A DNA stretch of 64,000 bases from Saccharomonospora cyanea NA-134 (GTDB lineage Bacteria; Actinomycetota; Actinomycetes; Mycobacteriales; Pseudonocardiaceae): contig NZ_CM001440.1 in NCBI RefSeq assembly GCF_000244975.1, positions 496,001 through 560,000 on the forward strand, written 5' to 3'. The notes below the pieces were generated by a model. That model did not search any database and was not told the origin of the DNA. It was given only the letters and a program-made list of their open reading frames with translations. The position numbers and the translations under genes were made by a program. Shown here piece after piece: positions 1 to 64,000 of this stretch (the stretch's first letter is position 1; every line of letters starts with the position of its first letter).

Positions 1-677
1 GCAGCGAGCGTTTCCACATCGGTGGGAGCGGGCGGAACGACTACGCGATCGTGTGATCTGAGGGTGTAGCGAGCCGTCAGCCCGGCCCACTGGGTGAACC
101 ACTGACCGCCCCAACGTAGGAACGCCAGGATCAGCATGACGCCGGCGATTCCGATCGCGACATAGACCAGGGACTGGTCGATCGCGATGAGGATCAGCCC
201 GATCGCGAGACCGACCTCGAGTAGCACGAGGTTGGTGACAGGAAGGGGGCCGAAGTTCGCGCCGAACATGCGGCGCCGAGCGGGAGGAGCGACGCGGGGG
301 GTTGGAGCCGACTCCGGAGGCTTCGGTGCGCCACCGGAATCCCCGGGCCCTCCAGGGCCTCCAGGACCGCCTGGCCCTCCGGGACCGCCTGGCCCTCCGG
401 GACCGCCTGGCCCGCCCGGCCCTCCAGGGCCGCCTGCGGGACCGTTCGGTCCACGTCGACCTCCGGGGGGCTGGGGACCGCGAGGACGGTTCGGCCCGCC
501 AGGGCCGCCCGGCGGAGCCGGAGGCACACCCTGCGGTCCACGGGGGCCGGAGCCTCCACCAGGGCCTCCCGGTGCCATGGGGCGTCCCGGTCGCTGCGGT
601 GGACCCGCTGGTCGCCCCGCGGGGGGCGGGGGCCCCTGCGGGGGGCCCGGCGGACGTGGAGGAGTGGTGACGGACAT
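1..677 (-). CDS. eccE: EccE, type VII secretion membrane component (3' end outside window)
   Basis: This open frame runs off the left edge of the window; 225 codons are visible. The start is ATG at 677, preceded by an AAGGGGAAGAG ribosome binding site. Residues 1 to about 130 are rich in Pro and Gly, including a GPGGPGG run. Two adjacent hydrophobic segments follow (about 146-163 and 166-186), then the LRWGGQWFTQW...RYTLRSH stretch typical of the EccE family just after its two membrane helices. EccE sits at the periphery of the ESX membrane complex with EccB, EccC and EccD. It is divergent from eccB. M. tuberculosis ESX-4 has no eccE, so its presence marks a fuller ESX-4 locus. The assignment rests on topology, the post-membrane motif and the neighbourhood; the C-terminal domain is not visible. 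Confidence 0.82.
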   Translation of the reverse strand, partial: MSVTTPPRPPGPPQGPPPPAGRPAGPPQRPGRPMAPGGPGGGSGPRGPQGVPPAPPGGPGGPNRPRGPQPPGGRRGPNGPAGGPGGPGGPGGPGGPGGPGGPGGPGGPGGPGDSGGAPKPPESAPTPRVAPPARRRMFGANFGPLPVTNLVLLEVGLAIGLILIAIDQSLVYVAIGIAGVMLILAFLRWGGQWFTQWAGLTARYTLRSHDRVVVPPAPTDVETLA

Positions 678-831
678 CCGCTCGATCTCTTCCCCTTGTG
701 CCTGCAACTGAGCTGACAGCCGATCCCGGCGAGTCGCACACTAACCGGAGTTGGTAGAAACCAACACCGAACGGTCCCCGTACGGCTATCCTGCGGAACC
801 GTACCGCGAGTGGGAGAGCTGTAGGTCAAGA

Positions 832-2448
832 ATGCCGTCAACACCGACAACAAAGTCGCAAGTCCAGGCCTACCAATTCGTGCTGCGTCGCATGCAGTCC
901 GCCTTGGTGCGCAAGGACGCCGTGATGTTGCACGACCCGATGCGCACACACTCGCGTGCCACCATCGTGGGCGTCGTGCTGAGCTGCTTGGGGATGCTGG
1001 GCTTCATCATCGTCGGCCTCTTCAAGCCCGATCCGAAGGCACCGGACTCCGGCATCGTCATCGGGGAGCAGTCCGGGACCGTTTACGTGGTAGCCGGTAA
1101 CCCGAAGAAGCTCATCCCGACGTTCAACCTGGCGTCGGCGCGTCTGATCCTCATGTCGCAGAACCAGGGGGAGGGGCAGGGGGGCCAGGGCGGTGGTGTC
1201 GTCGAGGCCACGCCTCCCAAAGTCGTCTCCGACGAACAGCTCAAGGACATTCCCAAGGGGCGTCTGCAGGGTATCCCGGGCGGCCCTGACCTGCTGCCGT
1301 CGGAGAGTCAGCTGGTTTCCACGGAATGGGGCATCTGTGATCAGGTCAACGTGGACAATTCGCTGAACGACTCCGAGGCGAGGCGGCAGGCCGTGACGGA
1401 GACCACGGTCCTGGCAGGTGTCAAGGACCTCGGTCGCGAGCTCGCTCAGAACCAGGCGTTGCTGGTGTCAGCCGACGACGAGAAGCACTACCTCGTGTAC
1501 CGGCAGAAGACAGATGCCAACAAGCTGAACGCGAACACCGTGCGGGCAGAGGTGGACCTCACGCAGAACGCGGTCACCGTCGCACTGAACCTGGACGAGA
1601 GCAGGGCGCGGCGCATCTCGACCGGACTGCTCAACGCGATCCCGTCGGTAGGGACCCTCAACCTGCCGACCATTCAAGGCGCCAACCAGCCACCGGACTT
1701 CAACGTCTCCGGCCTCAAGGTCGGTGACGTGTTCGAAACTCAGCTCGCCACCAGCACGGACATCTACGTGGTGCTGAAGGAAGGCGTGCAGCGGGTTTCG
1801 CCGACTGTGGCAGACATGATCCTGTACAACCCGGCGATCGGAGGCAGCAGTGCGGCCGAGGTGACCCCTGACGTGCTGCAGGGCCTGCCACAGGTGAACC
1901 GGGGCGATGCCGGTTACCTCGACGTGGACCACTATCCGGACGCCAAGCCGACCGTGCTCGACCCCATGCAGCACCAGGTGGCGTGTCTGGGTTGGAACCT
2001 CAGGGGTGAGGGCGAGCAGCGCGACGCGTTCACGTCGGTGTACATCTCGAACGTCCTGCCGACGCCGAAGAACGCGGACGGCACTCCGCAGGTCGTGAAG
2101 ATCGGGACGCCCTCACCGGACGGCCTGAAGGTCGACAACTTCTACATGCAGCCTGGTTTCGCGGCGGCTGTGCAGTCGGCGACGACGAAGGACACGTTCT
2201 ATCGTGGCAACATCCAGCTCATCTCCGACCGCGGAGTGCGCTATGGCATCCCGAACGAGGACATCGCAAAGGGCCTGGGGCTCACCAAGCTCTCCCCCGC
2301 GCCCGAGTCGATCATCAAGTTGCTACCGGCCGGGCCTTCGCTGAACCCACAGGACGCGCAGAGGACCTACGACACCGTGTCTGTGGACGAGCAAGCGGGC
2401 ACCGTGATCCAGCCCGAGGAGCGGGCCGCCTCACAGGGCGGCAACTGA
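832..2448 (+). CDS. eccB: EccB, ESX-4-type type VII secretion core protein
   Basis: EccB is a core subunit of the ESX inner-membrane complex: a short cytosolic N-terminus, one membrane helix and a large extracytoplasmic domain. The protein opens with the family-typical stretch TTKSQVQAYQFVLRRMQSAL and VRKDAVMLHDP. A membrane helix follows (about residues 44-64), then a roughly 470-residue outer domain with two cysteines (WGICDQV and QVACLGW) that form the conserved disulfide in this family. The frame stays open upstream to a TTG at 751. I chose ATG 832 because EccB proteins begin just before this conserved motif; GGGAGAG lies upstream at a long spacing. At 538 residues it is slightly longer than mycobacterial EccB (about 480-510). 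It is divergent from eccE and convergent with mycP. Confidence 0.9.
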   Translation: MPSTPTTKSQVQAYQFVLRRMQSALVRKDAVMLHDPMRTHSRATIVGVVLSCLGMLGFIIVGLFKPDPKAPDSGIVIGEQSGTVYVVAGNPKKLIPTFNLASARLILMSQNQGEGQGGQGGGVVEATPPKVVSDEQLKDIPKGRLQGIPGGPDLLPSESQLVSTEWGICDQVNVDNSLNDSEARRQAVTETTVLAGVKDLGRELAQNQALLVSADDEKHYLVYRQKTDANKLNANTVRAEVDLTQNAVTVALNLDESRARRISTGLLNAIPSVGTLNLPTIQGANQPPDFNVSGLKVGDVFETQLATSTDIYVVLKEGVQRVSPTVADMILYNPAIGGSSAAEVTPDVLQGLPQVNRGDAGYLDVDHYPDAKPTVLDPMQHQVACLGWNLRGEGEQRDAFTSVYISNVLPTPKNADGTPQVVKIGTPSPDGLKVDNFYMQPGFAAAVQSATTKDTFYRGNIQLISDRGVRYGIPNEDIAKGLGLTKLSPAPESIIKLLPAGPSLNPQDAQRTYDTVSVDEQAGTVIQPEERAASQGGN

Positions 2449-2469
2449 GCGGTAGAGAACGGCTTACAA

Positions 2470-2513
2470 GGCCGGGTGGTAAGTGACTCGAGTGGAGTCT
2501 GCGCCACCCGGCC
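2470..2513 (+). terminator. Hairpin after eccB
   Basis: A perfect 10-bp stem (GGCCGGGTGG at 2470-2479 with CCACCCGGCC at 2504-2513) begins 21 bases after the eccB stop. There is no T-run, as is common in actinobacterial terminators. Confidence 0.6.
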
Positions 2514-2568
2514 TCTGTCGTGCTGAGGGCAGCACTGGGCTGGGCTCAAGGTGGTGGGGGCGGGGGCC

Positions 2569-2629
2569 CTCGCTTTTTGCCCGCTAAACGTGCGTGGGGA
2601 GACCGAGCGTTCAGCGGGCGAACTCTCTC
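2569..2629. repeat. Two copies of the 26-bp GCCCGC palindromic repeat (cores 2579, 2614)
   Basis: Two opposed, diverged copies of the interspersed repeat have cores GCCCGC at 2579-2584 and GCGGGC at 2614-2619. They lie in the 336-base interval between the convergent eccB and mycP. Apart from these copies, the next pair and the eccB hairpin, I see nothing in this interval. Confidence 0.75.
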
Positions 2630-2701
2630 GACAACCTTCAGCGCTGATCCGCTCCTGAGCGGGTCCCGGGAACGGGTGTGGCACGGTGCCAGCAACCTTG
2701 A

Positions 2702-2779
2702 ACAGCTTTTAGCCCGCTAAACACGTGTGCGGGGCCCAGCGGAGGTGATGCCGACCGTGTTTAGCGGGCTAAAAGCGTT
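2702..2779. repeat. Opposed pair of the 26-bp repeat forming a long inverted repeat
   Basis: Copies with cores at 2712 (GCCCGC) and 2764 (GCGGGC) face each other. Their arms share about 20 bases as exact reverse complements (CTTTTAGCCCGCTAAACACG and its complement), so the transcript could fold into a long hairpin. The pair lies immediately before the mycP stop and could act as a bidirectional terminator. Confidence 0.8.
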
Positions 2780-2784
2780 GGGAG

Positions 2785-4311
2785 TCAGACTCGCGCGGGC
2801 TTCTCGTCGTCCTTACGGTTGCGGCGAACGGTGTGGACCACGAAGAGGGTGATCACCAGAGCAGCGAGTGCACCGCCCGCGCCCGTCAACGCCACGATGG
2901 TCGGTGTCCAGTCGCGGTTCGACGCGGGAGGCATGTCGGAGGGCAGGCTCTCCGCCTGCGCGGGCTGCATGTCTTCTTCGGACGGCACGGTGGCCGTCAA
3001 CGCCGCCATGGGGTCGATGACGCCGTAACCCACGAAGTTGTCCCGCCCGCCCGAAGCCGCGGGATGTTGCGCCGTGAACTTGATCCGATGCATGACCTCG
3101 TAGGCGTTGAGCTTCGGGTACTTCGCACGCACAAGCGCCGCCAACCCGGCCACGTACGGCGCCGCGAAACTGGTTCCCTTGATTTCCTGCGTCTCACCGC
3201 CGTCGACCATCAGGTTCGCCAGGCCGTCGGATCCTGGCGCCGGGTCGAGCGAGATGATCCCGGTTCCCGGTGCGGCCACACTGACCCACGGCCCGTGCAT
3301 GCTGAAGTCGGCCACGCCGCCGGTCTCGTCGATGGCCGCCACGGACAGAACGTCCTCGGCGAACCACGGCGGCGTCACGATGGTCGTGGGGTTCTCGGCC
3401 AGCGCTTGGTCGTTCTGCTTGCAGTTGGTCGAGTCCGAGACGTTGCCCGCCGCCGACACGACAACGACGTCCTTGTCCTTGACCGCATAGTTGATGGCGG
3501 CCTGGAGTGCCTGTTCGTCCGCGGTGATGGGACCGTTGTTGGGGCGGCAGTTGTTGATGGAGATGTTGATGACCTGCGCGCCCGCGTCAGCCGCTTGGAC
3601 GATGGCCTTCGCGAGGGTTTTCAACGTGCCGGCGCCCTCGCTGCCTTGGGTACGGCTGTCCTGTGACGGCCCGGTGCCATGGGGCGATCCGCCGCCACCC
3701 GAACTCTCGTCCTCGGGCGCGTAGTTCTGGCTGGACTGCCTGATCGACAGGATTTCGACGTCGGGTGCGACGCCGATGAAGCCGATGCGGTCGGGTGTGT
3801 TCGCCGCGATGATGCCGGCGACCTCGGTGCCGTGACCGTCACAGTCCTTGAGGCCCTTGTCCCCCCTCACCACGTAGTCGCCGACGCCTTCGACGCCGTG
3901 TTTGAAGAAGGAGTGCTCCCTGACTCCGGTGTCGATCACCGCGACCTTGATCGGCTGCCTTGTTTCGGTGTCGACGCCGATGTGGCCCGTGGTCGAGCGC
4001 ATGAGGTCGTGGACCTCCTTGATGCGCAGGTACCGCTGGCCCCATGGCGCATTCTGGATGTCCTCGTTGTACTCGAGGTTGCGTTCGACGCACCCGACCT
4101 TCTGCTCGTATTTCTTGTCCGGTTGCCCGTCACCGGGCGGACGCTGACTCGGATCCACCGGCGGTGGCGTGGCCTGGTAGCCACCGGGGTCCTGGGACGC
4201 CGATTCGTCCTGTGCCCAAGCGGGCAGCGGCGCCAACATCGAGCTCCCGATGCCGATGGTGGCGGCGAGCGCCAACGCCCTGTGTCGTTTCATCGTCCGG
4301 GCCGAACGCAC
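2785..4311 (-). CDS. mycP: MycP mycosin, ESX-4-type subtilisin-like serine protease
   Basis: Mycosins are membrane-anchored subtilases (S8 family) that stabilise the ESX complex and cleave some substrates outside the membrane. The catalytic triad is visible: Asp127 in VAVIDTGV, His160 in DCDGHGTEVAG and Ser381 in GTSFAAPYVAG. The oxyanion Asn lies in VVSAAGN. A signal peptide covers residues 1-33 (ends PAWA). A C-terminal helix (about 469-492) is followed by a basic tail RRNRKDD. The GTG start at 4311 has AGGGGG about 6 bases upstream; ATG 4293 is the alternative. A Ser/Gly-rich insert lies at about residues 202-225. It follows eccD by 37 bases and is probably co-transcribed with it. Confidence 0.94.
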   Translation of the reverse strand: MRSARTMKRHRALALAATIGIGSSMLAPLPAWAQDESASQDPGGYQATPPPVDPSQRPPGDGQPDKKYEQKVGCVERNLEYNEDIQNAPWGQRYLRIKEVHDLMRSTTGHIGVDTETRQPIKVAVIDTGVREHSFFKHGVEGVGDYVVRGDKGLKDCDGHGTEVAGIIAANTPDRIGFIGVAPDVEILSIRQSSQNYAPEDESSGGGGSPHGTGPSQDSRTQGSEGAGTLKTLAKAIVQAADAGAQVINISINNCRPNNGPITADEQALQAAINYAVKDKDVVVVSAAGNVSDSTNCKQNDQALAENPTTIVTPPWFAEDVLSVAAIDETGGVADFSMHGPWVSVAAPGTGIISLDPAPGSDGLANLMVDGGETQEIKGTSFAAPYVAGLAALVRAKYPKLNAYEVMHRIKFTAQHPAASGGRDNFVGYGVIDPMAALTATVPSEEDMQPAQAESLPSDMPPASNRDWTPTIVALTGAGGALAALVITLFVVHTVRRNRKDDEKPARV

Positions 4312-4348
4312 GCGAACCCCCTGGAAGTCGTGGCGCTTGTGGTCTGTT

Positions 4349-5743
4349 TCACCCGATGTCGAGGTGGCGCAGTGTGGAGTAGAGCCCCATCACGGCGAGC
4401 GCCAGAGGCAGGACCGATGCGATGCATGCGGCTTCGAAAATCTCGACGGCGCGCCTCATCGGCGGGGTGAACCGTTGGTTGGGGAACACGACGCCGAGCA
4501 CGAGCGCTCCCGCACCGAGCAGGATGATCGTGCCGAACACCCAGATCAGACGGCCTTGTGCGTCTTCCGTCCACATCCACCCGAGCACGATGCCCGCCGC
4601 CGCGGCCAGGCCGGTGGTGAGCAGGGCGACGGCCTGGCTGCCGTTGGCATAGGTGCGGGCCCGCAGCAACAGCACCAGCGTGGCGATGACCGCGGTGAGG
4701 ACGCCCCAGACGTCGCCGGATGTGGCGGTGATCATCGCGGAGACGGCGGTGACGGAGCCGCTGCCGACGAGCAGACCGGTCATGTAGTTGTGTGCGACGC
4801 TGGTCTTGCGTTCGATGGAGGAGTAGTCGGGGTAGCCCGTGTCCTCCTTCAGCTCTTCCGCGGTGCCGGGAATGTGGGGCAGGGGCAGCTTCGCCAGCCA
4901 GATGGTGGCCCTCGGCAACATGGAGATGCCTGCGAGCGCGACGGCGGCGGTGCCTGCGGCGATGCCGGGCGCGGGGTGGGCGATGAGGGTCGCGATGAGG
5001 AAGGCGACGACACCGAACACGCCGGCTGTGGCCGCGGCGATGAACGTCGTGATACCCGTGCCCATCAACAGGATGCAGGCCGCGGCCACGACCACCACCA
5101 GGGCGCTGCCGAGAAGCAGGTTGGCTCGGATCGTGGCGTCCGGGACGATGTAGAAGCCGCTGACGAAGGCCAGGGGAAGACCGCCCGCCGCGGCGACCAC
5201 GACTCCGGTGGCCTGGGCGTCGTACGCCTTGGCGAGGGTGGCGCCCACGGCCACGCAGGCGATGGCGGCGACGCCGGCCGTGATCGCGATGGCGAGGCCG
5301 TTGCCGCCGTAGAGCGGGCCACCGAAGAACAACGCCAGTGCGGCGCTGAACAACGCGAGCCCACCGGCGATGTGCCCGATGCGCTGGGCGGTTTCCTTGG
5401 TCCACGGCCGGAAACTGTCCGGTTCGGCCTCGGCGATGGCGTCGACGACGTCGTCGTACAGCGGTGGCGGCGGGTTCTCGTTGCGCTTGCGGAGTTGGAG
5501 GAGCTCGCCGTCGACGATGCCGAGCGACGCGAGAGTCCGGCTCGGGTCGAGAGGGGCGTCGCCCAGCTTCGCCAGCGCCCAGCCGCCGTGCCGGGCACCG
5601 CCGTCGGGGCTCACCTCTTTCGCCATCTCCAGCAACATGGGCATGAGGTCGGCCACTGCCACGTCGGCAGGCAGCGCGACATCGATGCGGGTTCGCGGCG
5701 CGACCACCGTGACCCTGCTGAAAACCGTCGTGCCCGTTGCCAC
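4349..5743 (-). CDS. eccD: EccD, ESX-4-type type VII secretion integral membrane protein
   Basis: EccD forms the membrane vestibule of the ESX complex. The first 90 or so residues form a ubiquitin-like domain (RVTVVAPRTRIDVALPADVAV, with LASLGIVDGELLQLR). About eleven membrane helices follow and end in MGLYSTLRHLDIG. The GTG start at 5743 is preceded by AGGTAGGGGGCG and immediately precedes the conserved beta-strand of the ubiquitin-like fold. The frame stays open far upstream on this strand (to about 10783), but that region is antisense to eccC and is not part of the gene. The 464-residue length fits EccD4. It is divergent from eccC (222-base gap) and upstream of mycP. Confidence 0.94.
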   Translation of the reverse strand: MATGTTVFSRVTVVAPRTRIDVALPADVAVADLMPMLLEMAKEVSPDGGARHGGWALAKLGDAPLDPSRTLASLGIVDGELLQLRKRNENPPPPLYDDVVDAIAEAEPDSFRPWTKETAQRIGHIAGGLALFSAALALFFGGPLYGGNGLAIAITAGVAAIACVAVGATLAKAYDAQATGVVVAAAGGLPLAFVSGFYIVPDATIRANLLLGSALVVVVAAACILLMGTGITTFIAAATAGVFGVVAFLIATLIAHPAPGIAAGTAAVALAGISMLPRATIWLAKLPLPHIPGTAEELKEDTGYPDYSSIERKTSVAHNYMTGLLVGSGSVTAVSAMITATSGDVWGVLTAVIATLVLLLRARTYANGSQAVALLTTGLAAAAGIVLGWMWTEDAQGRLIWVFGTIILLGAGALVLGVVFPNQRFTPPMRRAVEIFEAACIASVLPLALAVMGLYSTLRHLDIG

Positions 5744-5965
5744 CTTTTCGCCCCCTACCTGGAGATTTCGCCGCAGGGTGTTTATACCGCGTCGCGGAAA
5801 CAACCCGCCTGTGGGCCGGTAACCTTGCCGAACCGGCCCCATGGTGTCGTGATGCCGCCCTAGTATTAACGCACCTGGGCCACATGTGGGGCGGTTCCGG
5901 CGAAAGTCGCCGGTGCGCGTTCCCGCGCTGGCCGCCAGTCGCCGAGTCGAAGAGGGGTCCTTTCG

Positions 5966-8900
5966 GTGAGCACGCTGCAGTTCAAGCGGTCGCCACGGCT
6001 GGCTGCTCCCCGGCCGCCGGGTGGCGAGGTTCATCTCGAGCCGCCGCCCGAGGTCCCGAGGACGATCCCCGGCAACATCATCATGAAATTGATGCCGGTG
6101 GTCATGGTGGTGGCCATGCTGGGCATGGTCGCCTTCATGTTCATGGCGGGCGGCGCGATGGGACGCAGTCCGTTCTTCCTGATGATGCCGCTGATGATGA
6201 TGATGTCGATGGTCGGCATGTTCGTCGGCGGCGGAAAGGGCGGCCAGCAGAAGAAGGCCGAGATGAACGAGGACCGCAAGGACTATCTGCGGTACCTCGG
6301 ACAGATGCGTGACAGGGCGCGCGAGGCGATGATCGACCAGCGCGCTTCCCTGGAATGGGTGCATCCGGATCCCGAGGCGCTGTGGTCCATGGCGTCCACC
6401 CGCCGTATGTGGGAGCGGCGCCAGAGCGACCAGGACTTCCTGCACCTGCGTGTGGGCCGGAGTTCCCACCGCCTCGCCACGCGCCTGGTGCCGCCACAGA
6501 CGGGGCCCGTCGACGAGCTGGAGCCGATCGCCACGCTCGCGTTGCGTCGTTTCGTGCGAGCCCACTCGATCGTGCCTGACCTTCCCACGCAGATCACGCT
6601 GCGTGGTTTCGCGGCTGTCGGCATGCAGGGCGACAAGAAGCTCACGCGTGGACTGACCAGGGCGATGCTGGCGCAGCTCGTCACGTTCCACAGTCCCGAC
6701 GACGTCCTCATCGGTGTCGCCACCACGGGCAGGGCGAAGGAGGAGTGGGAATGGGCCAAGTGGCTGCCCCACGTCCAGCACCCGAGCCTGTCCGACGGCA
6801 TCGGCCAGTTGCGCATGATGAGCGGCTCCCTGGCGCAGATCGAGCAGTGGCTCGACGAGGAGCTGCGCGACCGGCAACGGTTCTCGCGCAACGCCACGCC
6901 CGCGCCCGACCAACCGCACATCGTGATCGTGCTCGACGACGCGGACGTCACCGGTGAGGAACAGATCCTGCTGGAAGAGGGTCTCGTCGGAGTCACCCTC
7001 ATCGACCTGTCCGACTCGATCGGCAACCTCGCCGCCCGCCGCGGCCTCCGGCTCGTGGTGGAGGAGGAGCGCCTGGGTGCGCGCAGCGCGGGCGGTGTGG
7101 AGTGGTTCGGCCGTCCCGACACGCTCAGCGTCGTGGAGGTCGAGGCGCTCGCTCGCAAGGTCTCGCCGTACCGCATGAGCACCGGTGCCGCGGAGGACAG
7201 CGAGGAGCAGCCGCTGCTGTCCAACCCGTCGTTGCTGGAACTGCTGGGCATTCCCGGCGACCCGATGACGTTCGATGTGCAGCAGGCATGGCGTCCGAGG
7301 CCGGTCCGCGACCGCTACCGCGTGCCGTTCGGTGTCGGCGAGTACGGCCAACCCGTCGAACTCGACATCAAGGAAGCGGCCATGGAGGGCATGGGCCCCC
7401 ACGGTCTGTGCATCGGTGCCACGGGTTCCGGTAAGTCGGAGTTCCTGCGCACGCTCGTGCTGGGAATGCTGGCCACTCACTCGTCGACGACGTTGAACTT
7501 CGTCCTCGTCGACTTCAAGGGTGGTGCCACGTTCCTCGGCCTGGACAAGGCACCGCACGTCTCGGCGGTCATCACCAACCTCGCCGACGAGGTCACGCTG
7601 GTCGACCGTATGAAGGACGCGCTCGCGGGCGAGATGAACCGGCGTCAGGAAGCACTGAAGAACGGCGGAAACTTCAAAAACGTCTGGGAATACGAGAAAG
7701 CGCGCGAGAACGGCGCCGACCTCGATCCGCTGCCTGCGTTGTTCATCGTGGTCGACGAGTTCTCCGAGCTGTTGTCCGCGAAACCGGACTTCATCGACCT
7801 GTTCGTCGCCATCGGACGGTTGGGGCGGTCGCTGCAGATGCACATGCTGCTCGCGTCCCAGCGTCTGGAGGAGGGCAAGCTCCGGGGGCTGGACTCGCAC
7901 CTGTCCTACCGCATCGGTCTGAAGACGTTCTCCGCGGCGGAGTCGCGGGCCGCGATCGGTGTGCCCGACGCGTTCGAGCTGCCGTCCGTGCCTGGTGGCG
8001 GTTACCTGAAGTACGACACCTCCACGCTGGTGCGGTTCAAGGCGTCGTACGTGTCGGGCCCGTACCGGCCCGCGGGTATCAAGACCGCCGCGCCCGGCGC
8101 GAAGGTCGTCCGCGCGGACAAGCGCCCGCAGCTGTTCGTGCCCGACTTCGTCGAGCTGCCGAAGGAACCGGAGCCGGTACCCGAGCCTGTCGAGCAGCCG
8201 AAGCAGCCGCAGTCGGAGGAAGCCGTCGAACCGAGCGAGCTCGACGTCATCGTCGGCAGGCTCGTGGGGCAGGGGCCACCCGCTCATGAGGTGTGGTTGC
8301 CGCCGTTGAAGGAACCGAACTCGTTGGACACGTTGTTGCCGAATCTGAACCCGACCGAGGACCGGGGGTTGTCGCCGGTGGGGTTCTTCGGCAACGGCCG
8401 GTTGCAGGTGCCGTTGGGCATCGTGGACCGGCCCTACGAGCAGCGGCGGGATCCGTTGTGGGCGGATTTCTCCGGCGGCGCCGGACATGGGGTGGTCGTG
8501 GGAGGTCCGCAGTCGGGCAAGTCCACGATGCTGCGGACGTTGATCATGTCGATGGCGTTGACCCACACGCCGGAGGAGGCGCAGTTCTACTGCATCGACC
8601 TCGGGGGTGGCACGCTGGCGGCGCTGGAGGGCCTGCCGCACGTGGGTGGGGTCGCCGTCGCCCGGCGGGAGCCGGACAAGGCGCGACGCATCGTGGCGGA
8701 GTTGACCACGCTGGCCAACGAGCGGGAGGCCCGGTTCGGGGCGCTGGGTGTGGACTCGATGAACGACTTCCGCAACCGCAAGCGGCGGGGCGACATCACC
8801 GCCGAGCAGGATCCGTTCGGGGATGCGTTCCTCATCGTCGACGGGTGGCGGGCTTTGCGGGACGACTTCGACGAGTTGGAGCCGCAGATCACCAAGCTGG

Positions 8901-9979
8901 CGGTGCAGGGGTTGACCTACGGCGTGCACGTGGTGATCGCGTCGAACAGGTGGGCCGACATCCGACCGGCGATCAAGGACATGCTCGGCACGCGGTTCGA
9001 ACTGCGGCTCGGCGACCCCAGCGAATCCGACATCGACCGCAGGGTGGCCGTCAACGTGCCCGCCGGGCGTCCGGGGCGGGGGCTGACCCGCGACAAGCTG
9101 CACTTCCTCAGCGGCCTGCCCCGCATCGACGGTTCCAGCAACGACGCCGACGTCGGTGAAGGCGTGGCCGACGCGGTGAAGAAGATCTCGGGTGCGTGGA
9201 AGGGCAGGCACGCGCCGCAGGTGCGGCTGCTTCCCGACGTCATGCCGTACGAGGAGCTGCTGCTCCAGGACAAGCACAGGGACAGCAAGCTCATCCCCAT
9301 CGGTGTCGACGAGGACGAGCTCGCGCCTGTCTATCTGGACTTCAACGCCGATCCGCACTTCCTGGCCTACGCGGACGGGGAGTCGGGCAAGACGAACCTG
9401 TTGCGGCAGATCGTGCGGGGTATCACCGACCGGTACACCAAGAAGGAGGCCCTGCTCATCCTGGTGGACTACCGGCGCACCATGCTCGGCTTCGCCGACG
9501 GTGACCAGCTCCTCGGGTACGCGGTCTCGGCCAACCAGCTCGACGGCATGATGAAGGAGGTCGCGCAGTCGATGGCCAAGCGACTGCCCGGCCCCGACGT
9601 GACTCCGCAGCAGTTGAAGGACCGGTCGTGGTGGACCGGGCCGGAGCTGTTCGTGGTGGTCGACGACTACGACCTCGTGGCTACCTCGACCAACAACCCG
9701 CTGCGCCCGCTCGCCGAGTACCTCCCCCAGGCCAAGGACGTCGGCCTGCATGTGGTGGTCGCCCGCCGCACCGGTGGTGCCGCCCGTACCGGCATGGACC
9801 CGATCATCGGGAAGCTGAAGGAACTCGCCATGCCGGGCCTGGTGATGAACGGGTCGAAGGACGAGGGCCAGTTGCTCGGCAATGTGAAGGCGGGTCCCAT
9901 GCCGCCGGGACGCGGGTACTTCGTCAGCCGCAAGGTGGGTAAGAAGCTCATGCACGTCTCGTGGATCGCGCCTGAATGA
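5966..9979 (+). CDS. eccC: EccC, ESX-4-type FtsK/SpoIIIE ATPase (single chain)
   Basis: EccC is the motor ATPase of type VII secretion and binds WXG100 substrates. Two membrane helices lie near residues 37-80 (Met-rich). Three FtsK/SpoIIIE domains follow. Their Walker A motifs are GATGSGKSEF (about 482), GGPQSGKSTM (about 845) and ADGESGKTNL (about 1135). Walker B-like strands are LFIVVDEFSELL, AFLIVDGWRAL and LFVVVDDYDLV. At 1337 residues it is a fused EccCa-EccCb chain, as in ESX-2, -4 and -5. Domain 3 has an ESGKT loop, so all three sites could bind nucleotide. The GTG start at 5966 is preceded by AGAGGGG. A strong hairpin follows the gene. Confidence 0.96.
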   Translation: MSTLQFKRSPRLAAPRPPGGEVHLEPPPEVPRTIPGNIIMKLMPVVMVVAMLGMVAFMFMAGGAMGRSPFFLMMPLMMMMSMVGMFVGGGKGGQQKKAEMNEDRKDYLRYLGQMRDRAREAMIDQRASLEWVHPDPEALWSMASTRRMWERRQSDQDFLHLRVGRSSHRLATRLVPPQTGPVDELEPIATLALRRFVRAHSIVPDLPTQITLRGFAAVGMQGDKKLTRGLTRAMLAQLVTFHSPDDVLIGVATTGRAKEEWEWAKWLPHVQHPSLSDGIGQLRMMSGSLAQIEQWLDEELRDRQRFSRNATPAPDQPHIVIVLDDADVTGEEQILLEEGLVGVTLIDLSDSIGNLAARRGLRLVVEEERLGARSAGGVEWFGRPDTLSVVEVEALARKVSPYRMSTGAAEDSEEQPLLSNPSLLELLGIPGDPMTFDVQQAWRPRPVRDRYRVPFGVGEYGQPVELDIKEAAMEGMGPHGLCIGATGSGKSEFLRTLVLGMLATHSSTTLNFVLVDFKGGATFLGLDKAPHVSAVITNLADEVTLVDRMKDALAGEMNRRQEALKNGGNFKNVWEYEKARENGADLDPLPALFIVVDEFSELLSAKPDFIDLFVAIGRLGRSLQMHMLLASQRLEEGKLRGLDSHLSYRIGLKTFSAAESRAAIGVPDAFELPSVPGGGYLKYDTSTLVRFKASYVSGPYRPAGIKTAAPGAKVVRADKRPQLFVPDFVELPKEPEPVPEPVEQPKQPQSEEAVEPSELDVIVGRLVGQGPPAHEVWLPPLKEPNSLDTLLPNLNPTEDRGLSPVGFFGNGRLQVPLGIVDRPYEQRRDPLWADFSGGAGHGVVVGGPQSGKSTMLRTLIMSMALTHTPEEAQFYCIDLGGGTLAALEGLPHVGGVAVARREPDKARRIVAELTTLANEREARFGALGVDSMNDFRNRKRRGDITAEQDPFGDAFLIVDGWRALRDDFDELEPQITKLAVQGLTYGVHVVIASNRWADIRPAIKDMLGTRFELRLGDPSESDIDRRVAVNVPAGRPGRGLTRDKLHFLSGLPRIDGSSNDADVGEGVADAVKKISGAWKGRHAPQVRLLPDVMPYEELLLQDKHRDSKLIPIGVDEDELAPVYLDFNADPHFLAYADGESGKTNLLRQIVRGITDRYTKKEALLILVDYRRTMLGFADGDQLLGYAVSANQLDGMMKEVAQSMAKRLPGPDVTPQQLKDRSWWTGPELFVVVDDYDLVATSTNNPLRPLAEYLPQAKDVGLHVVVARRTGGAARTGMDPIIGKLKELAMPGLVMNGSKDEGQLLGNVKAGPMPPGRGYFVSRKVGKKLMHVSWIAPE

Positions 9980-9982
9980 GGT

Positions 9983-10022
9983 GGTGGCGTACGGTCGCCC
10001 GGTCCGGCGTCCGTACGCCACC
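9983..10022 (+). terminator. Hairpin after eccC
   Basis: A perfect 12-bp stem (GGTGGCGTACGG at 9983-9994 with CCGTACGCCACC at 10011-10022) and a 16-base loop directly follow the eccC stop. No T-run is present. It may attenuate rather than end transcription into the next gene. Confidence 0.65.
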
Positions 10023-10099
10023 ATGTTCTCTCGACACGATTCGGCGGACGGACTCCGACAAGGTGATGGGGTAGGCCCAACGACTGGCAGGAGCGGCTG

Positions 10100-12049
10100 G
10101 TGACACTGCGGGTGGCGGTGGACTTCGGGACATCGAGCACCTGTGTCGTCGCATCGGTTAACGGCCGCGAACCTCAGGTCGTGGTCGTGGACGGGCAGCC
10201 GCTCATGCCCTCGGCGGTGTACGCCGCGCAGGACGGCACGGTCTTCGTGGGGCAGGAAGCCGAGCGACAGGCAGCTGTCGACCCGTCGCGGTTCGAGCCG
10301 CATCCGAAGCGGCGTATCGACGAGGGCGAGCTGCTCCTCGGTGACACGGTCCTGAGCGTGGTGGACGTCGTGCACGCCGTGTTGCGGCGCGCGGTGTCGG
10401 AGGCACGCCGGATCGCGGGAAACGTCGAGGTCTCGCTGCTGGTACTGACCCATCCCGCGGAGTGGGGTGCGCTGCGTACCCGGCTGCTGCGGCAGGCGGC
10501 AGGGCGGTTGGCCCACGAGGTCGCGTTGGTTCCGGAGCCGGTGGCGGCCGCCGTATACCACGCGGCGACGTTCGCTCCGGCTGAGGTGAACCAGGAGCGA
10601 ACCGTCGAGTTCAGCGGCCGCCCCGGCGACGCCATGGCGGTGCTGGATCTCGGGGGCGGCACCGTCGACGTCAGCGTGGTACGGCGTGCGCAACTCAACG
10701 GGCAGAACCGGTTCGAGGTGCTGGCGACGCGTGGAGACCCGAGTTTCGGCGGTGCGGACATCGACCAAGCCCTGCTGGAACACGTCGGATCGCTGGTGTC
10801 CAAGGCCGACCCGGCTGCCTGGGAGCAGCTCGTGCAGGGACGCGAGCTGGCCGACCGGCGCCGCCGACGCGTGTTGAGGCAGGACGTTCGGGGCGCCAAG
10901 GAGACGTTGTCACGGCACGCGTACACCGACGTGCCGATGCCGCCGCCGTTCGCGGACGCTCACGTGACGCGTGAGGACCTGGAACAGCTTGTGCGGACGC
11001 CGTTGGGACGGGCCGCCGAACTCGCGAGAGCGACGATCGAGGAAGCGGGACTGCGCCCGCAGCAGTTGACAGCCATCTTCCTCGTCGGCGGGTCGAGCCG
11101 GATTCCGATGGTGTCGAGGCTCGTGCACGAGCGGACGGGAGTGGTCCCCACCTCGCTCGACCAGCCGGAAACCGTCGTCGCCCGCGGTGCACTGCGCGCG
11201 GTGCAGCTGCTGCCCGACCGGACGGGAGTGTTGCCGGGCACCATGGCCGCGCGTTTCGCGGGCAAAACGTTGCCGCAGAGCGATCACCGCACCGAAGTCG
11301 TGGCCAAGCCCGGGGGATCGCCGGGGCAGAGGGGTCAGCAGAACGTCGGCCGAGCGCCGATGCCCGCACCGAGGGCCCCCGGCCCCGCGAGCCGGCCACC
11401 TGCTCCGAGAGGACCACTGCTCGCGCCGCCGTCTCCGCCTCGGGGACAACCGATGCCGGCGTCGTCTCACGCCATGCCGCCGCCCGGGCAGACCGGTGTC
11501 CGGAGGCGGAACCGTATCGCGATCGCGGCCGTGGTGACCGTGTTGGCGCTCGTGGCCACCGTGGTGGCGTTGACGCTCGCCATCGCCGAAGGAGGCGACC
11601 AGCCGGAGTCACAGGGGCGCACCTACGCGCAGTACTCGTACAAGTTCGTCGCTCCGGACGACTGGACGCAGACGGGTGACAACGTCGAGGCCCGGCAGGT
11701 GGTCGTGAAGCCGCAGGAGGCCCAGACCCCCGCCGACGACGATCTCGTGGTGGTCCAGGAGATCGTGTTGCCGTACGACGGCGGGGCGCAACGACAGCGT
11801 TTGGCCCGCGAACTTCGTGAGCTGACGAGCTCGAACCCCGGCGTCTACTCCGACTTCTCGGAGCACTACGAGTACGCGGACCGCGACGTCATCCATTACC
11901 GGGAGGACAAACCCGCCGCCACGGTGCACTGGTACGTCCTCGCGCACGGCACCGCGCAGGTGAGCGTCGGTTGTCAGGAAGCGCAGGTGCCAGCGCGGGT
12001 CCGTGTCGCCTGCGAGCAGATCGTCCGCACGCTCGAGTTCACCAACTGA
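10100..12049 (+). CDS. Hsp70-like type VII secretion-associated protein (Rv3446c family)
   Basis: Residues 1 to about 370 form an actin/Hsp70-type ATPase. Phosphate-1 is VAVDFGTSSTCVV, phosphate-2 is VLDLGGGTVDVSVV and the adenosine motif is FLVGGSSRIPMV. A Pro-rich linker, a membrane helix (about 471-492) and a roughly 150-residue extracytoplasmic domain follow, the last matching the type VII secretion-associated family seen beside ESX-4. It occupies the position of Rv3446c between eccC4 and the esx genes. Its role is not established; a chaperone-like or assembly role is inferred. The Hsp70 substrate-binding domain appears to be replaced by the linker and membrane anchor. The GTG start at 10100 has GGCAGGAG upstream. 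Confidence 0.85.
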   Translation: MTLRVAVDFGTSSTCVVASVNGREPQVVVVDGQPLMPSAVYAAQDGTVFVGQEAERQAAVDPSRFEPHPKRRIDEGELLLGDTVLSVVDVVHAVLRRAVSEARRIAGNVEVSLLVLTHPAEWGALRTRLLRQAAGRLAHEVALVPEPVAAAVYHAATFAPAEVNQERTVEFSGRPGDAMAVLDLGGGTVDVSVVRRAQLNGQNRFEVLATRGDPSFGGADIDQALLEHVGSLVSKADPAAWEQLVQGRELADRRRRRVLRQDVRGAKETLSRHAYTDVPMPPPFADAHVTREDLEQLVRTPLGRAAELARATIEEAGLRPQQLTAIFLVGGSSRIPMVSRLVHERTGVVPTSLDQPETVVARGALRAVQLLPDRTGVLPGTMAARFAGKTLPQSDHRTEVVAKPGGSPGQRGQQNVGRAPMPAPRAPGPASRPPAPRGPLLAPPSPPRGQPMPASSHAMPPPGQTGVRRRNRIAIAAVVTVLALVATVVALTLAIAEGGDQPESQGRTYAQYSYKFVAPDDWTQTGDNVEARQVVVKPQEAQTPADDDLVVVQEIVLPYDGGAQRQRLARELRELTSSNPGVYSDFSEHYEYADRDVIHYREDKPAATVHWYVLAHGTAQVSVGCQEAQVPARVRVACEQIVRTLEFTN

Positions 12050-12059
12050 CGGCTTCTAC

Positions 12060-12085
12060 GTCGTGTTTAGCGGGCAAAATCCGGT
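12060..12085. repeat. 26-bp palindromic repeat copy (core 12070)
   Basis: This single copy (TCGTGTTTAGCGGGCAAAAT) begins 11 bases after the stop of the Hsp70-like gene. The rest of the interval to 12243 should hold the promoter of the esx pair. Confidence 0.75.
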
Positions 12086-12243
12086 GTGGGGGCCGCAGTT
12101 CCCACAGGTTCCTGGGTTCACGTTCACGCTCGCAACTACTTGGCCATTTTGGGCGACAACGCGGAACCGGGCATGGCACTGTCTCCGTCGTAGAGCCAGT
12201 ACGAACGAAGTACGGCACCCACGAGCGAAGGGGGTAACACCCG

Positions 12244-12561
12244 ATGGCAGGCGGTTTCACCGGGACACCGGAGCAGTTCCAGCAGGCTTACCAGGACGTC
12301 GACCAGATCAAGGCGTCGATGGACCAGAACCTCAACCAGCTCCGCAGCAACATCGAGGCGACCCAGGCCGGCTGGCAGGGCGAGGCGGCGAAGGCCTTCC
12401 AGAACGTGATGGCCGCCTTCGACGAGAAGAACCGCAAGCTGAACGAGGCGCTCGCCAACATCGGTGAGCTGCTCCAGCAGTCCGGTGTGAAGTACCAGCA
12501 GGCGGAAGAGGAGCAGAACGCCGCGATCAGCAACATCGGCAACGCGCTCGGCGGCCTCTGA
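12244..12561 (+). CDS. WXG100 protein, ESX-4-type substrate (EsxU/EsxT-like)
   Basis: This is a 105-residue helical hairpin protein of the WXG100 family, secreted as a heterodimer by ESX systems. WQG lies in the turn (TQAGWQGEAAKAF). The C-terminal helix carries YQQAE, matching the YxxxD/E secretion signal. The two helices are amphipathic, with no signal peptide or cysteine. ATG 12244 has AAGGGGG upstream at good spacing. The second WXG100 gene starts 51 bases downstream, matching the esxU-esxT arrangement of mycobacterial ESX-4. Which of the two each gene corresponds to cannot be decided here. Confidence 0.94.
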   Translation: MAGGFTGTPEQFQQAYQDVDQIKASMDQNLNQLRSNIEATQAGWQGEAAKAFQNVMAAFDEKNRKLNEALANIGELLQQSGVKYQQAEEEQNAAISNIGNALGGL

Positions 12562-12612
12562 TCCACTGCAATCCTCGACCATCCACAGACTTTTCACTGA
12601 ACGGGAGGAACA

Positions 12613-12900
12613 ATGCCGAACGGCATCGTCGTTGATTACGCCACCATCCACACCGCGGCTGAGGACTGCCAGCGCACCGGTTCGGAGCTGGAGGCCCTGT
12701 TCGAGGACCTCAAGTCCCGGCTGGCCCCGCTCGTCGACTCCTGGAGCGGTGACGCCATGGAGGCGTGGCAGCAGTGCCAGAACGAGTGGAACCAGTCGCT
12801 CGACGAAATGAAGCAGGTCCTGGCTCAGATCGCCACCGCTCTGCCGCAGATCGCCGACGGCTACCAGTCCACCGACAAGAGCATCCAGGGCATGTTCTGA
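12613..12900 (+). CDS. WXG100 protein, partner of the preceding one
   Basis: This 95-residue WXG100 protein has WSG in the turn (VDSWSGDAMEAW) and YQSTD near the C-terminus, again fitting YxxxD/E. Each partner thus carries a candidate secretion signal, whereas often only one of a WXG100 pair does. It has one Cys in helix 1 (AAEDCQRT) and one in helix 2 (WQQCQNEW), which could pair. The ATG is preceded by CGGGAGGAACA. A strong terminator follows, so the esx operon ends here. Confidence 0.94.
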   Translation: MPNGIVVDYATIHTAAEDCQRTGSELEALFEDLKSRLAPLVDSWSGDAMEAWQQCQNEWNQSLDEMKQVLAQIATALPQIADGYQSTDKSIQGMF

Positions 12901-12916
12901 TCCTGGACACGACGAA

Positions 12917-12949
12917 CCGGGCTTGCCACGGCAGGCCCGGTTTTTTTTT
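12917..12949 (+). terminator. Rho-independent terminator of the esx operon
   Basis: A 10-bp stem with one G-U pair (CCGGGCTTGC with GCAGGCCCGG) and a CACG loop is followed by nine T. This is the most canonical terminator in the window. It also lies between convergent genes. Confidence 0.94.
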
Positions 12950-12960
12950 CGTGCCGTTGA

Positions 12961-13464
12961 TCAGTGGGGCGCACCGACCTCGTACTGGGGCTTGTCGTTG
13001 AGGATGCGGATGCTGACGGTCCTCTGCCTGCCGGCCACGTCGACCGTGCAGTCGAACGTGTGCCCGGTGGTGATCTGCTGGTCCTCCGGACAGCTGACGT
13101 TGCTGACGTCGTGCTCGCCGTAACTCTCCCGCAGGACGGTGGTGACGCCCTCATGCAGTGAGGCCTGGTCGAGCACGTCGCCGGAGAAGACACCGCTGAA
13201 CCACGCGGCGGCTCCGCCACCTGCCAACAGCACGAGCGCGGTGGCCCCGATGATCCACGGCTTGCGTGACCTGGCACGTTTCGCGGGCGAATTGCCGTCG
13301 AACGCACCGAACCCGCCGTACTCGGACGCGAAGGACCCTCCGAACGCCGGAGTCGCCTGCGGGGGCGCGGCGTAGGGGTGCGGCTGTTGCGGGACCTGCC
13401 CGCTGGGAGGTCCCTGCGGGCCTTGCGGCTGCCACCACTGAGGCGCGCCGGGTGGCTGTGTCAT
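12961..13464 (-). CDS. DUF4333-like membrane-anchored protein
   Basis: The N-terminus is cytosolic, about 70 residues, rich in Pro, Gln and Gly. A basic stretch (KRARSRKPW) and one membrane helix (about 69-92) follow. The outer domain of about 75 residues has two cysteines (VSCPEDQQ and FDCTVDVAG) and the motif TTGHTFDCTV, which is typical of DUF4333 proteins of actinobacteria. These are cell-envelope proteins of unknown role. It lies convergent to the esx pair and 39 bases downstream of the lipoprotein gene on the same strand. The mycobacterial ESX-4 locus lacks both genes here. Confidence 0.7.
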   Translation of the reverse strand: MTQPPGAPQWWQPQGPQGPPSGQVPQQPHPYAAPPQATPAFGGSFASEYGGFGAFDGNSPAKRARSRKPWIIGATALVLLAGGGAAAWFSGVFSGDVLDQASLHEGVTTVLRESYGEHDVSNVSCPEDQQITTGHTFDCTVDVAGRQRTVSIRILNDKPQYEVGAPH

Positions 13465-13503
13465 GTGTCTTCCTCGTGTGCTCGTCCGGACTGCCTGTAC
13501 AGC

Positions 13504-14391
13504 TCACTCACGACTGCTGGTGATCTCGGCCATTCGGTCGTAGAACTCGTCGATCTCCTTGTCGGTGGTGAGCTCGGTCACCTCGTCGGGAGACGGCACG
13601 GCGGGGATCTCGTGCTCGGTCGGCGGTTCGAGGACCTCGTAGTGCTGCTTGATCTCGACCTCGTTGCCGTTGTCGGCCAGCAGGCCGTTCATCTCGATCT
13701 CTTTCAGATCGCCCTCGGGGCTGAGCAGGATGCGGGTGTCGATCACCTTGTCGAGCAGCGACTCCGGGATCTCCTCCAGCAGCCAGTCGGGGAGCACGAC
13801 GATTCGCTCCTCCAGGAAGATCCGCAGCGGCATGCCGATGGTGAGTTCCGTGCTGCCGTCGGCGAGGCTCTTCGCGGCCTTGTCCACCTCGGTGCTCTCC
13901 ATGGAGCGGTTGACCGCGGTGAAGATCTTGCAGACGGTGAGGTATCCGCCCCAGAAGCAGATGTCGAGCCCCTGACCGCTGTACGGCATCGACACCCACG
14001 GTGTCGGAGCGAGTGACTCGTAGTCGGGGCCGAGCAGGGTGTACTCGACGTCGCTGCCCGCGGGCAGGAGGAAGTCGCGGTAGTCGGCGGAGTTCCGGTT
14101 GGAGTGGTTCTTGTAGAAGCGCGTGGGGGGACTTCCGACCTGGATGGCCGTCACCGTGTTGTCACTCTTGAGCTCGCCGACGCGCATGAACGAGCGGAGC
14201 CTGCTCTTGCGAGGTTCGTTCTCGCCGAGGTCGTCGGCCAGCCGTTCGAGTGTGGAGGAGAACTTCGTTCCGACGTATTTCGCAACGCCGTCACCGTCCG
14301 GAATCGGTTCGCCCACGCGTCCGGTGGCGCAGCCGGCAGCGAGCAACAGAACGGCACCCAGTGCGACGACTCTGCGCAGTCGTTGTCTCAT
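13504..14391 (-). CDS. Putative lipoprotein of unknown function
   Basis: A clear lipoprotein signal is present: basic start RQRLRR, hydrophobic stretch and lipobox LLAAGC with Cys21 as the acylation site. The mature protein (about 275 residues) is acidic, with no domain I recognise. Two cysteines (DICFWGG and VCKIF) could form a disulfide. The hydrophobic MPYSGQG...GGYLTVCKIF region resembles substrate-binding lipoproteins only loosely. It is divergent from rplM. The proximity to ESX genes may be incidental. Confidence 0.75.
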   Translation of the reverse strand: MRQRLRRVVALGAVLLLAAGCATGRVGEPIPDGDGVAKYVGTKFSSTLERLADDLGENEPRKSRLRSFMRVGELKSDNTVTAIQVGSPPTRFYKNHSNRNSADYRDFLLPAGSDVEYTLLGPDYESLAPTPWVSMPYSGQGLDICFWGGYLTVCKIFTAVNRSMESTEVDKAAKSLADGSTELTIGMPLRIFLEERIVVLPDWLLEEIPESLLDKVIDTRILLSPEGDLKEIEMNGLLADNGNEVEIKQHYEVLEPPTEHEIPAVPSPDEVTELTTDKEIDEFYDRMAEITSSRE

Positions 14392-14576
14392 TGTCCATCC
14401 CCCTGGGGTGTCATGTCGGCGCGCTGGGGGAGAGATTAGTATGTCCGACGGTGCGGACCCCCGGGTTCACCCTCTTCTCGGCGACCGGGTATCTTCACTT
14501 GTTGTTGTGCGCGCACGAGCGGCACGCGCCAAGCCTGCATTGACCCACAAGCAACAGTTGACGACGAGGTAGACCC

Positions 14577-15029
14577 TTGCCCACGTACAGCCCTAAGCCC
14601 GGCGATGTCACTCGTGCCTGGCACGTGATCGACGCCGAGGATGTCGTGCTCGGCCGGCTGGCGACCGAGGTCGCTACGCTGCTGCGCGGCAAGCACAAGC
14701 CCACCTACGCCCCGCACGTGGACACCGGTGACTTCGTCATCATCGTCAATGCTGACAAGGTGGCGCTCACCGGTAACAAGCGCGAGCAGAAGTTCGCGTA
14801 CCGGCACAGCGGTTACCCCGGTGGTCTGCGTAAGCGCTCGTTCGGCGAGCTGCTCGAGACCCGCCCGGAGCGACTGGTCGAGAAGGTCGTGAAGGGCATG
14901 CTGCCGAAGAACAAGTTGGGCCGCGCCCAGGCGAAGAAGCTCAAGGTCTACGCCGGGCCGGAGCACCCTCACGCCGCGCAGAAGCCCCAGCCGCACGAGA
15001 TCACCAAGATCGCTCAGGTGACCCAGTGA
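14577..15029 (+). CDS. rplM: 50S ribosomal protein L13
   Basis: This protein is an early-assembling protein of the large ribosomal subunit. It begins [19 protein letters not shown] and carries the L13 signatures [20 protein letters not shown] and [18 protein letters not shown]. Its 150 residues match the usual actinobacterial length. Translation begins at TTG 14577, preceded by GAGGT at 14564-14568; no ATG or GTG fits the conserved N-terminus. The stop overlaps the rpsI start. The 185 bases upstream contain its promoter and separate it from the divergent lipoprotein gene. Confidence 0.98.
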
Positions 15030-15514
15030 GTGAGGAACAGTCTGTGACCAGCACCGAGACCGAGGCCGCCTACGACGCGGTCGTGACCAGCGAGACGCCT
15101 GCCGCACCGAAGCCGTCTCGGGCTGCCGGTGGTACCGCGCAGACGGTCGGCCGTCGCAAGGAGGCGGTCGTCCGGGTGCGCATGGTTCCCGGTAGCGGCG
15201 AGTTCAAGCTCAACGGCAAGAGCCTCGAGGAGTACTTCCCGAACAAGGTTCACCAGCAGCTGATCCGCGAGCCGCTGGTCACCGTCGAGAAGCCCGAGTC
15301 GTTCGACATCCACGCCAACCTCGACGGTGGCGGGATCTCCGGCCAGGCAGGCGCGCTCCGGCTCGCCATCGCGCGGGCGCTCGCCCAGATCGACGGCGAC
15401 GACCGCCCCGCGCTGAAGAAGGCCGGGTTCCTGACGCGTGACGCTCGTGCCACCGAGCGTAAGAAGTACGGTCTCAAGAAGGCCCGCAAGGCGCCGCAGT
15501 ACAGCAAGCGCTGA
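15026..15514 (+). CDS. rpsI: 30S ribosomal protein S9
   Basis: S9 binds the 3' domain of 16S rRNA, and its C-terminal tail reaches the P-site tRNA. The family signature is [37 protein letters not shown] and the invariant tail ending QYSKR. A poorly conserved 38-residue acidic N-terminal extension precedes the domain, as in other actinobacteria. The GTG at 15026 overlaps the rplM stop by four bases (GTGA), which implies translational coupling. A strong terminator follows. Confidence 0.98.
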
Positions 15515-15526
15515 TCCGAGTTTCAT

Positions 15527-15567
15527 CCGAACGCCCATCCGCTCGCCGGGTGGGCGTTCGGCTTTTT
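15527..15567 (+). terminator. Rho-independent terminator of rplM-rpsI
   Basis: An 11-bp perfect stem (CCGAACGCCCA with TGGGCGTTCGG) and a 13-base loop are followed by GC and then five T, 13 bases after the rpsI stop. Confidence 0.92.
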
Positions 15568-15588
15568 GTGGGAGTCCGTGTGGCGCCG

Positions 15589-15656
15589 ACCGCGTTCAGC
15601 CCGCGAAAGATGGTCGGGGCGGGCATCGTCACCGTGTTTAGCGGACTGAATACGGT
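15589..15656. repeat. Opposed pair of the 26-bp repeat, cores 42 bp apart (15599, 15641)
   Basis: The first copy has core GCCCGC and the second GCGGAC (one change), separated by a 16-base GC-rich linker. The pair fills much of the gap between the rpsI terminator and glmM. Confidence 0.85.
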
Positions 15657-15749
15657 CGGGTGGCTGGTGCGGACACGGGCGTGCATCGTGGAATCGCTAG
15701 GTTGTTCTGGTCGGTTCGCTTTGCTCGCGATGACGGAGGTCGACGGATA

Positions 15750-17084
15750 ATGGCTCGCCTATTCGGCACGGACGGGGTTCGCGGCCTCGCCAACGACGAG
15801 CTCACCCCCGAGCTGGCTCTGGCGGTCGCCGCCAGTTCGGCGCGGGTGCTCGCCGCCCACGACCGCTCCCACCGGCCGTTGGCGGTCGTCGGCAGGGACC
15901 CGAGGGCGAGCGGTGAAATGCTGGAGGCTGCCGTTGTCGCCGGGCTGACGTCGGCGGGCGCGGACGTGCTGCGGTTGGGTGTCCTCCCCACACCTGCGGT
16001 CGCTCATCTTGTCACCGAGCTGTCCGCCGACCTCGGTGTGATGATCTCGGCCTCCCACAATCCGATGCCCGACAACGGCATCAAGCTGTTCGGTGAGGGC
16101 GGGCACAAGCTGCCCGACGGCATCGAGGACGAGATTCAACTCGGGTTGAACGCGCCGGGGCCCCGTCCGACCGGTGCCCAGATCGGCCGCGTCTCGGACG
16201 TCACCGACGCCGTCGACCGCTACGTCGCCCACCTGCTGGACACCACACCGACGTCGCTGGCCGGTCTCCGCATCGTCGTGGACTGCGCCAACGGCGCGTC
16301 CTCCGTCGCCGCCCCCGAGGCGTACCGGAAAGCGGGCGCGGAGGTGATCGCCCTCCATGCCGAACCGGATGGCGTGAACATCAACGACGGGTGCGGTTCC
16401 ACACACCCTGAGGTCCTGGCTGCCGCGGTGGTGGAGCACGGCGCCGACCTGGGTATCGCCCACGACGGCGACGCGGACCGCTGCCTCGCGGTGGACGCCG
16501 ACGGCCGCCTCGTCGACGGCGACCAGATCATGGCCGTCCTCGCCGTCGGCATGGCCGAGGCGGGCGAGCTTGCCGGTGACACTCTCGTCGCCACGGTGAT
16601 GAGCAACCTCGGTCTGCACCTGGCGATGAAGGAGCACGGGATCACGGTGCGCACCACGGCGGTCGGCGACCGTTACGTTCTCGAGGAGTTGCGGGCCGGT
16701 GGCTACGCGCTCGGTGGGGAGCAGTCAGGGCACGTCGTGTTGCCGGAGTACGCCACCACCGGTGACGGCCTGCTCACCGCGTTGCGGCTGCTGAGTCGGA
16801 TGTCGGAGACCGGCAGGTCGCTGCGTGAACTGGCGGCGGTGATGCGCAGGTTGCCGCAGGTGCTGGTCAACGTACCGGTCACGGACAAGAACACCGTGGC
16901 TGACGCGCCCGCGGTGAAGGACGCCGTTGCGTCGGTGACGGCCGAACTGGGTGACGAGGGCAGGGTGCTCCTGCGCCCGTCGGGAACCGAACAGCTGATC
17001 AGGGTGATGGTGGAGGCCCCGGACGCCGACACCGCGCAGGTGGCCGCCGACCGGCTCGCCGGTGTCGTCGCCTCGGTGGGGTGA
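15750..17084 (+). CDS. glmM: Phosphoglucosamine mutase
   Basis: GlmM converts glucosamine-6-phosphate to glucosamine-1-phosphate for UDP-GlcNAc and peptidoglycan. It follows the GlmS reaction; glmS lies 4.5 kb downstream. It begins [11 protein letters not shown]. The phosphoserine loop is [13 protein letters not shown], the metal-binding loop is [12 protein letters not shown], the sugar-binding loop is GGEQSGH and the phosphate-binding loop is [14 protein letters not shown]. Its 444 residues match the family. ATG 15750 has GGAGG upstream; the frame extends further up but without conservation. Confidence 0.97.
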
Positions 17085-17229
17085 GCCAGGCCGCCTGGAC
17101 GGCTTCCTCTGAAGGAAAGCGGCAATCGACCCCGTGGTCCGCTGGTCAATAGGTAACCTCTTCGTGTGGCTGTGATGTGCAATATCGCAGCAGTAGGCAA
17201 GTCGTCGAGAGAGCACGCGAGGGGGCACC

Positions 17230-17535
17230 GTGGCGGGCGGTCAGACCGTCGATCCAGGGAAGTTGAATGCGGCGGGTACGGCCTATGAGCAGGTGGGTGG
17301 GGAACTCGTCGACGAGGCGAGCCGCATCGAGACCGGGGTGTCCAGCGCGCAGTTCGGCAAGGCGTGGACCCATGCTGGATCCCACTACGCCGATGCGATC
17401 AAGCTGTACAAGGACCGCGTGAAAAGCCACGGTGACAAGGCCACTGATTTCGGTGATCGGTTGTCCAAGGCGGCGAAATCCTACGAGGACGGCGAGGCTG
17501 TCAGCACTGACATGATCGCCTCGAAGCAGGTGTGA
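17230..17535 (+). CDS. EspC-like (DUF2580) putative type VII secretion substrate
   Basis: This 101-residue helical protein has a Gly-rich start (AGGQTVDPGKLNAAG) and two long helices. Its shape and AKAWxxAG-like centre (FGKAWTHAGSHYADAI) match the EspC/DUF2580 family of ESX-secreted proteins. YEDGE near the C-terminus fits the YxxxD/E secretion signal. It has no signal peptide. The GTG start at 17230 follows GAGGGGG. It overlaps the next gene by four bases and so is coupled to it. The family call is by pattern; export through the ESX-4 system of this locus is inferred. Confidence 0.72.
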   Translation: MAGGQTVDPGKLNAAGTAYEQVGGELVDEASRIETGVSSAQFGKAWTHAGSHYADAIKLYKDRVKSHGDKATDFGDRLSKAAKSYEDGEAVSTDMIASKQV

Positions 17536-20021
17536 GCGTGTATCCAACCCCGTGGGAAGTGCAGGAGACCAAGGAACGCGCCAACGAGGAGTTCACCTCC
17601 GACGAGCTCGACTACATGCGGTCGATGCTCGATGACGAGGATGTGTCCAGCGAAGTCAAGAACAACTTCCTCTACGCACTGTCGAATGCCGGCCGTCTGA
17701 GTGAGGAAGAGATCGACCGTTACGCGCCTCAGGTCGGCGCCGACGCCCAAGACGTCAAATGGGGCGGCCGTGACGTCGACGAGAACATGCGCAACGCCCG
17801 GACCGCGCTCGGCACCGCGCGATCCGAGAATCTCGACGCCGACGTGCGCCGTGCGTATGACGGTTTGGGCACAGGTGGGTTTTCCACATCGGACGAAATC
17901 ATCGACCAGACCGAGGTCGTGATCCAGTGGTTCGAGCAGTTCTACTCACGTTACGAGGCTGCTCAGCAGGTCATCGAAACGTCCGTCGTCCCGGAGACGG
18001 AGCGCCGCGAACTGCCGACAGCGGACGTCAGCGCCTTCACCGGGGGCGGCGACGAGTTCGGCACCGCCGAGTACACGCACTCGGGAATCGATCCGCAGAG
18101 TCTGCGAGCCGGACTGGACGAGTTCCGCGGTATCGATTTCGCCGCCTTCCGAGCTGACGCGGAAATGTTGCGGTCGGCAGGTGCTGCCGTGGCCGACAAG
18201 GCCGCCGCACTCGACTCGGCCTGGAAGGGCACCGACGACTGGACAGGCGACGCCAAGGCCGCGGCCGAGCAGGTAAACAAGACCCTGTCGGAGGGCTCGG
18301 AGACATTGCAGGATGCGCTGACCACTGCGGCGGACGGGATCGACGAGGTGACAGCGATTCAAGAGGAGACGGTCGTCCGCTTCTCGGAGGAGCTGTTCCG
18401 GCTCTACGGCAGCGGCAAGATGGGCGAGTTGACCGTGGCCGACGTCGACGAGGCGCTTGGCACCGTCCACCTGGCCTCAGCGATGCTTGACTCGTGGGGC
18501 GGATCCTTTCTCGCGGGAATCCGAGATGCATACACCGAAGCACAAGATCAGGCGAAGGAAGTGCTCTCCGGCTTTTGCCAGACCTACCAGAGCTTGGCAG
18601 GTCAGGTGCATGAGCAGGCTGCAGCTCATGTCGAGCACATAAACAACAACTACGGCGTGATCGTGCAGGGGCTGAGTCAAGCGATTCAGACAGACCCAGC
18701 TGCGGACATGGACATGGGAGGGGACGTTCAGAGCCCAGGTCCTGACATGGGAGGCCCCGGTGGCGCACCTGGTGGCGGTATGCCGGGTGGTGGCGTGCCA
18801 GGAGGCGGGGCCCCCGGTGGCGGGGCCCCCGGCGGAGGAGCCCTGGGCGGTGGAGCCACGGTCCCGAGCGCGGAGGAACTCCTCGGTGAGCAGCCTGACA
18901 CGGCGACCAATCCCGTGACTGGCGAGCCGCTCGAGGTCGACCCGGCAACTGGCGAGCCTTATCCCATCGACCCCGAGACAGGCGAGGCGATCACGGATGC
19001 GGACGGGCCGGGCACGCTGACGGTCGAGCAAGGTGACCAGAAGTTCACCATGACGGAGCCCGGTGAGGACGGAACGATGAGCATCACCGTCGAGGGCGGC
19101 GACGGTGAACCCGGCGAGTACCGGCTGGACTTCGGGACTGAGTCCGAACTCGGTGAGGCACCGGGCGGGGATGGGGTCGAGGAGTTCGGCCCACAGGGTT
19201 CTGGTGGTGAAGCGCAGCAGGTTTACCGGCCGGGTCCAGACGGCAAGATCCATGTGAAGGATGGGGATCTCGAGATCACTGCTGAACAGCCGGAAGGCCC
19301 CGACGGTCCGACAGTGGTCACGGTCGACAACGGCAAGGGTGACCCCGTGACCTACACCCTCGGCGCTGACCAGGAGGGGCAGGTGTTACCCGCGGAAGAA
19401 GGCGTGCGTGTGATGCCGGCTCATGCGGATCCTGACCTCGACCCCCGCCGCGCAGCCGAACCTCCGACCGAGGCCAGTGGGGGTCAGGGTGGGGGCAACC
19501 CCGGAAGTGGTCCGGTGGATGCTGCGTCTGCCTCCACAGCGGGGCTTCCGGATGCGTCCGCCGGTGCGGCTCCCTCGTTCGACGGGAACAGCGACGCACC
19601 TGATGAGGCCTTCGCCGGAGATGACAGCGGATCCAGTGCCACACACGCGGCTGCCGTTGGCGGGGGCGGGAATGCCTTCGGTGGTGGCGGTGGTGGTGGT
19701 GAGCTGTTCGGGGAGGACTCGGACGGCTCCGGCCCGTCCCGGTCATCAGGCGCGGGACTTGGTGTGGCACCAGGTGGTGAGGCACCTGCAGCGGTGGCGC
19801 AGGGAAGCGGTGGTGCGGTCTCGAGCGGTGGTGGCATGGGCATGATGGGCGGCATGGGCGCTATGGGGGGCGGCGCTGGTGGCGGTCAGGGTGGTGACCA
19901 GGAACGGAGCTCGAACGCGTACCGCATCGACGGCAACATCTTCGAAGTCTCGAGTGGAGCTATACGAGTCAGCGGAGTGCTTGGCGAAAGCAACGAGGTA
20001 CCGGTGCGGTTCAGCCGCTGA
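17532..20021 (+). CDS. Large WXG-like, Gly-rich putative type VII secreted protein
   Basis: This 829-residue protein has two halves. Residues 1 to about 395 are helical and resemble an ESX substrate core, with a WxG-type turn (DSAWKGTDDWTGDAKAAAEQV). Residues about 395-829 are low-complexity. They contain tandem PGGG repeats (about 405-440), a TGEP repeat (NPVTGEPLEVDPATGEPYPIDPETGEA), acidic beta-rich sequence, and Met/Gly-rich stretches (GGGMGMMGGMGAMGGG). It ends in a short conserved-looking beta unit (NIFEVSSGAIRVSG). No signal peptide or membrane helix is seen. It is coupled by GTGA overlap to the EspC-like gene, as EspC/EspA-type pairs are. I infer a cell-surface or secreted role; the exact function is unknown. 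Confidence 0.68.
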   Translation: MSVYPTPWEVQETKERANEEFTSDELDYMRSMLDDEDVSSEVKNNFLYALSNAGRLSEEEIDRYAPQVGADAQDVKWGGRDVDENMRNARTALGTARSENLDADVRRAYDGLGTGGFSTSDEIIDQTEVVIQWFEQFYSRYEAAQQVIETSVVPETERRELPTADVSAFTGGGDEFGTAEYTHSGIDPQSLRAGLDEFRGIDFAAFRADAEMLRSAGAAVADKAAALDSAWKGTDDWTGDAKAAAEQVNKTLSEGSETLQDALTTAADGIDEVTAIQEETVVRFSEELFRLYGSGKMGELTVADVDEALGTVHLASAMLDSWGGSFLAGIRDAYTEAQDQAKEVLSGFCQTYQSLAGQVHEQAAAHVEHINNNYGVIVQGLSQAIQTDPAADMDMGGDVQSPGPDMGGPGGAPGGGMPGGGVPGGGAPGGGAPGGGALGGGATVPSAEELLGEQPDTATNPVTGEPLEVDPATGEPYPIDPETGEAITDADGPGTLTVEQGDQKFTMTEPGEDGTMSITVEGGDGEPGEYRLDFGTESELGEAPGGDGVEEFGPQGSGGEAQQVYRPGPDGKIHVKDGDLEITAEQPEGPDGPTVVTVDNGKGDPVTYTLGADQEGQVLPAEEGVRVMPAHADPDLDPRRAAEPPTEASGGQGGGNPGSGPVDAASASTAGLPDASAGAAPSFDGNSDAPDEAFAGDDSGSSATHAAAVGGGGNAFGGGGGGGELFGEDSDGSGPSRSSGAGLGVAPGGEAPAAVAQGSGGAVSSGGGMGMMGGMGAMGGGAGGGQGGDQERSSNAYRIDGNIFEVSSGAIRVSGVLGESNEVPVRFSR

Positions 20022-20048
20022 TGACTGACGCGGTGGAAGGCAGACTTA

Positions 20049-20528
20049 ATGGCGAACAGAGCTGATCCGAAGCTCATCGAGCAGCTTCGGCACAACCAAG
20101 CCGCGGTGAGGGCGCGTTCAGCGGCGATCGCCGAGTACGGCAAGCAGGTCACACAGAAGTTGGCCGCGAACACGCTCGAACACCTGCAGTCGATGAGGAA
20201 ACACGCTGCTGAAGCTCAGAAGCGAAAGGCTGAGCACGAGAAACAGCAGGGTGAAGAGGACGATCCCACGGCGAAGAACCAGTGGCTTCAGCGCCGCGAA
20301 GGTCGCGACGAGACATTCCAGTTCGGCCAGGAAGGCGCTGGGGAGGCCGCCGACTCTCCTGCAGCCGCCCGGTCGACGGAGGAAAGGACTGTCGCACCGC
20401 CTGTTTCGCCACCCGTTCCTGTGCCGCGACGTCAGCAGCCGCCGGCCTCCGGTCCGGCTCGGCGCGAAACTCGTCCGGCGGACGACTTCGATGACGACGA
20501 CTTCTCGAACAACAGTTGGCTGCAGTGA
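20049..20528 (+). CDS. Small coiled-coil protein with acidic C-terminal tail
   Basis: This 159-residue protein is third in the operon after the Gly-rich protein. Residues 1-85 are charged and helical, probably coiled coil (LIEQLRHNQAAVRARSAAIAEYGKQV). A Pro-rich disordered stretch and an acidic tail ending DDDDFSNNSWLQ follow. I recognise no named family. The tail looks like a short linear motif for binding a partner, perhaps an ESX component or chaperone, which is inference only. ATG 20049 is preceded by GGAAGG. Confidence 0.6.
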   Translation: MANRADPKLIEQLRHNQAAVRARSAAIAEYGKQVTQKLAANTLEHLQSMRKHAAEAQKRKAEHEKQQGEEDDPTAKNQWLQRREGRDETFQFGQEGAGEAADSPAAARSTEERTVAPPVSPPVPVPRRQQPPASGPARRETRPADDFDDDDFSNNSWLQ

Positions 20529-20549
20529 ACCGCGTGGCGACCGCGTCGG

Positions 20550-21383
20550 TCAGACGCGGCTCGTCGCGGTTGCCTCGTCCTCGTAGGCGATTCGGGCGGC
20601 CTTGAGGTCGTGGTCCAGCAGCTCACGGTAGGTGTCGTCGCCGGCCAGTTCGGTGAGGAAGAAGGCCGTGAACAGCGCCCGCACCCGCCGCTGCACCGCG
20701 TACTGCGGTTTGCCCTGTAGGAAGACCTGGCTCCAGTGTGTGCCTTCGGTCACGCCGAGATGGGTCATCTTGGGGATCATCCGCAGCTGTACGGGGCCGG
20801 CCCATGCCTTGCTGATCGCTTCGGCGTTGCCGGTCGGCGGTGCGAGGAGGTCGTCGTCACTCGCGAGGTGCAGGCCGGGCGCGTTGATGCCGAGCGCTGC
20901 CGTGGTGGCGGGCGGCATGGTCTGGGCCGGGGCGACCGTGGCGACGGCTCGCACTCGCGGTCGTGTGTCCGCGTCGTCGGGGACCGCGGCGAGGACGGCG
21001 GCACCGCCGCCGATCGAGTGTCCGGCGAGTCCGAGCCTGGTGGGGTCGACGCTGATGCCGTCCGGGCCGAGACGCAGGGTCGTCACGATGTCGAGCGTCG
21101 TTCGGAGGTCGGCGGCGAACAGCCGGTGCGAGGGCAGCGCGCCGCGGTGAGTGGCGGGCGCGGCGGCGACGATGCCCCAGCTCGCGAGGTGACGCAAGAG
21201 CCCGTGGTAGCGGCCGGGCGGCTGGAGCCAGCCGTGCCCGAACGCGACAGCGGGGAGGTTGAGACCGGCTCGTGGCGTGAACACCACACCGGGGAGTCCG
21301 ACGAGTGCGAGGTCACCGCGCAGGACGTCGTGCGGGCCCGGGTGTGCCAACTGTTCGAGTAACCGCTTCGCCGTGCTCGCCAT
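20550..21383 (-). CDS. Alpha/beta-hydrolase, dienelactone hydrolase/PET-hydrolase-like fold
   Basis: This is a cytosolic alpha/beta-hydrolase of 277 residues without a signal peptide. The nucleophile elbow is GHSIGGG and the oxyanion region VAFGHGWLQPPGRY. The acid is probably in LHLASDDDLLAP and the base in MTHLGVTEG. The substrate is unknown; esterase activity is likely. It is convergent to the secretion-substrate operon and divergent from glmS. Confidence 0.72.
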   Translation of the reverse strand: MASTAKRLLEQLAHPGPHDVLRGDLALVGLPGVVFTPRAGLNLPAVAFGHGWLQPPGRYHGLLRHLASWGIVAAAPATHRGALPSHRLFAADLRTTLDIVTTLRLGPDGISVDPTRLGLAGHSIGGGAAVLAAVPDDADTRPRVRAVATVAPAQTMPPATTAALGINAPGLHLASDDDLLAPPTGNAEAISKAWAGPVQLRMIPKMTHLGVTEGTHWSQVFLQGKPQYAVQRRVRALFTAFFLTELAGDDTYRELLDHDLKAARIAYEDEATATSRV

Positions 21384-21450
21384 GGCAGGAGACTAGCCGA
21401 CCCGCATGGCCGGAGCAGTGGTGCCCGAGGCCTGGTCTGCGGGTGGGGTG

Positions 21451-21476
21451 ACCGTGTTCTGCCCGCGAAACGTGGT
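21451..21476. repeat. 26-bp palindromic repeat copy (core 21461)
   Basis: This well-conserved copy, with flanks ACCGTGTTCT and CGTGGT around GCCCGC, lies in the hydrolase-glmS divergent gap, 89 bases before the glmS start. Confidence 0.85.
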
Positions 21477-21564
21477 GGGGGCCACCGACGGCGCCTGCGC
21501 TCTGCGGAGTACAGCCGACCGTGCCCGGGATGCGGTCGTTCCTGCTGTCGTTACGCTGGTGGGC

Positions 21565-23427
21565 GTGTGTGGAATCGTGGGATATGTCGGGCATCGACAG
21601 GCACTCGACGTGGTTCTCGGTGGTCTTCACCGCATGGAGTACCGCGGTTACGACTCGGCGGGCGTCGCGGTGCTCACGGACGGCAAGGAGCTGGTCGTCG
21701 AACGCAAGGCGGGACGGCTCGCCAACCTCGAGGCCGCACTCGACGTCAAGGGCCGCGCCACGTTCTCGGGCACTGCCGGCATGGGCCACACCCGTTGGGC
21801 CACGCACGGCGCCCCCGTGGACCGCAACTCCCACCCACACCGTGACTCCACGGGCCGGGTCGCCGTGGTGCACAACGGCATCATCGAGAACTTCGCCGCG
21901 CTCCGCGCCGAGCTCGAGGACGCGGGTGTCGAGCTCAGCAGCGACACCGACACCGAGACCACGGCCCACCTGATCGCCCTCGCCTACGACCACGGTGACA
22001 CCGCGGGTGACCTGCCCGCCAGCGTGCGCACCGTGTGCCGCAGGCTCGAAGGCGCCTTCACACTCGTCGTCACCCACGCCGACCAGCCGGATCTCGTGGT
22101 CGCGGCCCGCCGTTCGTCCCCGCTCGTCGTCGGTGTCGGCGAGGGGGAGACGTTCGTCGCGTCCGACGTCGCCGCCTTCATCGAGCACACCCGCGACGCC
22201 GTCGAGCTCGGTCAGGACCAGCTCGTGGTCATCGGCCGCGACGGATACGAGATCACCGACTTCCACGGTGACGCCGCCGACGGCAAGCCGTTCAAGGTCG
22301 ACTGGGATCTCTCGGCCGCGGAGAAGGGCGGCCACGAGTACTTCATGCTCAAGGAGATCGAGGAACAGCCCGAGGCGCTCGCCAACACGCTGCGCGGGCA
22401 CTTCCAGTCCGGCCGCATCGTCCTCGACGAGCAACGCATGAGCGACCAGGACCTGCGTGACGTCGACAAGGTGTTCGTCGTCGCGTGCGGATCCGCGTAC
22501 CACTCGGGACTCGTCGCCAAGTACGCCATCGAGCACTGGACCCGCCTCCCGGTGGAGGTCGAGCTGGCGAGCGAGTTCCGCTACCGCGACCCGGTGCTCG
22601 ACCGCGACACCCTCGTGGTGGCCGTGTCGCAGTCCGGTGAGACGGCTGACACGTTGGAGGCCGTGCGGCACGCCAGGGAGCAGAAGGCGCGGGTGCTCGC
22701 GGTCTGCAACACCAACGGCGCGCAGATCCCACGGGAGTCCGACGCGGTGCTCTACACGCACGCCGGGCCCGAGATCGGTGTCGCCTCCACGAAGGCGTTC
22801 CTCGCGCAGGTGGCGGCGAACTACCTCGTGGGGCTCGCGCTCGCCCAGGCGCGCGGTACGAAGTACCCGGACGAGGTGGCACGTGAGTTCGCCGAGCTGG
22901 AGGCCATGCCGTCCGCCGTCTCGCAGGTGCTGGCCACGGTCGACCAGGTGCGGGAGCTGGGCAGGCGCATGGCGGACTCGCGGGCGGTGTTGTTCCTGGG
23001 CAGGCACGTCGGCTTCCCGGTGGCCCTGGAGGGGGCGCTGAAGCTGAAGGAACTCGCCTACATGCACGCGGAGGGGTTCGCGGCAGGCGAGCTGAAGCAC
23101 GGGCCGATCGCTCTGATCGAGGACGGGCTGCCCGTGGTGGTGGTCATGCCGTCGCCGAAGGGGCGAGCCGTGCTGCACGCGAAGATGGTGTCCAACATCA
23201 GCGAGATCCAGGCACGCGGCGCCCGCACCATCGTGATCGCCGAGGAGGGCGACGAGCGGGTTCGGCCGTTCGCGGACGAGCTCGTCGAGGTGCCTGCCGT
23301 GCCGACGTTGTTGCAGCCGCTCGTGTCCACGGTGCCGTTGCAGGTGCTGGCCGCCGAGATCGCGCGGGCACGCGGCTACGACGTGGACAAGCCACGCAAC
23401 CTCGCCAAGTCCGTCACGGTCGAGTAG
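21565..23427 (+). CDS. glmS: Glutamine-fructose-6-phosphate aminotransferase (isomerizing)
   Basis: GlmS makes glucosamine-6-phosphate from fructose-6-phosphate and glutamine, the entry to UDP-GlcNAc synthesis. The Ntn-type glutaminase domain has Cys2 as nucleophile directly after the start (CGIVGYVG) and HTRWATHG. Two SIS sugar-isomerase domains follow (GSAYHSG, SQSGETADT, LGRHVGFPVALEGALKLKE), and the protein ends KSVTVE. The GTG at 21565 is fixed by the need for Cys at position 2; the longer open frame upstream is not translated. It has 620 residues. No glmS ribozyme is seen upstream, as expected in actinobacteria. Confidence 0.97.
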   Translation: MCGIVGYVGHRQALDVVLGGLHRMEYRGYDSAGVAVLTDGKELVVERKAGRLANLEAALDVKGRATFSGTAGMGHTRWATHGAPVDRNSHPHRDSTGRVAVVHNGIIENFAALRAELEDAGVELSSDTDTETTAHLIALAYDHGDTAGDLPASVRTVCRRLEGAFTLVVTHADQPDLVVAARRSSPLVVGVGEGETFVASDVAAFIEHTRDAVELGQDQLVVIGRDGYEITDFHGDAADGKPFKVDWDLSAAEKGGHEYFMLKEIEEQPEALANTLRGHFQSGRIVLDEQRMSDQDLRDVDKVFVVACGSAYHSGLVAKYAIEHWTRLPVEVELASEFRYRDPVLDRDTLVVAVSQSGETADTLEAVRHAREQKARVLAVCNTNGAQIPRESDAVLYTHAGPEIGVASTKAFLAQVAANYLVGLALAQARGTKYPDEVAREFAELEAMPSAVSQVLATVDQVRELGRRMADSRAVLFLGRHVGFPVALEGALKLKELAYMHAEGFAAGELKHGPIALIEDGLPVVVVMPSPKGRAVLHAKMVSNISEIQARGARTIVIAEEGDERVRPFADELVEVPAVPTLLQPLVSTVPLQVLAAEIARARGYDVDKPRNLAKSVTVE

Positions 23428-23434
23428 CGGCACC

Positions 23435-24874
23435 GTGCGCGGCGTCTGGACCACCGCCCGGATCCGGTCGGCGGAGGAACGGCTGCTGGCGCGCACACCC
23501 GAGGGCGCGCTGATGCGGCGAGCGGCGTACGGCGTGTCCGTGCGCGCGGCCGAGTTGCTGGCCGAGCACACCGGTGCGGTCGCGGGTAGGCGGGTCGTGC
23601 TCGTCGTGGGCGCGGGGAACAACGGTGGCGACGCGCTGTGGGCGGGTTTCTTCCTGCGGCGCCGCGGGGTCGCGGTGACAGCGGTGCTGCTGCGGCCGGA
23701 GAAGGCCCATCCCGCCGGGCTCGCGGCCCTGCGCCGCGCGGGCGGGCGGATCGGCACACCTGAGGCCGTTGACGTCGAGAACGCCGACCTGGTGATCGAC
23801 GGTGTGGTCGGCCTCTCCGCCAAGGGGCCGCTGCGCCCTGAGGCCGCCGTGGTGTTCGACCGGGTCGCGGCGCCCGTGCTCGCCGTCGACCTGCCGAGCG
23901 GGGTCGACCCCGACACGGGGGCCGTGACCGGTCCCGCCGTGCGGGCGACGTGCACGGTGACGTTCGGCGCGCTCAAACCCGTCCACGTGCTGAATCCCCA
24001 CCACTGTGGTCACACCGTTGTCGTGGACATCGGCCTGGGCGGTGAGCTGGGGGAACCGGATCTGCTGCAACTCGACGCCGCCGACGTGGCCGCCGCGTGG
24101 CCGATGCCGAGACCGGACGACAACAAGTACACGCAGGGCGTCACCGGCGTGGCCGCCGGCTCGTCGACCTACCCGGGTGCGGCGGTGCTCGCGGCCGCCG
24201 CCGCCGTGCACGCCAAGGCGGGCATGGTGCGCTACGCGGGTCCCGCGGCCGACGTGGTCCGGTCGCACTGGCCGGAGGTCGTGGCCACCGGGTCGATCAC
24301 CGACGCGGGGCGTGTGCAGGCGTGGGTCGTCGGCCCCGGCATCGGCACCGGCCGTGAGGGTCGGGACGTACTCGCGAACGCGCTCGGACAGGGCGTGCCG
24401 GTGTGCGCGGACGCGGACGCGATCACGATCATCGCGGGACATCCGGAGGTGCTCGACGCCCGTGACCCGGACACGCCGTTGCTGCTCACGCCCCATGACG
24501 GGGAGTTCGAGCGGTTGACGGGCACCGCGCCGGGAGACGACCGGGTGGCGGCCGTGCGCGAGGCGGCCCGGCGGTTCCGCGCGGTGGTGTTGCTGAAGGG
24601 TCACTGCACGCTGGTCGCCGATCCGGACGGGCGGGTGCTGGTGAACCGGCCGAGGGGGGCGTGGCTCGCCACGGCCGGGTCGGGTGACGTGCTGTCCGGG
24701 TTGATCGGCGCGTTGCTCGCCGCCGGGCTGGACCCGTGGCTGGCCGCAGGCGTCGCCGCCGACGTGCACGCCCGTGCGGGTGCGCTCGCGGCGGGTGGGG
24801 TTCCGACGTCGGCTTCGGGGGTGCTGGCCGCCGTGCCGGACGCGATCAGGCAGGCTCGCTCGCTGGAGGGTTGA
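23435..24874 (+). CDS. nnr: Bifunctional NAD(P)HX epimerase / ADP-dependent dehydratase
   Basis: This enzyme repairs damaged (hydrated) NAD(P)H. The N-terminal YjeF_N epimerase domain (about 1-210) has VVGAGNNGGDALW and LPSGVDPDTG. The C-terminal ribokinase-fold dehydratase (about 220-479) has VVGPGIGTG, LTPHDGEFERL, VLLKGHCTLV and TAGSGDVLSG. Its 479 residues match the fused form. It starts with GTG seven bases after glmS and is probably co-transcribed. The 3' end overlaps the convergent SGNH hydrolase gene by 29 bases. Confidence 0.95.
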   Translation: MRGVWTTARIRSAEERLLARTPEGALMRRAAYGVSVRAAELLAEHTGAVAGRRVVLVVGAGNNGGDALWAGFFLRRRGVAVTAVLLRPEKAHPAGLAALRRAGGRIGTPEAVDVENADLVIDGVVGLSAKGPLRPEAAVVFDRVAAPVLAVDLPSGVDPDTGAVTGPAVRATCTVTFGALKPVHVLNPHHCGHTVVVDIGLGGELGEPDLLQLDAADVAAAWPMPRPDDNKYTQGVTGVAAGSSTYPGAAVLAAAAAVHAKAGMVRYAGPAADVVRSHWPEVVATGSITDAGRVQAWVVGPGIGTGREGRDVLANALGQGVPVCADADAITIIAGHPEVLDARDPDTPLLLTPHDGEFERLTGTAPGDDRVAAVREAARRFRAVVLLKGHCTLVADPDGRVLVNRPRGAWLATAGSGDVLSGLIGALLAAGLDPWLAAGVAADVHARAGALAAGGVPTSASGVLAAVPDAIRQARSLEG

Positions 24875-25631
24875 CGGGTACCAACGTCGGCCGCTTCGGG
24901 GTGCGGCGGTCGCCCGTCGAGCGGCGGCGCACCCGGCGGTAGAGCCACGGCGCCGCGGACGACGTGAGCCAGCGCAGCTCCTCCGTCACCGTGCGCACCA
25001 CGGTGGCGGTACGGGCGCCGGGCAGCGGCCTCGACCAGGAGTTGTCGCTGCCGGGCAGAGCGAGTACCTCGGCGAACGCGGCGGCGATGCGGGCGTGCCC
25101 GAGGGGGCTGGCGTGGATGCGGTCCGGGCTCCACAGCCTCGGGTCGGTGGTCACCGAGTAGCCGAACGTCTCGACGACCACGACGCCGTGCCGGGCTGCT
25201 GAGGTGCGGATGCCCGCGTTGAGGTCCAGCACGCGGTGCCGCAGTGGGCGCATGATGGGTGAGAGCCGCGCCAGGTCGGGGAACGTGAGTGACGCCACGC
25301 GGGCGCCGGTCGCGGTGAGTTCGGCGAACATGCCGTCGAGGTTCGACACGACCGTCTCGGCGGAGAACGAAGGCCGGACGAGGTCGTTCATGCCGGCCAC
25401 CACCGTGACGAGATCGGGGCGCAGGGCGAGGGCGGCGTCGAGTTGTTCCTCTCGTACCTGGCGGGTGAGCTTCCCGCGTACGGCGAGGTTCGCGTAGCGA
25501 AGGTCGGGGGCGACGGTGGCGAGGTGGGCGGCGAGCCGGTCGGCGAAGCCGCGCCAGCCGCCGTTGCCGTCAGGGTCCCCGATGCCCTCGGTCTGGCTGT
25601 CCCCGATCGCGACGTATCGGGCGTAGACCAT
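24846..25631 (-). CDS. SGNH/GDSL-family hydrolase
   Basis: This is an esterase-type hydrolase of 261 residues. Block I is [11 protein letters not shown] (nucleophile Ser), block II has NLAVRGK, block III is GMNDLVRP and block V is [12 protein letters not shown] with the catalytic Asp and His. There is no signal peptide, so it is cytosolic. The basic C-terminal tail ([17 protein letters not shown]) is unusual. ATG 25631 has GGAGG six bases upstream, so the much longer frame antisense to xylB is rejected. The substrate is unknown. Confidence 0.88.
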
Positions 25632-25719
25632 GCCAGCCTCCGTGCCATCGAGATGAGCGGCCCCAGTGCCGGTCGCCGCGACTATAGTGCGCGCGCCGGT
25701 GGCGAGGACGGGGCCACGA

Positions 25720-25787
25720 ACCACGTTTTGCCCGCGAAACGTGGTTCCAGGGGACCCGCCGACCATGTTCCGCGGGCAGAACACGGT
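25720..25787. repeat. Opposed pair of the 26-bp repeat, cores 42 bp apart (25730, 25772)
   Basis: The first copy is almost perfectly symmetrical (arms ACCACGTTT and AAACGTGGT); the second is inverted (core GCGGGC). They are separated by 16 bases and sit between the divergent SGNH hydrolase and xylB genes. Confidence 0.9.
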
Positions 25788-25862
25788 CTGAAGGCCCGCC
25801 TCGGGACCGAAAGTCGTTTCGGACGTGGACGTGGGCACCGGGGAGGCGTCAAGCTCTGCACC

Positions 25863-27272
25863 ATGACCGACAACGAGGTTCTGGTGGCAGGGGTCGACTC
25901 GTCCACACAGTCGACCAAGGTGATGGTGTGCGATGCCCGCACGGGCGCCGTGGTGCGCAGCGGACGTGCCGAGCACCCGGACACCACCGAGGTCGATCCG
26001 GCGGAGTGGTGGTCGGCGTTCACGTCCGCCACCGGCGGGCTCCTGGACGGCGTGTCCGCCATCGGCGTCGCGGGTCAGCAGCACGGCATGGTCACCGTGG
26101 ACGACCGCGGTGACGTCGTCCGACCAGCCCTGTTGTGGAACGACACCCGTTCGGCCACCGCCGCCGCCGATCTCACGAAGGAACTCGGCGGGCCGCAGGC
26201 GTGGGCGGAGGCGGTCGGGTCGGTTCCGGTCGCCAGCTTCACGGTCACGAAACTGCGTTGGTTCGCCGAGCACGAACCGGACGCGGCCGACCGGGTCGCG
26301 AGGGTCATGCTGCCCCACGACTGGCTGACCTGGCGACTCACCGGTGGGGACCCGGTCACCGACCGTGGTGACGCCTCGGGCACGGGCTACTTCTCGCCGT
26401 CGAAGAACGCCTACCGCACGGATTTCCTCACCCACGCGTTCGGCGGGCGAACCCCGGAACTGCCGCACGTGCTGGAACCCTCCGCGGCGGCGGGGCACAC
26501 GCCCGACGGGACCCTCGTCTCCGCGGGCACCGGCGACAACATGGCCGCCGCGTTGGCGCTGGACGCGGGGGACGGGGACGTGGTCGTCTCGCTCGGCACG
26601 AGTGGCACCGTGTTCGGCGTCAGCGAGACACCGGCGGCCGACCCGACCGGTACCGTCGCCGGATTCGCCGACGCCACCGGCCGGTACCTCCCGCTGGCCT
26701 GCACGCTCAACGCCGCGCGGGTGCTGACCGCCACCGCCCGCATGCTCGGCGTCGACCTCCAGGAGTTCGACCGACTCGCGTTGAGCGCCGAGCCGGGCGC
26801 CGCGGGTCTCACCCTGCTGCCGTACCTCGACGGGGAACGCACCCCCAACCTGCCCGACGCGGCCGGTTCCCTGTTCGGCCTGCGCCGCGCGAACATGACT
26901 CCCGAGAACCTCGCGCGCGCGGCCGTCGAGGGAATGCTGTGCGGACTCGCCGCCGGACTCGACGCCGTCCGCGAGTACGGCATCACGGTGCGGCGGGTGC
27001 TGCTCATCGGCGGGGCCGCCCAGTCGGAGAGCGTGCGCGCGATCGCGCCGACCGTGTTCGGCACCCCGGTCGCGGTCCCGCAGCCACGCGAGCACGTCGC
27101 GATCGGCGCCGCCCGCCAGGCCGCCTGGGCCCTCGGGGGGACCGAGGAACCACCGGCGTGGGACACCGAGATCGCCGTGCGGTTGCCGGAGCCGCCGGTC
27201 CGGGACGCCGAGGAGGGCGAACGCATCAGGCAACGCCACGCCGACGCCCGTCGCCGGGTGCACGACGCCTGA
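25863..27272 (+). CDS. xylB: Xylulokinase-like FGGY carbohydrate kinase
   Basis: This FGGY-family sugar kinase, probably xylulokinase, would phosphorylate D-xylulose for the pentose phosphate pathway. Evidence includes [13 protein letters not shown] at the N-terminus, [17 protein letters not shown], the ATP-site [11 protein letters not shown] and the C-terminal [20 protein letters not shown]. Its 469 residues match the family. No xylA or sugar transporter gene is adjacent, so the substrate is less certain than the family. The ATG at 25863 has only a distant GGGGAGG. Confidence 0.88.
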
Positions 27273-27299
27273 GAGCCCGGTGGGTACATTGGCGGGTGA

Positions 27300-27326
27300 G
27301 CCGGGGCGCCCCACGGGTGCCCCGGC
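27300..27326 (+). promoter_or_regulatory. GC hairpin upstream of the alr leader ORF
   Basis: A perfect 8-bp stem (GCCGGGGC with GCCCCGGC) and an 11-base loop lie between the xylB stop and the alr leader peptide. There is no T-run. It could be a weak xylB terminator or part of an alr leader structure. Confidence 0.4.
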
Positions 27327-27347
27327 GCGGACAGGAAAGGCCTGATC

Positions 27348-27371
27348 ATGTGCTGTGGGGTGACCCGGTGA
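27348..27371 (+). CDS. Candidate 7-residue leader peptide (MCCGVTR) coupled to alr
   Basis: ATG 27348 follows AGGAAAGG at good spacing, while alr's own GTG lacks a strong binding site. The frame reads Met-Cys-Cys-Gly-Val-Thr-Arg-stop. Its TGA overlaps the alr GTG (GTGA), so ribosomes ending the leader could restart on alr. Two adjacent Cys codons recall Cys-rich leader ORFs described in actinobacteria. Translation is inferred, not shown. Confidence 0.45.
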   Translation: MCCGVTR

Positions 27372-28504
27372 GTGCTACGTCGTTGCCCCGCGCCGAGGTC
27401 GTGGTGGACCTTACGGCCGTGCGCCACAACGTGCGGCTGCTCTCGGCCCGCGCCGCCGCGTCGGGCGCGGAGACGATGGCGGTCGTGAAGGCGGATGCCT
27501 ACGGCCACGGTGCTGTGCAGGTGGCGCGCGCCGCGCTCGACGCGGGCGCCACGTGGCTGGGAGTGGCCGCGCTCGACGAGGCACTCGCCCTGCGGCAGGC
27601 CGGGTTCGCCACCCGGATGCTGAGCTGGCTCGACACCCCCGACGTGGACTACGCGCCCGCGGTGCGGCACGACATCGACGTCTCGGTGAGCTCCGCCGGC
27701 GAGTTGACGCGGGTCGCCGACGCCGCCGCAAGGGTGGGTCGCCGCGCCAGGGTGCATCTCAAGATCGACACCGGGTTGTCGCGCAACGGTTGCACCGCGG
27801 AGCTGTGGCCCGCTCTGGTGAAGGCCGCGGCGGCGGAGGAGAACGTCGAGGTCGTCGGCATGTGGTCACACCTCGCGTGCGCGGACGAGCCGGATCACCC
27901 CTCCATCGACGCGCAGGCCGAGCGGTTCGCCACCGCGTACGACGTGGCGCGCGACGCCGGGCTCTCACCGCTGCGGCACCTGGCCAACTCGGCGGCCACG
28001 CTCACGCGCCCGGACCTGCACTTCGACCTGGTCAGGCCGGGGATCGCGATCTACGGCCTGAACCCCGTGCCGCAGCAGGAGGACCTGCGACCCGCGATGA
28101 CGTTCCGGTCCAGCGTCGTGCTCACGAAACGGATCAGCGCGGGCGAGTCCGTGTCGTACGGACAGACGTGGACGGCGAGCCGCGACACGACACTCGCGTT
28201 GGTTCCGGTGGGTTACGCGGACGGCGTGCCGCGTACGTTGTCGGGCCGGATGAGCGTGTGGCTCGACGGAACGCGGCGACCCGTCGCCGGGCGGGTGTGC
28301 ATGGACCAGCTCGTGGTCGACTGCGGGGACGACGAGCCGGAACTCGGTACCGAGGTCGTGCTGTTCGGGACGGGCGAGGGCGGTATGCCCACGGCCACCG
28401 AGTGGGCCGACACGATCGGCACCATCGACTACGAGATCGTCACCGGCATGTACCGGCCGCGGGTGAGTCGCCGCTACGTCGGGGCCGAGCGGGACCACGT
28501 GTGA
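27368..28504 (+). CDS. alr: Alanine racemase
   Basis: Alr is a PLP enzyme that makes D-alanine for peptidoglycan. The PLP lysine is Lys41 in MAVVKADAYGHG. The beta-domain has MDQLVVDCGDD and the catalytic Tyr lies in VPVGYADGVPR. SYGQTWTA and DTIGTIDYEIVTG are also typical. It has 378 residues. The GTG at 27368 gives the conserved N-terminus (SATSLPRAEVVVDL); the frame upstream is antigenic noise over xylB. The stop overlaps the following hydrolase gene. Confidence 0.96.
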   Translation: MSATSLPRAEVVVDLTAVRHNVRLLSARAAASGAETMAVVKADAYGHGAVQVARAALDAGATWLGVAALDEALALRQAGFATRMLSWLDTPDVDYAPAVRHDIDVSVSSAGELTRVADAAARVGRRARVHLKIDTGLSRNGCTAELWPALVKAAAAEENVEVVGMWSHLACADEPDHPSIDAQAERFATAYDVARDAGLSPLRHLANSAATLTRPDLHFDLVRPGIAIYGLNPVPQQEDLRPAMTFRSSVVLTKRISAGESVSYGQTWTASRDTTLALVPVGYADGVPRTLSGRMSVWLDGTRRPVAGRVCMDQLVVDCGDDEPELGTEVVLFGTGEGGMPTATEWADTIGTIDYEIVTGMYRPRVSRRYVGAERDHV

Positions 28505-29457
28505 TGTCCCGGTCCGGGGAGGATGCGTCCGTCGTGGGCCCGTTCGCGGGTTCCCGCACCGACCGGACCTCCACCGTCGCCGCCGACGACGGTGCCCCGC
28601 TCGCGGTGGAGGAGATCGAACCGGTCGACGGGCGGGCCGAGCTCGTCGTGGTGGGTGTGCACGGCTTCGCGTTGTCCCGGCGCAGCTGGTTTCTCCAGCG
28701 CCGGGGACTCGTGGAGGCGCTGCCCGGGGTGAAGCACGTCTACTACGACCACCGCGGTCACGGCCAGTCGGCCCCGTCGGACGCGCGGCAGAGCACCATC
28801 GAGCAGCTCGCGCTCGACCTGCACGCGGTGCTGCGCACGGTCGCACCGGACACGCCCGTCGTGCTGCTGGGACACTCCATGGGCGGCATGGTGATCATGG
28901 AACTGGCGCAGACCTGCCCCGAGCTGTTCGCCGAGCGCGTGCGCGGCGTCGGGTTGATCGCCACGGCCGCCGGCGAGGTGGGAGCGCAGGGTCTGCCCCG
29001 CTCGTTGCTGTCGAAGTACAACCCGTTGACGCGGGGAGTGGGTGAGCTCGCGGAGTGGCAGCCGGGGCTCGTGGAGTTCGTGCGCGCCGCGGGCGGCCAG
29101 CTCACCAGGGCGGCGGTGCGTCGGCTGGCCTTCGGCAGCCAGGACGTGCCGTCCGAGCTGGTGGACTTCATGCTGGAGATGCTGCGGGAGACACCCGTGC
29201 GGCAGCTCACGCACTTCGTGGACACGCTGGGCAGCCACAACCGGTACGCCGCACTGGCCGGGTTGAAGCACGTCGAGGTGGTCGTGGTCGGTGGTGACGC
29301 GGACCGGCTGACGCCGTTCGTCCACGCCGAGCGCATCGCCGCCGAGCTGCCGAGGGCGAAACTGGTGCGTGTCGAAGGCGGGGGGCACATGGTGCACCTC
29401 GAGCACCACGCCCTGGTGAACGAACATCTCGCCGACCTGGTGCGTCGGGTGCGGTGA
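28504..29457 (+). CDS. Alpha/beta-hydrolase in the alr-tsaE operon
   Basis: This alpha/beta-hydrolase of 317 residues occupies the place between alr and tsaE where actinobacteria commonly encode one. The nucleophile elbow is GHSMGGM, the oxyanion strand VVGVHGFALSRRSW, the acid is in VVVGGDADRLTP and the base in GGGHMVHLEHH. It has no signal peptide. The ATG overlaps the alr stop by one base (TGATG); GTG 28501 is an alternative. The substrate is unknown. The 36-base gap to tsaE suggests one operon. Confidence 0.85.
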   Translation: MSRSGEDASVVGPFAGSRTDRTSTVAADDGAPLAVEEIEPVDGRAELVVVGVHGFALSRRSWFLQRRGLVEALPGVKHVYYDHRGHGQSAPSDARQSTIEQLALDLHAVLRTVAPDTPVVLLGHSMGGMVIMELAQTCPELFAERVRGVGLIATAAGEVGAQGLPRSLLSKYNPLTRGVGELAEWQPGLVEFVRAAGGQLTRAAVRRLAFGSQDVPSELVDFMLEMLRETPVRQLTHFVDTLGSHNRYAALAGLKHVEVVVVGGDADRLTPFVHAERIAAELPRAKLVRVEGGGHMVHLEHHALVNEHLADLVRRVR

Positions 29458-29493
29458 GGCGAGGACAGGACACGAGAGGCAGGAAGGAACCCG

Positions 29494-29967
29494 GTGACGC
29501 AGGTGAGTGTCGAGCTGCCCACCCCCGACGACGCCATGGAGTTCGGCCGGGCGCTGGGCAGGTTGCTGCGGGCGGGTGACCTGGTGTTGCTGGCAGGCCC
29601 GCTCGGGGCGGGCAAGACCACGATGACCAGAGGGATCGCCGAAGGCATGGGAGTGTCGGGGCGGGTGAGCTCACCGACGTTCGTGCTCGCGCGAGTGCAC
29701 CCGGCGGGGGAGTCGGGAGTGCCTCTCGTGCACGTCGACGCCTACCGGCTGGGTGGTGACCTCGCCCAGCTCGACGACCTGGACCTCGACACCGAACTCG
29801 ACCGCGCCGCGCTGGTGGTCGAATGGGGTGAGGGCATGGCCGAACGGCTCGCCGAGGACCACCTCGTCGTGCGCCTCGACCGGCGCCACGACGACGTCCG
29901 CGTGGTCACGCTCGAACCGCACGGCGGGTGGACGGCGCGAGTGTCCTCGGCATCTTTCGCGGGCTGA
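29494..29967 (+). CDS. tsaE: tRNA t6A biosynthesis ATPase TsaE
   Basis: TsaE works with TsaB and TsaD to form N6-threonylcarbamoyladenosine at position 37 of ANN-decoding tRNAs. The Walker A motif is LAGPLGAGKTTMTRGI (about residues 33-48); SSPTFVLARVH, HVDAYRL and VEWGEGM follow. It has 157 residues and a GTG start after GCAGGAAGGAACCC. The last codons (Ser-Phe-Ala-Gly-stop) are supplied by a copy of the 26-bp repeat. In mycobacteria tsaB follows directly; here 3.7 kb of other genes intervene. Confidence 0.95.
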   Translation: MTQVSVELPTPDDAMEFGRALGRLLRAGDLVLLAGPLGAGKTTMTRGIAEGMGVSGRVSSPTFVLARVHPAGESGVPLVHVDAYRLGGDLAQLDDLDLDTELDRAALVVEWGEGMAERLAEDHLVVRLDRRHDDVRVVTLEPHGGWTARVSSASFAG

Positions 29968-30022
29968 TCACGGGGGGCTGCGCGCGCCCCCCGCCGGGCG
30001 TGTTTCGCGGGCTGATCGTGGT
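29949..30022. repeat. Two 26-bp repeat copies flanking a hairpin (cores 29959, 30007)
   Basis: Both copies have the GCGGGC core, 48 bp apart and in the same orientation. The first overlaps the 3' end of tsaE. Between them lies a GC hairpin. The pair marks the left edge of the streptogramin cassette. Confidence 0.75.
29972..29992. terminator. Hairpin between convergent tsaE and tetR
   Basis: A perfect 7-bp stem (GGGGGGC with GCCCCCC) and a 7-base loop lie five bases after the tsaE stop. It could serve both strands; there is no T-run. Confidence 0.6.
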
Positions 30023-30033
30023 GCCCGCCCTGG

Positions 30034-30672
30034 TCAGGTACGGACGGCGTAGTCGCCGAACGACGGTTCGAGGGCGGCGAAGGCGGTCTCCGCGTCCCGG
30101 GTGATCCGCTCCGCGACGGCGTCCTGCTCCCCGCCTTCGAGAACGAGACGCACGGTCTCGTCGAAGAGCAGCCGCAGTACGGTGTTGAGCTGGGCCGCGA
30201 CGAGCCGGGGAACGAGGTCGTCCGCGGCTGTCCCCGTCTCCTCGGCGAGGGCCTGCGCGAGCGACTTCTCGCGGTAGTCGTGGAACTGGCGCAGGCGTGA
30301 CGCGAGGACGGGGCTGTCCGCCACCATGCGGGCGAACTGCGGCCCGGCGAACCCTGCCATCGGATCCCGCTCAGCCACCTGCGTCAGGTAGGCCGCCCTC
30401 ACCGCTGCCAGCGCCCCTTCCCCCGGCCGTCGCGCGCGGACGGCGTTCGCGGGCATGTCCGCGAAGCGCTCGTTGAGTTCCCACGCCAGGTCTTCCTTGC
30501 GGGGGAAGTAGTTGGTGACCGTCATCTTGGAGACCTGGGCGGCGGCGGCGATCTCGGCGATCGTCACGTTGTCGAAGCCGCGCTCCATGAACAGTCTCGT
30601 CGCGTGCCGGGAGATGTTGTCCCTGGTCTGACGTTTCTTCAGTTCCCTGAGACCCAGCTGTTCCATGCCCAT
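30034..30672 (-). CDS. TetR-family repressor of the streptogramin cassette
   Basis: This 212-residue one-component regulator has an N-terminal helix-turn-helix, about residues 15-62: RDNISRHATRLFMERGFDN, VTIAEIAAAAQVSKMTVTNYFPRKEDL. The C-terminal ligand domain is typical of actinobacterial TetR proteins. It is divergent from vat-vgb with 91 bases between the starts, so it probably represses that operon and itself; a streptogramin or related ligand would release it. ATG 30672 is used; 30666 is also possible. The ligand is inferred. Confidence 0.9.
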   Translation of the reverse strand: MGMEQLGLRELKKRQTRDNISRHATRLFMERGFDNVTIAEIAAAAQVSKMTVTNYFPRKEDLAWELNERFADMPANAVRARRPGEGALAAVRAAYLTQVAERDPMAGFAGPQFARMVADSPVLASRLRQFHDYREKSLAQALAEETGTAADDLVPRLVAAQLNTVLRLLFDETVRLVLEGGEQDAVAERITRDAETAFAALEPSFGDYAVRT

Positions 30673-30683
30673 GCCACGAGCTT

Positions 30684-30726
30684 ACCTAGGTCTGCTCAAA
30701 AAATATCCTTGACATGAAGTTAGGTC
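30684..30726. promoter_or_regulatory. Candidate TetR operator region
   Basis: A palindrome ACCTAGGT (30684-30691) contains the hexamer TAGGTC with its next base. A second TAGGTC (30721-30726) lies inside the vat promoter spacer, 34 bases away. Binding here would block both divergent genes. Confidence 0.45.
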
Positions 30727-30737
30727 AGTCATAAGTT
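30709..30737 (+). promoter_or_regulatory. Vegetative promoter of vat-vgb
   Basis: A perfect -35 box TTGACA (30709-30714), a 17-base spacer and -10 TAAGTT (30732-30737) are present. The start site would fall near 30744, which rules out translation from TTG 30737. Confidence 0.7.
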
Positions 30738-30763
30738 TGTCCTCGTATCAGAAAGGATTGCCT

Positions 30764-31420
30764 TTGACTCCTGATCCCAGGACCGTCCACCCACTGCCCC
30801 AGCACGAACGGGTGGTCTTCCTCAAGCCGCTGGTGAGTTCGCCCAAGATCGTCGTGGGGGAGTACACGTACTACGACGATCCGGACGGCGCGACGGAGTT
30901 CGAAACCCGCAACGTGCTCTACGCCTACGGGCCCGAGCGACTGGTCATCGGCAGGTACTGCGCCATCGCCTCGGGGACGACTTTCCTGATGGCGGGGGCC
31001 GAGCACCCCACGATGGGGGTGTCCACCTACCCGTTCACGATGTTCGGCGGGGAGTGGGCCGAGCGAACGCTCGACCTCGTCACGAGCATGCCGAGCAGGG
31101 GCGACACCGTCGTCGGCAACGACGTCTGGTTCGGCTACCGGGCCACCGTGCTGCCCGGTGTCCGAATCGGTGACGGCGCCATCGTCGCCGCGGGTGCGGT
31201 GGTGACGGCCGACGTTCCGCCCTACACGATCGTCGGCGGCAACCCCGCCAGGCCGATCCGCGCCCGCTTCGACGAGGCCGACGTGGAGCGGCTGCGCAGG
31301 GCCGCCTGGTGGGACTGGCCCACCGATCTCGTCACCGAGCACGCTCGCACGATCATGGCCGGCGACCCGGCCGACGTCGCCCGTATCGCCGCCGACCACG
31401 GATTGGAGAAGTCCCTGTGA
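30764..31420 (+). CDS. vat: Vat-family streptogramin A O-acetyltransferase
   Basis: Vat is a left-handed beta-helix (hexapeptide-repeat) acetyltransferase that acetylates group A streptogramins and so inactivates them. Evidence: [29 protein letters not shown] (with the catalytic His), [29 protein letters not shown] hexapeptide rungs, and [13 protein letters not shown]. It has 218 residues, the usual Vat length. TTG 30764 is chosen because GAAAGGA lies seven bases upstream and the -10 box overlaps the earlier TTG 30737. It overlaps vgb by four bases. Substrate specificity among xenobiotic acetyltransferases is inferred, strengthened by the vgb neighbour. Confidence 0.88.
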
Positions 31421-32328
31421 CACGGACTTTCATCACCGAGTATCCCGTGGTGGCCGAGCCCGGCAGCGGTACCGGTCCTTACGGCGTCACCAGCGGGCCG
31501 GACGGCGCACTGTGGTTCACCATGGCTCGTTCCGGACGCATCGGCCGGTTCGTGCCCGGTGAGGAGCCCACGATCCACCGGCTCGACCCGGACTGCCAGC
31601 CCACCGTCATCGTCAGCGGGCCGGACGGTGCGCTCTGGTTCACCGAGTACCAGGGCCACCGCATCGGCCGGATCACCACCGAAGGCGAGGTGACCGAGTT
31701 CTCCCCGCCCACGGCGGAGGCGGGCCCGTACGGGCTCACGGTGGGGCCGGACGGCGCGTTGTGGTTCACCGAGTTGGGTGCCGATCGCATCGGCCGTGTC
31801 ACGACCGACGGAGAGCTCACCGAGTACCCGCTACCGCTGCGCGGCGCGTTCCCGTCGATCATCGACACCGGTTCCGACGGCGCGCTGTGGTTCACGCTGA
31901 ACCAGGCGAACGCCATCGGACGCATGGCACTCGACGGCACCGTGACGGTGCACGAGCTGCCCACCGAGGCCGCGGGACCCGTGGGGCTCACCGCGGGAGC
32001 CGACGGTGCGCTGTGGTTCGTCGAGATCATGGCCGGGCAGGTCGGTCGCATCACGACCGACGGGGAGATCACCGAGTACCCGTTGCCCGACCGCGCCGCG
32101 AAGCCGCACGCCATCACCGCGGGCGACGACGGCAGGCACTGGTTCACCGAGTGGGGAGCCGGGCGCGTCGGTTCGATCACGTCCGACGGCGTCGTCGAGG
32201 TGCACGAGCTCCCGAGTCCGGGAAGCGAACCGCACGGCATCACCGTCGGCCCCGACGGGGCCGTCTGGACCGCGCTTGAGAACGGCGCTCTGGCGCGCGT
32301 CGACGTCGACCCCGGGAGGAAGCACTGA
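31417..32328 (+). CDS. vgb: Virginiamycin B lyase (streptogramin B lyase)
   Basis: Vgb is a seven-bladed beta-propeller that linearises group B streptogramins by a Mg-dependent elimination, without hydrolysis. The blade repeat [10 protein letters not shown] recurs through the protein. A His for catalysis lies in [20 protein letters not shown] and another in [14 protein letters not shown]. It has 303 residues, the usual length. The GTG at 31417 overlaps the vat stop by four bases (GTGA), and the gene is in turn coupled to the VOC gene. Propellers with this repeat also occur in proteins of other function; the linkage to vat makes lyase activity likely. Confidence 0.9.
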
Positions 32329-32702
32329 CCGTCACCTTCAACCACACCATCATCGCCGCGAAGGACCGCCACGAATCGGCCCGCTTCTTCCGCGAACTCC
32401 TCGAGCTGCCCGAGGCGCCGTCCTGGGGGCCGTTCGTGAACGTCCAGCTCGACGAGGGTGTGCTGCTCCAGTTCGCCGAACCGCCGGTGGACGAGATCCA
32501 GATGCAGCACTACGCGTTCCTGGTGGACGACGAGCTGTTCGACCGCGCGTACGCGAGGTTGTGCGAGCGGGGCATCGAGCACTGGGCCGATCCGCAGATG
32601 CGACGGCCGGGCGGGACCAACACCGAGCACGGGGGACGCGGGGTGTACTTCAAGGACCCCGGCGGTCACGCCATCGAGATCATCACCCGACCGTACATCT
32701 GA
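32325..32702 (+). CDS. VOC/glyoxalase-fold protein, probable CTG start
   Basis: This 125-residue single-unit vicinal oxygen chelate protein begins with the conserved first strand [14 protein letters not shown] and ends with GVYFKDPGGHAIEIITRPY. The only codon near the needed start is CTG 32325, which overlaps the vgb stop (CTGA) and follows GGGAGGA at 32314-32320. The first GTG in frame (32436) would lose the first beta-alpha unit. VOC proteins include antibiotic-binding and glyoxalase types; its substrate is unknown, and a resistance role is inferred from its operon. Confidence 0.8.
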   Translation: MTVTFNHTIIAAKDRHESARFFRELLELPEAPSWGPFVNVQLDEGVLLQFAEPPVDEIQMQHYAFLVDDELFDRAYARLCERGIEHWADPQMRRPGGTNTEHGGRGVYFKDPGGHAIEIITRPYI

Positions 32703-32719
32703 ACCGCCTGGGGGTTTTC

Positions 32720-33379
32720 ATGACTGGTGCCGCCTTCGATGCCGAAGCTGAGTTCGACCGGCAGGTCGCCCGGTTGATCGAGCTGGGCTACCCCGGAGCG
32801 GCAGGCCTGACGGCCGAGCAGTTCGGCGAAACGGTGGCGCCGCTACGCGGAGTGGCGGCTTCCGCCGCGGCCGGTGAGCACGACCCGGAACGCGGGCGCG
32901 TGGCGTTCGTGCTGGTGGTGACCCGGCAACTGGTGCCGATCGAGGAGACCATGCCGCGCACGACGTTGGCGGGGAAGAGCAGACCCGGGTTCGTCGACCA
33001 CTCGTTCGAGGAAGGTTCCCTCGAACGGTTCGTGGCCACGGACGCGGTGCACCTGCCCGACCCGCGCGCGTACCTGGTGTTCGACGTCGACCGAGGTGAG
33101 GAGTTCTGCGGGGCCGTTCCGGTCGACGCCATGGGCGTGATCGCCGATCGCGAGCGCACCGTGTTGACGATCGAGGAGGGTGTCGCGCTGCTGACCCTCT
33201 TCCCGGAGGTGCTGGTGAAGAACAAGTGCTACATGCTTGGCGGCTCGCGTTGCGGTGACCGCCGGGTGCCCGCCCTCTGGATCAGCAAGAACGCGCCCAA
33301 GCTGGGCTGGTGCTGGGAGCGCAACCCGCACACCTGGCTCGGCATGGCCTCCGCCGGAGGGCGGGTGGCCGCGGGCTGA
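32720..33379 (+). CDS. DUF5701 family protein
   Basis: This 219-residue soluble protein has no signal peptide. It carries the features of DUF5701 proteins of actinobacteria: EFDRQVARLIELGYPGAAGL at the start, VAFVLVVTRQLVP, LVFDVDRGEEFCG, and a C-terminal ISKNAPKLGWCWERNPHTWLG. The function is unknown. ATG 32720 follows GGGGG. It lies 17 bases after the VOC gene and ends the streptogramin operon, just before a cluster of five repeats. Confidence 0.8.
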   Translation: MTGAAFDAEAEFDRQVARLIELGYPGAAGLTAEQFGETVAPLRGVAASAAAGEHDPERGRVAFVLVVTRQLVPIEETMPRTTLAGKSRPGFVDHSFEEGSLERFVATDAVHLPDPRAYLVFDVDRGEEFCGAVPVDAMGVIADRERTVLTIEEGVALLTLFPEVLVKNKCYMLGGSRCGDRRVPALWISKNAPKLGWCWERNPHTWLGMASAGGRVAAG

Positions 33380-33447
33380 ACCGTGTTTCGCCCGCGAAAC
33401 ACGGTCGGGGTGGCCCTCCCCACGATGTTTCGCGGGCATATTCCGGT
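33380..33447. repeat. Opposed pair of the 26-bp repeat, cores 42 bp apart (33390, 33432)
   Basis: The first copy is a perfect palindrome (12-base arms ACCGTGTTTCGC and complement around CC) and best defines the family. It begins at the base after the DUF5701 stop. The second copy is inverted after a 16-base linker. Confidence 0.95.
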
Positions 33448-33501
33448 CCGGTCGCCCGCCCTGGCCACAGTCGGCGAGCCTGCCGTGATCGGGTCACCCC
33501 G

Positions 33502-33611
33502 ATGACTTCTCGCGGGCTTGTCGCGGCCAGGCGGCTGCCGCTGGCCACGTTTCGCGGGCGGAACACGGTGGCCGGGCGGACCCCGACCACGTTCAGCCCG
33601 CGAAACGTGGT
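33502..33611. repeat. Three 26-bp repeat copies in a 42-bp register (cores 33512, 33554, 33596)
   Basis: Three copies have cores spaced 42 and 42 bp, orientation reverse-reverse-forward, with 16-base linkers. The last is nearly perfect (arms ACCACGTT and AACGTGGT). Together with the preceding pair they fill most of the 280 bases before tsaB. I see no gene here. Confidence 0.9.
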
Positions 33612-33659
33612 TGCCGGGCGGCCGGGCCGCCGCGCCCGCGCCGGTCGTAGGCTCGAAGG

Positions 33660-34283
33660 GTGCTTGTACTCGCCATCGACACCGCCACGCCCGCCGTCAC
33701 GGCCGGTGTCGTCGACCTGGAGCAGCAGTCGGCCACCGTGCTGGCCGAGCGCGTCACCCACGACGCCCGCGCGCACGGTGAGCTGCTGACCCCGCACGTG
33801 CTCGACGCCGTCGGCCGCGCGGGGGTGAGGCTGCGCGACATCGCCGCGGTGGTGTGCGGTGTCGGCCCGGGCCCGTTCACCGGCCTGCGGGCGGGCATCG
33901 TCACGGCCGCCGCGCTGGCCCACAGCCTCGACATCCCCGCACATCCGGTGTGCAGCCTCGACGCCATCGCCGCCGACACGGTGAACGGCGGTGACTTCGC
34001 CGAACCCTTCCTCGTCGTCACCGACGCGCGCCGCCGCGAGGTGTACTGGGCGGCCTACGACGCCGACGGGCGCAGGACGGGCGGCCCCGAGGTGTCCAAG
34101 CCCGCCGATCTGGACGCCGCCGTGCGCCGTGTCGAGCACGCCAACCCGAGTCCCGCCGGCCTCGCCCGCGCGGCCGCGCCCGCGGTCTTCTCCGGTGCCG
34201 AGCCGGGGCCGTTGACTCCCCTCTACCTGCGCCGGCCGGACGCCACGGTGCCGGGCGCTCGGAAGCGGGTGACGACGCCGTGA
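33660..34283 (+). CDS. tsaB: tRNA t6A biosynthesis protein TsaB
   Basis: TsaB is an ASKHA-fold partner of TsaD in threonylcarbamoyladenosine synthesis. Evidence: LVLAIDTATPAVTAGVVD at the start, the GVGPGPFTGLRAGIVTA signature, and DARRREVYWAAYD. It has 207 residues. The GTG start at 33660 lies just after the repeat cluster; no strong binding site is seen. It overlaps rimI by four bases. Confidence 0.94.
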   Translation: MLVLAIDTATPAVTAGVVDLEQQSATVLAERVTHDARAHGELLTPHVLDAVGRAGVRLRDIAAVVCGVGPGPFTGLRAGIVTAAALAHSLDIPAHPVCSLDAIAADTVNGGDFAEPFLVVTDARRREVYWAAYDADGRRTGGPEVSKPADLDAAVRRVEHANPSPAGLARAAAPAVFSGAEPGPLTPLYLRRPDATVPGARKRVTTP

Positions 34284-34753
34284 GGCTCGAACCGCTGCGA
34301 CGGCGTCACATCCGCGCGTGCGTGGAGATCGAGCGGTTGTTGTTCTCCGGTGACAGCCCGTGGAGTGCCGCTGCCTTCCACGCCGAGCTCGACGCGGGTG
34401 GGCACTACCTGGCCGCGATCGACGAGCTGGAACGGCTCGTCGGTTACGCGGGGCTGGCCGTGGTGGGCGCGCCCGGTGACTGGGAGACGGGCCTGCACAC
34501 GATCGCGGTCCACCCCGACCACCAGGGCAAGGGCGTCGGCACCGCGCTGCTGCGGTCCCTGCTCGCCCACGCCGACGAGTTGTGCGCCCCGGTGGTGCTG
34601 GAAGTCCGCACCGACAACGACACCGCCATCACGCTGTACGAACGACACGGGTTCGAGCGCGTCGGCCTCCGCAGGAGGTATTACCAGCCTTCGGGCGCCG
34701 ACGCGTACACGATGGTGCGGCCGGCCCGCCGCACTCAGGAGGTTGCAGGCTGA
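34280..34753 (+). CDS. rimI: Ribosomal protein S18 N-alanine acetyltransferase (GNAT family)
   Basis: RimI acetylates the N-terminus of ribosomal protein S18 and related proteins. The acetyl-CoA loop is [47 protein letters not shown] is the typical RimI C-terminal half with the catalytic Tyr. It has 157 residues. The GTG overlaps the tsaB stop (GTGA), and its own stop overlaps tsaD, matching the conserved tsaB-rimI-tsaD operon. Confidence 0.94.
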
Positions 34754-35799
34754 TGCCCAGGATCATCATGGGCGTGGAGAGTTCGTGTGACGAGACGGGC
34801 GTCGGGCTCGTGCGGTTGCACGACGACGGCACCGTCGAGCTGCTCGCCGACGAGGTCGCCAGCAGCGTGGACCAGCACGCGCGGTTCGGTGGTGTGGTGC
34901 CCGAGGTCGCGAGCCGAGCCCATCTGGAGGCGATGGTTCCCACGGTGCGCAGGGCGTTCGGCGCCGCGGGCCTCACTCTGTCCGACGTGGACGCCATCGC
35001 GGTGACGGCGGGCCCGGGGCTGGCCGGTGCGCTGCTGGTGGGCGTGTCCGCCGCGAAGGCGTACGCGGCCGCGCTGGAGGTCCCGCTGTACGGCGTGAAC
35101 CACCTCGTCGGGCACATCGCCGTCGACACCCTCCAGCACGGCCCGCTGCCCACGCCGTCGCTGGCGCTGCTCGTCTCCGGCGGCCACACGCAGCTGCTGC
35201 GGGTCGACGACATCGCGGGCAAGATCACCGAAATCGGGTCCACGGTGGACGACGCCGCGGGCGAGGCGTACGACAAGGTGGCCCGGGTGCTCGACCTGCC
35301 CTACCCGGGTGGGCCGCCCATCGACAAGGCCGCGCGCGAGGGCGACCCGAAGGCGATCGCGTTCCCGAGGGGCATGACCGGCCCGAGGGACCCCGCGTTC
35401 GACTTCTCCTTCTCCGGCCTGAAGACCGCGGTGGCCCGGTGGGTCGAGGGCGCGCAGGCGCGGGGCGAGGACATCCCGGTCGCCGACGTCGCCGCGTCGT
35501 TCCAGGAGGCGGTGGCCGACGTGCTCACGGCCAAGGCCGTGCGGGCGGCCACCGACTCCGGCATCGGCACCCTCGTCATCTCCGGCGGTGTGGCCGCGAA
35601 CTCCCGCCTGTCGGGTCTGGCGGCGCAGCGTTGCGCGGAGGCGGGTATCGAGCTGCGCGTGCCGAGGCCGAGGCTGTGCACGGACAACGGCGCGATGATC
35701 GCCGCGCTGGGTGCCCATCTCGTGGCCGCGGGCTGTGAGCCCAGCCCGCTGGACCTGTCGGCGAACCCCGCGCTGCCGGTCAGCACCGTCTGCGTGTGA
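34753..35799 (+). CDS. tsaD: tRNA N6-adenosine threonylcarbamoyltransferase TsaD
   Basis: TsaD transfers the threonylcarbamoyl group to A37 of tRNA. Evidence: [33 protein letters not shown], metal-binding [30 protein letters not shown] and [12 protein letters not shown]. Its 348 residues match the family. The ATG at 34753 overlaps the rimI stop by one base. The last 20 bases overlap the convergent hydrolase gene. Confidence 0.97.
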
Positions 35800-37009
35800 C
35801 GCGGTCGGCGGCGAGTTCCGCCGCCAGTGCCGCCACGATCAGGGGGCCGAGCGAGGCGGAGGAACCGCGCCTGGGCAGTTCCGCGATGCGCGGTGCGTGG
35901 CGGGTGAGCCCGTGGAGGTTCCCCTCGACGAGGTGGTGTGCGACGTGCAACGCGGCGAGCTGGTGAGTGTCCAGCGCGCTGTGTCCGTTCTCGGGCAGTT
36001 CCACCAGCACCGCGTCGGGCAGTAGCGACACGGCTCGCTCGGCGATCGGTCGGGGAGTCCGCAGGTCCCGGCCGCCGGAGACGACGGCGGCGGGCCACGG
36101 GAACTCCCCGAGCGCGCGGGGCAGGTCCACGGTGTCGCCGGTGAAAGCGGGTCCCTTCGCCGCGGCCTCGGCGAACATCGCCTGCGGGTCGAGCGGCAGC
36201 CCGTCGGGTTCCGCGCCGTAGCCGAGCACGCCGTGCGTGATGCCCGCCACCAGGTCGATGTCGAGCATGAGCGGGATGCCCTCGCCTGCGATCTCCTTGG
36301 CGCCGAGCGAGGCGAGTCTCCGCCACGTTCGCAGGGCGTGGCCGCGCATCCGCGCCTCGAGCAGTCTCTCCACCGTCGCCGGGCCCGCGAACTCGTACGT
36401 GACCTGCACGACGTGGCCGGCCTCGTCCATCGGGGCCCGGCCCGATTCCAGCAGCTCCCGCAGCAACGCGGCGGTGCGGGACTCGCCGTGCCACAGCAGC
36501 CTCCGCCGGTGGGCGCGGACGGTGTCCACGTCGGAGGCCGACAGCACGGGCGAGTCGAGCACCATGCCCGTGACCCGGTCCGGATGCCGAACGCCGAACA
36601 CCGCCGCCAGGTAGCTGCCGTACGACGAGCCGTACACCACGGCGCGGTCCACGCCTTCGTGGTCGAGCACGGCGGCGAGGTCGTCGGCGGCGGCCTCCAC
36701 GGTCACCGCCTCGACGGGAAGGTCCACACCTTCGGTGTCCCTGCGCGACAGCCCCACGCCGCGGTGCTCCATCATGATCACGTCGAGTTCGCGCCGCACC
36801 GCCCTGCGCCGCAGCACCCGGTAGGGCAACACGGAAGCCAGGCCCGGCCCACCGGGCAGCAGCACGACCGGCGGCCGGTCGGTGCGGCGGTGGGGACGGG
36901 TGTAGGCGATGTCGACGGTCCGGTTGTCCCCGAGCGGGCGGGACACGGTGCCGCCCACCGGATCACGGATCTCGTGCTCGGCGAGTGCGCGGAGACGTTC
37001 GGTGTTCAC
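35780..37009 (-). CDS. Alpha/beta-hydrolase, S33 peptidase-like
   Basis: This 409-residue protein resembles prolyl aminopeptidases. Oxyanion strand [21 protein letters not shown], nucleophile elbow [10 protein letters not shown], acid in [10 protein letters not shown] and base in [10 protein letters not shown] are visible. It has no signal peptide. A cap domain of about 150 residues lies between the nucleophile and the acid. The GTG start is at 37009. Substrate unknown: aminopeptidase or esterase. It follows phoD by 42 bases on the same strand. Confidence 0.82.
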
Positions 37010-37051
37010 ACGCGGTCAACGCGCGAACACCGAACGCGGGTTCCCGCCGGC

Positions 37052-38677
37052 TCAGCGTGGGCTCACCTCGGTCAGCCCGGGGTGCCGGTCGGCGACCACG
37101 AACGACGCCCGCGTGCGCACCGGCGCGCCGGGTTCGGTGACGTAGTCGACGACACGGAAGTCCGCCCGCAACTCCTCCCGCGAGATGCGGGTACGGACGT
37201 AACCGCGCTGGTTGTTGCGGAACTTGATGTGCGGGTTGCGTCGCAGGTCGGGGTGCTCGGCGGGGTCGGAGTCGGCTCCGTTGCCACCCGAGGTGATCGA
37301 GCTGGTGACCAGTTCGGTGCCGATCACGGGGCTGTCGGGGTCGGCGTAGTCGGCCTTCAGCTCGTTGGCCCAGTGCGTGTGCACGTCACCGGTGAGCACC
37401 ACCGGGTTGCGCACGCCCGCGTCCACCCAGCCCTCGCTGATGCGGTCCTGCGAGCCGCGGTAGCCGTCCCACGCGTCCATGCTCACCGCGCCGGAGCCGT
37501 TCACCCTGCGGGCGAAGAACACCTGCTGGCCGAGCAGGTCCCAGCGAGCACGGGAGCGCCGGAACTGCCCGAGCAGCCACCGCTCCTGGTCGTCGCCGGT
37601 GAGCGAGCGGGCGGGGTCCACGGCGTCCTCGCAGACCTTCCATCCGTCGCCGCACGCCTGGTCGTCGCGGTACTGGCGGGTGTCGAGCATGTGGAAGTTC
37701 ACGAGCGCCCCCCACGACACGGTGCGGTAGAGCTGGATGTGCGAGCCGCGCGGCCGGTTGCGGCGGCGCAGAGGCATGTTCTCGTAGTACGCGCGGAACG
37801 CGTTCGCGCGACGCGTCTCGAAGTCGGGTTGTGGGATCTCGGGCTTCTCGTACACGTCGCCCGCCCAGTTGTTGTCGACCTCGTGGTCGTCGGGAACCAC
37901 GAGCCACGGCGCGGCGGCGTGGGCGGCCTGCAGGTCGGTGTCGGCGCGGTACTGCGCGTAGCGCTGCCGGTAGTTCGCGAGCGTCTCGGTTTCCGGCCCG
38001 CGGTGGTCGCGGACGTTGCCGTCAGGGGAGACGTAGGAGTCCGCCCGGTACTCGTAGACGTAGTCACCGAGGTGCAGCACCAGGTCGGGCTCGTCCTCGG
38101 CCAGGTGCCGGTAGGCGGTGAAGTACCCGTGCTCGTACTGGGAGCAGGAGGCGAAGGCCATCACCATCCCCGCACCGAGTGCGCCGGGGGCGGGCGCGGT
38201 GCGGGTGCGGCCGGTGGGGGAGAGGAACCGGCCGCAGCGGAAGCGGTAGAAGTACTCCCGGCCCGGGGCGAGTCCCGCGACCTCGACGTGGACCGCGTAT
38301 CCGGCCTCGGCGTCCGTCGTCTCGACGCCGCGTCGAACGACGTGGCGGAACCGCTCGTCGCGGGCCAGTTCCCACTGCACGGTGACGGTGCGACGCCCCA
38401 GGCCGCCCAGCCCGTCCTCCGCGAGGGGGTCGGGGGCGAGCCGGGTCCACAACACCACGCTGTGGTGGTCGGGTTCGCCGGACGCGACGCCGAGCGTGAA
38501 GACGTCCCCACGCAGGGGGGCGCCTGCGCCCTGTGCGGTGGCGGCCCTGGCAGCGGGGCCGAGGGCGGTCAGGCCCGTGGCGGTGAGCGCTGTGGCTCCC
38601 AACGCGGCTCCACCGAGCAACACCTGGCGGCGGCTCGGCACGATCGGTGACGTGTTCTTCTCACCGGAAGCGGGCAT
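37052..38677 (-). CDS. phoD: Alkaline phosphatase D, Tat-exported
   Basis: PhoD is a secreted metallo-phosphomono/diesterase. A Tat signal covers residues 1 to about 45, with SRRQVLLGGAA and a cleavage site near ARAATA. Core motifs are TLGVASGEPDHHSVVLWTRL, FASCSQYEHGYF (metal-binding Cys), DLVLHLGDYVYEY, VPDDHEVDNNW, QVFFARR and VLTGDVHTHWANEL. Its 541 residues match the family. ATG 38677 has GGGAGA upstream; the longer frame to 38833 would bury the Tat signal. Phosphate control is plausible, but I see no clear PhoP box. Confidence 0.94.
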   Translation of the reverse strand: MPASGEKNTSPIVPSRRQVLLGGAALGATALTATGLTALGPAARAATAQGAGAPLRGDVFTLGVASGEPDHHSVVLWTRLAPDPLAEDGLGGLGRRTVTVQWELARDERFRHVVRRGVETTDAEAGYAVHVEVAGLAPGREYFYRFRCGRFLSPTGRTRTAPAPGALGAGMVMAFASCSQYEHGYFTAYRHLAEDEPDLVLHLGDYVYEYRADSYVSPDGNVRDHRGPETETLANYRQRYAQYRADTDLQAAHAAAPWLVVPDDHEVDNNWAGDVYEKPEIPQPDFETRRANAFRAYYENMPLRRRNRPRGSHIQLYRTVSWGALVNFHMLDTRQYRDDQACGDGWKVCEDAVDPARSLTGDDQERWLLGQFRRSRARWDLLGQQVFFARRVNGSGAVSMDAWDGYRGSQDRISEGWVDAGVRNPVVLTGDVHTHWANELKADYADPDSPVIGTELVTSSITSGGNGADSDPAEHPDLRRNPHIKFRNNQRGYVRTRISREELRADFRVVDYVTEPGAPVRTRASFVVADRHPGLTEVSPR

Positions 38678-38881
38678 GGATCGTCTCCCAACGTGGTTTC
38701 GATCAGCCGGAACCCGCACAGCCTGCCGCCGAGTGGTGACCGTCTCTTCCCGAACGGGTGATCGCGGGGTGAACTTTGTTTCCGCCCGTGCGCTGCTGGT
38801 CGGCGCCACTGTGGCGACCGTGCTCGAGCTCACGCCGCCATCACGTCACTGACCAGGGACGAGTCGGCCGGGTTACCCTGG

Positions 38882-38911
38882 TTGCGCGGCTAGCACTCCG
38901 ATGGCTAGAGT
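38882..38911 (+). promoter_or_regulatory. Candidate groESL promoter overlapping CIRCE
   Basis: TTGCGC (38882-38887) and TAGAGT (38906-38911) with an 18-base spacer overlap the CIRCE operator. The interval 38678-39022 holds otherwise only the divergent phoD control region. Confidence 0.5.
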
Positions 38912-38916
38912 GCTAA
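38890..38916. promoter_or_regulatory. CIRCE operator (HrcA site) of groES-groEL
   Basis: CTAGCACTC, nine bases, GAGTGCTAA: one mismatch from the consensus inverted repeat TTAGCACTC-N9-GAGTGCTAA. HrcA bound here represses groESL until heat shock. Confidence 0.95.
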
Positions 38917-39022
38917 TCGCACGGCACCGCACACGCCCCGGCACCCGCGACGGCGGGGTGGTAGGAGCCGTACCCAACTAGGTACCTGCCAACGCTTTGG
39001 AAGACCCGTGGAGGTCACACCG

Positions 39023-39316
39023 GTGAGCGTGAACATCAAGCCGCTCGAGGACAAGATCGTTGTCCAGACGAGCGAGGCCGAGGAGACGACGGCCTCCGGC
39101 CTCGTCATCCCCGACACCGCGAAGGAGAAGCCCCAGGAGGGCAAGGTCCTGGCCGTGGGCCCGGGCCGCGTCGACGACAAGGGCAACCGCATCCCTGTGG
39201 ATGTCAAGGAAGGCGACGTCGTCATCTACTCCAAGTACGGCGGCACCGAGGTCAAGTACAACGGCGAGGAGTACTTGATCCTGTCCGCTCGTGACGTGCT
39301 GGCCGTCATCAACTGA
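39023..39316 (+). CDS. groES: Co-chaperonin GroES
   Basis: GroES is the 10-kDa lid of the GroEL chamber. Evidence: [14 protein letters not shown], the mobile loop [13 protein letters not shown]-like segment, [10 protein letters not shown] and [19 protein letters not shown]. It has 97 residues. The GTG at 39023 has GGAGGT seven bases upstream; the earlier GTG at 39008 precedes this binding site. It is first in the CIRCE-controlled operon. Confidence 0.98.
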
Positions 39317-41008
<1,692 letters not shown>

Positions 41009-41034
41009 GCGCCGGGGCGCCGATGTGACACGGC

Positions 41035-41073
41035 GAACGGGGCGGCACTCACCGTTGGAGTGCCGCCCCGTTC
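41035..41073 (+). terminator. Strong hairpin terminator of groESL
   Basis: A perfect 16-bp stem (41035-41050 with 41058-41073) and a 7-base loop lie 27 bases after groEL. There is no T-run. It probably serves the convergent whiB gene as well. Confidence 0.85.
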
Positions 41074-41152
41074 GTGTGCCGTCCGTCCCTGCTCGCCCAG
41101 TTCGGCGGACGGCGATCGAGGCGCGGGAGGGGAACGTCCCGCGAGCGCCCGA

Positions 41153-41455
41153 TCAGCGTGCGGTCAGCGTGAGCTGCCGCTTCCGGGAGCGGATGATGGC
41201 TTCCCGTTCGGACTCGGAAAGCCCGCCCCAGATTCCGTACGGCTCGTGGACGGCAAGCGCGTGTTCACGGCACATCTGAAGCACCGGGCAGGTGTGGCAG
41301 ATGGCCTTCGCTCGCGCCTCCCTCCTTGCTCGTGCCGGTCCCCTCTCCCCGTCGGGGTGGAAGAACGAGCCGCTGTCCATCCCCCTGCAAGCCCCCTCCA
41401 GTTGCCAGTCCCACACATCCGCGTTCGGGCCAGGGAGTCTGCGCGTGTCTGCCAT
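41153..41455 (-). CDS. whiB3: WhiB-family iron-sulfur regulator (WhiB3-like)
   Basis: WhiB proteins hold a [4Fe-4S] cluster and bind the primary sigma factor. The four Cys are visible: GACRG, ICHTCPVLQMC (Cys-x2-Cys-x5-Cys). The turn GIWGGLSESERE and a basic C-terminus (RSRKRQL) follow. It has 100 residues. ATG 41455 has GGAGG upstream. The place between groEL1 and sigD matches whiB3 (Rv3416) of M. tuberculosis, linked there to redox and lipid control. The symbol is by synteny. A small inverted repeat GTAGT-GCG-ACTAC (41507-41519) lies upstream. Confidence 0.93.
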   Translation of the reverse strand: MADTRRLPGPNADVWDWQLEGACRGMDSGSFFHPDGERGPARARREARAKAICHTCPVLQMCREHALAVHEPYGIWGGLSESEREAIIRSRKRQLTLTAR

Positions 41456-41752
41456 TCGTGACCGCCTCCGATATCCGGCACCACGCGGCCGGATTGTGCA
41501 GTTGTCGTAGTGCGACTACTCCATTTGGTGCAACGGCCGTAACGCTAGAAGCCCTTCTGCCGAATGTTCAAGGCCTGTCAGTGGAATCAGCCGATAGGCG
41601 TGCCAAGGGACTGTGATCGGTGACACGCAGCCTAAAAATGGTTCGACGGTTTCACTCAGGCGAGTTTCACCAGGTGATCCGGTGGTATTTCCTGCCCGTT
41701 TTTCGCTCTACCCGCTGTGCTGTTGGCGACTCGTCCGGGTCACGATGAGGGC

Positions 41753-42643
41753 ATGCCGATCGTCGAGAAAGTGCTGCGAACCGCCGCGTTCGGTGGAAGC
41801 CGGGACGCCGAACAGCCGATGCCGGACGGCGTGACCGTCGCGTCCGCGCCGCTGCGGAGCTGGCTCCAGGGCGTGGTGTTCGGTGCGTGCGGGCGGTACG
41901 CGGCGGCGGCGTCGCTGCTGGAGCCTCTGAGCCGCCACCGCGACGCCCTGGTCGCGTCGCTGGCGGCCTCGGCCCTGGCCTCCCACCGGCGGCAGCTCGG
42001 CGGCCATGCTGCCGCGCTGCGCCTCGACGGCATGGCGCTGCGCAGGGCGGCCGAGGCGGAACCGCCGGGTGGTTCGGGGTGGCGCTGCGACGACCCCGAC
42101 GGCCTTGACGCCGCGGGTGCGCTGGTCGACGCCCTGCTGGGCCTGGCGGCGGACCACCTCGGGCTGGGCAGGCTGGCCGCGTCGGGAGCGCTGGTGGCCA
42201 GGGCCGCTCAGGTGGTCGCCGTGAGTGGCTGCTGGCGCGCCGAGACCCGGCTGGGGTGGGTGCGTGCCGAGCTCGCTCTCGCGTCCGGAAGGCCGGCCGA
42301 CGGTGTTCTGCCCGCGAAACGTGCCCTGGCGATCGCGGAGCGGCGCGGTGCCCACCGGCACGCCGCCAAGTCGGCGCTGGTGCTCGGGGCGGCGTTGGCG
42401 GCCGTGGGGGAGCGTGAAGGGGTCGAACGGGCGCGGGCACTCGTCGAATCGGCATTGGCGGCAGCCGAGCGAAACGGATGGCGATCATTGACATGGCCCG
42501 CTCTCGCGCTTCTCGCCGATCTGGAACCGGAACAAGCTGTTTGGAATCGCTCCAGAGTTACCGATGAGTTGAGTGTGTTACTCGACTCAACCGATCCGGT
42601 GGGACGGCGCTTGGCTCACGACTCGCCATGGGTGCCGATCTAG
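41753..42643 (+). CDS. Conserved actinobacterial protein, Rv3415c-like
   Basis: This 296-residue protein is almost entirely alpha-helical and rich in Ala, Leu and Arg, in a pattern like tetratricopeptide repeats (RYAAAASLLEPLSRHRDALVA, LGLGRLAASGALVARAAQVV). It occupies the place of Rv3415c between whiB3 and sigD. It is divergent from whiB3. The function is unknown; a scaffolding role is a guess from the fold. ATG 41753 is chosen; a start at 41717 would add 12 residues. A copy of the 26-bp repeat lies inside the gene at 42300-42325 and is read in frame as GVLPAKRAL. Confidence 0.72.
   Translation: MPIVEKVLRTAAFGGSRDAEQPMPDGVTVASAPLRSWLQGVVFGACGRYAAAASLLEPLSRHRDALVASLAASALASHRRQLGGHAAALRLDGMALRRAAEAEPPGGSGWRCDDPDGLDAAGALVDALLGLAADHLGLGRLAASGALVARAAQVVAVSGCWRAETRLGWVRAELALASGRPADGVLPAKRALAIAERRGAHRHAAKSALVLGAALAAVGEREGVERARALVESALAAAERNGWRSLTWPALALLADLEPEQAVWNRSRVTDELSVLLDSTDPVGRRLAHDSPWVPI
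42300..42325. repeat. 26-bp repeat copy inside a coding sequence (core 42310)
   Basis: The core and right arm (TTCTGCCCGCGAAACGTG) match the intergenic family closely. It keeps the frame of the Rv3415c-like gene. This is the only copy wholly inside a gene in the window. Confidence 0.75.
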
Positions 42644-42713
42644 CCCGTTTCCAGGGAGATATGGCCTATGCCGACATCCGGGCGAAGATTCCTCCAAAAA
42701 AAGCCACCGGATC

Positions 42714-42728
42714 GTGTCAAGGTGACAC
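42714..42728. promoter_or_regulatory. Palindrome upstream of the BldM-like gene
   Basis: GTGTCA-AGG-TGACAC is a perfect 6+6 inverted repeat 56 bases before the start codon. It is a candidate operator, perhaps for autoregulation. Confidence 0.4.
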
Positions 42729-42783
42729 CTAAAGCGTCCGATAGGGGAAGAGGAATGTCACCCGGCTGCAGGAAGGAACCCCT

Positions 42784-43380
42784 GTGACGACGGTCTTGAT
42801 CTGCGATGACCGACGCAGTGTCCGCGAAGGGCTCACGCGCGTGATGTCCGCTGTTCCCGGCGTCAGTCGCATCGACTGCGTAGCGCACGGTGACGAGTTG
42901 CTCGCCCGGTACTCCCGGCAGCCGGTCGACGTCGTGCTCGTGGGTACGCAGCGTGCCGTGCCGACCGGTGTGGAGGCCACGCGGCGGCTGGTCTCCGCCA
43001 ACCCGCAGGCGAACGTGATCGTGTTCGGCGCCCCGGACGACGCGGGAAGCATCGCCGCGGCCATTGCCGGCGGGGCCCGTGGCTACCTGAGGTGGGACGC
43101 CTCCCGCCCGGAACTCGTCGCCGCGCTCGCCCACACGCTGGCCAGCACGTCCGTGCCCGCGCCCCGGCAGCCCTCCGACCCCGGCGTTCAGCTCACCGAG
43201 CGCGAACTCCAGGTGCTCCGGGGCATGAGTCAGGGCAAGAGCAACGGGCAGATCGGCCGCGAGCTCTACCTGTCCGAGGACACGGTGAAGACCCACGCGC
43301 GTCGGCTGTTCCGCAAGCTCGGCGTGCGCGACCGAGCCCAGGCCGTGGCGCACGGCTTCCGACGCGGCCTCGTCTCCTGA
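42784..43380 (+). CDS. BldM-like LuxR-family regulator with degenerate receiver
   Basis: This 198-residue orphan response regulator resembles Streptomyces BldM. The helix-turn-helix (about 133-195) has LTERELQVLRGMSQGKSNGQIGRELYLSEDTVKTHARRLFRKLG. The receiver keeps the acidic pair (ICDDRR), but the phospho-acceptor Asp is replaced by Gly54 (VVLVGTQ), and the usual Lys near ARGYLRWDAS is Trp. It cannot be phosphorylated in the normal way. It probably acts by dimer formation, as BldM does with itself or WhiI. The neighbours whiB3 and sigD-rsdA make a regulatory cluster. GTG 42784 follows GGAAGGA. Confidence 0.85.
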   Translation: MTTVLICDDRRSVREGLTRVMSAVPGVSRIDCVAHGDELLARYSRQPVDVVLVGTQRAVPTGVEATRRLVSANPQANVIVFGAPDDAGSIAAAIAGGARGYLRWDASRPELVAALAHTLASTSVPAPRQPSDPGVQLTERELQVLRGMSQGKSNGQIGRELYLSEDTVKTHARRLFRKLGVRDRAQAVAHGFRRGLVS

Positions 43381-43422
43381 ATGGGTCGGTACCGCCCGCC
43401 ACGCAGTGCCTCTGATCACCGA

Positions 43423-43455
43423 ACACGCCACGCCGGTCACGCCGGTGTGGCGTGT
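43423..43455 (+). terminator. Hairpin after the BldM-like gene
   Basis: A 9-bp stem (ACACGCCAC with GTGGCGTGT), extended by an inner CCGG pairing, lies about 40 bases after the stop. No T-run. The rest of 43456-43691 should hold the sigD promoter; I see nothing else there. Confidence 0.55.
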
Positions 43456-43691
43456 CACGTTGTGGCCGACAACCGTGTCGCCGGGAAGTCGATGATCGTT
43501 GAAATGTTGACCAGTACGGTAGGGTCCGTTGTCGCAGGTTGCATCGTGGAAAGGACTCCTGGGCGACCGTCAACGAAATCGAGCGGTACCAGCAGGTACG
43601 GTAGGTGTCACCGGCGTGATGGCGACGGTTCTGACAGCCGCACGCCGTTGTTTTTGCACGCCTAGACGTAACACCGGGACTGTTGTCTGCG

Positions 43692-44263
43692 ATGGCCAAC
43701 TTGGGGGACGGGCTGGACGAGTCGGTCGCTGCCGCTGTCGAGGGAGATCCTCAGGCGGTCGAGCGGCTGCTGGCCGCTATCCGTCCTCTGGTGGTGCGGT
43801 ACTGCCGCGCCAGGGTTGGCAGGCAGGAACGATCGTTCGCTTCGGCAGACGACGTAGCCCAGGAGGTGTGTCTCGCGGTGCTCACGGCGTTGCCCTCGTA
43901 CCGTGACCAGGGCCGCCCCTTCCTGGCTTTCGTCTACGGAATCGCCCAGCACAAGGTCGCCGACGCCCACCGGGCGGCGTCCCGCAACCGTGCCGAGCCG
44001 GTGGCCGAGGTTCCGGACGAGGTCGAGGGCGACATCGGGCCGGAACAACGTGCTCTGCAGGGTGAGCTGAACGAACGGATGTCGCAGTTGTTGCAGGTAC
44101 TGCCGGACAAACAACGCGAGATCGTGGTGTTGCGGGTCGTGGTCGGCCTGTCCGCGGAGGAGACCGCGGAGGCCGTCGGATCGACGCCCGGGGCGGTCAG
44201 AGTCGCCCAGCATCGCGCCCTCGCGCGGCTACGCAAGGCGCTGGCCGCTGAGGAGGTGGTCTG

Positions 44264-44264
<1 letters not shown>
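43692..44264 (+). CDS. sigD: ECF sigma factor SigD
   Basis: This sigma-70 family ECF factor has 190 residues. Region 2 has RPLVVRYCRARVG...SADDVAQEVCLAVLTALPSYRDQGRPFLAFVYGIAQHKVADAHR. Region 4 has LQVLPDKQREIVVLRVVVGLSAEETAEAVGSTPGAVRVAQHRALARLRK. The downstream rsdA overlaps by one base, the sigD-rsdA pair of M. tuberculosis (Rv3414c-Rv3413c). ATG 43692 is chosen over TTG 43683; the binding site is weak in both cases. Confidence 0.93.
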
Positions 44265-45292
<1,028 letters not shown>

Positions 45293-45313
45293 CGGGCTGG
45301 TCACACCCGGCGG

Positions 45314-45335
45314 GCGCCCTCGGGATGGAGGGCGC
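45314..45335. terminator. Hairpin between convergent rsdA and DUF5319 genes
   Basis: An 8-bp stem (GCGCCCTC with GAGGGCGC) and a 6-base loop lie 22 bases after rsdA. It can serve both strands. Confidence 0.65.
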
Positions 45336-45350
45336 GGTCGGACGGTGTTC

Positions 45351-45737
45351 TCAGTGGGCGTTCTCGGTGGCCGTGATGCCGTCGGCGAACCCCCGGCAGT
45401 AGTCCCATGTGACGTAGAGCGCGGGGTTGGGGTCGAAGGCCGGTTCGTGCGGGCGCATCTGCCCGTCCGTCAGAAGTTGTTCGAGGCTCGCCCGGAGCAG
45501 ATGCCAGTCGTGGTAGTGCGGCTGCTCACACTCGGCGCAGTCCACGACGATTCCCCTGATCCCACGAGGCTCCAGTAGTGCCTGGTAGACCGTGAGGTCC
45601 GACAGGTCCGCGAGCAGCTCGGACCGCTCTTCCGGGCTCATCGGCTCGGCGACGGGCTCGTCGAGAGCCGCGAACTCCTTCGCGGGGTCGTTCGGGTCGT
45701 CAGCGAACGGGTCCGGAGGCAACACTTCGTGTGGCAC
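45351..45737 (-). CDS. DUF5319 family protein (Rv3412-like)
   Basis: This small conserved actinobacterial protein sits beside guaB, as Rv3412 does. It begins PHEVLPPDPFADDPNDP, is acidic, and has a Cys/His-rich centre DCAECEQPHYHDWHLL and a later DYCRGFADG. These could bind a metal; the role is unknown. The start is taken as GTG 45737 from the family's N-terminus (128 residues). The frame also offers a start at 45842, adding 35 residues, but that would overlap the guaB promoter. Confidence 0.82.
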   Translation of the reverse strand: MPHEVLPPDPFADDPNDPAKEFAALDEPVAEPMSPEERSELLADLSDLTVYQALLEPRGIRGIVVDCAECEQPHYHDWHLLRASLEQLLTDGQMRPHEPAFDPNPALYVTWDYCRGFADGITATENAH

Positions 45738-45790
45738 GATCCAGCACGGTACCGGGCCATCCCCGGGGTGCGTCCAGATACCATCGCTAA

Positions 45791-47389
<1,599 letters not shown>

Positions 47390-47449
47390 TTCGCGCTCCG
47401 TCGACGTTCACGGAAAAAGGCCTCACGGTCGGAAAAGAAGGGATTTCAC

Positions 47450-48583
47450 GTGCGGGATCTGGTCGAGATCGGTATGGGCCGGACGGCGCGGCGGTCGTAC
47501 GGCTTCGACGACATCGACATCGTGCCCTCGCGACGCACGCGGTCGTCGAAGGTCGTCTCCACCGCCTGGCAGATCGACGCCTACCGGTTCGACCTGCCGC
47601 TCGTGACCCACCCCACCGACGCCGTGGTGTCGCCGGACACGGCGGTGTCGGTCGGCAGGCTCGGCGGGCTCGGCGTGCTCAACGCCGAGGGTGTGTGGGC
47701 GCGACACGCCGACGCGGACAAGGCCCTCGGGCGGGTCGTGGACCTCGCCCGCAAGGGTGCCGACTGGGCGGAACTGGGCGCGCTGCTGCAGGAGCTGCAC
47801 TCGGCCCCGATCCAGAACGAGCTGCTCACCGAGGCCATCCGCACCGTGCGCGACTCCGGGGTGACGGTGGCCGCCAGGGTCAGCCCGCAGCACGCGGCCG
47901 AGCTGACTCCGGTGCTGCTGAGCGCGGGCGTCGAGGTGCTGGTGGTGCAGGGCACGATCGTGTCGGCCGAGCACGTGGCGCGCGACGGCGACCCGCTGAA
48001 CCTCAAGGAGTTCATCGCCGACCTCGACGTGCCCGTGATCGCGGGCGGGGTCAGCGACTACCGCACGGCCATGCATCTCATGCGCACGGGCGCGGCGGGT
48101 GTGATCGTCGGGCACGGCCACACGCCCGGTGTGACGAGCACCGACCGGGTGCTCGGCATCGGCGTGCCGATGGCCACCGCGGTGATCGACGCGGCCGCCG
48201 CGCGCCGGGACTACCTCGACGAGACCGGCGGCCGGTACGTGCACGTGCTCGCCGACGGCGGGGTGACCTGCAGCGGTGACATCGCGAAGGCCGTCGCGTG
48301 TGGTGCCGACGCCGTCATGCTCGGGGCGCCGCTCGCCGCGACGCGCGAGGCGCCCGGCAAGGGCCTGTACTGGACGGCGGCCGCGGCGCACCCGTCGTTG
48401 CCGCGGTCGCGCGTCGCCGCGGGGCCGAGCCACGACGTGGATCTGAAGACGTTGCTGCACGGTCCGTCGTCCGATCCGGAGGGCGTGGTGAACCTCTTCG
48501 GTGCTCTCCGCAGGGCACTGGCGAAGACGGGTTACTCCGACCTGAAGGAGTTCCAGAAGGTCGGGCTCGCGGTCCGTGCCTGA
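47450..48583 (+). CDS. guaB3: GuaB3 family IMP dehydrogenase-related protein
   Basis: This paralogue of IMP dehydrogenase has 377 residues and no CBS domains. Evidence: RSYGFDDIDIVPSRRTR, VAARVSPQHAAEL, VIAGGVSDYRTAMHLM and VHVLADGGVTCSGDIAKAVACGADAVMLG. At the position of the catalytic Cys loop it reads GHTPGVTSTDR, with Thr/Ser and no Cys. It may not be an IMP dehydrogenase by the usual mechanism. It lies 60 bases after guaB and is probably co-transcribed. GTG start. Confidence 0.93.
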   Translation: MRDLVEIGMGRTARRSYGFDDIDIVPSRRTRSSKVVSTAWQIDAYRFDLPLVTHPTDAVVSPDTAVSVGRLGGLGVLNAEGVWARHADADKALGRVVDLARKGADWAELGALLQELHSAPIQNELLTEAIRTVRDSGVTVAARVSPQHAAELTPVLLSAGVEVLVVQGTIVSAEHVARDGDPLNLKEFIADLDVPVIAGGVSDYRTAMHLMRTGAAGVIVGHGHTPGVTSTDRVLGIGVPMATAVIDAAAARRDYLDETGGRYVHVLADGGVTCSGDIAKAVACGADAVMLGAPLAATREAPGKGLYWTAAAAHPSLPRSRVAAGPSHDVDLKTLLHGPSSDPEGVVNLFGALRRALAKTGYSDLKEFQKVGLAVRA

Positions 48584-48652
48584 ACTCGCTGGGCAACCGA
48601 TCGGTAACTTACCTCTGGTCAGGATAGAGGGTCCCCGTCTACCCTCTTACCT

Positions 48653-50371
48653 GTGACTGGGCGTAACACCTACCGTGTTGACTACGACGTCGTGGTCATC
48701 GGGTCGGGCTTCGGCGGCAGTGTGGCCGCTCTGAGGTTGACGGAGAAGGGCTACCGGGTCGCCGTGGTCGAGGCGGGACGCCGGTTCGCCGACGACGAGT
48801 TCGCCTCGACGTCCTGGGATCTTCGCCGCTACCTGTGGGCGCCGGCTCTGGGCTGCTTCGGCATCCAGCGGATCCACCTGCTCAAGGACGTCATGGTGCT
48901 GGCGGGCGCGGGTGTGGGCGGCGGTTCGCTCGTCTACGCGAACACGCTGTACCGGCCGCTGCGGCCGTTCTACACAGACCGGCAGTGGGCCCACATCACC
49001 GACTGGGAGTCGGAACTCGCCCCCCACTACGACCAGGCGAGCAGGATGCTCGGCGTGGTCACCAACCCCACGGTGACGCCCTCCGACGAGGTGATGCGCA
49101 AGGTGGCGGCCGACATGGGTGTGGCCGACACCTACCACCCGACTCCCGTCGGCGTGTACTTCGGCGAGCCCGGCAAGCGCGTGTCCGACCCCTACTTCGG
49201 GGGAGCCGGACCCGACCGCACCGGCTGTACCGAGTGCGGTTCGTGCATGACCGGATGCCGGGTCGGCGCGAAGAACACGCTCGTGAAGAACTACCTGTAC
49301 CTCGCCGAGCGGTGCGGTGCGAAGGTGATCCCCCTGACCACGGTGACGGCCGTGCGCCCGCGCGGTGACGACACGTACGAGGTGGACGTTCGCAAGACGG
49401 GCACCTCGTCGCGGCGCTTCCGCACCACGCTCACCGCGAGCCACGTCGTGTTCGCCGCGGGCACGTGGGGCACCCAACGGCTGCTGCACGACATGCGCGA
49501 CAAGGGCGTGCTTCCGCACCTGTCCGGACGGCTGGGCGAGCTGACCCGGACCAACTCCGAGGCCATCGTCGGTGCCGGCCGCACCACCGTCGACCCGGAC
49601 CGCGACTACAGCCGCGGGGTGGCCATCACGTCGTCGTTCCACCCCGACCCCGACACCCACATCGAGCCGGTGCGGTACGGCAAGGGCAGCAACGCCATGA
49701 GCCTGTTGCAGACGGTCGCCACCGACGGTGCGTCGGAGGTGCCCCGCTGGAAACAGATCCTGCGGTTCATGCGCAAGCATCCCGTCCAGACGCTCAAGCT
49801 GCTCAACGGCTACCGGTGGAGCGAGCGCACGGTGATCCTGCTGGTGATGCAGAGCCTGGACAACTCCATCACCACCTACACGAGGAAGGGCTGGTTCGGG
49901 CGGCGCCGTTACACGTCCCGGCAGGGTCACGGCACGCCGAACCCGACGTTCATCCCGGCGGGTTACGAGGCGAACCGGCGGACGGCCGAGCACATCGGCG
50001 GCATCGCGGGCGGCACGTGGGGCGAGGTGTTCGACATCCCGCTCACGGCGCACTTCATCGGGGGCGCTCCCATCGGCACCGATCCCGGCAACGGCGTCAT
50101 CGACCCGTACCACCGCGTGTTCAACTACCCCAACCTGCACGTCGTCGACGGCACCGCGATCACCGCCAACCTCGGGGTGAACCCTTCGCTGACCATCACC
50201 GCGCAAGCCGAGCGGGCGTTCTCGCTCTGGCCCAACAAGGGTGAGCCGGACCCGAGGCCGGAGCCGGGCGAGCCGTACCGGCGGGTCGACCCCGTGCCGC
50301 CGAGGGCGCCCGCCGTGCCTTCGCACGCCCCGGCCGCCCTGCGGCTCACCCCGGTGCGCGGGGACACCTGA
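48653..50371 (+). CDS. GMC-family FAD oxidoreductase (ChoD-like)
   Basis: This flavoprotein has 572 residues and occupies the place of Rv3409c (choD). The N-terminal Rossmann motif is VVIGSGFGGSVAALRL and the FAD-contact loop is VLAGAGVGGGSLVYANTL. The C-terminal half has GGAPIGTDPGNGVIDPYHRVFNYPNLHVVDGTAI, where His is a likely catalytic residue. A Cys cluster CTECGSCMTGCRVGAKNT resembles an iron-sulfur site and is typical of this subfamily. It is called cholesterol oxidase by similarity, but the natural substrate is uncertain. GTG start. Confidence 0.87.
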   Translation: MTGRNTYRVDYDVVVIGSGFGGSVAALRLTEKGYRVAVVEAGRRFADDEFASTSWDLRRYLWAPALGCFGIQRIHLLKDVMVLAGAGVGGGSLVYANTLYRPLRPFYTDRQWAHITDWESELAPHYDQASRMLGVVTNPTVTPSDEVMRKVAADMGVADTYHPTPVGVYFGEPGKRVSDPYFGGAGPDRTGCTECGSCMTGCRVGAKNTLVKNYLYLAERCGAKVIPLTTVTAVRPRGDDTYEVDVRKTGTSSRRFRTTLTASHVVFAAGTWGTQRLLHDMRDKGVLPHLSGRLGELTRTNSEAIVGAGRTTVDPDRDYSRGVAITSSFHPDPDTHIEPVRYGKGSNAMSLLQTVATDGASEVPRWKQILRFMRKHPVQTLKLLNGYRWSERTVILLVMQSLDNSITTYTRKGWFGRRRYTSRQGHGTPNPTFIPAGYEANRRTAEHIGGIAGGTWGEVFDIPLTAHFIGGAPIGTDPGNGVIDPYHRVFNYPNLHVVDGTAITANLGVNPSLTITAQAERAFSLWPNKGEPDPRPEPGEPYRRVDPVPPRAPAVPSHAPAALRLTPVRGDT

Positions 50372-50421
50372 GTCAGCGGGTGCCGCGCCCAGCACCGGCA
50401 GTGCAGTCACCCGGTGGTTGG

Positions 50422-51252
50422 ATGCCTCGCATGGACGTGGGCATGGACGTGACCGAGGTGCTGGCCGAGCTGGAGGCACACTGCGTCGAGACGCTGGGCG
50501 AGCGGGACGGGCCGCGCATGGCGGCGCTCGCGCGACGCGGCTACCGCATCGCCCCGGCCCGTGAAGCCGCCGCACCCGCCGGCCGGAGCCGTCTCGGCGG
50601 TGGCGCGCTGCTGGAGCCGGTGACCGAATGGCCGCATGTCGAGGGGATACCGCTCAATCTCATGGCGGTCCTCGACGTCGATGTGCTGGCCCCCTGGCTC
50701 GGCGAGGAGCTGCCAGCCGTCTCGGGGCTGCTCAACTTCTTCTATCTCGAGCCCGACATGCCCTACGCCGAATACCGGCGCTTCGACGTGTTCACCGATT
50801 CGCGGTGCTGGCGGGTCGTCGCCGCTGATCCGCGGTACGCGGTGGAGAGGCTCGCTCCCTCGCCCGCGTACGTGTTCGACGCTCGTCCGGCAGCCGCCGC
50901 ACCGATCATCACCCTGCCCAGCTACGACGAACCGGTGGTGCAGGCTCTGCTTGGTTCCGACGACGAGGACGACATGCCGCGCTGGTTCGCCGCGTTCGAT
51001 CTCTCTGGCGAGTGGAGACCAGGCAGCGATGATCATCCGGCCTACCACTGGGGTCGCCATCACCGTGCGTTCGGCTGGCCATGGCCACTCCAGAGCGGGT
51101 TCCTGCGGGACGGCGAGGTGCATCTCCTTCAGCTCGACAGCGACGAACAGTGGCAGTTCGGCGACTTCGGTCTGCTGTACTACGTGATCCCGCTCGACGC
51201 TCTGCGAGCGGGCGACTTCAGCCAGGCCCGCGTCGAGGTGCAGTGCCACTGA
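50422..51252 (+). CDS. DUF1963 (YwqG-like) family protein
   Basis: This soluble protein of 276 residues has the YwqG/DUF1963 features: RLGGGALLEPVTEWPHVEGIPLNLMAVLDVD, NFFYLEPD, LLQLDSDEQWQFGDFGLLYYVIP. The function is unknown. Several start codons lie close together (50380 GTG, 50422 ATG, 50431 ATG); 50422 is chosen with a nearby GGTGG. It lies between choD-like and guaA, and no operon link is clear. Confidence 0.8.
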   Translation: MPRMDVGMDVTEVLAELEAHCVETLGERDGPRMAALARRGYRIAPAREAAAPAGRSRLGGGALLEPVTEWPHVEGIPLNLMAVLDVDVLAPWLGEELPAVSGLLNFFYLEPDMPYAEYRRFDVFTDSRCWRVVAADPRYAVERLAPSPAYVFDARPAAAAPIITLPSYDEPVVQALLGSDDEDDMPRWFAAFDLSGEWRPGSDDHPAYHWGRHHRAFGWPWPLQSGFLRDGEVHLLQLDSDEQWQFGDFGLLYYVIPLDALRAGDFSQARVEVQCH

Positions 51253-51288
51253 TCCGGGCCGCTGATCCGGCCTCGTGCGGGGTGTCCG

Positions 51289-51314
51289 ACCGTGTTTTGC
51301 CCGCGAAACGTGCC
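51289..51314. repeat. 26-bp palindromic repeat copy (core 51299)
   Basis: ACCGTGTTTTGCCCGC and CGAAACGTG match the family closely. It lies in the gap between the DUF1963 gene and guaA, 120 bases before the guaA start. Confidence 0.85.
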
Positions 51315-51433
51315 GGGCGCCCGTGCGGTCGCCCGCGGCGGGCCGTAACCGCCACCTGGGGGAATCGCTCGTCGACCGGCCTGCGACGATGGAGGCAGGC
51401 TTTCGTCGTAGTGAATCGTTGAGGAGTCCGACA

Positions 51434-52978
<1,545 letters not shown>

Positions 52979-53005
52979 ACGACACGGGTCCGGGGGTGGG
53001 TAGCG

Positions 53006-53788
53006 GTGTGGATCGCGGGCGTGTTGCTGCTGATCGTCGCGGTGGGCGCGTTCTTCTACATGAAGCACACGCGTAACGAACTGCACGCCATGATCGGCAC
53101 GGAGACGCTCTCGATCCCCGAACTCGAGCAGTACCGCAGCGCCTCCGACGGACTCGGGGCCACGGGCACGTTCCGTAAGCTCTCCGAGGTCGTTGGTGCG
53201 GCGCACCCACGACCGGAGGGGCCGCTGACGGCGGAGCTGTCGAAGGTGGAGTGCGTCTGGTACCGCTACCGCATCGACCGACACTACGAGGTGATCGAGT
53301 ACCGCGACGGCAAGCGGCACCGGCGCAAGCGCACCGAACGCGTCGCCGAGCACACCTCGAGCGAGGGCTACGCGGTGATCGACGCCGAGGGCCGCACGAT
53401 CGAGGTCGACCCGAACGGCACCGAGCCCGACGGTGTGGAGCAGACCGTCAGCCGGTTCGAGCCCCACGGGGGCAAGGAGGGCGGCGTCGAACTGTTCGGC
53501 ATCGCGTTGCCCGCGTTGCTCGGCCGTGGTGACAGCACCATCGGCTACGACTACAAGGAGTGGGTGATCCGTCCGGGCCGGCGCCTCTACGTGCTGGGCG
53601 AGGTCCACGACCGGACCGGCCCGCTCGTGATCGGCAAGCCGGCGGGGAAGGGTCACTTCATCATCTCCACCCGAACGGAGCAGGAGTTGCGTGACAGCCG
53701 GGTCCAGCGGCACAAGCTCCTGGCGATCGGCACGGTGGCGAGCACCCTCCTGGGGCTCGGGCTGCTCGTGGGCGGCCTGTTCACCTGA
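53006..53788 (+). CDS. GIDE-domain membrane protein
   Basis: This 260-residue protein has membrane helices at both ends (about 2-19 and 237-257). Between them lies a domain with CVWYRYRIDRHYEVIEYRDGKRHRRK, GTEPDGVEQTVSRFEPH, EWVIRPGRRLYVLGEVHDR and KGHFIISTRTEQEL. These fit the GIDE domain, which in eukaryotes is found in the mitochondrial E3 ligase MULAN/MAPL. No RING domain is present here, so ligase activity is not expected. The bacterial role is unknown. It starts 27 bases after guaA and may be co-transcribed. Confidence 0.78.
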   Translation: MWIAGVLLLIVAVGAFFYMKHTRNELHAMIGTETLSIPELEQYRSASDGLGATGTFRKLSEVVGAAHPRPEGPLTAELSKVECVWYRYRIDRHYEVIEYRDGKRHRRKRTERVAEHTSSEGYAVIDAEGRTIEVDPNGTEPDGVEQTVSRFEPHGGKEGGVELFGIALPALLGRGDSTIGYDYKEWVIRPGRRLYVLGEVHDRTGPLVIGKPAGKGHFIISTRTEQELRDSRVQRHKLLAIGTVASTLLGLGLLVGGLFT

Positions 53789-53813
53789 CGGGCCGGTGAC
53801 GCGTCGGTGTCCG

Positions 53814-54032
53814 TCAGTGCCGGCGCCCGCGGGGCCGGATCGACGCCACCAGCATCAGTACCCCCACCGCGACGGCTCCGCCCGCGAGCACCCAGCGCAG
53901 GTCCACGTGCCCGAGCCAGGTGTGTGCGTCGGACAGGACGTAGGACGACACGAGCAGTGTGGCGATCCCGGCGAGCAGGGTGAACACGTCCCACGTGCGC
54001 GGGGCGGTCCTACGGTCGTTCGAGTCAGCCAC
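53814..54032 (-). CDS. Small two-helix membrane protein after the PspC gene
   Basis: This 72-residue protein has two membrane helices (about 15-34 and 46-63) joined by a short loop, and a basic C-terminus (RPRGRRH). I recognise no family by name. Its ATG overlaps the last 8 bases of the PspC-domain gene, so the two are translationally coupled and probably act together in the envelope. Confidence 0.65.
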   Translation of the reverse strand: MADSNDRRTAPRTWDVFTLLAGIATLLVSSYVLSDAHTWLGHVDLRWVLAGGAVAVGVLMLVASIRPRGRRH

Positions 54033-55284
54033 GACGCACCTCCACGTTTCCGGCTCCGATCTTCGCGGTCAGCGTGATCTTGGGACCACCCTCGCCGTCG
54101 GTGCCGGGGTCGACGCCCCGCAGCTCGGGGGTGTCGATGCCGTTGTGTTCCTGTCCGAGGCATTCGACGTTGCCGACCGCGGCTTCGCACCGGTAGTCGA
54201 CGTCGGCGTCGGGTGGGAGGAGCACCGTGACGTTGCCCGCGCCGCTGCGCACGGTGGTCCGTGCCGAATCACTGCCGCTGAGCCCGGTCAGGTCGAGTTG
54301 CACGTCGCCCGCCGTGCGTTCGTAGACGGGCTGCACCTGGTCGGCCGAGGTCGGAGTGGCCCGCAGCTCGCCGAACCCGCCCCCGACGTGTTCGAGCGGC
54401 ACGGCGCTGAGGGTGAGACCCACGAGCGCCAGCGGCACGGCCAGCCACACCAGGCCCCGTCCTCCCCCGAGGAACGAGCCGGCCACCATGCCGAGTCCGA
54501 GCACCGCGAGTACCAGACCCATGACGTGTGCCGGGGTGAACCACGGCACGCCTTCCGCGGCGAGCGCCGCGCCCACTCCGCCGACGGCCAGTGCCACGCC
54601 CGTCACCGCGAATCCGATCTTGGACTTGCGGCGTGGCGGTGGTGGCGGTTCCGGCGGCGGCGGAGTGGGTGCGGTGGCGTCCGGCAGCCGCCAGCCCAGG
54701 GGATCGGCCCCGAGCGGATCCCAGGTCGGCGCTGCCTGCGACACGGGCTGTCCCCACATACCCGCGTCGCCCCCCGTCCCCGTGGAGGTCATCCCCGCCG
54801 GCCCCGTTGCGACCCCTCCGGTGGGAGCCGGGCGGCGGAGGTGGCCTCTGCTGCGGTGCAGCAGGTACACCCCCGCCACGACGAGCGCCAGCCCCACGAA
54901 GGTGCCGCCGTCCACCCAACTCGCGGAGAAACTCGCCAGCCCCAGGAGAACGAGCGCCGCGCACAGCGCGAGCGTGAACCCCTTCGACATCGAGCTCCGC
55001 CCCTTCCCCAGGAGACCTTCGAGCCCCGACACGTCGTCCCCCTCCTCCGGAAGGATGGCCCAGCCCAGCAGGTAGAACGCGAGACCGACACCCCCGAACA
55101 CGGTCAGCACGACGAACACGACGCGCACGATGGCCGGGTCGATGCCGTAGCGGTGACCGATCCCGGCAGCGACCCCCGCCAGCTTTCGGCCCCGGTGCGG
55201 GCGCCTGGGCCGGGAGACCCAGAAGTCCTTCACCGTGTCCTCGAAGCCCTCGATGCGCCTCGTGGAGTCCGTCGTGGTGTTCAT
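54025..55284 (-). CDS. PspC-domain membrane protein
   Basis: This 419-residue protein starts with a cytosolic segment and a PspC domain (about 25-80: RRPHRGRKLAGVAAGIGHRYGIDPAIVRVVFVVLTVFGGVGLAFYLLGW). Several helices, a Pro-rich loop (TPPPPEPPPPP), three more helices and an extracytoplasmic C-terminal domain with a cell-wall-active YvqF/LiaF-like beta repeat (AGDVQLDLTGL, GAGNVTVLLPPDADVDYRCE, GAGNVEVRRG) follow. Such proteins sense or counter envelope stress. It is divergent from the PspC-kinase gene, and the two probably work in one circuit. ATG 55284 is chosen; 55296 is possible. Confidence 0.82.
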   Translation of the reverse strand: MNTTTDSTRRIEGFEDTVKDFWVSRPRRPHRGRKLAGVAAGIGHRYGIDPAIVRVVFVVLTVFGGVGLAFYLLGWAILPEEGDDVSGLEGLLGKGRSSMSKGFTLALCAALVLLGLASFSASWVDGGTFVGLALVVAGVYLLHRSRGHLRRPAPTGGVATGPAGMTSTGTGGDAGMWGQPVSQAAPTWDPLGADPLGWRLPDATAPTPPPPEPPPPPRRKSKIGFAVTGVALAVGGVGAALAAEGVPWFTPAHVMGLVLAVLGLGMVAGSFLGGGRGLVWLAVPLALVGLTLSAVPLEHVGGGFGELRATPTSADQVQPVYERTAGDVQLDLTGLSGSDSARTTVRSGAGNVTVLLPPDADVDYRCEAAVGNVECLGQEHNGIDTPELRGVDPGTDGEGGPKITLTAKIGAGNVEVRRG

Positions 55285-55341
55285 GCCGAACAGCATGCTC
55301 GACGCCGTGGCCGCGCACATCGGGGAGTAACCCTGAACCTT

Positions 55342-55402
55342 CCCCAGGCCTGGGGCGAGGGTCCGGGACGACCTCAGGGGCTTCCCCGATGACCTCGGGG
55401 CC
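55342..55402. promoter_or_regulatory. Divergent control region with palindrome and direct repeats
   Basis: A perfect 14-bp palindrome CCCCAGGCCTGGGG (55342-55355) and two near-direct repeats, GACCTCAGGGGC (55370-55381) and GACCTCGGGGCC (55391-55402), lie between the divergent PspC genes. They are candidate binding sites for the response regulator at 56821. Confidence 0.45.
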
Positions 55403-55423
55403 CTGGCGTGTGACGATGGCGGG

Positions 55424-56824
55424 GTGGAGGAGCAGGTGACCGGTGAGCGCGGGTCCGTGGAAACGCAGGAGCCGGTGTCGCGGGGGCCGGGGTCCACGTC
55501 CGGGTCGGGGGCCGGTGCGCTCGTGAAGCCCGCGGGCAGCGGGCCTCCTTCAGCGGCGGGGGAGTTCGACGACCCGCCGAAGATGTACCGCCGCCGTTCG
55601 GGCCGGGCGCTCGCCGGCGTGGCCGGGGGGCTCGCCGACCACCTCGGCGTCAACGTGCTGTGGGTGCGGGTGACGTTCGCGGTGCTCGCGGCGTTCGGGG
55701 GGATGGGGCTGCTCGCCTACGGGCTGTTGTGGGTGTTCGTGCCACAACACCAGGGGGAGGATCCGAGCGCGCCCGAGTCGGCCAAGGAGAGGCAGCAGGC
55801 GTACGGGCTCATCGCGCTGGGTATCGGGCTGACCTTCGCGGGCGGTGCGCTCACCGGTCTGTTCAGCGGCTGGGTGGGACTGCCGATCGCCGTGGCACTC
55901 GTCGGTGCCGCGGTGGTGTGGCGGGAGGCCGACGAGTCGCAGCGCAGGCGGTGGCGGGACGGCGCCCGGTCCGGCGTGGCGGGGGTGCTCGGAGGTGGCG
56001 GGGTCCGCCCGATCGTCCGCGTGCTCGCGGGCGTGGCGCTGGTGGTCACGGGTATCGGCGTGGTGGTCTTCCGCGGCGGCAGCTTCGACCAGGTGCAGTT
56101 CGCGCTGATCGCGGTGCTGGCGACGCTGGTCGGGGTCGCGGTGCTGACGGTGCCGTTCTGGCTGCGGTTGATCCGCGACCTCGGTGAGGAACGCCGGGCG
56201 AGGATCCGAACCGAGGAGCGTGCCGAGATCGCCGCCCACCTGCACGACTCGGTGTTGCAGACGCTGGCGCTGATCCAGAAACAGGCCGACATGCCGCGTG
56301 AGGTGGCGAGGCTGGCCCGTAGCCAGGAGCGGCAGTTGCGGCAGTGGCTGTACGGGCCGTCCGGATACGGGACGAAGCGGAACTCGGGGGAGGGGCAGCG
56401 CGAGGTCACGAGTCTCTCCGAGGCACTGGCCACGGCCTGCGGTGAGGTGGAGGACACCTTCGCGATCTCGGTGCAGCAGGTGGTCGTCGGCGGTGAGGTC
56501 GAGGTCGACGAACGGCTGGGCGCTCTGATCCAGGCGGCTCGCGAGGCGATCGTGAACGCGGCCAAGCACGCGGAGGTCGAGGAGGTCAGCGTGTACGCGG
56601 AGGTCGAGAGCGACGCGGTGACCGTGTTCGTGCGCGACCGGGGTCGGGGCTTCGACCCCGACGCCGTTCCGGCGGACCGGCATGGCCTCGCGGACTCCAT
56701 CCGGGGCAGGATGGAACGCAACGGTGGCAAGTGTCGGCTGCGTACCGCGCCGGGCGAGGGCACCGAGGTGCAGTTGGAGATGCCGCGCAGGTCCGCGGAC
56801 AGGAGCGCGCAGGGGGCGATGTGA
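55424..56824 (+). CDS. Sensor histidine kinase with N-terminal PspC domain
   Basis: This is a 466-residue NarL/DesK-type kinase. A disordered N-terminus (1-50) precedes a PspC domain (about 52-110: MYRRRSGRALAGVAGGLADHLGVNVLWVRVTFAVLAAFGG) and further helices to about 245. The dimerisation helix has the phospho-acceptor His in AEIAAHLHDSVLQTLALIQ. The HATPase_c domain has AAREAIVNAAKHAEVEEVSVY and VRDRGRGFDP. The PspC part probably couples envelope stress to kinase activity. It overlaps the response regulator gene by four bases. GTG start; GTG 55436 is an alternative. Confidence 0.92.
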   Translation: MEEQVTGERGSVETQEPVSRGPGSTSGSGAGALVKPAGSGPPSAAGEFDDPPKMYRRRSGRALAGVAGGLADHLGVNVLWVRVTFAVLAAFGGMGLLAYGLLWVFVPQHQGEDPSAPESAKERQQAYGLIALGIGLTFAGGALTGLFSGWVGLPIAVALVGAAVVWREADESQRRRWRDGARSGVAGVLGGGGVRPIVRVLAGVALVVTGIGVVVFRGGSFDQVQFALIAVLATLVGVAVLTVPFWLRLIRDLGEERRARIRTEERAEIAAHLHDSVLQTLALIQKQADMPREVARLARSQERQLRQWLYGPSGYGTKRNSGEGQREVTSLSEALATACGEVEDTFAISVQQVVVGGEVEVDERLGALIQAAREAIVNAAKHAEVEEVSVYAEVESDAVTVFVRDRGRGFDPDAVPADRHGLADSIRGRMERNGGKCRLRTAPGEGTEVQLEMPRRSADRSAQGAM

Positions 56825-57495
56825 CCACAGACGAGCAGCAGAAACGACCCGTGACGGTGTTTCTCGTCGACGACCACGCTCTGTTCCGGGCAGGTGCCCG
56901 CACCGAGCTGGAGTCGGTGAGCGACGAGGTCCGGGTGGTCGGCGAGGCCGGCTCCGTGGGCGAGGCGGTGGCCGGTATCCGCCGGGCGCGGCCGCAGGTG
57001 GTGTTGCTCGACGTCCACATGCCCGACGGCGGTGGGGCCGAGGTGCTGCGCAAGGTGCGGCCGGAGCTGCCCGACGTGGTGTTCCTCGCGTTGTCGGTGT
57101 CCGACGCGGCCGAGGACGTGATCGCGGTGATCCGAGCGGGCGCGCGCGGGTACGTCACCAAGACGATCTCATCACGTGAGCTGGTGCGCGCGGTGCTTCG
57201 GGTGGCCGACGGCGACGCGGTGTTCTCGCCGCGCCTCGCCGGATTCGTGCTCGACGCGTTCGCCGACCGTCCGGGCGCCGAGCCCATCAACGACCCCGAC
57301 CTCGACCTGCTCACCCCGAGGGAACGCGACGTGTTGCGACTGCTCGCGCGCGGCTACGCGTACAAGGAGATCGCCTCGGAGTTGTTCATCTCGGTGAAGA
57401 CCGTGGAGACCCACGTGTCCAGCGTGTTGCGCAAGACGCAGCTGTCCAACCGCTACGAGCTCTCGCGCTGGGCCTCCGACCGGCGGCTCGTCTGA
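56821..57495 (+). CDS. NarL/LuxR-family response regulator, partner of the PspC kinase
   Basis: This protein has 224 residues. The receiver has the acidic pair FLVDDH, phospho-acceptor Asp in VVLLDVHMPDGGG, and Lys in ARGYVTKTISS. The LuxR helix-turn-helix has LTPRERDVLRLLARGYAYKEIASELFISVKTVETHVSSVLRKTQLSNRYEL. GTG 56821 overlaps the kinase stop (GTGA). Its 3' end overlaps the convergent YfhO-like gene by 43 bases. Targets probably include the divergent PspC gene. Confidence 0.95.
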   Translation: MTTDEQQKRPVTVFLVDDHALFRAGARTELESVSDEVRVVGEAGSVGEAVAGIRRARPQVVLLDVHMPDGGGAEVLRKVRPELPDVVFLALSVSDAAEDVIAVIRAGARGYVTKTISSRELVRAVLRVADGDAVFSPRLAGFVLDAFADRPGAEPINDPDLDLLTPRERDVLRLLARGYAYKEIASELFISVKTVETHVSSVLRKTQLSNRYELSRWASDRRLV

Positions 57496-59732
57496 CCCCA
57501 GCGCGGCACGAGCACGGCCAGGGCCAGCGCGCCGAGGACCCCGAGGCCGGCCGACGCCACGCCCGTCGACTGACCGGGCGGGCTCCAGTCCAACGTCAGC
57601 ACACCGGTGTTCGTGCCCTCGGGCAGCGTCACGGTGACCAACCCGGCCGGTGACGGTTCCACCGGTACGTCGACGCCGTTCACGGTGGCGTGGTAGCCGG
57701 GCCAGGCCAGGCGTGCGAACACGAGCCGGTGCTCGCGTGCCGGGTCGGTGGTGGCGAAGTGCACGGTCTCCCCGGTCGCGCCCGTGGCGTTGTGGACGGT
57801 GGCGGCGTCGGTGACGTCCAGCCCCGGTGACGCCCATGTCAGCGTCGAGTCCGGCCACCGCAGCGGTGCCTCGCGCCGCAGCACGGTCACCACCTCGTCG
57901 CGTTCGCGCACCCGCCAGCCCTCGGGCGGCTGTGCCGTGCGGGCCTCGGGCACGAGTGCGTGCTGCACCACCACCGTGGTGACGCCGAGCAGGTCCGCCA
58001 GCGGAGCGCCACCGAAGCCGGTGGGCCGCCACAGCGCGTCCCACGCCTCGGGGCAGGTGGTGGAGCCCGTGTTGTCGAGACAGAAGGTGTCGATGAAGTC
58101 GAGGAAGCCGAGTCCCGTGTAGGCCACGAGCGACTCCACACCCGCGGCGGAGTAGACGTTGCCGAACAGGAAGTACCGCCACGCCCCGTCCGGGTGCAGC
58201 CCGAGCGTCTGCTCCGCCGTGCCCATGTCGGCGATCTGCATGACCTCGCCGGGGTAGCGGTCGGCGAACCGGGCTTCCAACTCGGCCACCGAGTGCGGGT
58301 AGTGGAGCTGGGAGACGTTGGTGTTCTTGGGCGCCATCGCGAGCTGGTAGGTGAGGACGGCGGCCGTGCCCACGCACAGCAGGCCGGCGAGGCGGGTTCC
58401 GTTCGCGCCCCGGCACCAGCCGACGACGGCCGCGGCGAGCACGGCGACCAGCAGACCACCGCCCACGTGCCACACCCACTTCTCCGGGTCGGCCGCCCAG
58501 GCCAGGTACACCCCCAGCGCGACGATCACCGCCGTCGCCGCCGCCCGTGGGCGCGGACGGTCGGTGCGCAGTCCCGACGACAACACCACGGCGAGCACGA
58601 CCGCGCACGCGAGGAAGCAGTACTCCAGATGCCGGATCGGCCAGCGGAACAGCCACAACTTCGACGGCCCCAACGCCGCCACCGCGAACACCGCCGCCAC
58701 CGCGAGCGGCGCGAGCAGCAGCCGCCACCGTTGCCGCACCACCCGCCAGTGCAGCCAGGGCAGCAACGGCAGAACGAACCACGCGAAGTACACGGCGGGC
58801 ACGGCGAGCCCGGTACCGCCGAAGACCCCGATGTGGGGCAGGTGCGTGGGAGTGCTCGACGCGAGCAGGTCGGTCAGGCTCGGTACGAGGAACCCGTCGT
58901 TGACCACGGTCGTGTCGCTGCGCCACGTCACCGAGGAGCTCGACAGCAGCGGCAGGAACACCAACGGCACCAGCAGGGCGGCGCAGGTGCCCAGCCCGAG
59001 GACCACCACGGTGCCCCTGCCCTTGCGGCGCGCCGCGAACTCCACGAGAAGTCCCAGGTAGACGACCGCGACCCCGAGCACGCCGTAGGGGTTGCCCGCC
59101 GTCACGGCGAGCGCGGCGACCACGAACGCCCACAGCGGGTTGAGCCCGCCGCGCGCCGCCCGGCGCGTCACCCACCACACGTGCGGCACGTACGCGAACG
59201 CCAGCAGCCCGGACGCCCACGAACCGGCGTCGAAGTAGAGCACGTAACCCGCGAACGGCAACGCCACCGCGAGAGCGGCGGCGGCGGGGCGGGCCGCGCC
59301 GTACTCGCGGCACAACAGGTACGCGCCGAGCGCGAGCAACACCAGGAACTCGGTCTTGACCAGCACGGCGGCCACGGCGAGATCGGGCAGCGCCGCCACC
59401 ACGAGGTAGTTCACCACGTTGACCGGGTTGTAGACACCGAACAGGGCTTCGGCGGCGAGGTTGCCGCCCATCCAGGAGTCGATGTCGAGCAGCGGGGGCC
59501 ACTGCCCCTCCGCGATCCGCTCGCCCAGCCGGTGCCACATCGGGAGGAACTGGGCGGCGCTGTCGTCCCAGAAGTAGAAGATGCGGTTACGGACCAGCGG
59601 CAGTTGCGCGAGCAACGCCACCGCCACACACACCCCCGTGGCCACCCAGAATCCCGTCGCCCGCCGGTGGCGGGGCGGCGGGGCGGCGTCGTCGGGGCGG
59701 GCGACGGGAGCGGCGGTCGTGGTGGTCGTCAT
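57453..59732 (-). CDS. YfhO-like polytopic membrane protein (GT-C type)
   Basis: This 759-residue protein has a short cytosolic N-terminus and about 12 membrane helices up to about residue 460. The large outer C-terminal domain follows (LHYPHSVAELEARFADRYP, then beta-rich WPGYHATVNGVDVPVEPSPAGLVTVTLPEG, which is characteristic of YfhO proteins), and a last helix precedes a basic tail. Acidic residues in the first outer loop (FYFWDDSAAQFLPMW) fit the GT-C fold catalytic Asp. It probably transfers a sugar from a polyprenyl-phosphate donor made by the GtrB-like enzyme of the same operon. It overlaps gtrA by four bases. Confidence 0.8.
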   Translation of the reverse strand: MTTTTTAAPVARPDDAAPPPRHRRATGFWVATGVCVAVALLAQLPLVRNRIFYFWDDSAAQFLPMWHRLGERIAEGQWPPLLDIDSWMGGNLAAEALFGVYNPVNVVNYLVVAALPDLAVAAVLVKTEFLVLLALGAYLLCREYGAARPAAAALAVALPFAGYVLYFDAGSWASGLLAFAYVPHVWWVTRRAARGGLNPLWAFVVAALAVTAGNPYGVLGVAVVYLGLLVEFAARRKGRGTVVVLGLGTCAALLVPLVFLPLLSSSSVTWRSDTTVVNDGFLVPSLTDLLASSTPTHLPHIGVFGGTGLAVPAVYFAWFVLPLLPWLHWRVVRQRWRLLLAPLAVAAVFAVAALGPSKLWLFRWPIRHLEYCFLACAVVLAVVLSSGLRTDRPRPRAAATAVIVALGVYLAWAADPEKWVWHVGGGLLVAVLAAAVVGWCRGANGTRLAGLLCVGTAAVLTYQLAMAPKNTNVSQLHYPHSVAELEARFADRYPGEVMQIADMGTAEQTLGLHPDGAWRYFLFGNVYSAAGVESLVAYTGLGFLDFIDTFCLDNTGSTTCPEAWDALWRPTGFGGAPLADLLGVTTVVVQHALVPEARTAQPPEGWRVRERDEVVTVLRREAPLRWPDSTLTWASPGLDVTDAATVHNATGATGETVHFATTDPAREHRLVFARLAWPGYHATVNGVDVPVEPSPAGLVTVTLPEGTNTGVLTLDWSPPGQSTGVASAGLGVLGALALAVLVPRWGQTSRRSEAQRESS

Positions 59733-60151
59733 GAGCGGATCTCCGTGGTGTGCTCGGCCCAGCTCGGGTGGGTGCGGCGCTCGGTGAGGATGTACTGCGT
59801 CACGAGGAACGTCGCGGGAATCGCGACCGACGCCGCGAGCAGCGGTGCGACTGCCTCGTCGACCGAGAACACGTTCACGAGCAGGTACAGACCCGCCGAG
59901 GTCACCACGAAGTTCGTGGCGTTGGAGAGGGGGAACAGCAGGAACGTGCGCAGGCGCGGGCGGGTGCGGAACGTGAACCGGCAGTTGAGGAAGTACGACC
60001 CCACCATCGCCAGTACGAAAGCGACGGTGTGCGCGACGAAGTAGTCCAGCATGAGCCGCAGCAGCAGGTAGAGGCCCACGTACGTCGCCGTGTTGACCAC
60101 GCCGACCGCGGCGAACCGCACCAGCCGTCCACGACCTAGTCGTCCACGCAC
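59729..60151 (-). CDS. GtrA-like flippase family protein
   Basis: This 140-residue membrane protein has four helices. The family pattern is RLVRFAAVGVVNTATYVGLYLLL, FVLAMVGSYFLNCRFTFR and the final YILTERRTHP. GtrA proteins are proposed to flip polyprenyl-phosphate-linked sugars. The GTG start at 60151 overlaps the glycosyltransferase gene by 16 bases; the stop overlaps the YfhO-like gene (ATGA). The three genes form a tight operon. Confidence 0.88.
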   Translation of the reverse strand: MRGRLGRGRLVRFAAVGVVNTATYVGLYLLLRLMLDYFVAHTVAFVLAMVGSYFLNCRFTFRTRPRLRTFLLFPLSNATNFVVTSAGLYLLVNVFSVDEAVAPLLAASVAIPATFLVTQYILTERRTHPSWAEHTTEIRS

Positions 60152-61086
60152 GGTGTCTCCGGCGCGACGCTGTGGCTCGTCTCCTTCAGCAGGAAGTGCG
60201 GACGCTGTTTCGTCTCCTGGTAGATCCGGCCCAGGTACTCGCCCAGAACACCGACCAGCAGCAACTGCATCCCGCCGAACCCGATGATGCCGCACATGAT
60301 CGTGACGTAGCCGGGTGCCGTCGTGCCGTTGAGCAGGGCACCGGCGACGAGCCAGAGGGCGTAGCCGAACGCGGCGGCCGTGCACAGCGCGCCCAGGTAC
60401 ATCGCGAGCCGCAACGGTTGGTGGTTGAAGGACAGGATGCCGTCGATGCCGTAGTTGACCAGCGACCGCAGCGACCACTTGCTGTCGCCGTCGGTCCTCG
60501 CCACGTTCTCGTAGTCCACGACAGCCGTGTCGAAACCGATCCACGCGAACAGTCCCTTGGAGAACCGGTTGCGTTCCTCCAGCGACAGCAGTGCGTCCAC
60601 CGCGCGCCTGGTCAGCAGCCTGAAGTCGCCCACACCATCGGTCAGTTCCACGTCGACGAGCCGGTTCATCATCCGGTAGTACGCCCGCGACGCCGCCGTC
60701 CGGACCCGCGCGTCCCCCGTCCGGTTCCGCCTGGCGACCACCTGGTCGTATCCCTTGTCGATGAGGGCCACCATGTCGCCCAGCAGTTCCGGCGGATGTT
60801 GCAGGTCGGCGTCGAGGATGGCCACCAGGTCACCCGCGGCGTGTTTCAACCCCGCCAGCATCGCCGATTCCTTGCCGAAGTTGCGGCTGAGCGACAGGTA
60901 CCGGAACCGCGAGTCCGCCCGTGCCATGGCACGGAGCTGGCCGAGTGTGTCGTCGGTGCTGCCGTCGTCCACGAGGATGACCTCGAACTCCTCGGTGAGA
61001 GGAGACAGTACGTGCAGCAGCTCCGCTCTCAGGCGGGGTAGGCAGGTTTCCTCGTTGTAGCACGGGACGATGACGGAAAGACGCAT
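60136..61086 (-). CDS. GtrB-like polyprenyl-phosphate glycosyltransferase (GT2)
   Basis: This 316-residue protein would charge a polyprenyl-phosphate with a sugar. The GT2 domain has LSVIVPCYNEETCLPRL, VILVDDGSTDDT, LSRNFGKESAMLAGL and AILDADLQHPPEL. Two C-terminal helices (about 227-249 and 262-285) precede GEYLGRIYQETKQRPHFL, the typical GtrB/DPM1-like tail. It is first in the operon with gtrA and the YfhO-like gene. The sugar is not predictable from the sequence. Confidence 0.94.
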   Translation of the reverse strand: MRLSVIVPCYNEETCLPRLRAELLHVLSPLTEEFEVILVDDGSTDDTLGQLRAMARADSRFRYLSLSRNFGKESAMLAGLKHAAGDLVAILDADLQHPPELLGDMVALIDKGYDQVVARRNRTGDARVRTAASRAYYRMMNRLVDVELTDGVGDFRLLTRRAVDALLSLEERNRFSKGLFAWIGFDTAVVDYENVARTDGDSKWSLRSLVNYGIDGILSFNHQPLRLAMYLGALCTAAAFGYALWLVAGALLNGTTAPGYVTIMCGIIGFGGMQLLLVGVLGEYLGRIYQETKQRPHFLLKETSHSVAPETPCVDD

Positions 61087-61258
61087 TGTCCGCTGCTTTC
61101 GGTTCGGCCGGCACGCGAGGGAACGGCGGTGCGCGCACGAGCCGGCGGCCCGGACGGCACTGCGGTTCCCCCTCCTTGCTTGCCGACCGGTCGCGGAGGG
61201 AAACCAGAGGTCAGCCCATCGTGTGTCGCCCGCCCGCGCGGAAGACGTGAAAAACGCT

Positions 61259-62221
61259 CTAAAGGGCGACGACGACCACGATCACTGCCAGCACGACGAC
61301 GAACGCCGCGAGCGCCCACAGCAGGATCCGCCGCGACGAGGGCGCCGGATCCGACGCCGCGCGCACCGCGGGGTTCGAGGACACGGCGGAAGCCGGTGCC
61401 ACCCTCGGCGGGCGCGGCATCAGGGGAACCGTGGGCATGGCCGGGGCGGTCGGTGGCACGAACCCGGCCTGCCTGCCCTTGCTCACGGCGCGTAACGCGG
61501 CGACCGTGTCGGCCAGCGCCGGACGCAGGTCGGGCTCCGAGCGCAGCAGTTTCTCCAGCGCCGCCGTCAACGGTCCGCTACGCGAGGGCACCACGGGATC
61601 CCCCTCGCCGTCGGAGCCGAACGGTGGAGAACCCTCCACGGCCTTGAACAGGGTGGCGCCGAGCGCGTACGCGTCGGACTGCGCGGTGGGCGCTGCGCCG
61701 CGCTTGACCTCCGGCGCGAGGTAGGCCGGGTCGGGCGCTCCGCCGTGGATGCCGATGTCGGTGAGCTTGACCCCGCCGTCGTCGGCCAGCAGAACGTTGC
61801 CGGGTTCCACGGCGCCGTGCACCACCCCAGCACCGTGCGCGGCGGCGAGCGCCGCCCCGAGCGCCGCGCCCAGGTAGCCCGCCTGCTCCGGGGTGAGCGT
61901 GCCGTGCTCGGCCAGGAAGTCGGCCATGTTGCGCGACGGCACGTACTCCATGACGAGCCACACCTCGTCGCCGTCCTGCAGCGCGTCGTACACCGTCACC
62001 GCGCTCGGGTGGACCACCTGCATGGCGCGCTTCGCCTCGGCCAGCGCCGTCCGCCTCGCCTCGTCGGGCTCCCGCTCCGGATCGAGGTACGTCGGCTTGG
62101 CCGCGACCGTCCGGTGCAGCATCGTGTCGAAGGCCAGCCACACGATGCCTGCCCGGCCCCGACCGATCGGCTGGTCGAGCCTGTACCGCTCGCCGACGAG
62201 AGCGCCTTCGGTGTTCTTCAC
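61259..62221 (-). CDS. Receptor Ser/Thr pseudokinase
   Basis: This 320-residue protein has a kinase-like domain (about 10-245) and a single membrane helix at the very C-terminus (about 297-320). The Gly loop is IGRGRAGIVW and Lys42 (VAAK) is present. The catalytic loop reads HGAVEPGNVLL (135-145): the catalytic Asp is Ala137 and the following Lys is Glu139. DFG is DIG (155-157) and the activation segment is very short. It is therefore predicted to be inactive. A sensing or scaffolding role with the adjacent active kinase is inferred. Almost nothing lies outside the membrane. Confidence 0.9.
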   Translation of the reverse strand: MKNTEGALVGERYRLDQPIGRGRAGIVWLAFDTMLHRTVAAKPTYLDPEREPDEARRTALAEAKRAMQVVHPSAVTVYDALQDGDEVWLVMEYVPSRNMADFLAEHGTLTPEQAGYLGAALGAALAAAHGAGVVHGAVEPGNVLLADDGGVKLTDIGIHGGAPDPAYLAPEVKRGAAPTAQSDAYALGATLFKAVEGSPPFGSDGEGDPVVPSRSGPLTAALEKLLRSEPDLRPALADTVAALRAVSKGRQAGFVPPTAPAMPTVPLMPRPPRVAPASAVSSNPAVRAASDPAPSSRRILLWALAAFVVVLAVIVVVVAL

Positions 62222-62275
62222 ACGACCCCTTGTATCGCGATGCCAGTCAAACGAACATCAACGAACGCGTAGCGG

Positions 62276-63994
62276 TCACCCGTTGCCTGCACCCGACGCT
62301 TCACCCTCAGGCGGAGTGGTGGAGGACGTGCCCGGCGTTTCGGTGCCGGTGTCACCTCCGTCGCCGTCCCCCGGAGTGGTGGTGTCGCTGTCGTCCGGTG
62401 TGGAGGTCGGCTGACCGTCCGTCGTGGTGGGGTCGACGGTGGTGTCCTCACCGTCGTCCGTCGGGACCGGGATCTCCTGGTCCCGACCACCACCGGGGTC
62501 GGCAGCCGTCGGCGCCGGGTTGTACTCCACGGTCTCCTCGGTGGTGGTCGTCGTGGACTCCTCCGAGGAACTCGTCGAACTCGGCCACGACTGCGTGGTG
62601 CCTTCGGGGAGCTGGTTGCCGGGCTCCTCGGTGGTGTTGCCGCTACCTCCGCTGCCGAAGATCCAGATCACGAACGCCGCCATCCCGATCACCACGACGG
62701 CGCCGATGACGGCGGGCACCTTCCAGTTGCCCTTCTCCTCGTCGTCCGCCGAGCCGGGAGGAGGACGGTCGTAGCCACGGTCCGTACCGCGCTCGTCGTA
62801 GCGGTCGTCGTAGCGGTCGTCGTCGTACGCCGCCGTGTCGGCGGGTACGGCACGCGTGGCCTGAGGGCCCGGGGCGACCGCCGTGCGCTCGTACTCGTCG
62901 TAGTCGTCGTAGGTCTCGCGCGGCTGTGCCGCCGTGGGCGGACCTTCGTCGTAGTACTCGTCGGCCTGGTAGCGGTCGTCGTACCCGGCGTCGTAGCTGT
63001 CGTCGTAGCGGTCGTCGAGTTGGCCGGAGTGGCCGTCCGGGTAGTCGGCGGCGGCCGCACCCAGTGCTCCACCGACCGCGCCCGCGCCGGCGGCACCGAG
63101 CACGGCGGTGCCGCCACCGGGCCTGCGATGCGCGCGGGTGGCCTCGTCGCCGGGACCACCGAGCGGTGTCTCCCCGCGCGCGACGGCGGCCAGCAGTTCC
63201 TCGCACTGCGCCGCGGTCGGCCGGTGCGACACGTCGGGGTGCAGCATCACGGCGAGCACGCTGGTCAGGGGCCCGGAGCGGCGAGGTGGGTTGATCTGCC
63301 CCGCGGCCACGGCGTGGAGCAGCCCCAGCGTGTTCTCGCTGAGCCCGAACGGCGGTTGTCCTTCCGAGGCTGCGTACAGCGTGGAGCCGAGGGAGAAGAC
63401 GTCGGACTCGGGACCCGGATCGCCTCCCACGGCGACCTCGGGGGCGAGATAGGCCGGCGTTCCCGCGATCATGCCCGTCTTGGTGACCGTGACGTCGTCC
63501 TTCGCCCGTGAGATGCCGAAGTCGGTGATCTTCACGACTCCGTTGTCGGCGAGCAGGATGTTGCCCGGCTTGATGTCCCGGTGGACGATGCCGACGGCGT
63601 GCGCCTCCTTGAGGGCGGCCGCGATCTGCGCTCCGATCTTGGCCACCTCGATGGGTGGCAGCGTTTTGCGGGTCTGGAGTTCCTGCGCGAGGCTGGTCGA
63701 CGGCAGGTACTCCATGATCAGACACGGCTGCCCGTTGTCGTCCGTCACCACGTCGAACACGGTGATCGCGTGCGGGTGGTGCAGGCGGGCCGCGATCCGG
63801 CCCTCGCGCATGGTGCGTTGCCGCGCGTCCTCGGCCTCGTTCTCGTCGAGGCCGGGCTGGAGCAAGAGCTGCTTGATCGCGACCGTCCGGTGCAGCACTT
63901 CGTCGTGTGCCTGCCAGACGGCACCCATGGCACCGGTCCCGATCCGCTTGATGACACGGTAGCGGCCGGCGACCAGGCGACCCTCGTCGCTCAC
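62276..63994 (-). CDS. Receptor Ser/Thr protein kinase (PknB-like Hanks kinase)
   Basis: This 572-residue protein has an intact kinase domain (about 10-270): IGTGAMGAVWQAHD, VAIK, IVHRDIKPGNILL, ITDFGIS and GTPAYLAPE. The juxtamembrane part (about 300-420) is rich in Tyr and Asp (YDDRYDDSYDAGYDDRY). A membrane helix (about 428-448) and a Ser/Thr/Pro/Glu-rich outer tail with no PASTA domain follow. It starts at GTG 63994, 54 bases upstream of the pseudokinase gene, and both are probably co-transcribed. Targets are unknown. Confidence 0.93.
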   Translation of the reverse strand: MSDEGRLVAGRYRVIKRIGTGAMGAVWQAHDEVLHRTVAIKQLLLQPGLDENEAEDARQRTMREGRIAARLHHPHAITVFDVVTDDNGQPCLIMEYLPSTSLAQELQTRKTLPPIEVAKIGAQIAAALKEAHAVGIVHRDIKPGNILLADNGVVKITDFGISRAKDDVTVTKTGMIAGTPAYLAPEVAVGGDPGPESDVFSLGSTLYAASEGQPPFGLSENTLGLLHAVAAGQINPPRRSGPLTSVLAVMLHPDVSHRPTAAQCEELLAAVARGETPLGGPGDEATRAHRRPGGGTAVLGAAGAGAVGGALGAAAADYPDGHSGQLDDRYDDSYDAGYDDRYQADEYYDEGPPTAAQPRETYDDYDEYERTAVAPGPQATRAVPADTAAYDDDRYDDRYDERGTDRGYDRPPPGSADDEEKGNWKVPAVIGAVVVIGMAAFVIWIFGSGGSGNTTEEPGNQLPEGTTQSWPSSTSSSEESTTTTTEETVEYNPAPTAADPGGGRDQEIPVPTDDGEDTTVDPTTTDGQPTSTPDDSDTTTPGDGDGGDTGTETPGTSSTTPPEGEASGAGNG

Positions 63995-64000
63995 GCGACC

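Follow-up and report, generated by a model that had tools for sequence, protein, structure and literature searches.

What are at least 19 near-palindromic 26-bp repeats doing among the housekeeping genes of the soil bacterium Saccharomonospora cyanea NA-134? A sequence-only reading of this locus had offered two candidates, a REP-like non-autonomous element moved by a RAYT-type transposase and a site for an abundant nucleoid or chromosome-organising protein. We followed the repeats through the window (the whole 64,000-nucleotide stretch analysed, positions 496,001 to 560,000 of NZ_CM001440.1), the complete chromosome and the genomes of relatives.

The 26-bp sites are dyads, ACCGCGTTTNGCCCGCNAAACGCGGT, built around a CC centre that is asymmetric; the sequence of its outer arms differs genus by genus, with palindromy kept. 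Using a matrix refined on 12 stretches from 10 Saccharomonospora genomes, we identified 20 sites of at least 14 bits in the window (Table 1) and 7 more upstream at 485,053–494,316, bringing the array of S. cyanea to 27 sites at 485.05–547.31 kb of the 5.41-Mb chromosome. Across 1.01 Mb of fetched stretches, 287 sites reached 12 bits against 2 in Markov-shuffled copies, a contrast inflated because the matrix was trained on those same stretches. Four more places in the 220 kb scanned scored 9–14 bits; that at 423,760 falls beyond the segment described below. All 19 cores listed earlier were found at their positions, that at 15641 being GCGGAC rather than GCGGGC, and the copy at 33380–33405 proved to be the perfect palindrome with a two-base centre that had been claimed. 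Seventeen of these copies score at least 14 bits; the copy at 2604–2629 is weak (11.4 bits), that at about 33502–33527 falls below 9 bits, and three sites above 20 bits had been overlooked (11248–11273, 11794–11819 and 13273–13298).

Table 1. Repeat sites in the window, with matrix scores and gene context (positions counted from the first letter of the window).
Feature	Position	Strand	Source
Site, 28.4 bits, CC centre on + strand, eccB-subtilase (mycP) convergent gap	2569..2594	+	matrix scan
Weak or degenerate copy, 11.4 bits	2604..2629	-	matrix scan
Site, 31.6 bits	2702..2727	+	matrix scan
Site, 35.4 bits, 52 bp from 2702 site	2754..2779	-	matrix scan
Site within HSP70-like gene, 30.5 bits, absent from earlier list	11248..11273	-	matrix scan
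Site within HSP70-like gene, 20.3 bits, absent from earlier list	11794..11819	+	matrix scan
Site directly after HSP70-like gene, 30.2 bits	12060..12085	-	matrix scan
Site, 30.6 bits, absent from earlier list	13273..13298	-	matrix scan
Site, 32.7 bits, rpsI-glmM gap	15589..15614	+	matrix scan
Site, 28.5 bits, 42 bp from 15589 site, core GTCCGC	15631..15656	-	matrix scan
Site, 34.7 bits, upstream of glmS	21451..21476	+	matrix scan
Site, 39.0 bits, top score in S. cyanea genome	25720..25745	+	matrix scan
Site, 28.9 bits, 42 bp from 25720 site	25762..25787	-	matrix scan
Site, 20.6 bits, overlaps tsaE end	29949..29974	-	matrix scan
Site, 29.8 bits	29997..30022	-	matrix scan
Site, 34.2 bits, perfect palindrome with CC centre, gap before tsaB	33380..33405	+	matrix scan
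Site, 17.9 bits, 42 bp from 33380 site	33422..33447	-	matrix scan
Very degenerate copy, <9 bits	33502..33527	-	core inspection and matrix scan
Site, 32.7 bits	33544..33569	-	matrix scan
Site, 37.8 bits, 42 bp from 33544 site	33586..33611	+	matrix scan
Site, 29.7 bits, downstream of groEL, in open frame of uncertain status	42300..42325	+	matrix scan
Site, 35.0 bits, upstream of guaA, final site of array	51289..51314	+	matrix scan

Whole-genome scans revealed that the repeats are confined to one segment of the chromosome. With at most one mismatch, all 14 matches lie between 492.6 and 547.3 kb on the 5.41-Mb chromosome, against 1 for the reversed control; with three mismatches, 25 of 30 matches lie in the segment and 5 elsewhere (reversed control, 11 genome-wide), the matches outside it being fewer than the control level. 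Among called gaps of at least 60 nt, a site occurs in 13 of 39 within the segment and in none of 74 in the flanks (400–620 kb). This segment of about 62 kb, some 0.5 Mb from oriC, runs from rplO-secY through a type VII secretion locus, glmS and groEL to guaA. The excess over control anticipated for a whole-genome scan is real, but all of it falls within this one segment and not genome-wide. Strict confinement was shown for Saccharomonospora only, because Amycolatopsis (here g32) and a further genus, g35, have matches elsewhere; the pairing of a confined and a conserved segment, as in a marker of the MatP/matS type, was found in Saccharomonospora and less strictly in g32 and g35.

The repeats had been described as intergenic except for one. 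Most are indeed extragenic, but among the 27 sites two fall in the HSP70-like gene (11248 and 11794) and two in truA, upstream of the window, and that at 42300 is in an open frame whose status is uncertain. The predicted intergenic bias was borne out across 10 genomes of the genus, in which 40 of 281 sites fall within called genes that cover 80.5% of the spans, both values being low because some genes, such as truA, were not called. Sites are densest in convergent gaps (4.3 per kb, against 2.4 in tandem and 1.57 in divergent gaps), few lie within 50 nt of start codons, and the housekeeping genes that they flank are unrelated.

The same repeat family was found in related genomes, as the sequence-only reading proposed to check. 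All 12 Saccharomonospora genomes carry the array, with 22–48 matches each, and within the family Pseudonocardiaceae at least 5 matches occur in 31 of 249 genomes and 8 of 46 genera, among which are the genera of Amycolatopsis and Prauserella; the other 38 genera searched have no array. In all eight fetched genomes of six other genera, the array occupies this same stretch of ribosomal-protein, type VII secretion, glmS and groEL genes, only partly so in g35, and in other genera it extends to rpoBC and beyond. An exact-pattern search of 394 genomes of the class returned the array of this genome and one single match, and viral contigs yielded 12 stretches with one match apiece and no array in any. 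Dyad counts detected the array of G009 only, missing those of G000 and G001, and the same weak counts signalled no cluster in outgroups.

Individual gaps are shared as well. Sites occur in the eccB-mycP gap of all 10 Saccharomonospora genomes scanned and 6 others, in the rplO-secY gap of 9 genus genomes and 6 others, and in the map-infA gap of 9 and 5, respectively; overall, a site is retained in 81 of 86 gap-genome pairs. In five of six aligned gaps, conservation of the site columns does not exceed that of the alignable flanks, and because column conservation gave no support we examined retention of the motif itself. On average, 76 diverged orthologous sites score 31.6 bits, whereas random change of equal extent, retained where it scores at least 9 bits, gives 17.6. 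Judged by these scores, the motif is maintained far above drift.

Neighbouring sites also keep regular distances. Among 142 adjacent pairs, 64 are spaced at 42–43 bp, 23 at 31–33 bp and 11 at 52–53 bp, and the linkers of 33 pairs are 44% alike against 41% when shuffled, i.e., unrelated. Once the 42–43 bp class is set aside, only a weak 10.5-bp signal is left (R 0.30, n = 78), and in the genus alone (R 0.36) it is no sharper at 10.5 than at 9.5–10. Fixed spacing with unrelated linkers would fit proteins bound side by side on one helix face.

From the confinement in S. cyanea, the recurrence of the same segment and gaps in other genera, the maintenance of the motif and the spacing, we infer that the repeats are, on balance probably, sites of a cooperative dimeric DNA-binding protein that marks or packages one segment. 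The putative dimer would bind the 26-bp sites sequence-specifically, neighbouring sites would be bound cooperatively, and the bound protein might bridge or condense the segment. By analogy with MatP/matS or Noc, its purpose could be an anchored or insulated domain, such as MatP gives the terminus. Between the two original candidates, the chromosome-organising site fits best, although the genome-wide spread did not stand and one conserved segment is marked instead. Counting against it are the failure to find a binding protein, the absence of extra conservation in the site columns, the weak 10.5-bp signal, distant sites, and the identical copies, dispersal and dispensability described next.

The array is dispensable, because 7 of 16 g32 genomes have only 0–2 matches; the other 9 carry it. 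Many g32 copies are letter-for-letter identical, some in short tandem runs, and in g35 many sites lie on other contigs and are more dispersed; together with g32 matches on unfetched stretches (e.g., G110 at 7.02 Mb), this would suit a spreading element. Such an element, a non-autonomous REP- or MITE-like hairpin multiplied locally and kept without a function of its own, would also explain palindromic, mostly extragenic copies enriched in convergent gaps, as well as a distant pair in G005. The proposed RAYT-moved REP nevertheless finds no mobilising enzyme in most genomes of the genus: a search for the Y1 transposase domain (PF01797) was without match in S. cyanea and 7 other genus genomes, matching in 4 of 12. 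REPs are defined by a GTAG/GTGG head (PMC2817692, in the part available), and none was seen by eye beside the palindrome in two alignments, one of 19 sites plus their flanks and one of 90 sites. Copy number alone is indecisive, because a table in that paper includes REPs with few copies. The repeats resemble REP/BIME elements in being extragenic palindromes, sometimes paired in alternating orientation (PMC2817692, same part), and differ in lacking the head, in numbering 22–48 matches per genus genome and in their unrelated linkers. Scattering of the REP/RAYT kind was rejected for S. cyanea, whose 27 sites all lie in one 62-kb segment, g35 being more dispersed. Given also fixed spacing, gaps shared across genera and a motif held far above drift, we consider a locally multiplied element unlikely.

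It is distinctly unlikely that the repeats are operators through which a regional regulator or silencer of transcription acts on the segment's genes in the manner of KorB/KorA. What invites this comparison is the half-site and the 32-bp spacing: the KorA operator GTTTAGCTAAAC and the KorB operator TTTAGC(C/G)GCTAAA have the half-site TTTAGC in common, and at korAp of plasmid RK2 the two stand 32–33 bp apart and cooperate (PMC2680271, in the part available); KorB moreover slides and silences at a distance, according to the accessible part of PMC11790492. However, convergent gaps are favoured over divergent ones, the flanking housekeeping genes are unrelated, and 11 of 12 genus genomes encode a single ParB_N protein, G009 having a second on another contig.

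Ribosomal-protein genes, groEL and rpoBC are highly transcribed. The first two lie in the segment, and rpoBC lies within the array in other genera, as would suit sites at which a nucleoid protein or a general enzyme, for example gyrase, acts preferentially to relieve supercoiling there. We regard this as very improbable: a patchy, genus-specific motif is hardly expected of a general enzyme, 38 of 46 family genera lack the array, and the array-less G014, G018 and G023 have the identical gene order. A matrix scan of these three genomes found nothing of at least 10 bits; G036 had one match of 14.4 bits. RNA hairpins, whether terminators or mRNA-stability elements, have in their favour a stem that reaches 11 pairs, covariation exceeding that of shuffles at some of these pairs and the convergent-gap enrichment, yet they are the least probable reading, with G-T mispairs (145) hardly commoner than A-C mispairs (135) when 177 tandem-gap sites are read on the sense strand, T making up 11.6% of the next 12 nt (in line with the earlier statement that these are not standard terminators), no match at gathering score in an Rfam covariance-model search of the window, and confinement to one segment left unexplained.

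Within the segment, we found no DNA-binding gene that could serve as a candidate binder for the putative segment-marking protein. The TetR gene at 30034–30672 was rejected, being present in only 4 other genus genomes. We also compared gene content, retaining S. cyanea genes present in at least three array-bearing stretches and absent (identity <33%) from those of G014, G018 and G023; the array-less stretches cover part of the 220 kb, and genes left of the array fall outside the comparison. Genes 112, 113, 114, 123 and 124 inside the array, and 151 just right of it, came through this comparison. Gene 112 is small, adjoins a WXG100 gene and has weak matches in array-less stretches; gene 113 is a DUF4333 protein, gene 124 an FGGY kinase, and gene 114, without a Pfam match, looks lipoprotein-like by eye.

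ParB was likewise rejected in two forms. A second ParB is disfavoured because 11 of the 12 Saccharomonospora genomes encode just one ParB_N protein, located beside parS where an exact parS is present. A re-specified ParB is disfavoured by its HTH segment, RIGRSRPVITNTIRLL, which is the same in the 12 Saccharomonospora genomes and in array-less G012, G013 and G014, representing three genera of the family; G025 and G028, from other families, have a different segment, and the rows of G015 and G027 were unusable.

Distant sites comprise the G005 pair, sites away from the segment in G246, and one at a locus that three g32 genomes have in common. The G005 pair follows an amidase gene (Pfam), the shared g32 site adjoins a 74-aa pspC-looking gene and a second groEL, and the G246 sites adjoin DUF445-looking genes (the latter names by eye). 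Autoregulation, with distant sites beside the binder's own gene, was dropped as a lead, there being no common regulator among the three sets.

Exact core strings had no match in the open PMC literature, and no such array is described among the titles and abstract beginnings listed there, often a minor share of the papers matched. The available text of the S. cyanea genome paper does not contain "palindrom" (PMC3910552), and the main text of the RepRanger paper, as available, names neither Saccharomonospora nor Amycolatopsis (PMC12306157).

More tentatively, the array could be a lineage-specific segment marker: a putative protein, which may represent a new class of site-specific organiser, would assemble on about 30 to 100 phased palindromes and set off the genes for ribosomal proteins, RNA polymerase, type VII secretion and chaperonin as a separate domain. 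To our knowledge, region-marking site systems are few, the known ones being tied to origin, terminus or nucleoid occlusion; if the segment marker is true, we know of no earlier dedicated domain at neither origin nor terminus. An array that is conserved on a segment of housekeeping genes, but carried by some genomes of a genus and not by others, would allow the purpose of a bacterial chromosome domain to be tested by natural comparison and would lead directly to a new DNA-organising protein. The binder can be sought by gene-content comparison, because g32 divides into genomes with and without the array.

Among known systems, ParB/parS shares a dyad of GTTTC-type half-sites in several copies within one region. 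The array site's centre is 2 bp longer, identity being rejected since the motif differs from the consensus GTTTCACGTGAAAC in centre and length, and canonical parS lies apart from the array, beside oriC, parB and dnaA. KorA/KorB share the half-site and spacing given above, but the array site has a two-base centre against none or one, and the array is chromosomal (PMC2680271, same part); KorB operators were rejected on this centre and on the presence of just one ParB_N protein in 11 of the 12 Saccharomonospora genomes. The array also resembles MatP/matS (Ter macrodomain), Noc/NBS and SlmA/SBS, in which tens of unevenly spread sites, all bound by one protein, mark part of a chromosome, with the binder here putative. 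Unlike these, the array marks one segment by housekeeping operons about 0.5 Mb from oriC rather than the terminus or most of the chromosome, and its motif is longer than the 14 bp of Noc, with an asymmetric centre (PMC4726725, in the part available). The marked segment spans about 62 kb in S. cyanea and more in other genera, and its sites, in further contrast to those of MatP, Noc and SlmA, are often paired at three to four helical turns.

The 19 copies listed by the sequence-only reading could be aligned without gaps, and the position matrix seeded with them was refined over 12 stretches from 10 Saccharomonospora genomes. Across this 1.01 Mb, 287 sites reached at least 12 bits versus 2 in shuffled copies, a contrast inflated by the use of the same stretches for matrix training and counting; plain-pattern searches agree, and the repeat family described in that reading is real. 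The consensus, ACCGCGTTTNGCCCGCNAAACGCGGT, comprises half-sites that are mirror-symmetric apart from the central dinucleotide. One strand reads CC there in almost all copies, so that every site has a direction.

The S. cyanea NA-134 genome is one contig of 5,408,301 bp, in which 27 sites of at least 14 bits were found (220 kb scanned), 20 of them inside the window (bases 496,001-560,000). Window G+C is 69.5%; the published genome description gives 69.74% and a length of 5,408,301 bp for the strain (PMC3910552). Based on the DnaA-type Walker motif and the parS sites (see the table of features), the window starts about 0.5 Mb from oriC. A one-mismatch search of the 5.41-Mb genome placed all 14 matches at 492.6-547.3 kb (reversed control pattern, 1). 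With three mismatches allowed over 16 fixed bases, 25 of 30 matches, some sites being counted on both strands, fell at 485.0-547.3 kb and 5 elsewhere (control, 11). Called gaps of at least 60 nt held a site in 13 of 39 cases within the segment versus 0 of 74 in the flanks (400 to 620 kb). This confinement excludes a genome-wide repeat in this genome, and the suggested dispersal over the whole chromosome is not borne out.

All 12 Saccharomonospora genomes carry 22-48 matches each (sequence model, E 0.1). Among the best 150 matches listed, draft contigs set aside, one pair in genome G005 is the sole exception to location within the cluster; another genome, G010, has two remote one-mismatch matches, near the control-pattern level. 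A one-mismatch search of 249 Pseudonocardiaceae genomes from 46 genera gave at least 5 matches in 31 genomes and 8 genera; the remaining genomes have 0-4 matches each. Since the control pattern yields 0-7 per genome, the count by itself does not make the weakest positives, G084 (5 matches) and G011 (6), significant. When named genomes were searched for an exact 18-base string, at least 120 stretches matched; the 80 listed come from Amycolatopsis, Saccharomonospora and Prauserella, and from MAGs assigned to Amycolatopsis, Pseudonocardiaceae or Actinomycetes. The less sensitive exact search across the class matched 2 of 394 genomes, that of S. cyanea (4) and G636 (1).

Genera with array-positive genomes, and outer arms of their sites
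Genus	Genomes with at least 5 matches	Outer arms
g1 (Saccharomonospora)	12/12	ACCGCG/CGCGGT
g31	1/4	
g32 (Amycolatopsis)	9/16	ATCGCG/CGCGAT
g35	2/2	
g37	2/2	GCCGCG/CGCGCC (one mismatch)
g55	2/2	TGCACG/CGTGCA
g57	1/1	
g60	2/2	

In genomes G070, G041, G065, G067, G047, G222, G147 and G246, the sites lie amid orthologues of a common set of genes: rpoBC, fusA, tuf, ribosomal-protein operons, secY, map, infA, rplQ, truA, eccB, a subtilase gene (mycP), eccD, eccC, an HSP70-like gene, rplM, rpsI, glmM, glmS, alr, tsaE, tsaB, tsaD, groEL, guaB and guaA, a composite list of which any one genome or piece covers part. Pfam backs twenty S. cyanea segment genes (including truA, a WXG100 gene and an FGGY kinase gene) and the HSP70-like gene; rpoBC, fusA, tuf, rplM, rplO and rplQ were named by eye. 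Individual gaps recur, with sites in the eccB-mycP gap of 10 of 10 Saccharomonospora genomes scanned and 6 others, in the rplO-secY gap of 9 and 6, and in the map-infA gap of 9 and 5. In four single genomes the array spans 110-171 kb or more, some analysed stretches ending near the last site. Relative to the window start, Amycolatopsis sites extend rightward by over 100 kb in G222 and leftward by about 90 kb in G147. Three family genomes (G014, G018, G023) have no array, though their gene order is the same over the parts compared. The array is real, conserved and regional.

Three of four analysed g35 pieces map to the segment and one does not, with many sites on other contigs; in the g35 genome G045 the motif is spread over many contigs, a contrast case for array growth. 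G222, G042 and G110 share one site outside the main segment (stretches L215, L217, L218), adjoining a 74-aa pspC-like gene and another groEL copy, both named by eye.

Features in or near the segment and elsewhere in the genomes
Sequence	Position	Feature
Window	12961-14316	DUF4333 gene and lipoprotein-like 270-aa gene, between type VII secretion genes and rplM; present in array-bearing genera, missing from the G014, G018 and G023 stretches
Window	17230-20021	101-aa gene (weak WXG100 match), then ~820-aa glycine-rich protein with no Pfam match; the two resemble a substrate pair of type VII secretion
Window	31474-32088	Direct repeats 126 bp apart within coding region; perhaps a repeat-built protein, e.g. 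beta-propeller (guess by eye)
S. cyanea genome	1,246	DnaA-type Walker motif
S. cyanea genome	5,404,708; 5,405,479; 5,405,544	parS sites (0-1 mismatches)
G005	3,850,636-3,850,702 (L064:9636-9702)	Sole remote site pair among genus matches listed; directly after N-acetylmuramoyl-L-alanine amidase gene; palindrome longer than 26 bp by eye

The sites are likely bound by a protein. The core TTYNGCCCGCNRAA is common to the genera and the outer arms are genus-specific yet palindromic, the pattern expected if a protein and its sites were to coevolve. The motif is retained despite divergence of orthologous sites, 81 of 86 gap-genome pairs keeping a site. Seventy-six diverged orthologous sites average 31.6 bits versus 3.5 after an equal number of random changes, a mean that rises to 17.6 when results below 9 bits are dropped, as the scan would. 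Within the genus, site columns are no more conserved than alignable flanks in 5 of 6 gaps, which argues against simple base-by-base conservation. Site density is highest in convergent gaps and few sites come closer than 50 nt to a start codon, as expected of structural sites sparing promoters, a bias common in extragenic elements too.

Spacing was compared over 142 neighbouring pairs 27-100 bp apart (one per gap and distance for Saccharomonospora, all for five other genera): 64 lie at 42-43 bp, 23 at 31-33 and 11 at 52-53. Such distances equal roughly 4, 3 and 5 turns of the helix, respectively, and suggest proteins in contact on one helix face; the 10.5-bp signal is weak without the 42-43 bp class (R 0.30, n 78) and, in Saccharomonospora alone, no sharper than that at 9.5-10. 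Preferred spacings are 36-37 and 56-58 bp in Amycolatopsis and 32 and 44-46 bp in g35.

A copied composite unit would retain its linker. The linkers of 33 pairs at exactly 42 bp, compared in whichever of two orientations matched better, show 44% identity versus 41% when shuffled; distance alone is kept, which argues against such a unit. Copying does take place in Amycolatopsis, where some copies are identical and some form tandem runs. The proposed REP-like element moved by a RAYT is not supported, the Y1 transposase being absent from 8 of 12 Saccharomonospora genomes, that of S. cyanea included. Arm pairing exceeds shuffles strongly at 3 of 11 pairs (z >5) and weakly at a fourth, with kinship not removed, and was reproduced with 90 sites. 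At 177 tandem-gap sites read on the sense strand, G-T mispairs (145) are about as frequent as A-C mispairs (135), and no T-run follows. This makes an RNA hairpin or terminator improbable, consistent with the earlier remark that these are not standard terminators. ParB was rejected as dedicated binder, as 11 of 12 Saccharomonospora genomes have a single ParB_N match, adjoining parS in all ten with exact parS, and its HTH segment equals that of three family genera without arrays.

The searches for ParB_N and Y1 transposase in the 12 Saccharomonospora genomes yielded no binding protein for the sites. In the preferred reading the array would mark a chromosome domain; of the proposed site for a chromosome-organising protein, the regional, conserved form fits best and the genome-wide spread falls away. 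In a study of plasmid RK2, the KorA and KorB operators lie 32-33 bp apart at korAp and share the half-site TTTAGC with the array sites (PMC2680271). This likeness offers a lead on the binding mode, rather than membership.
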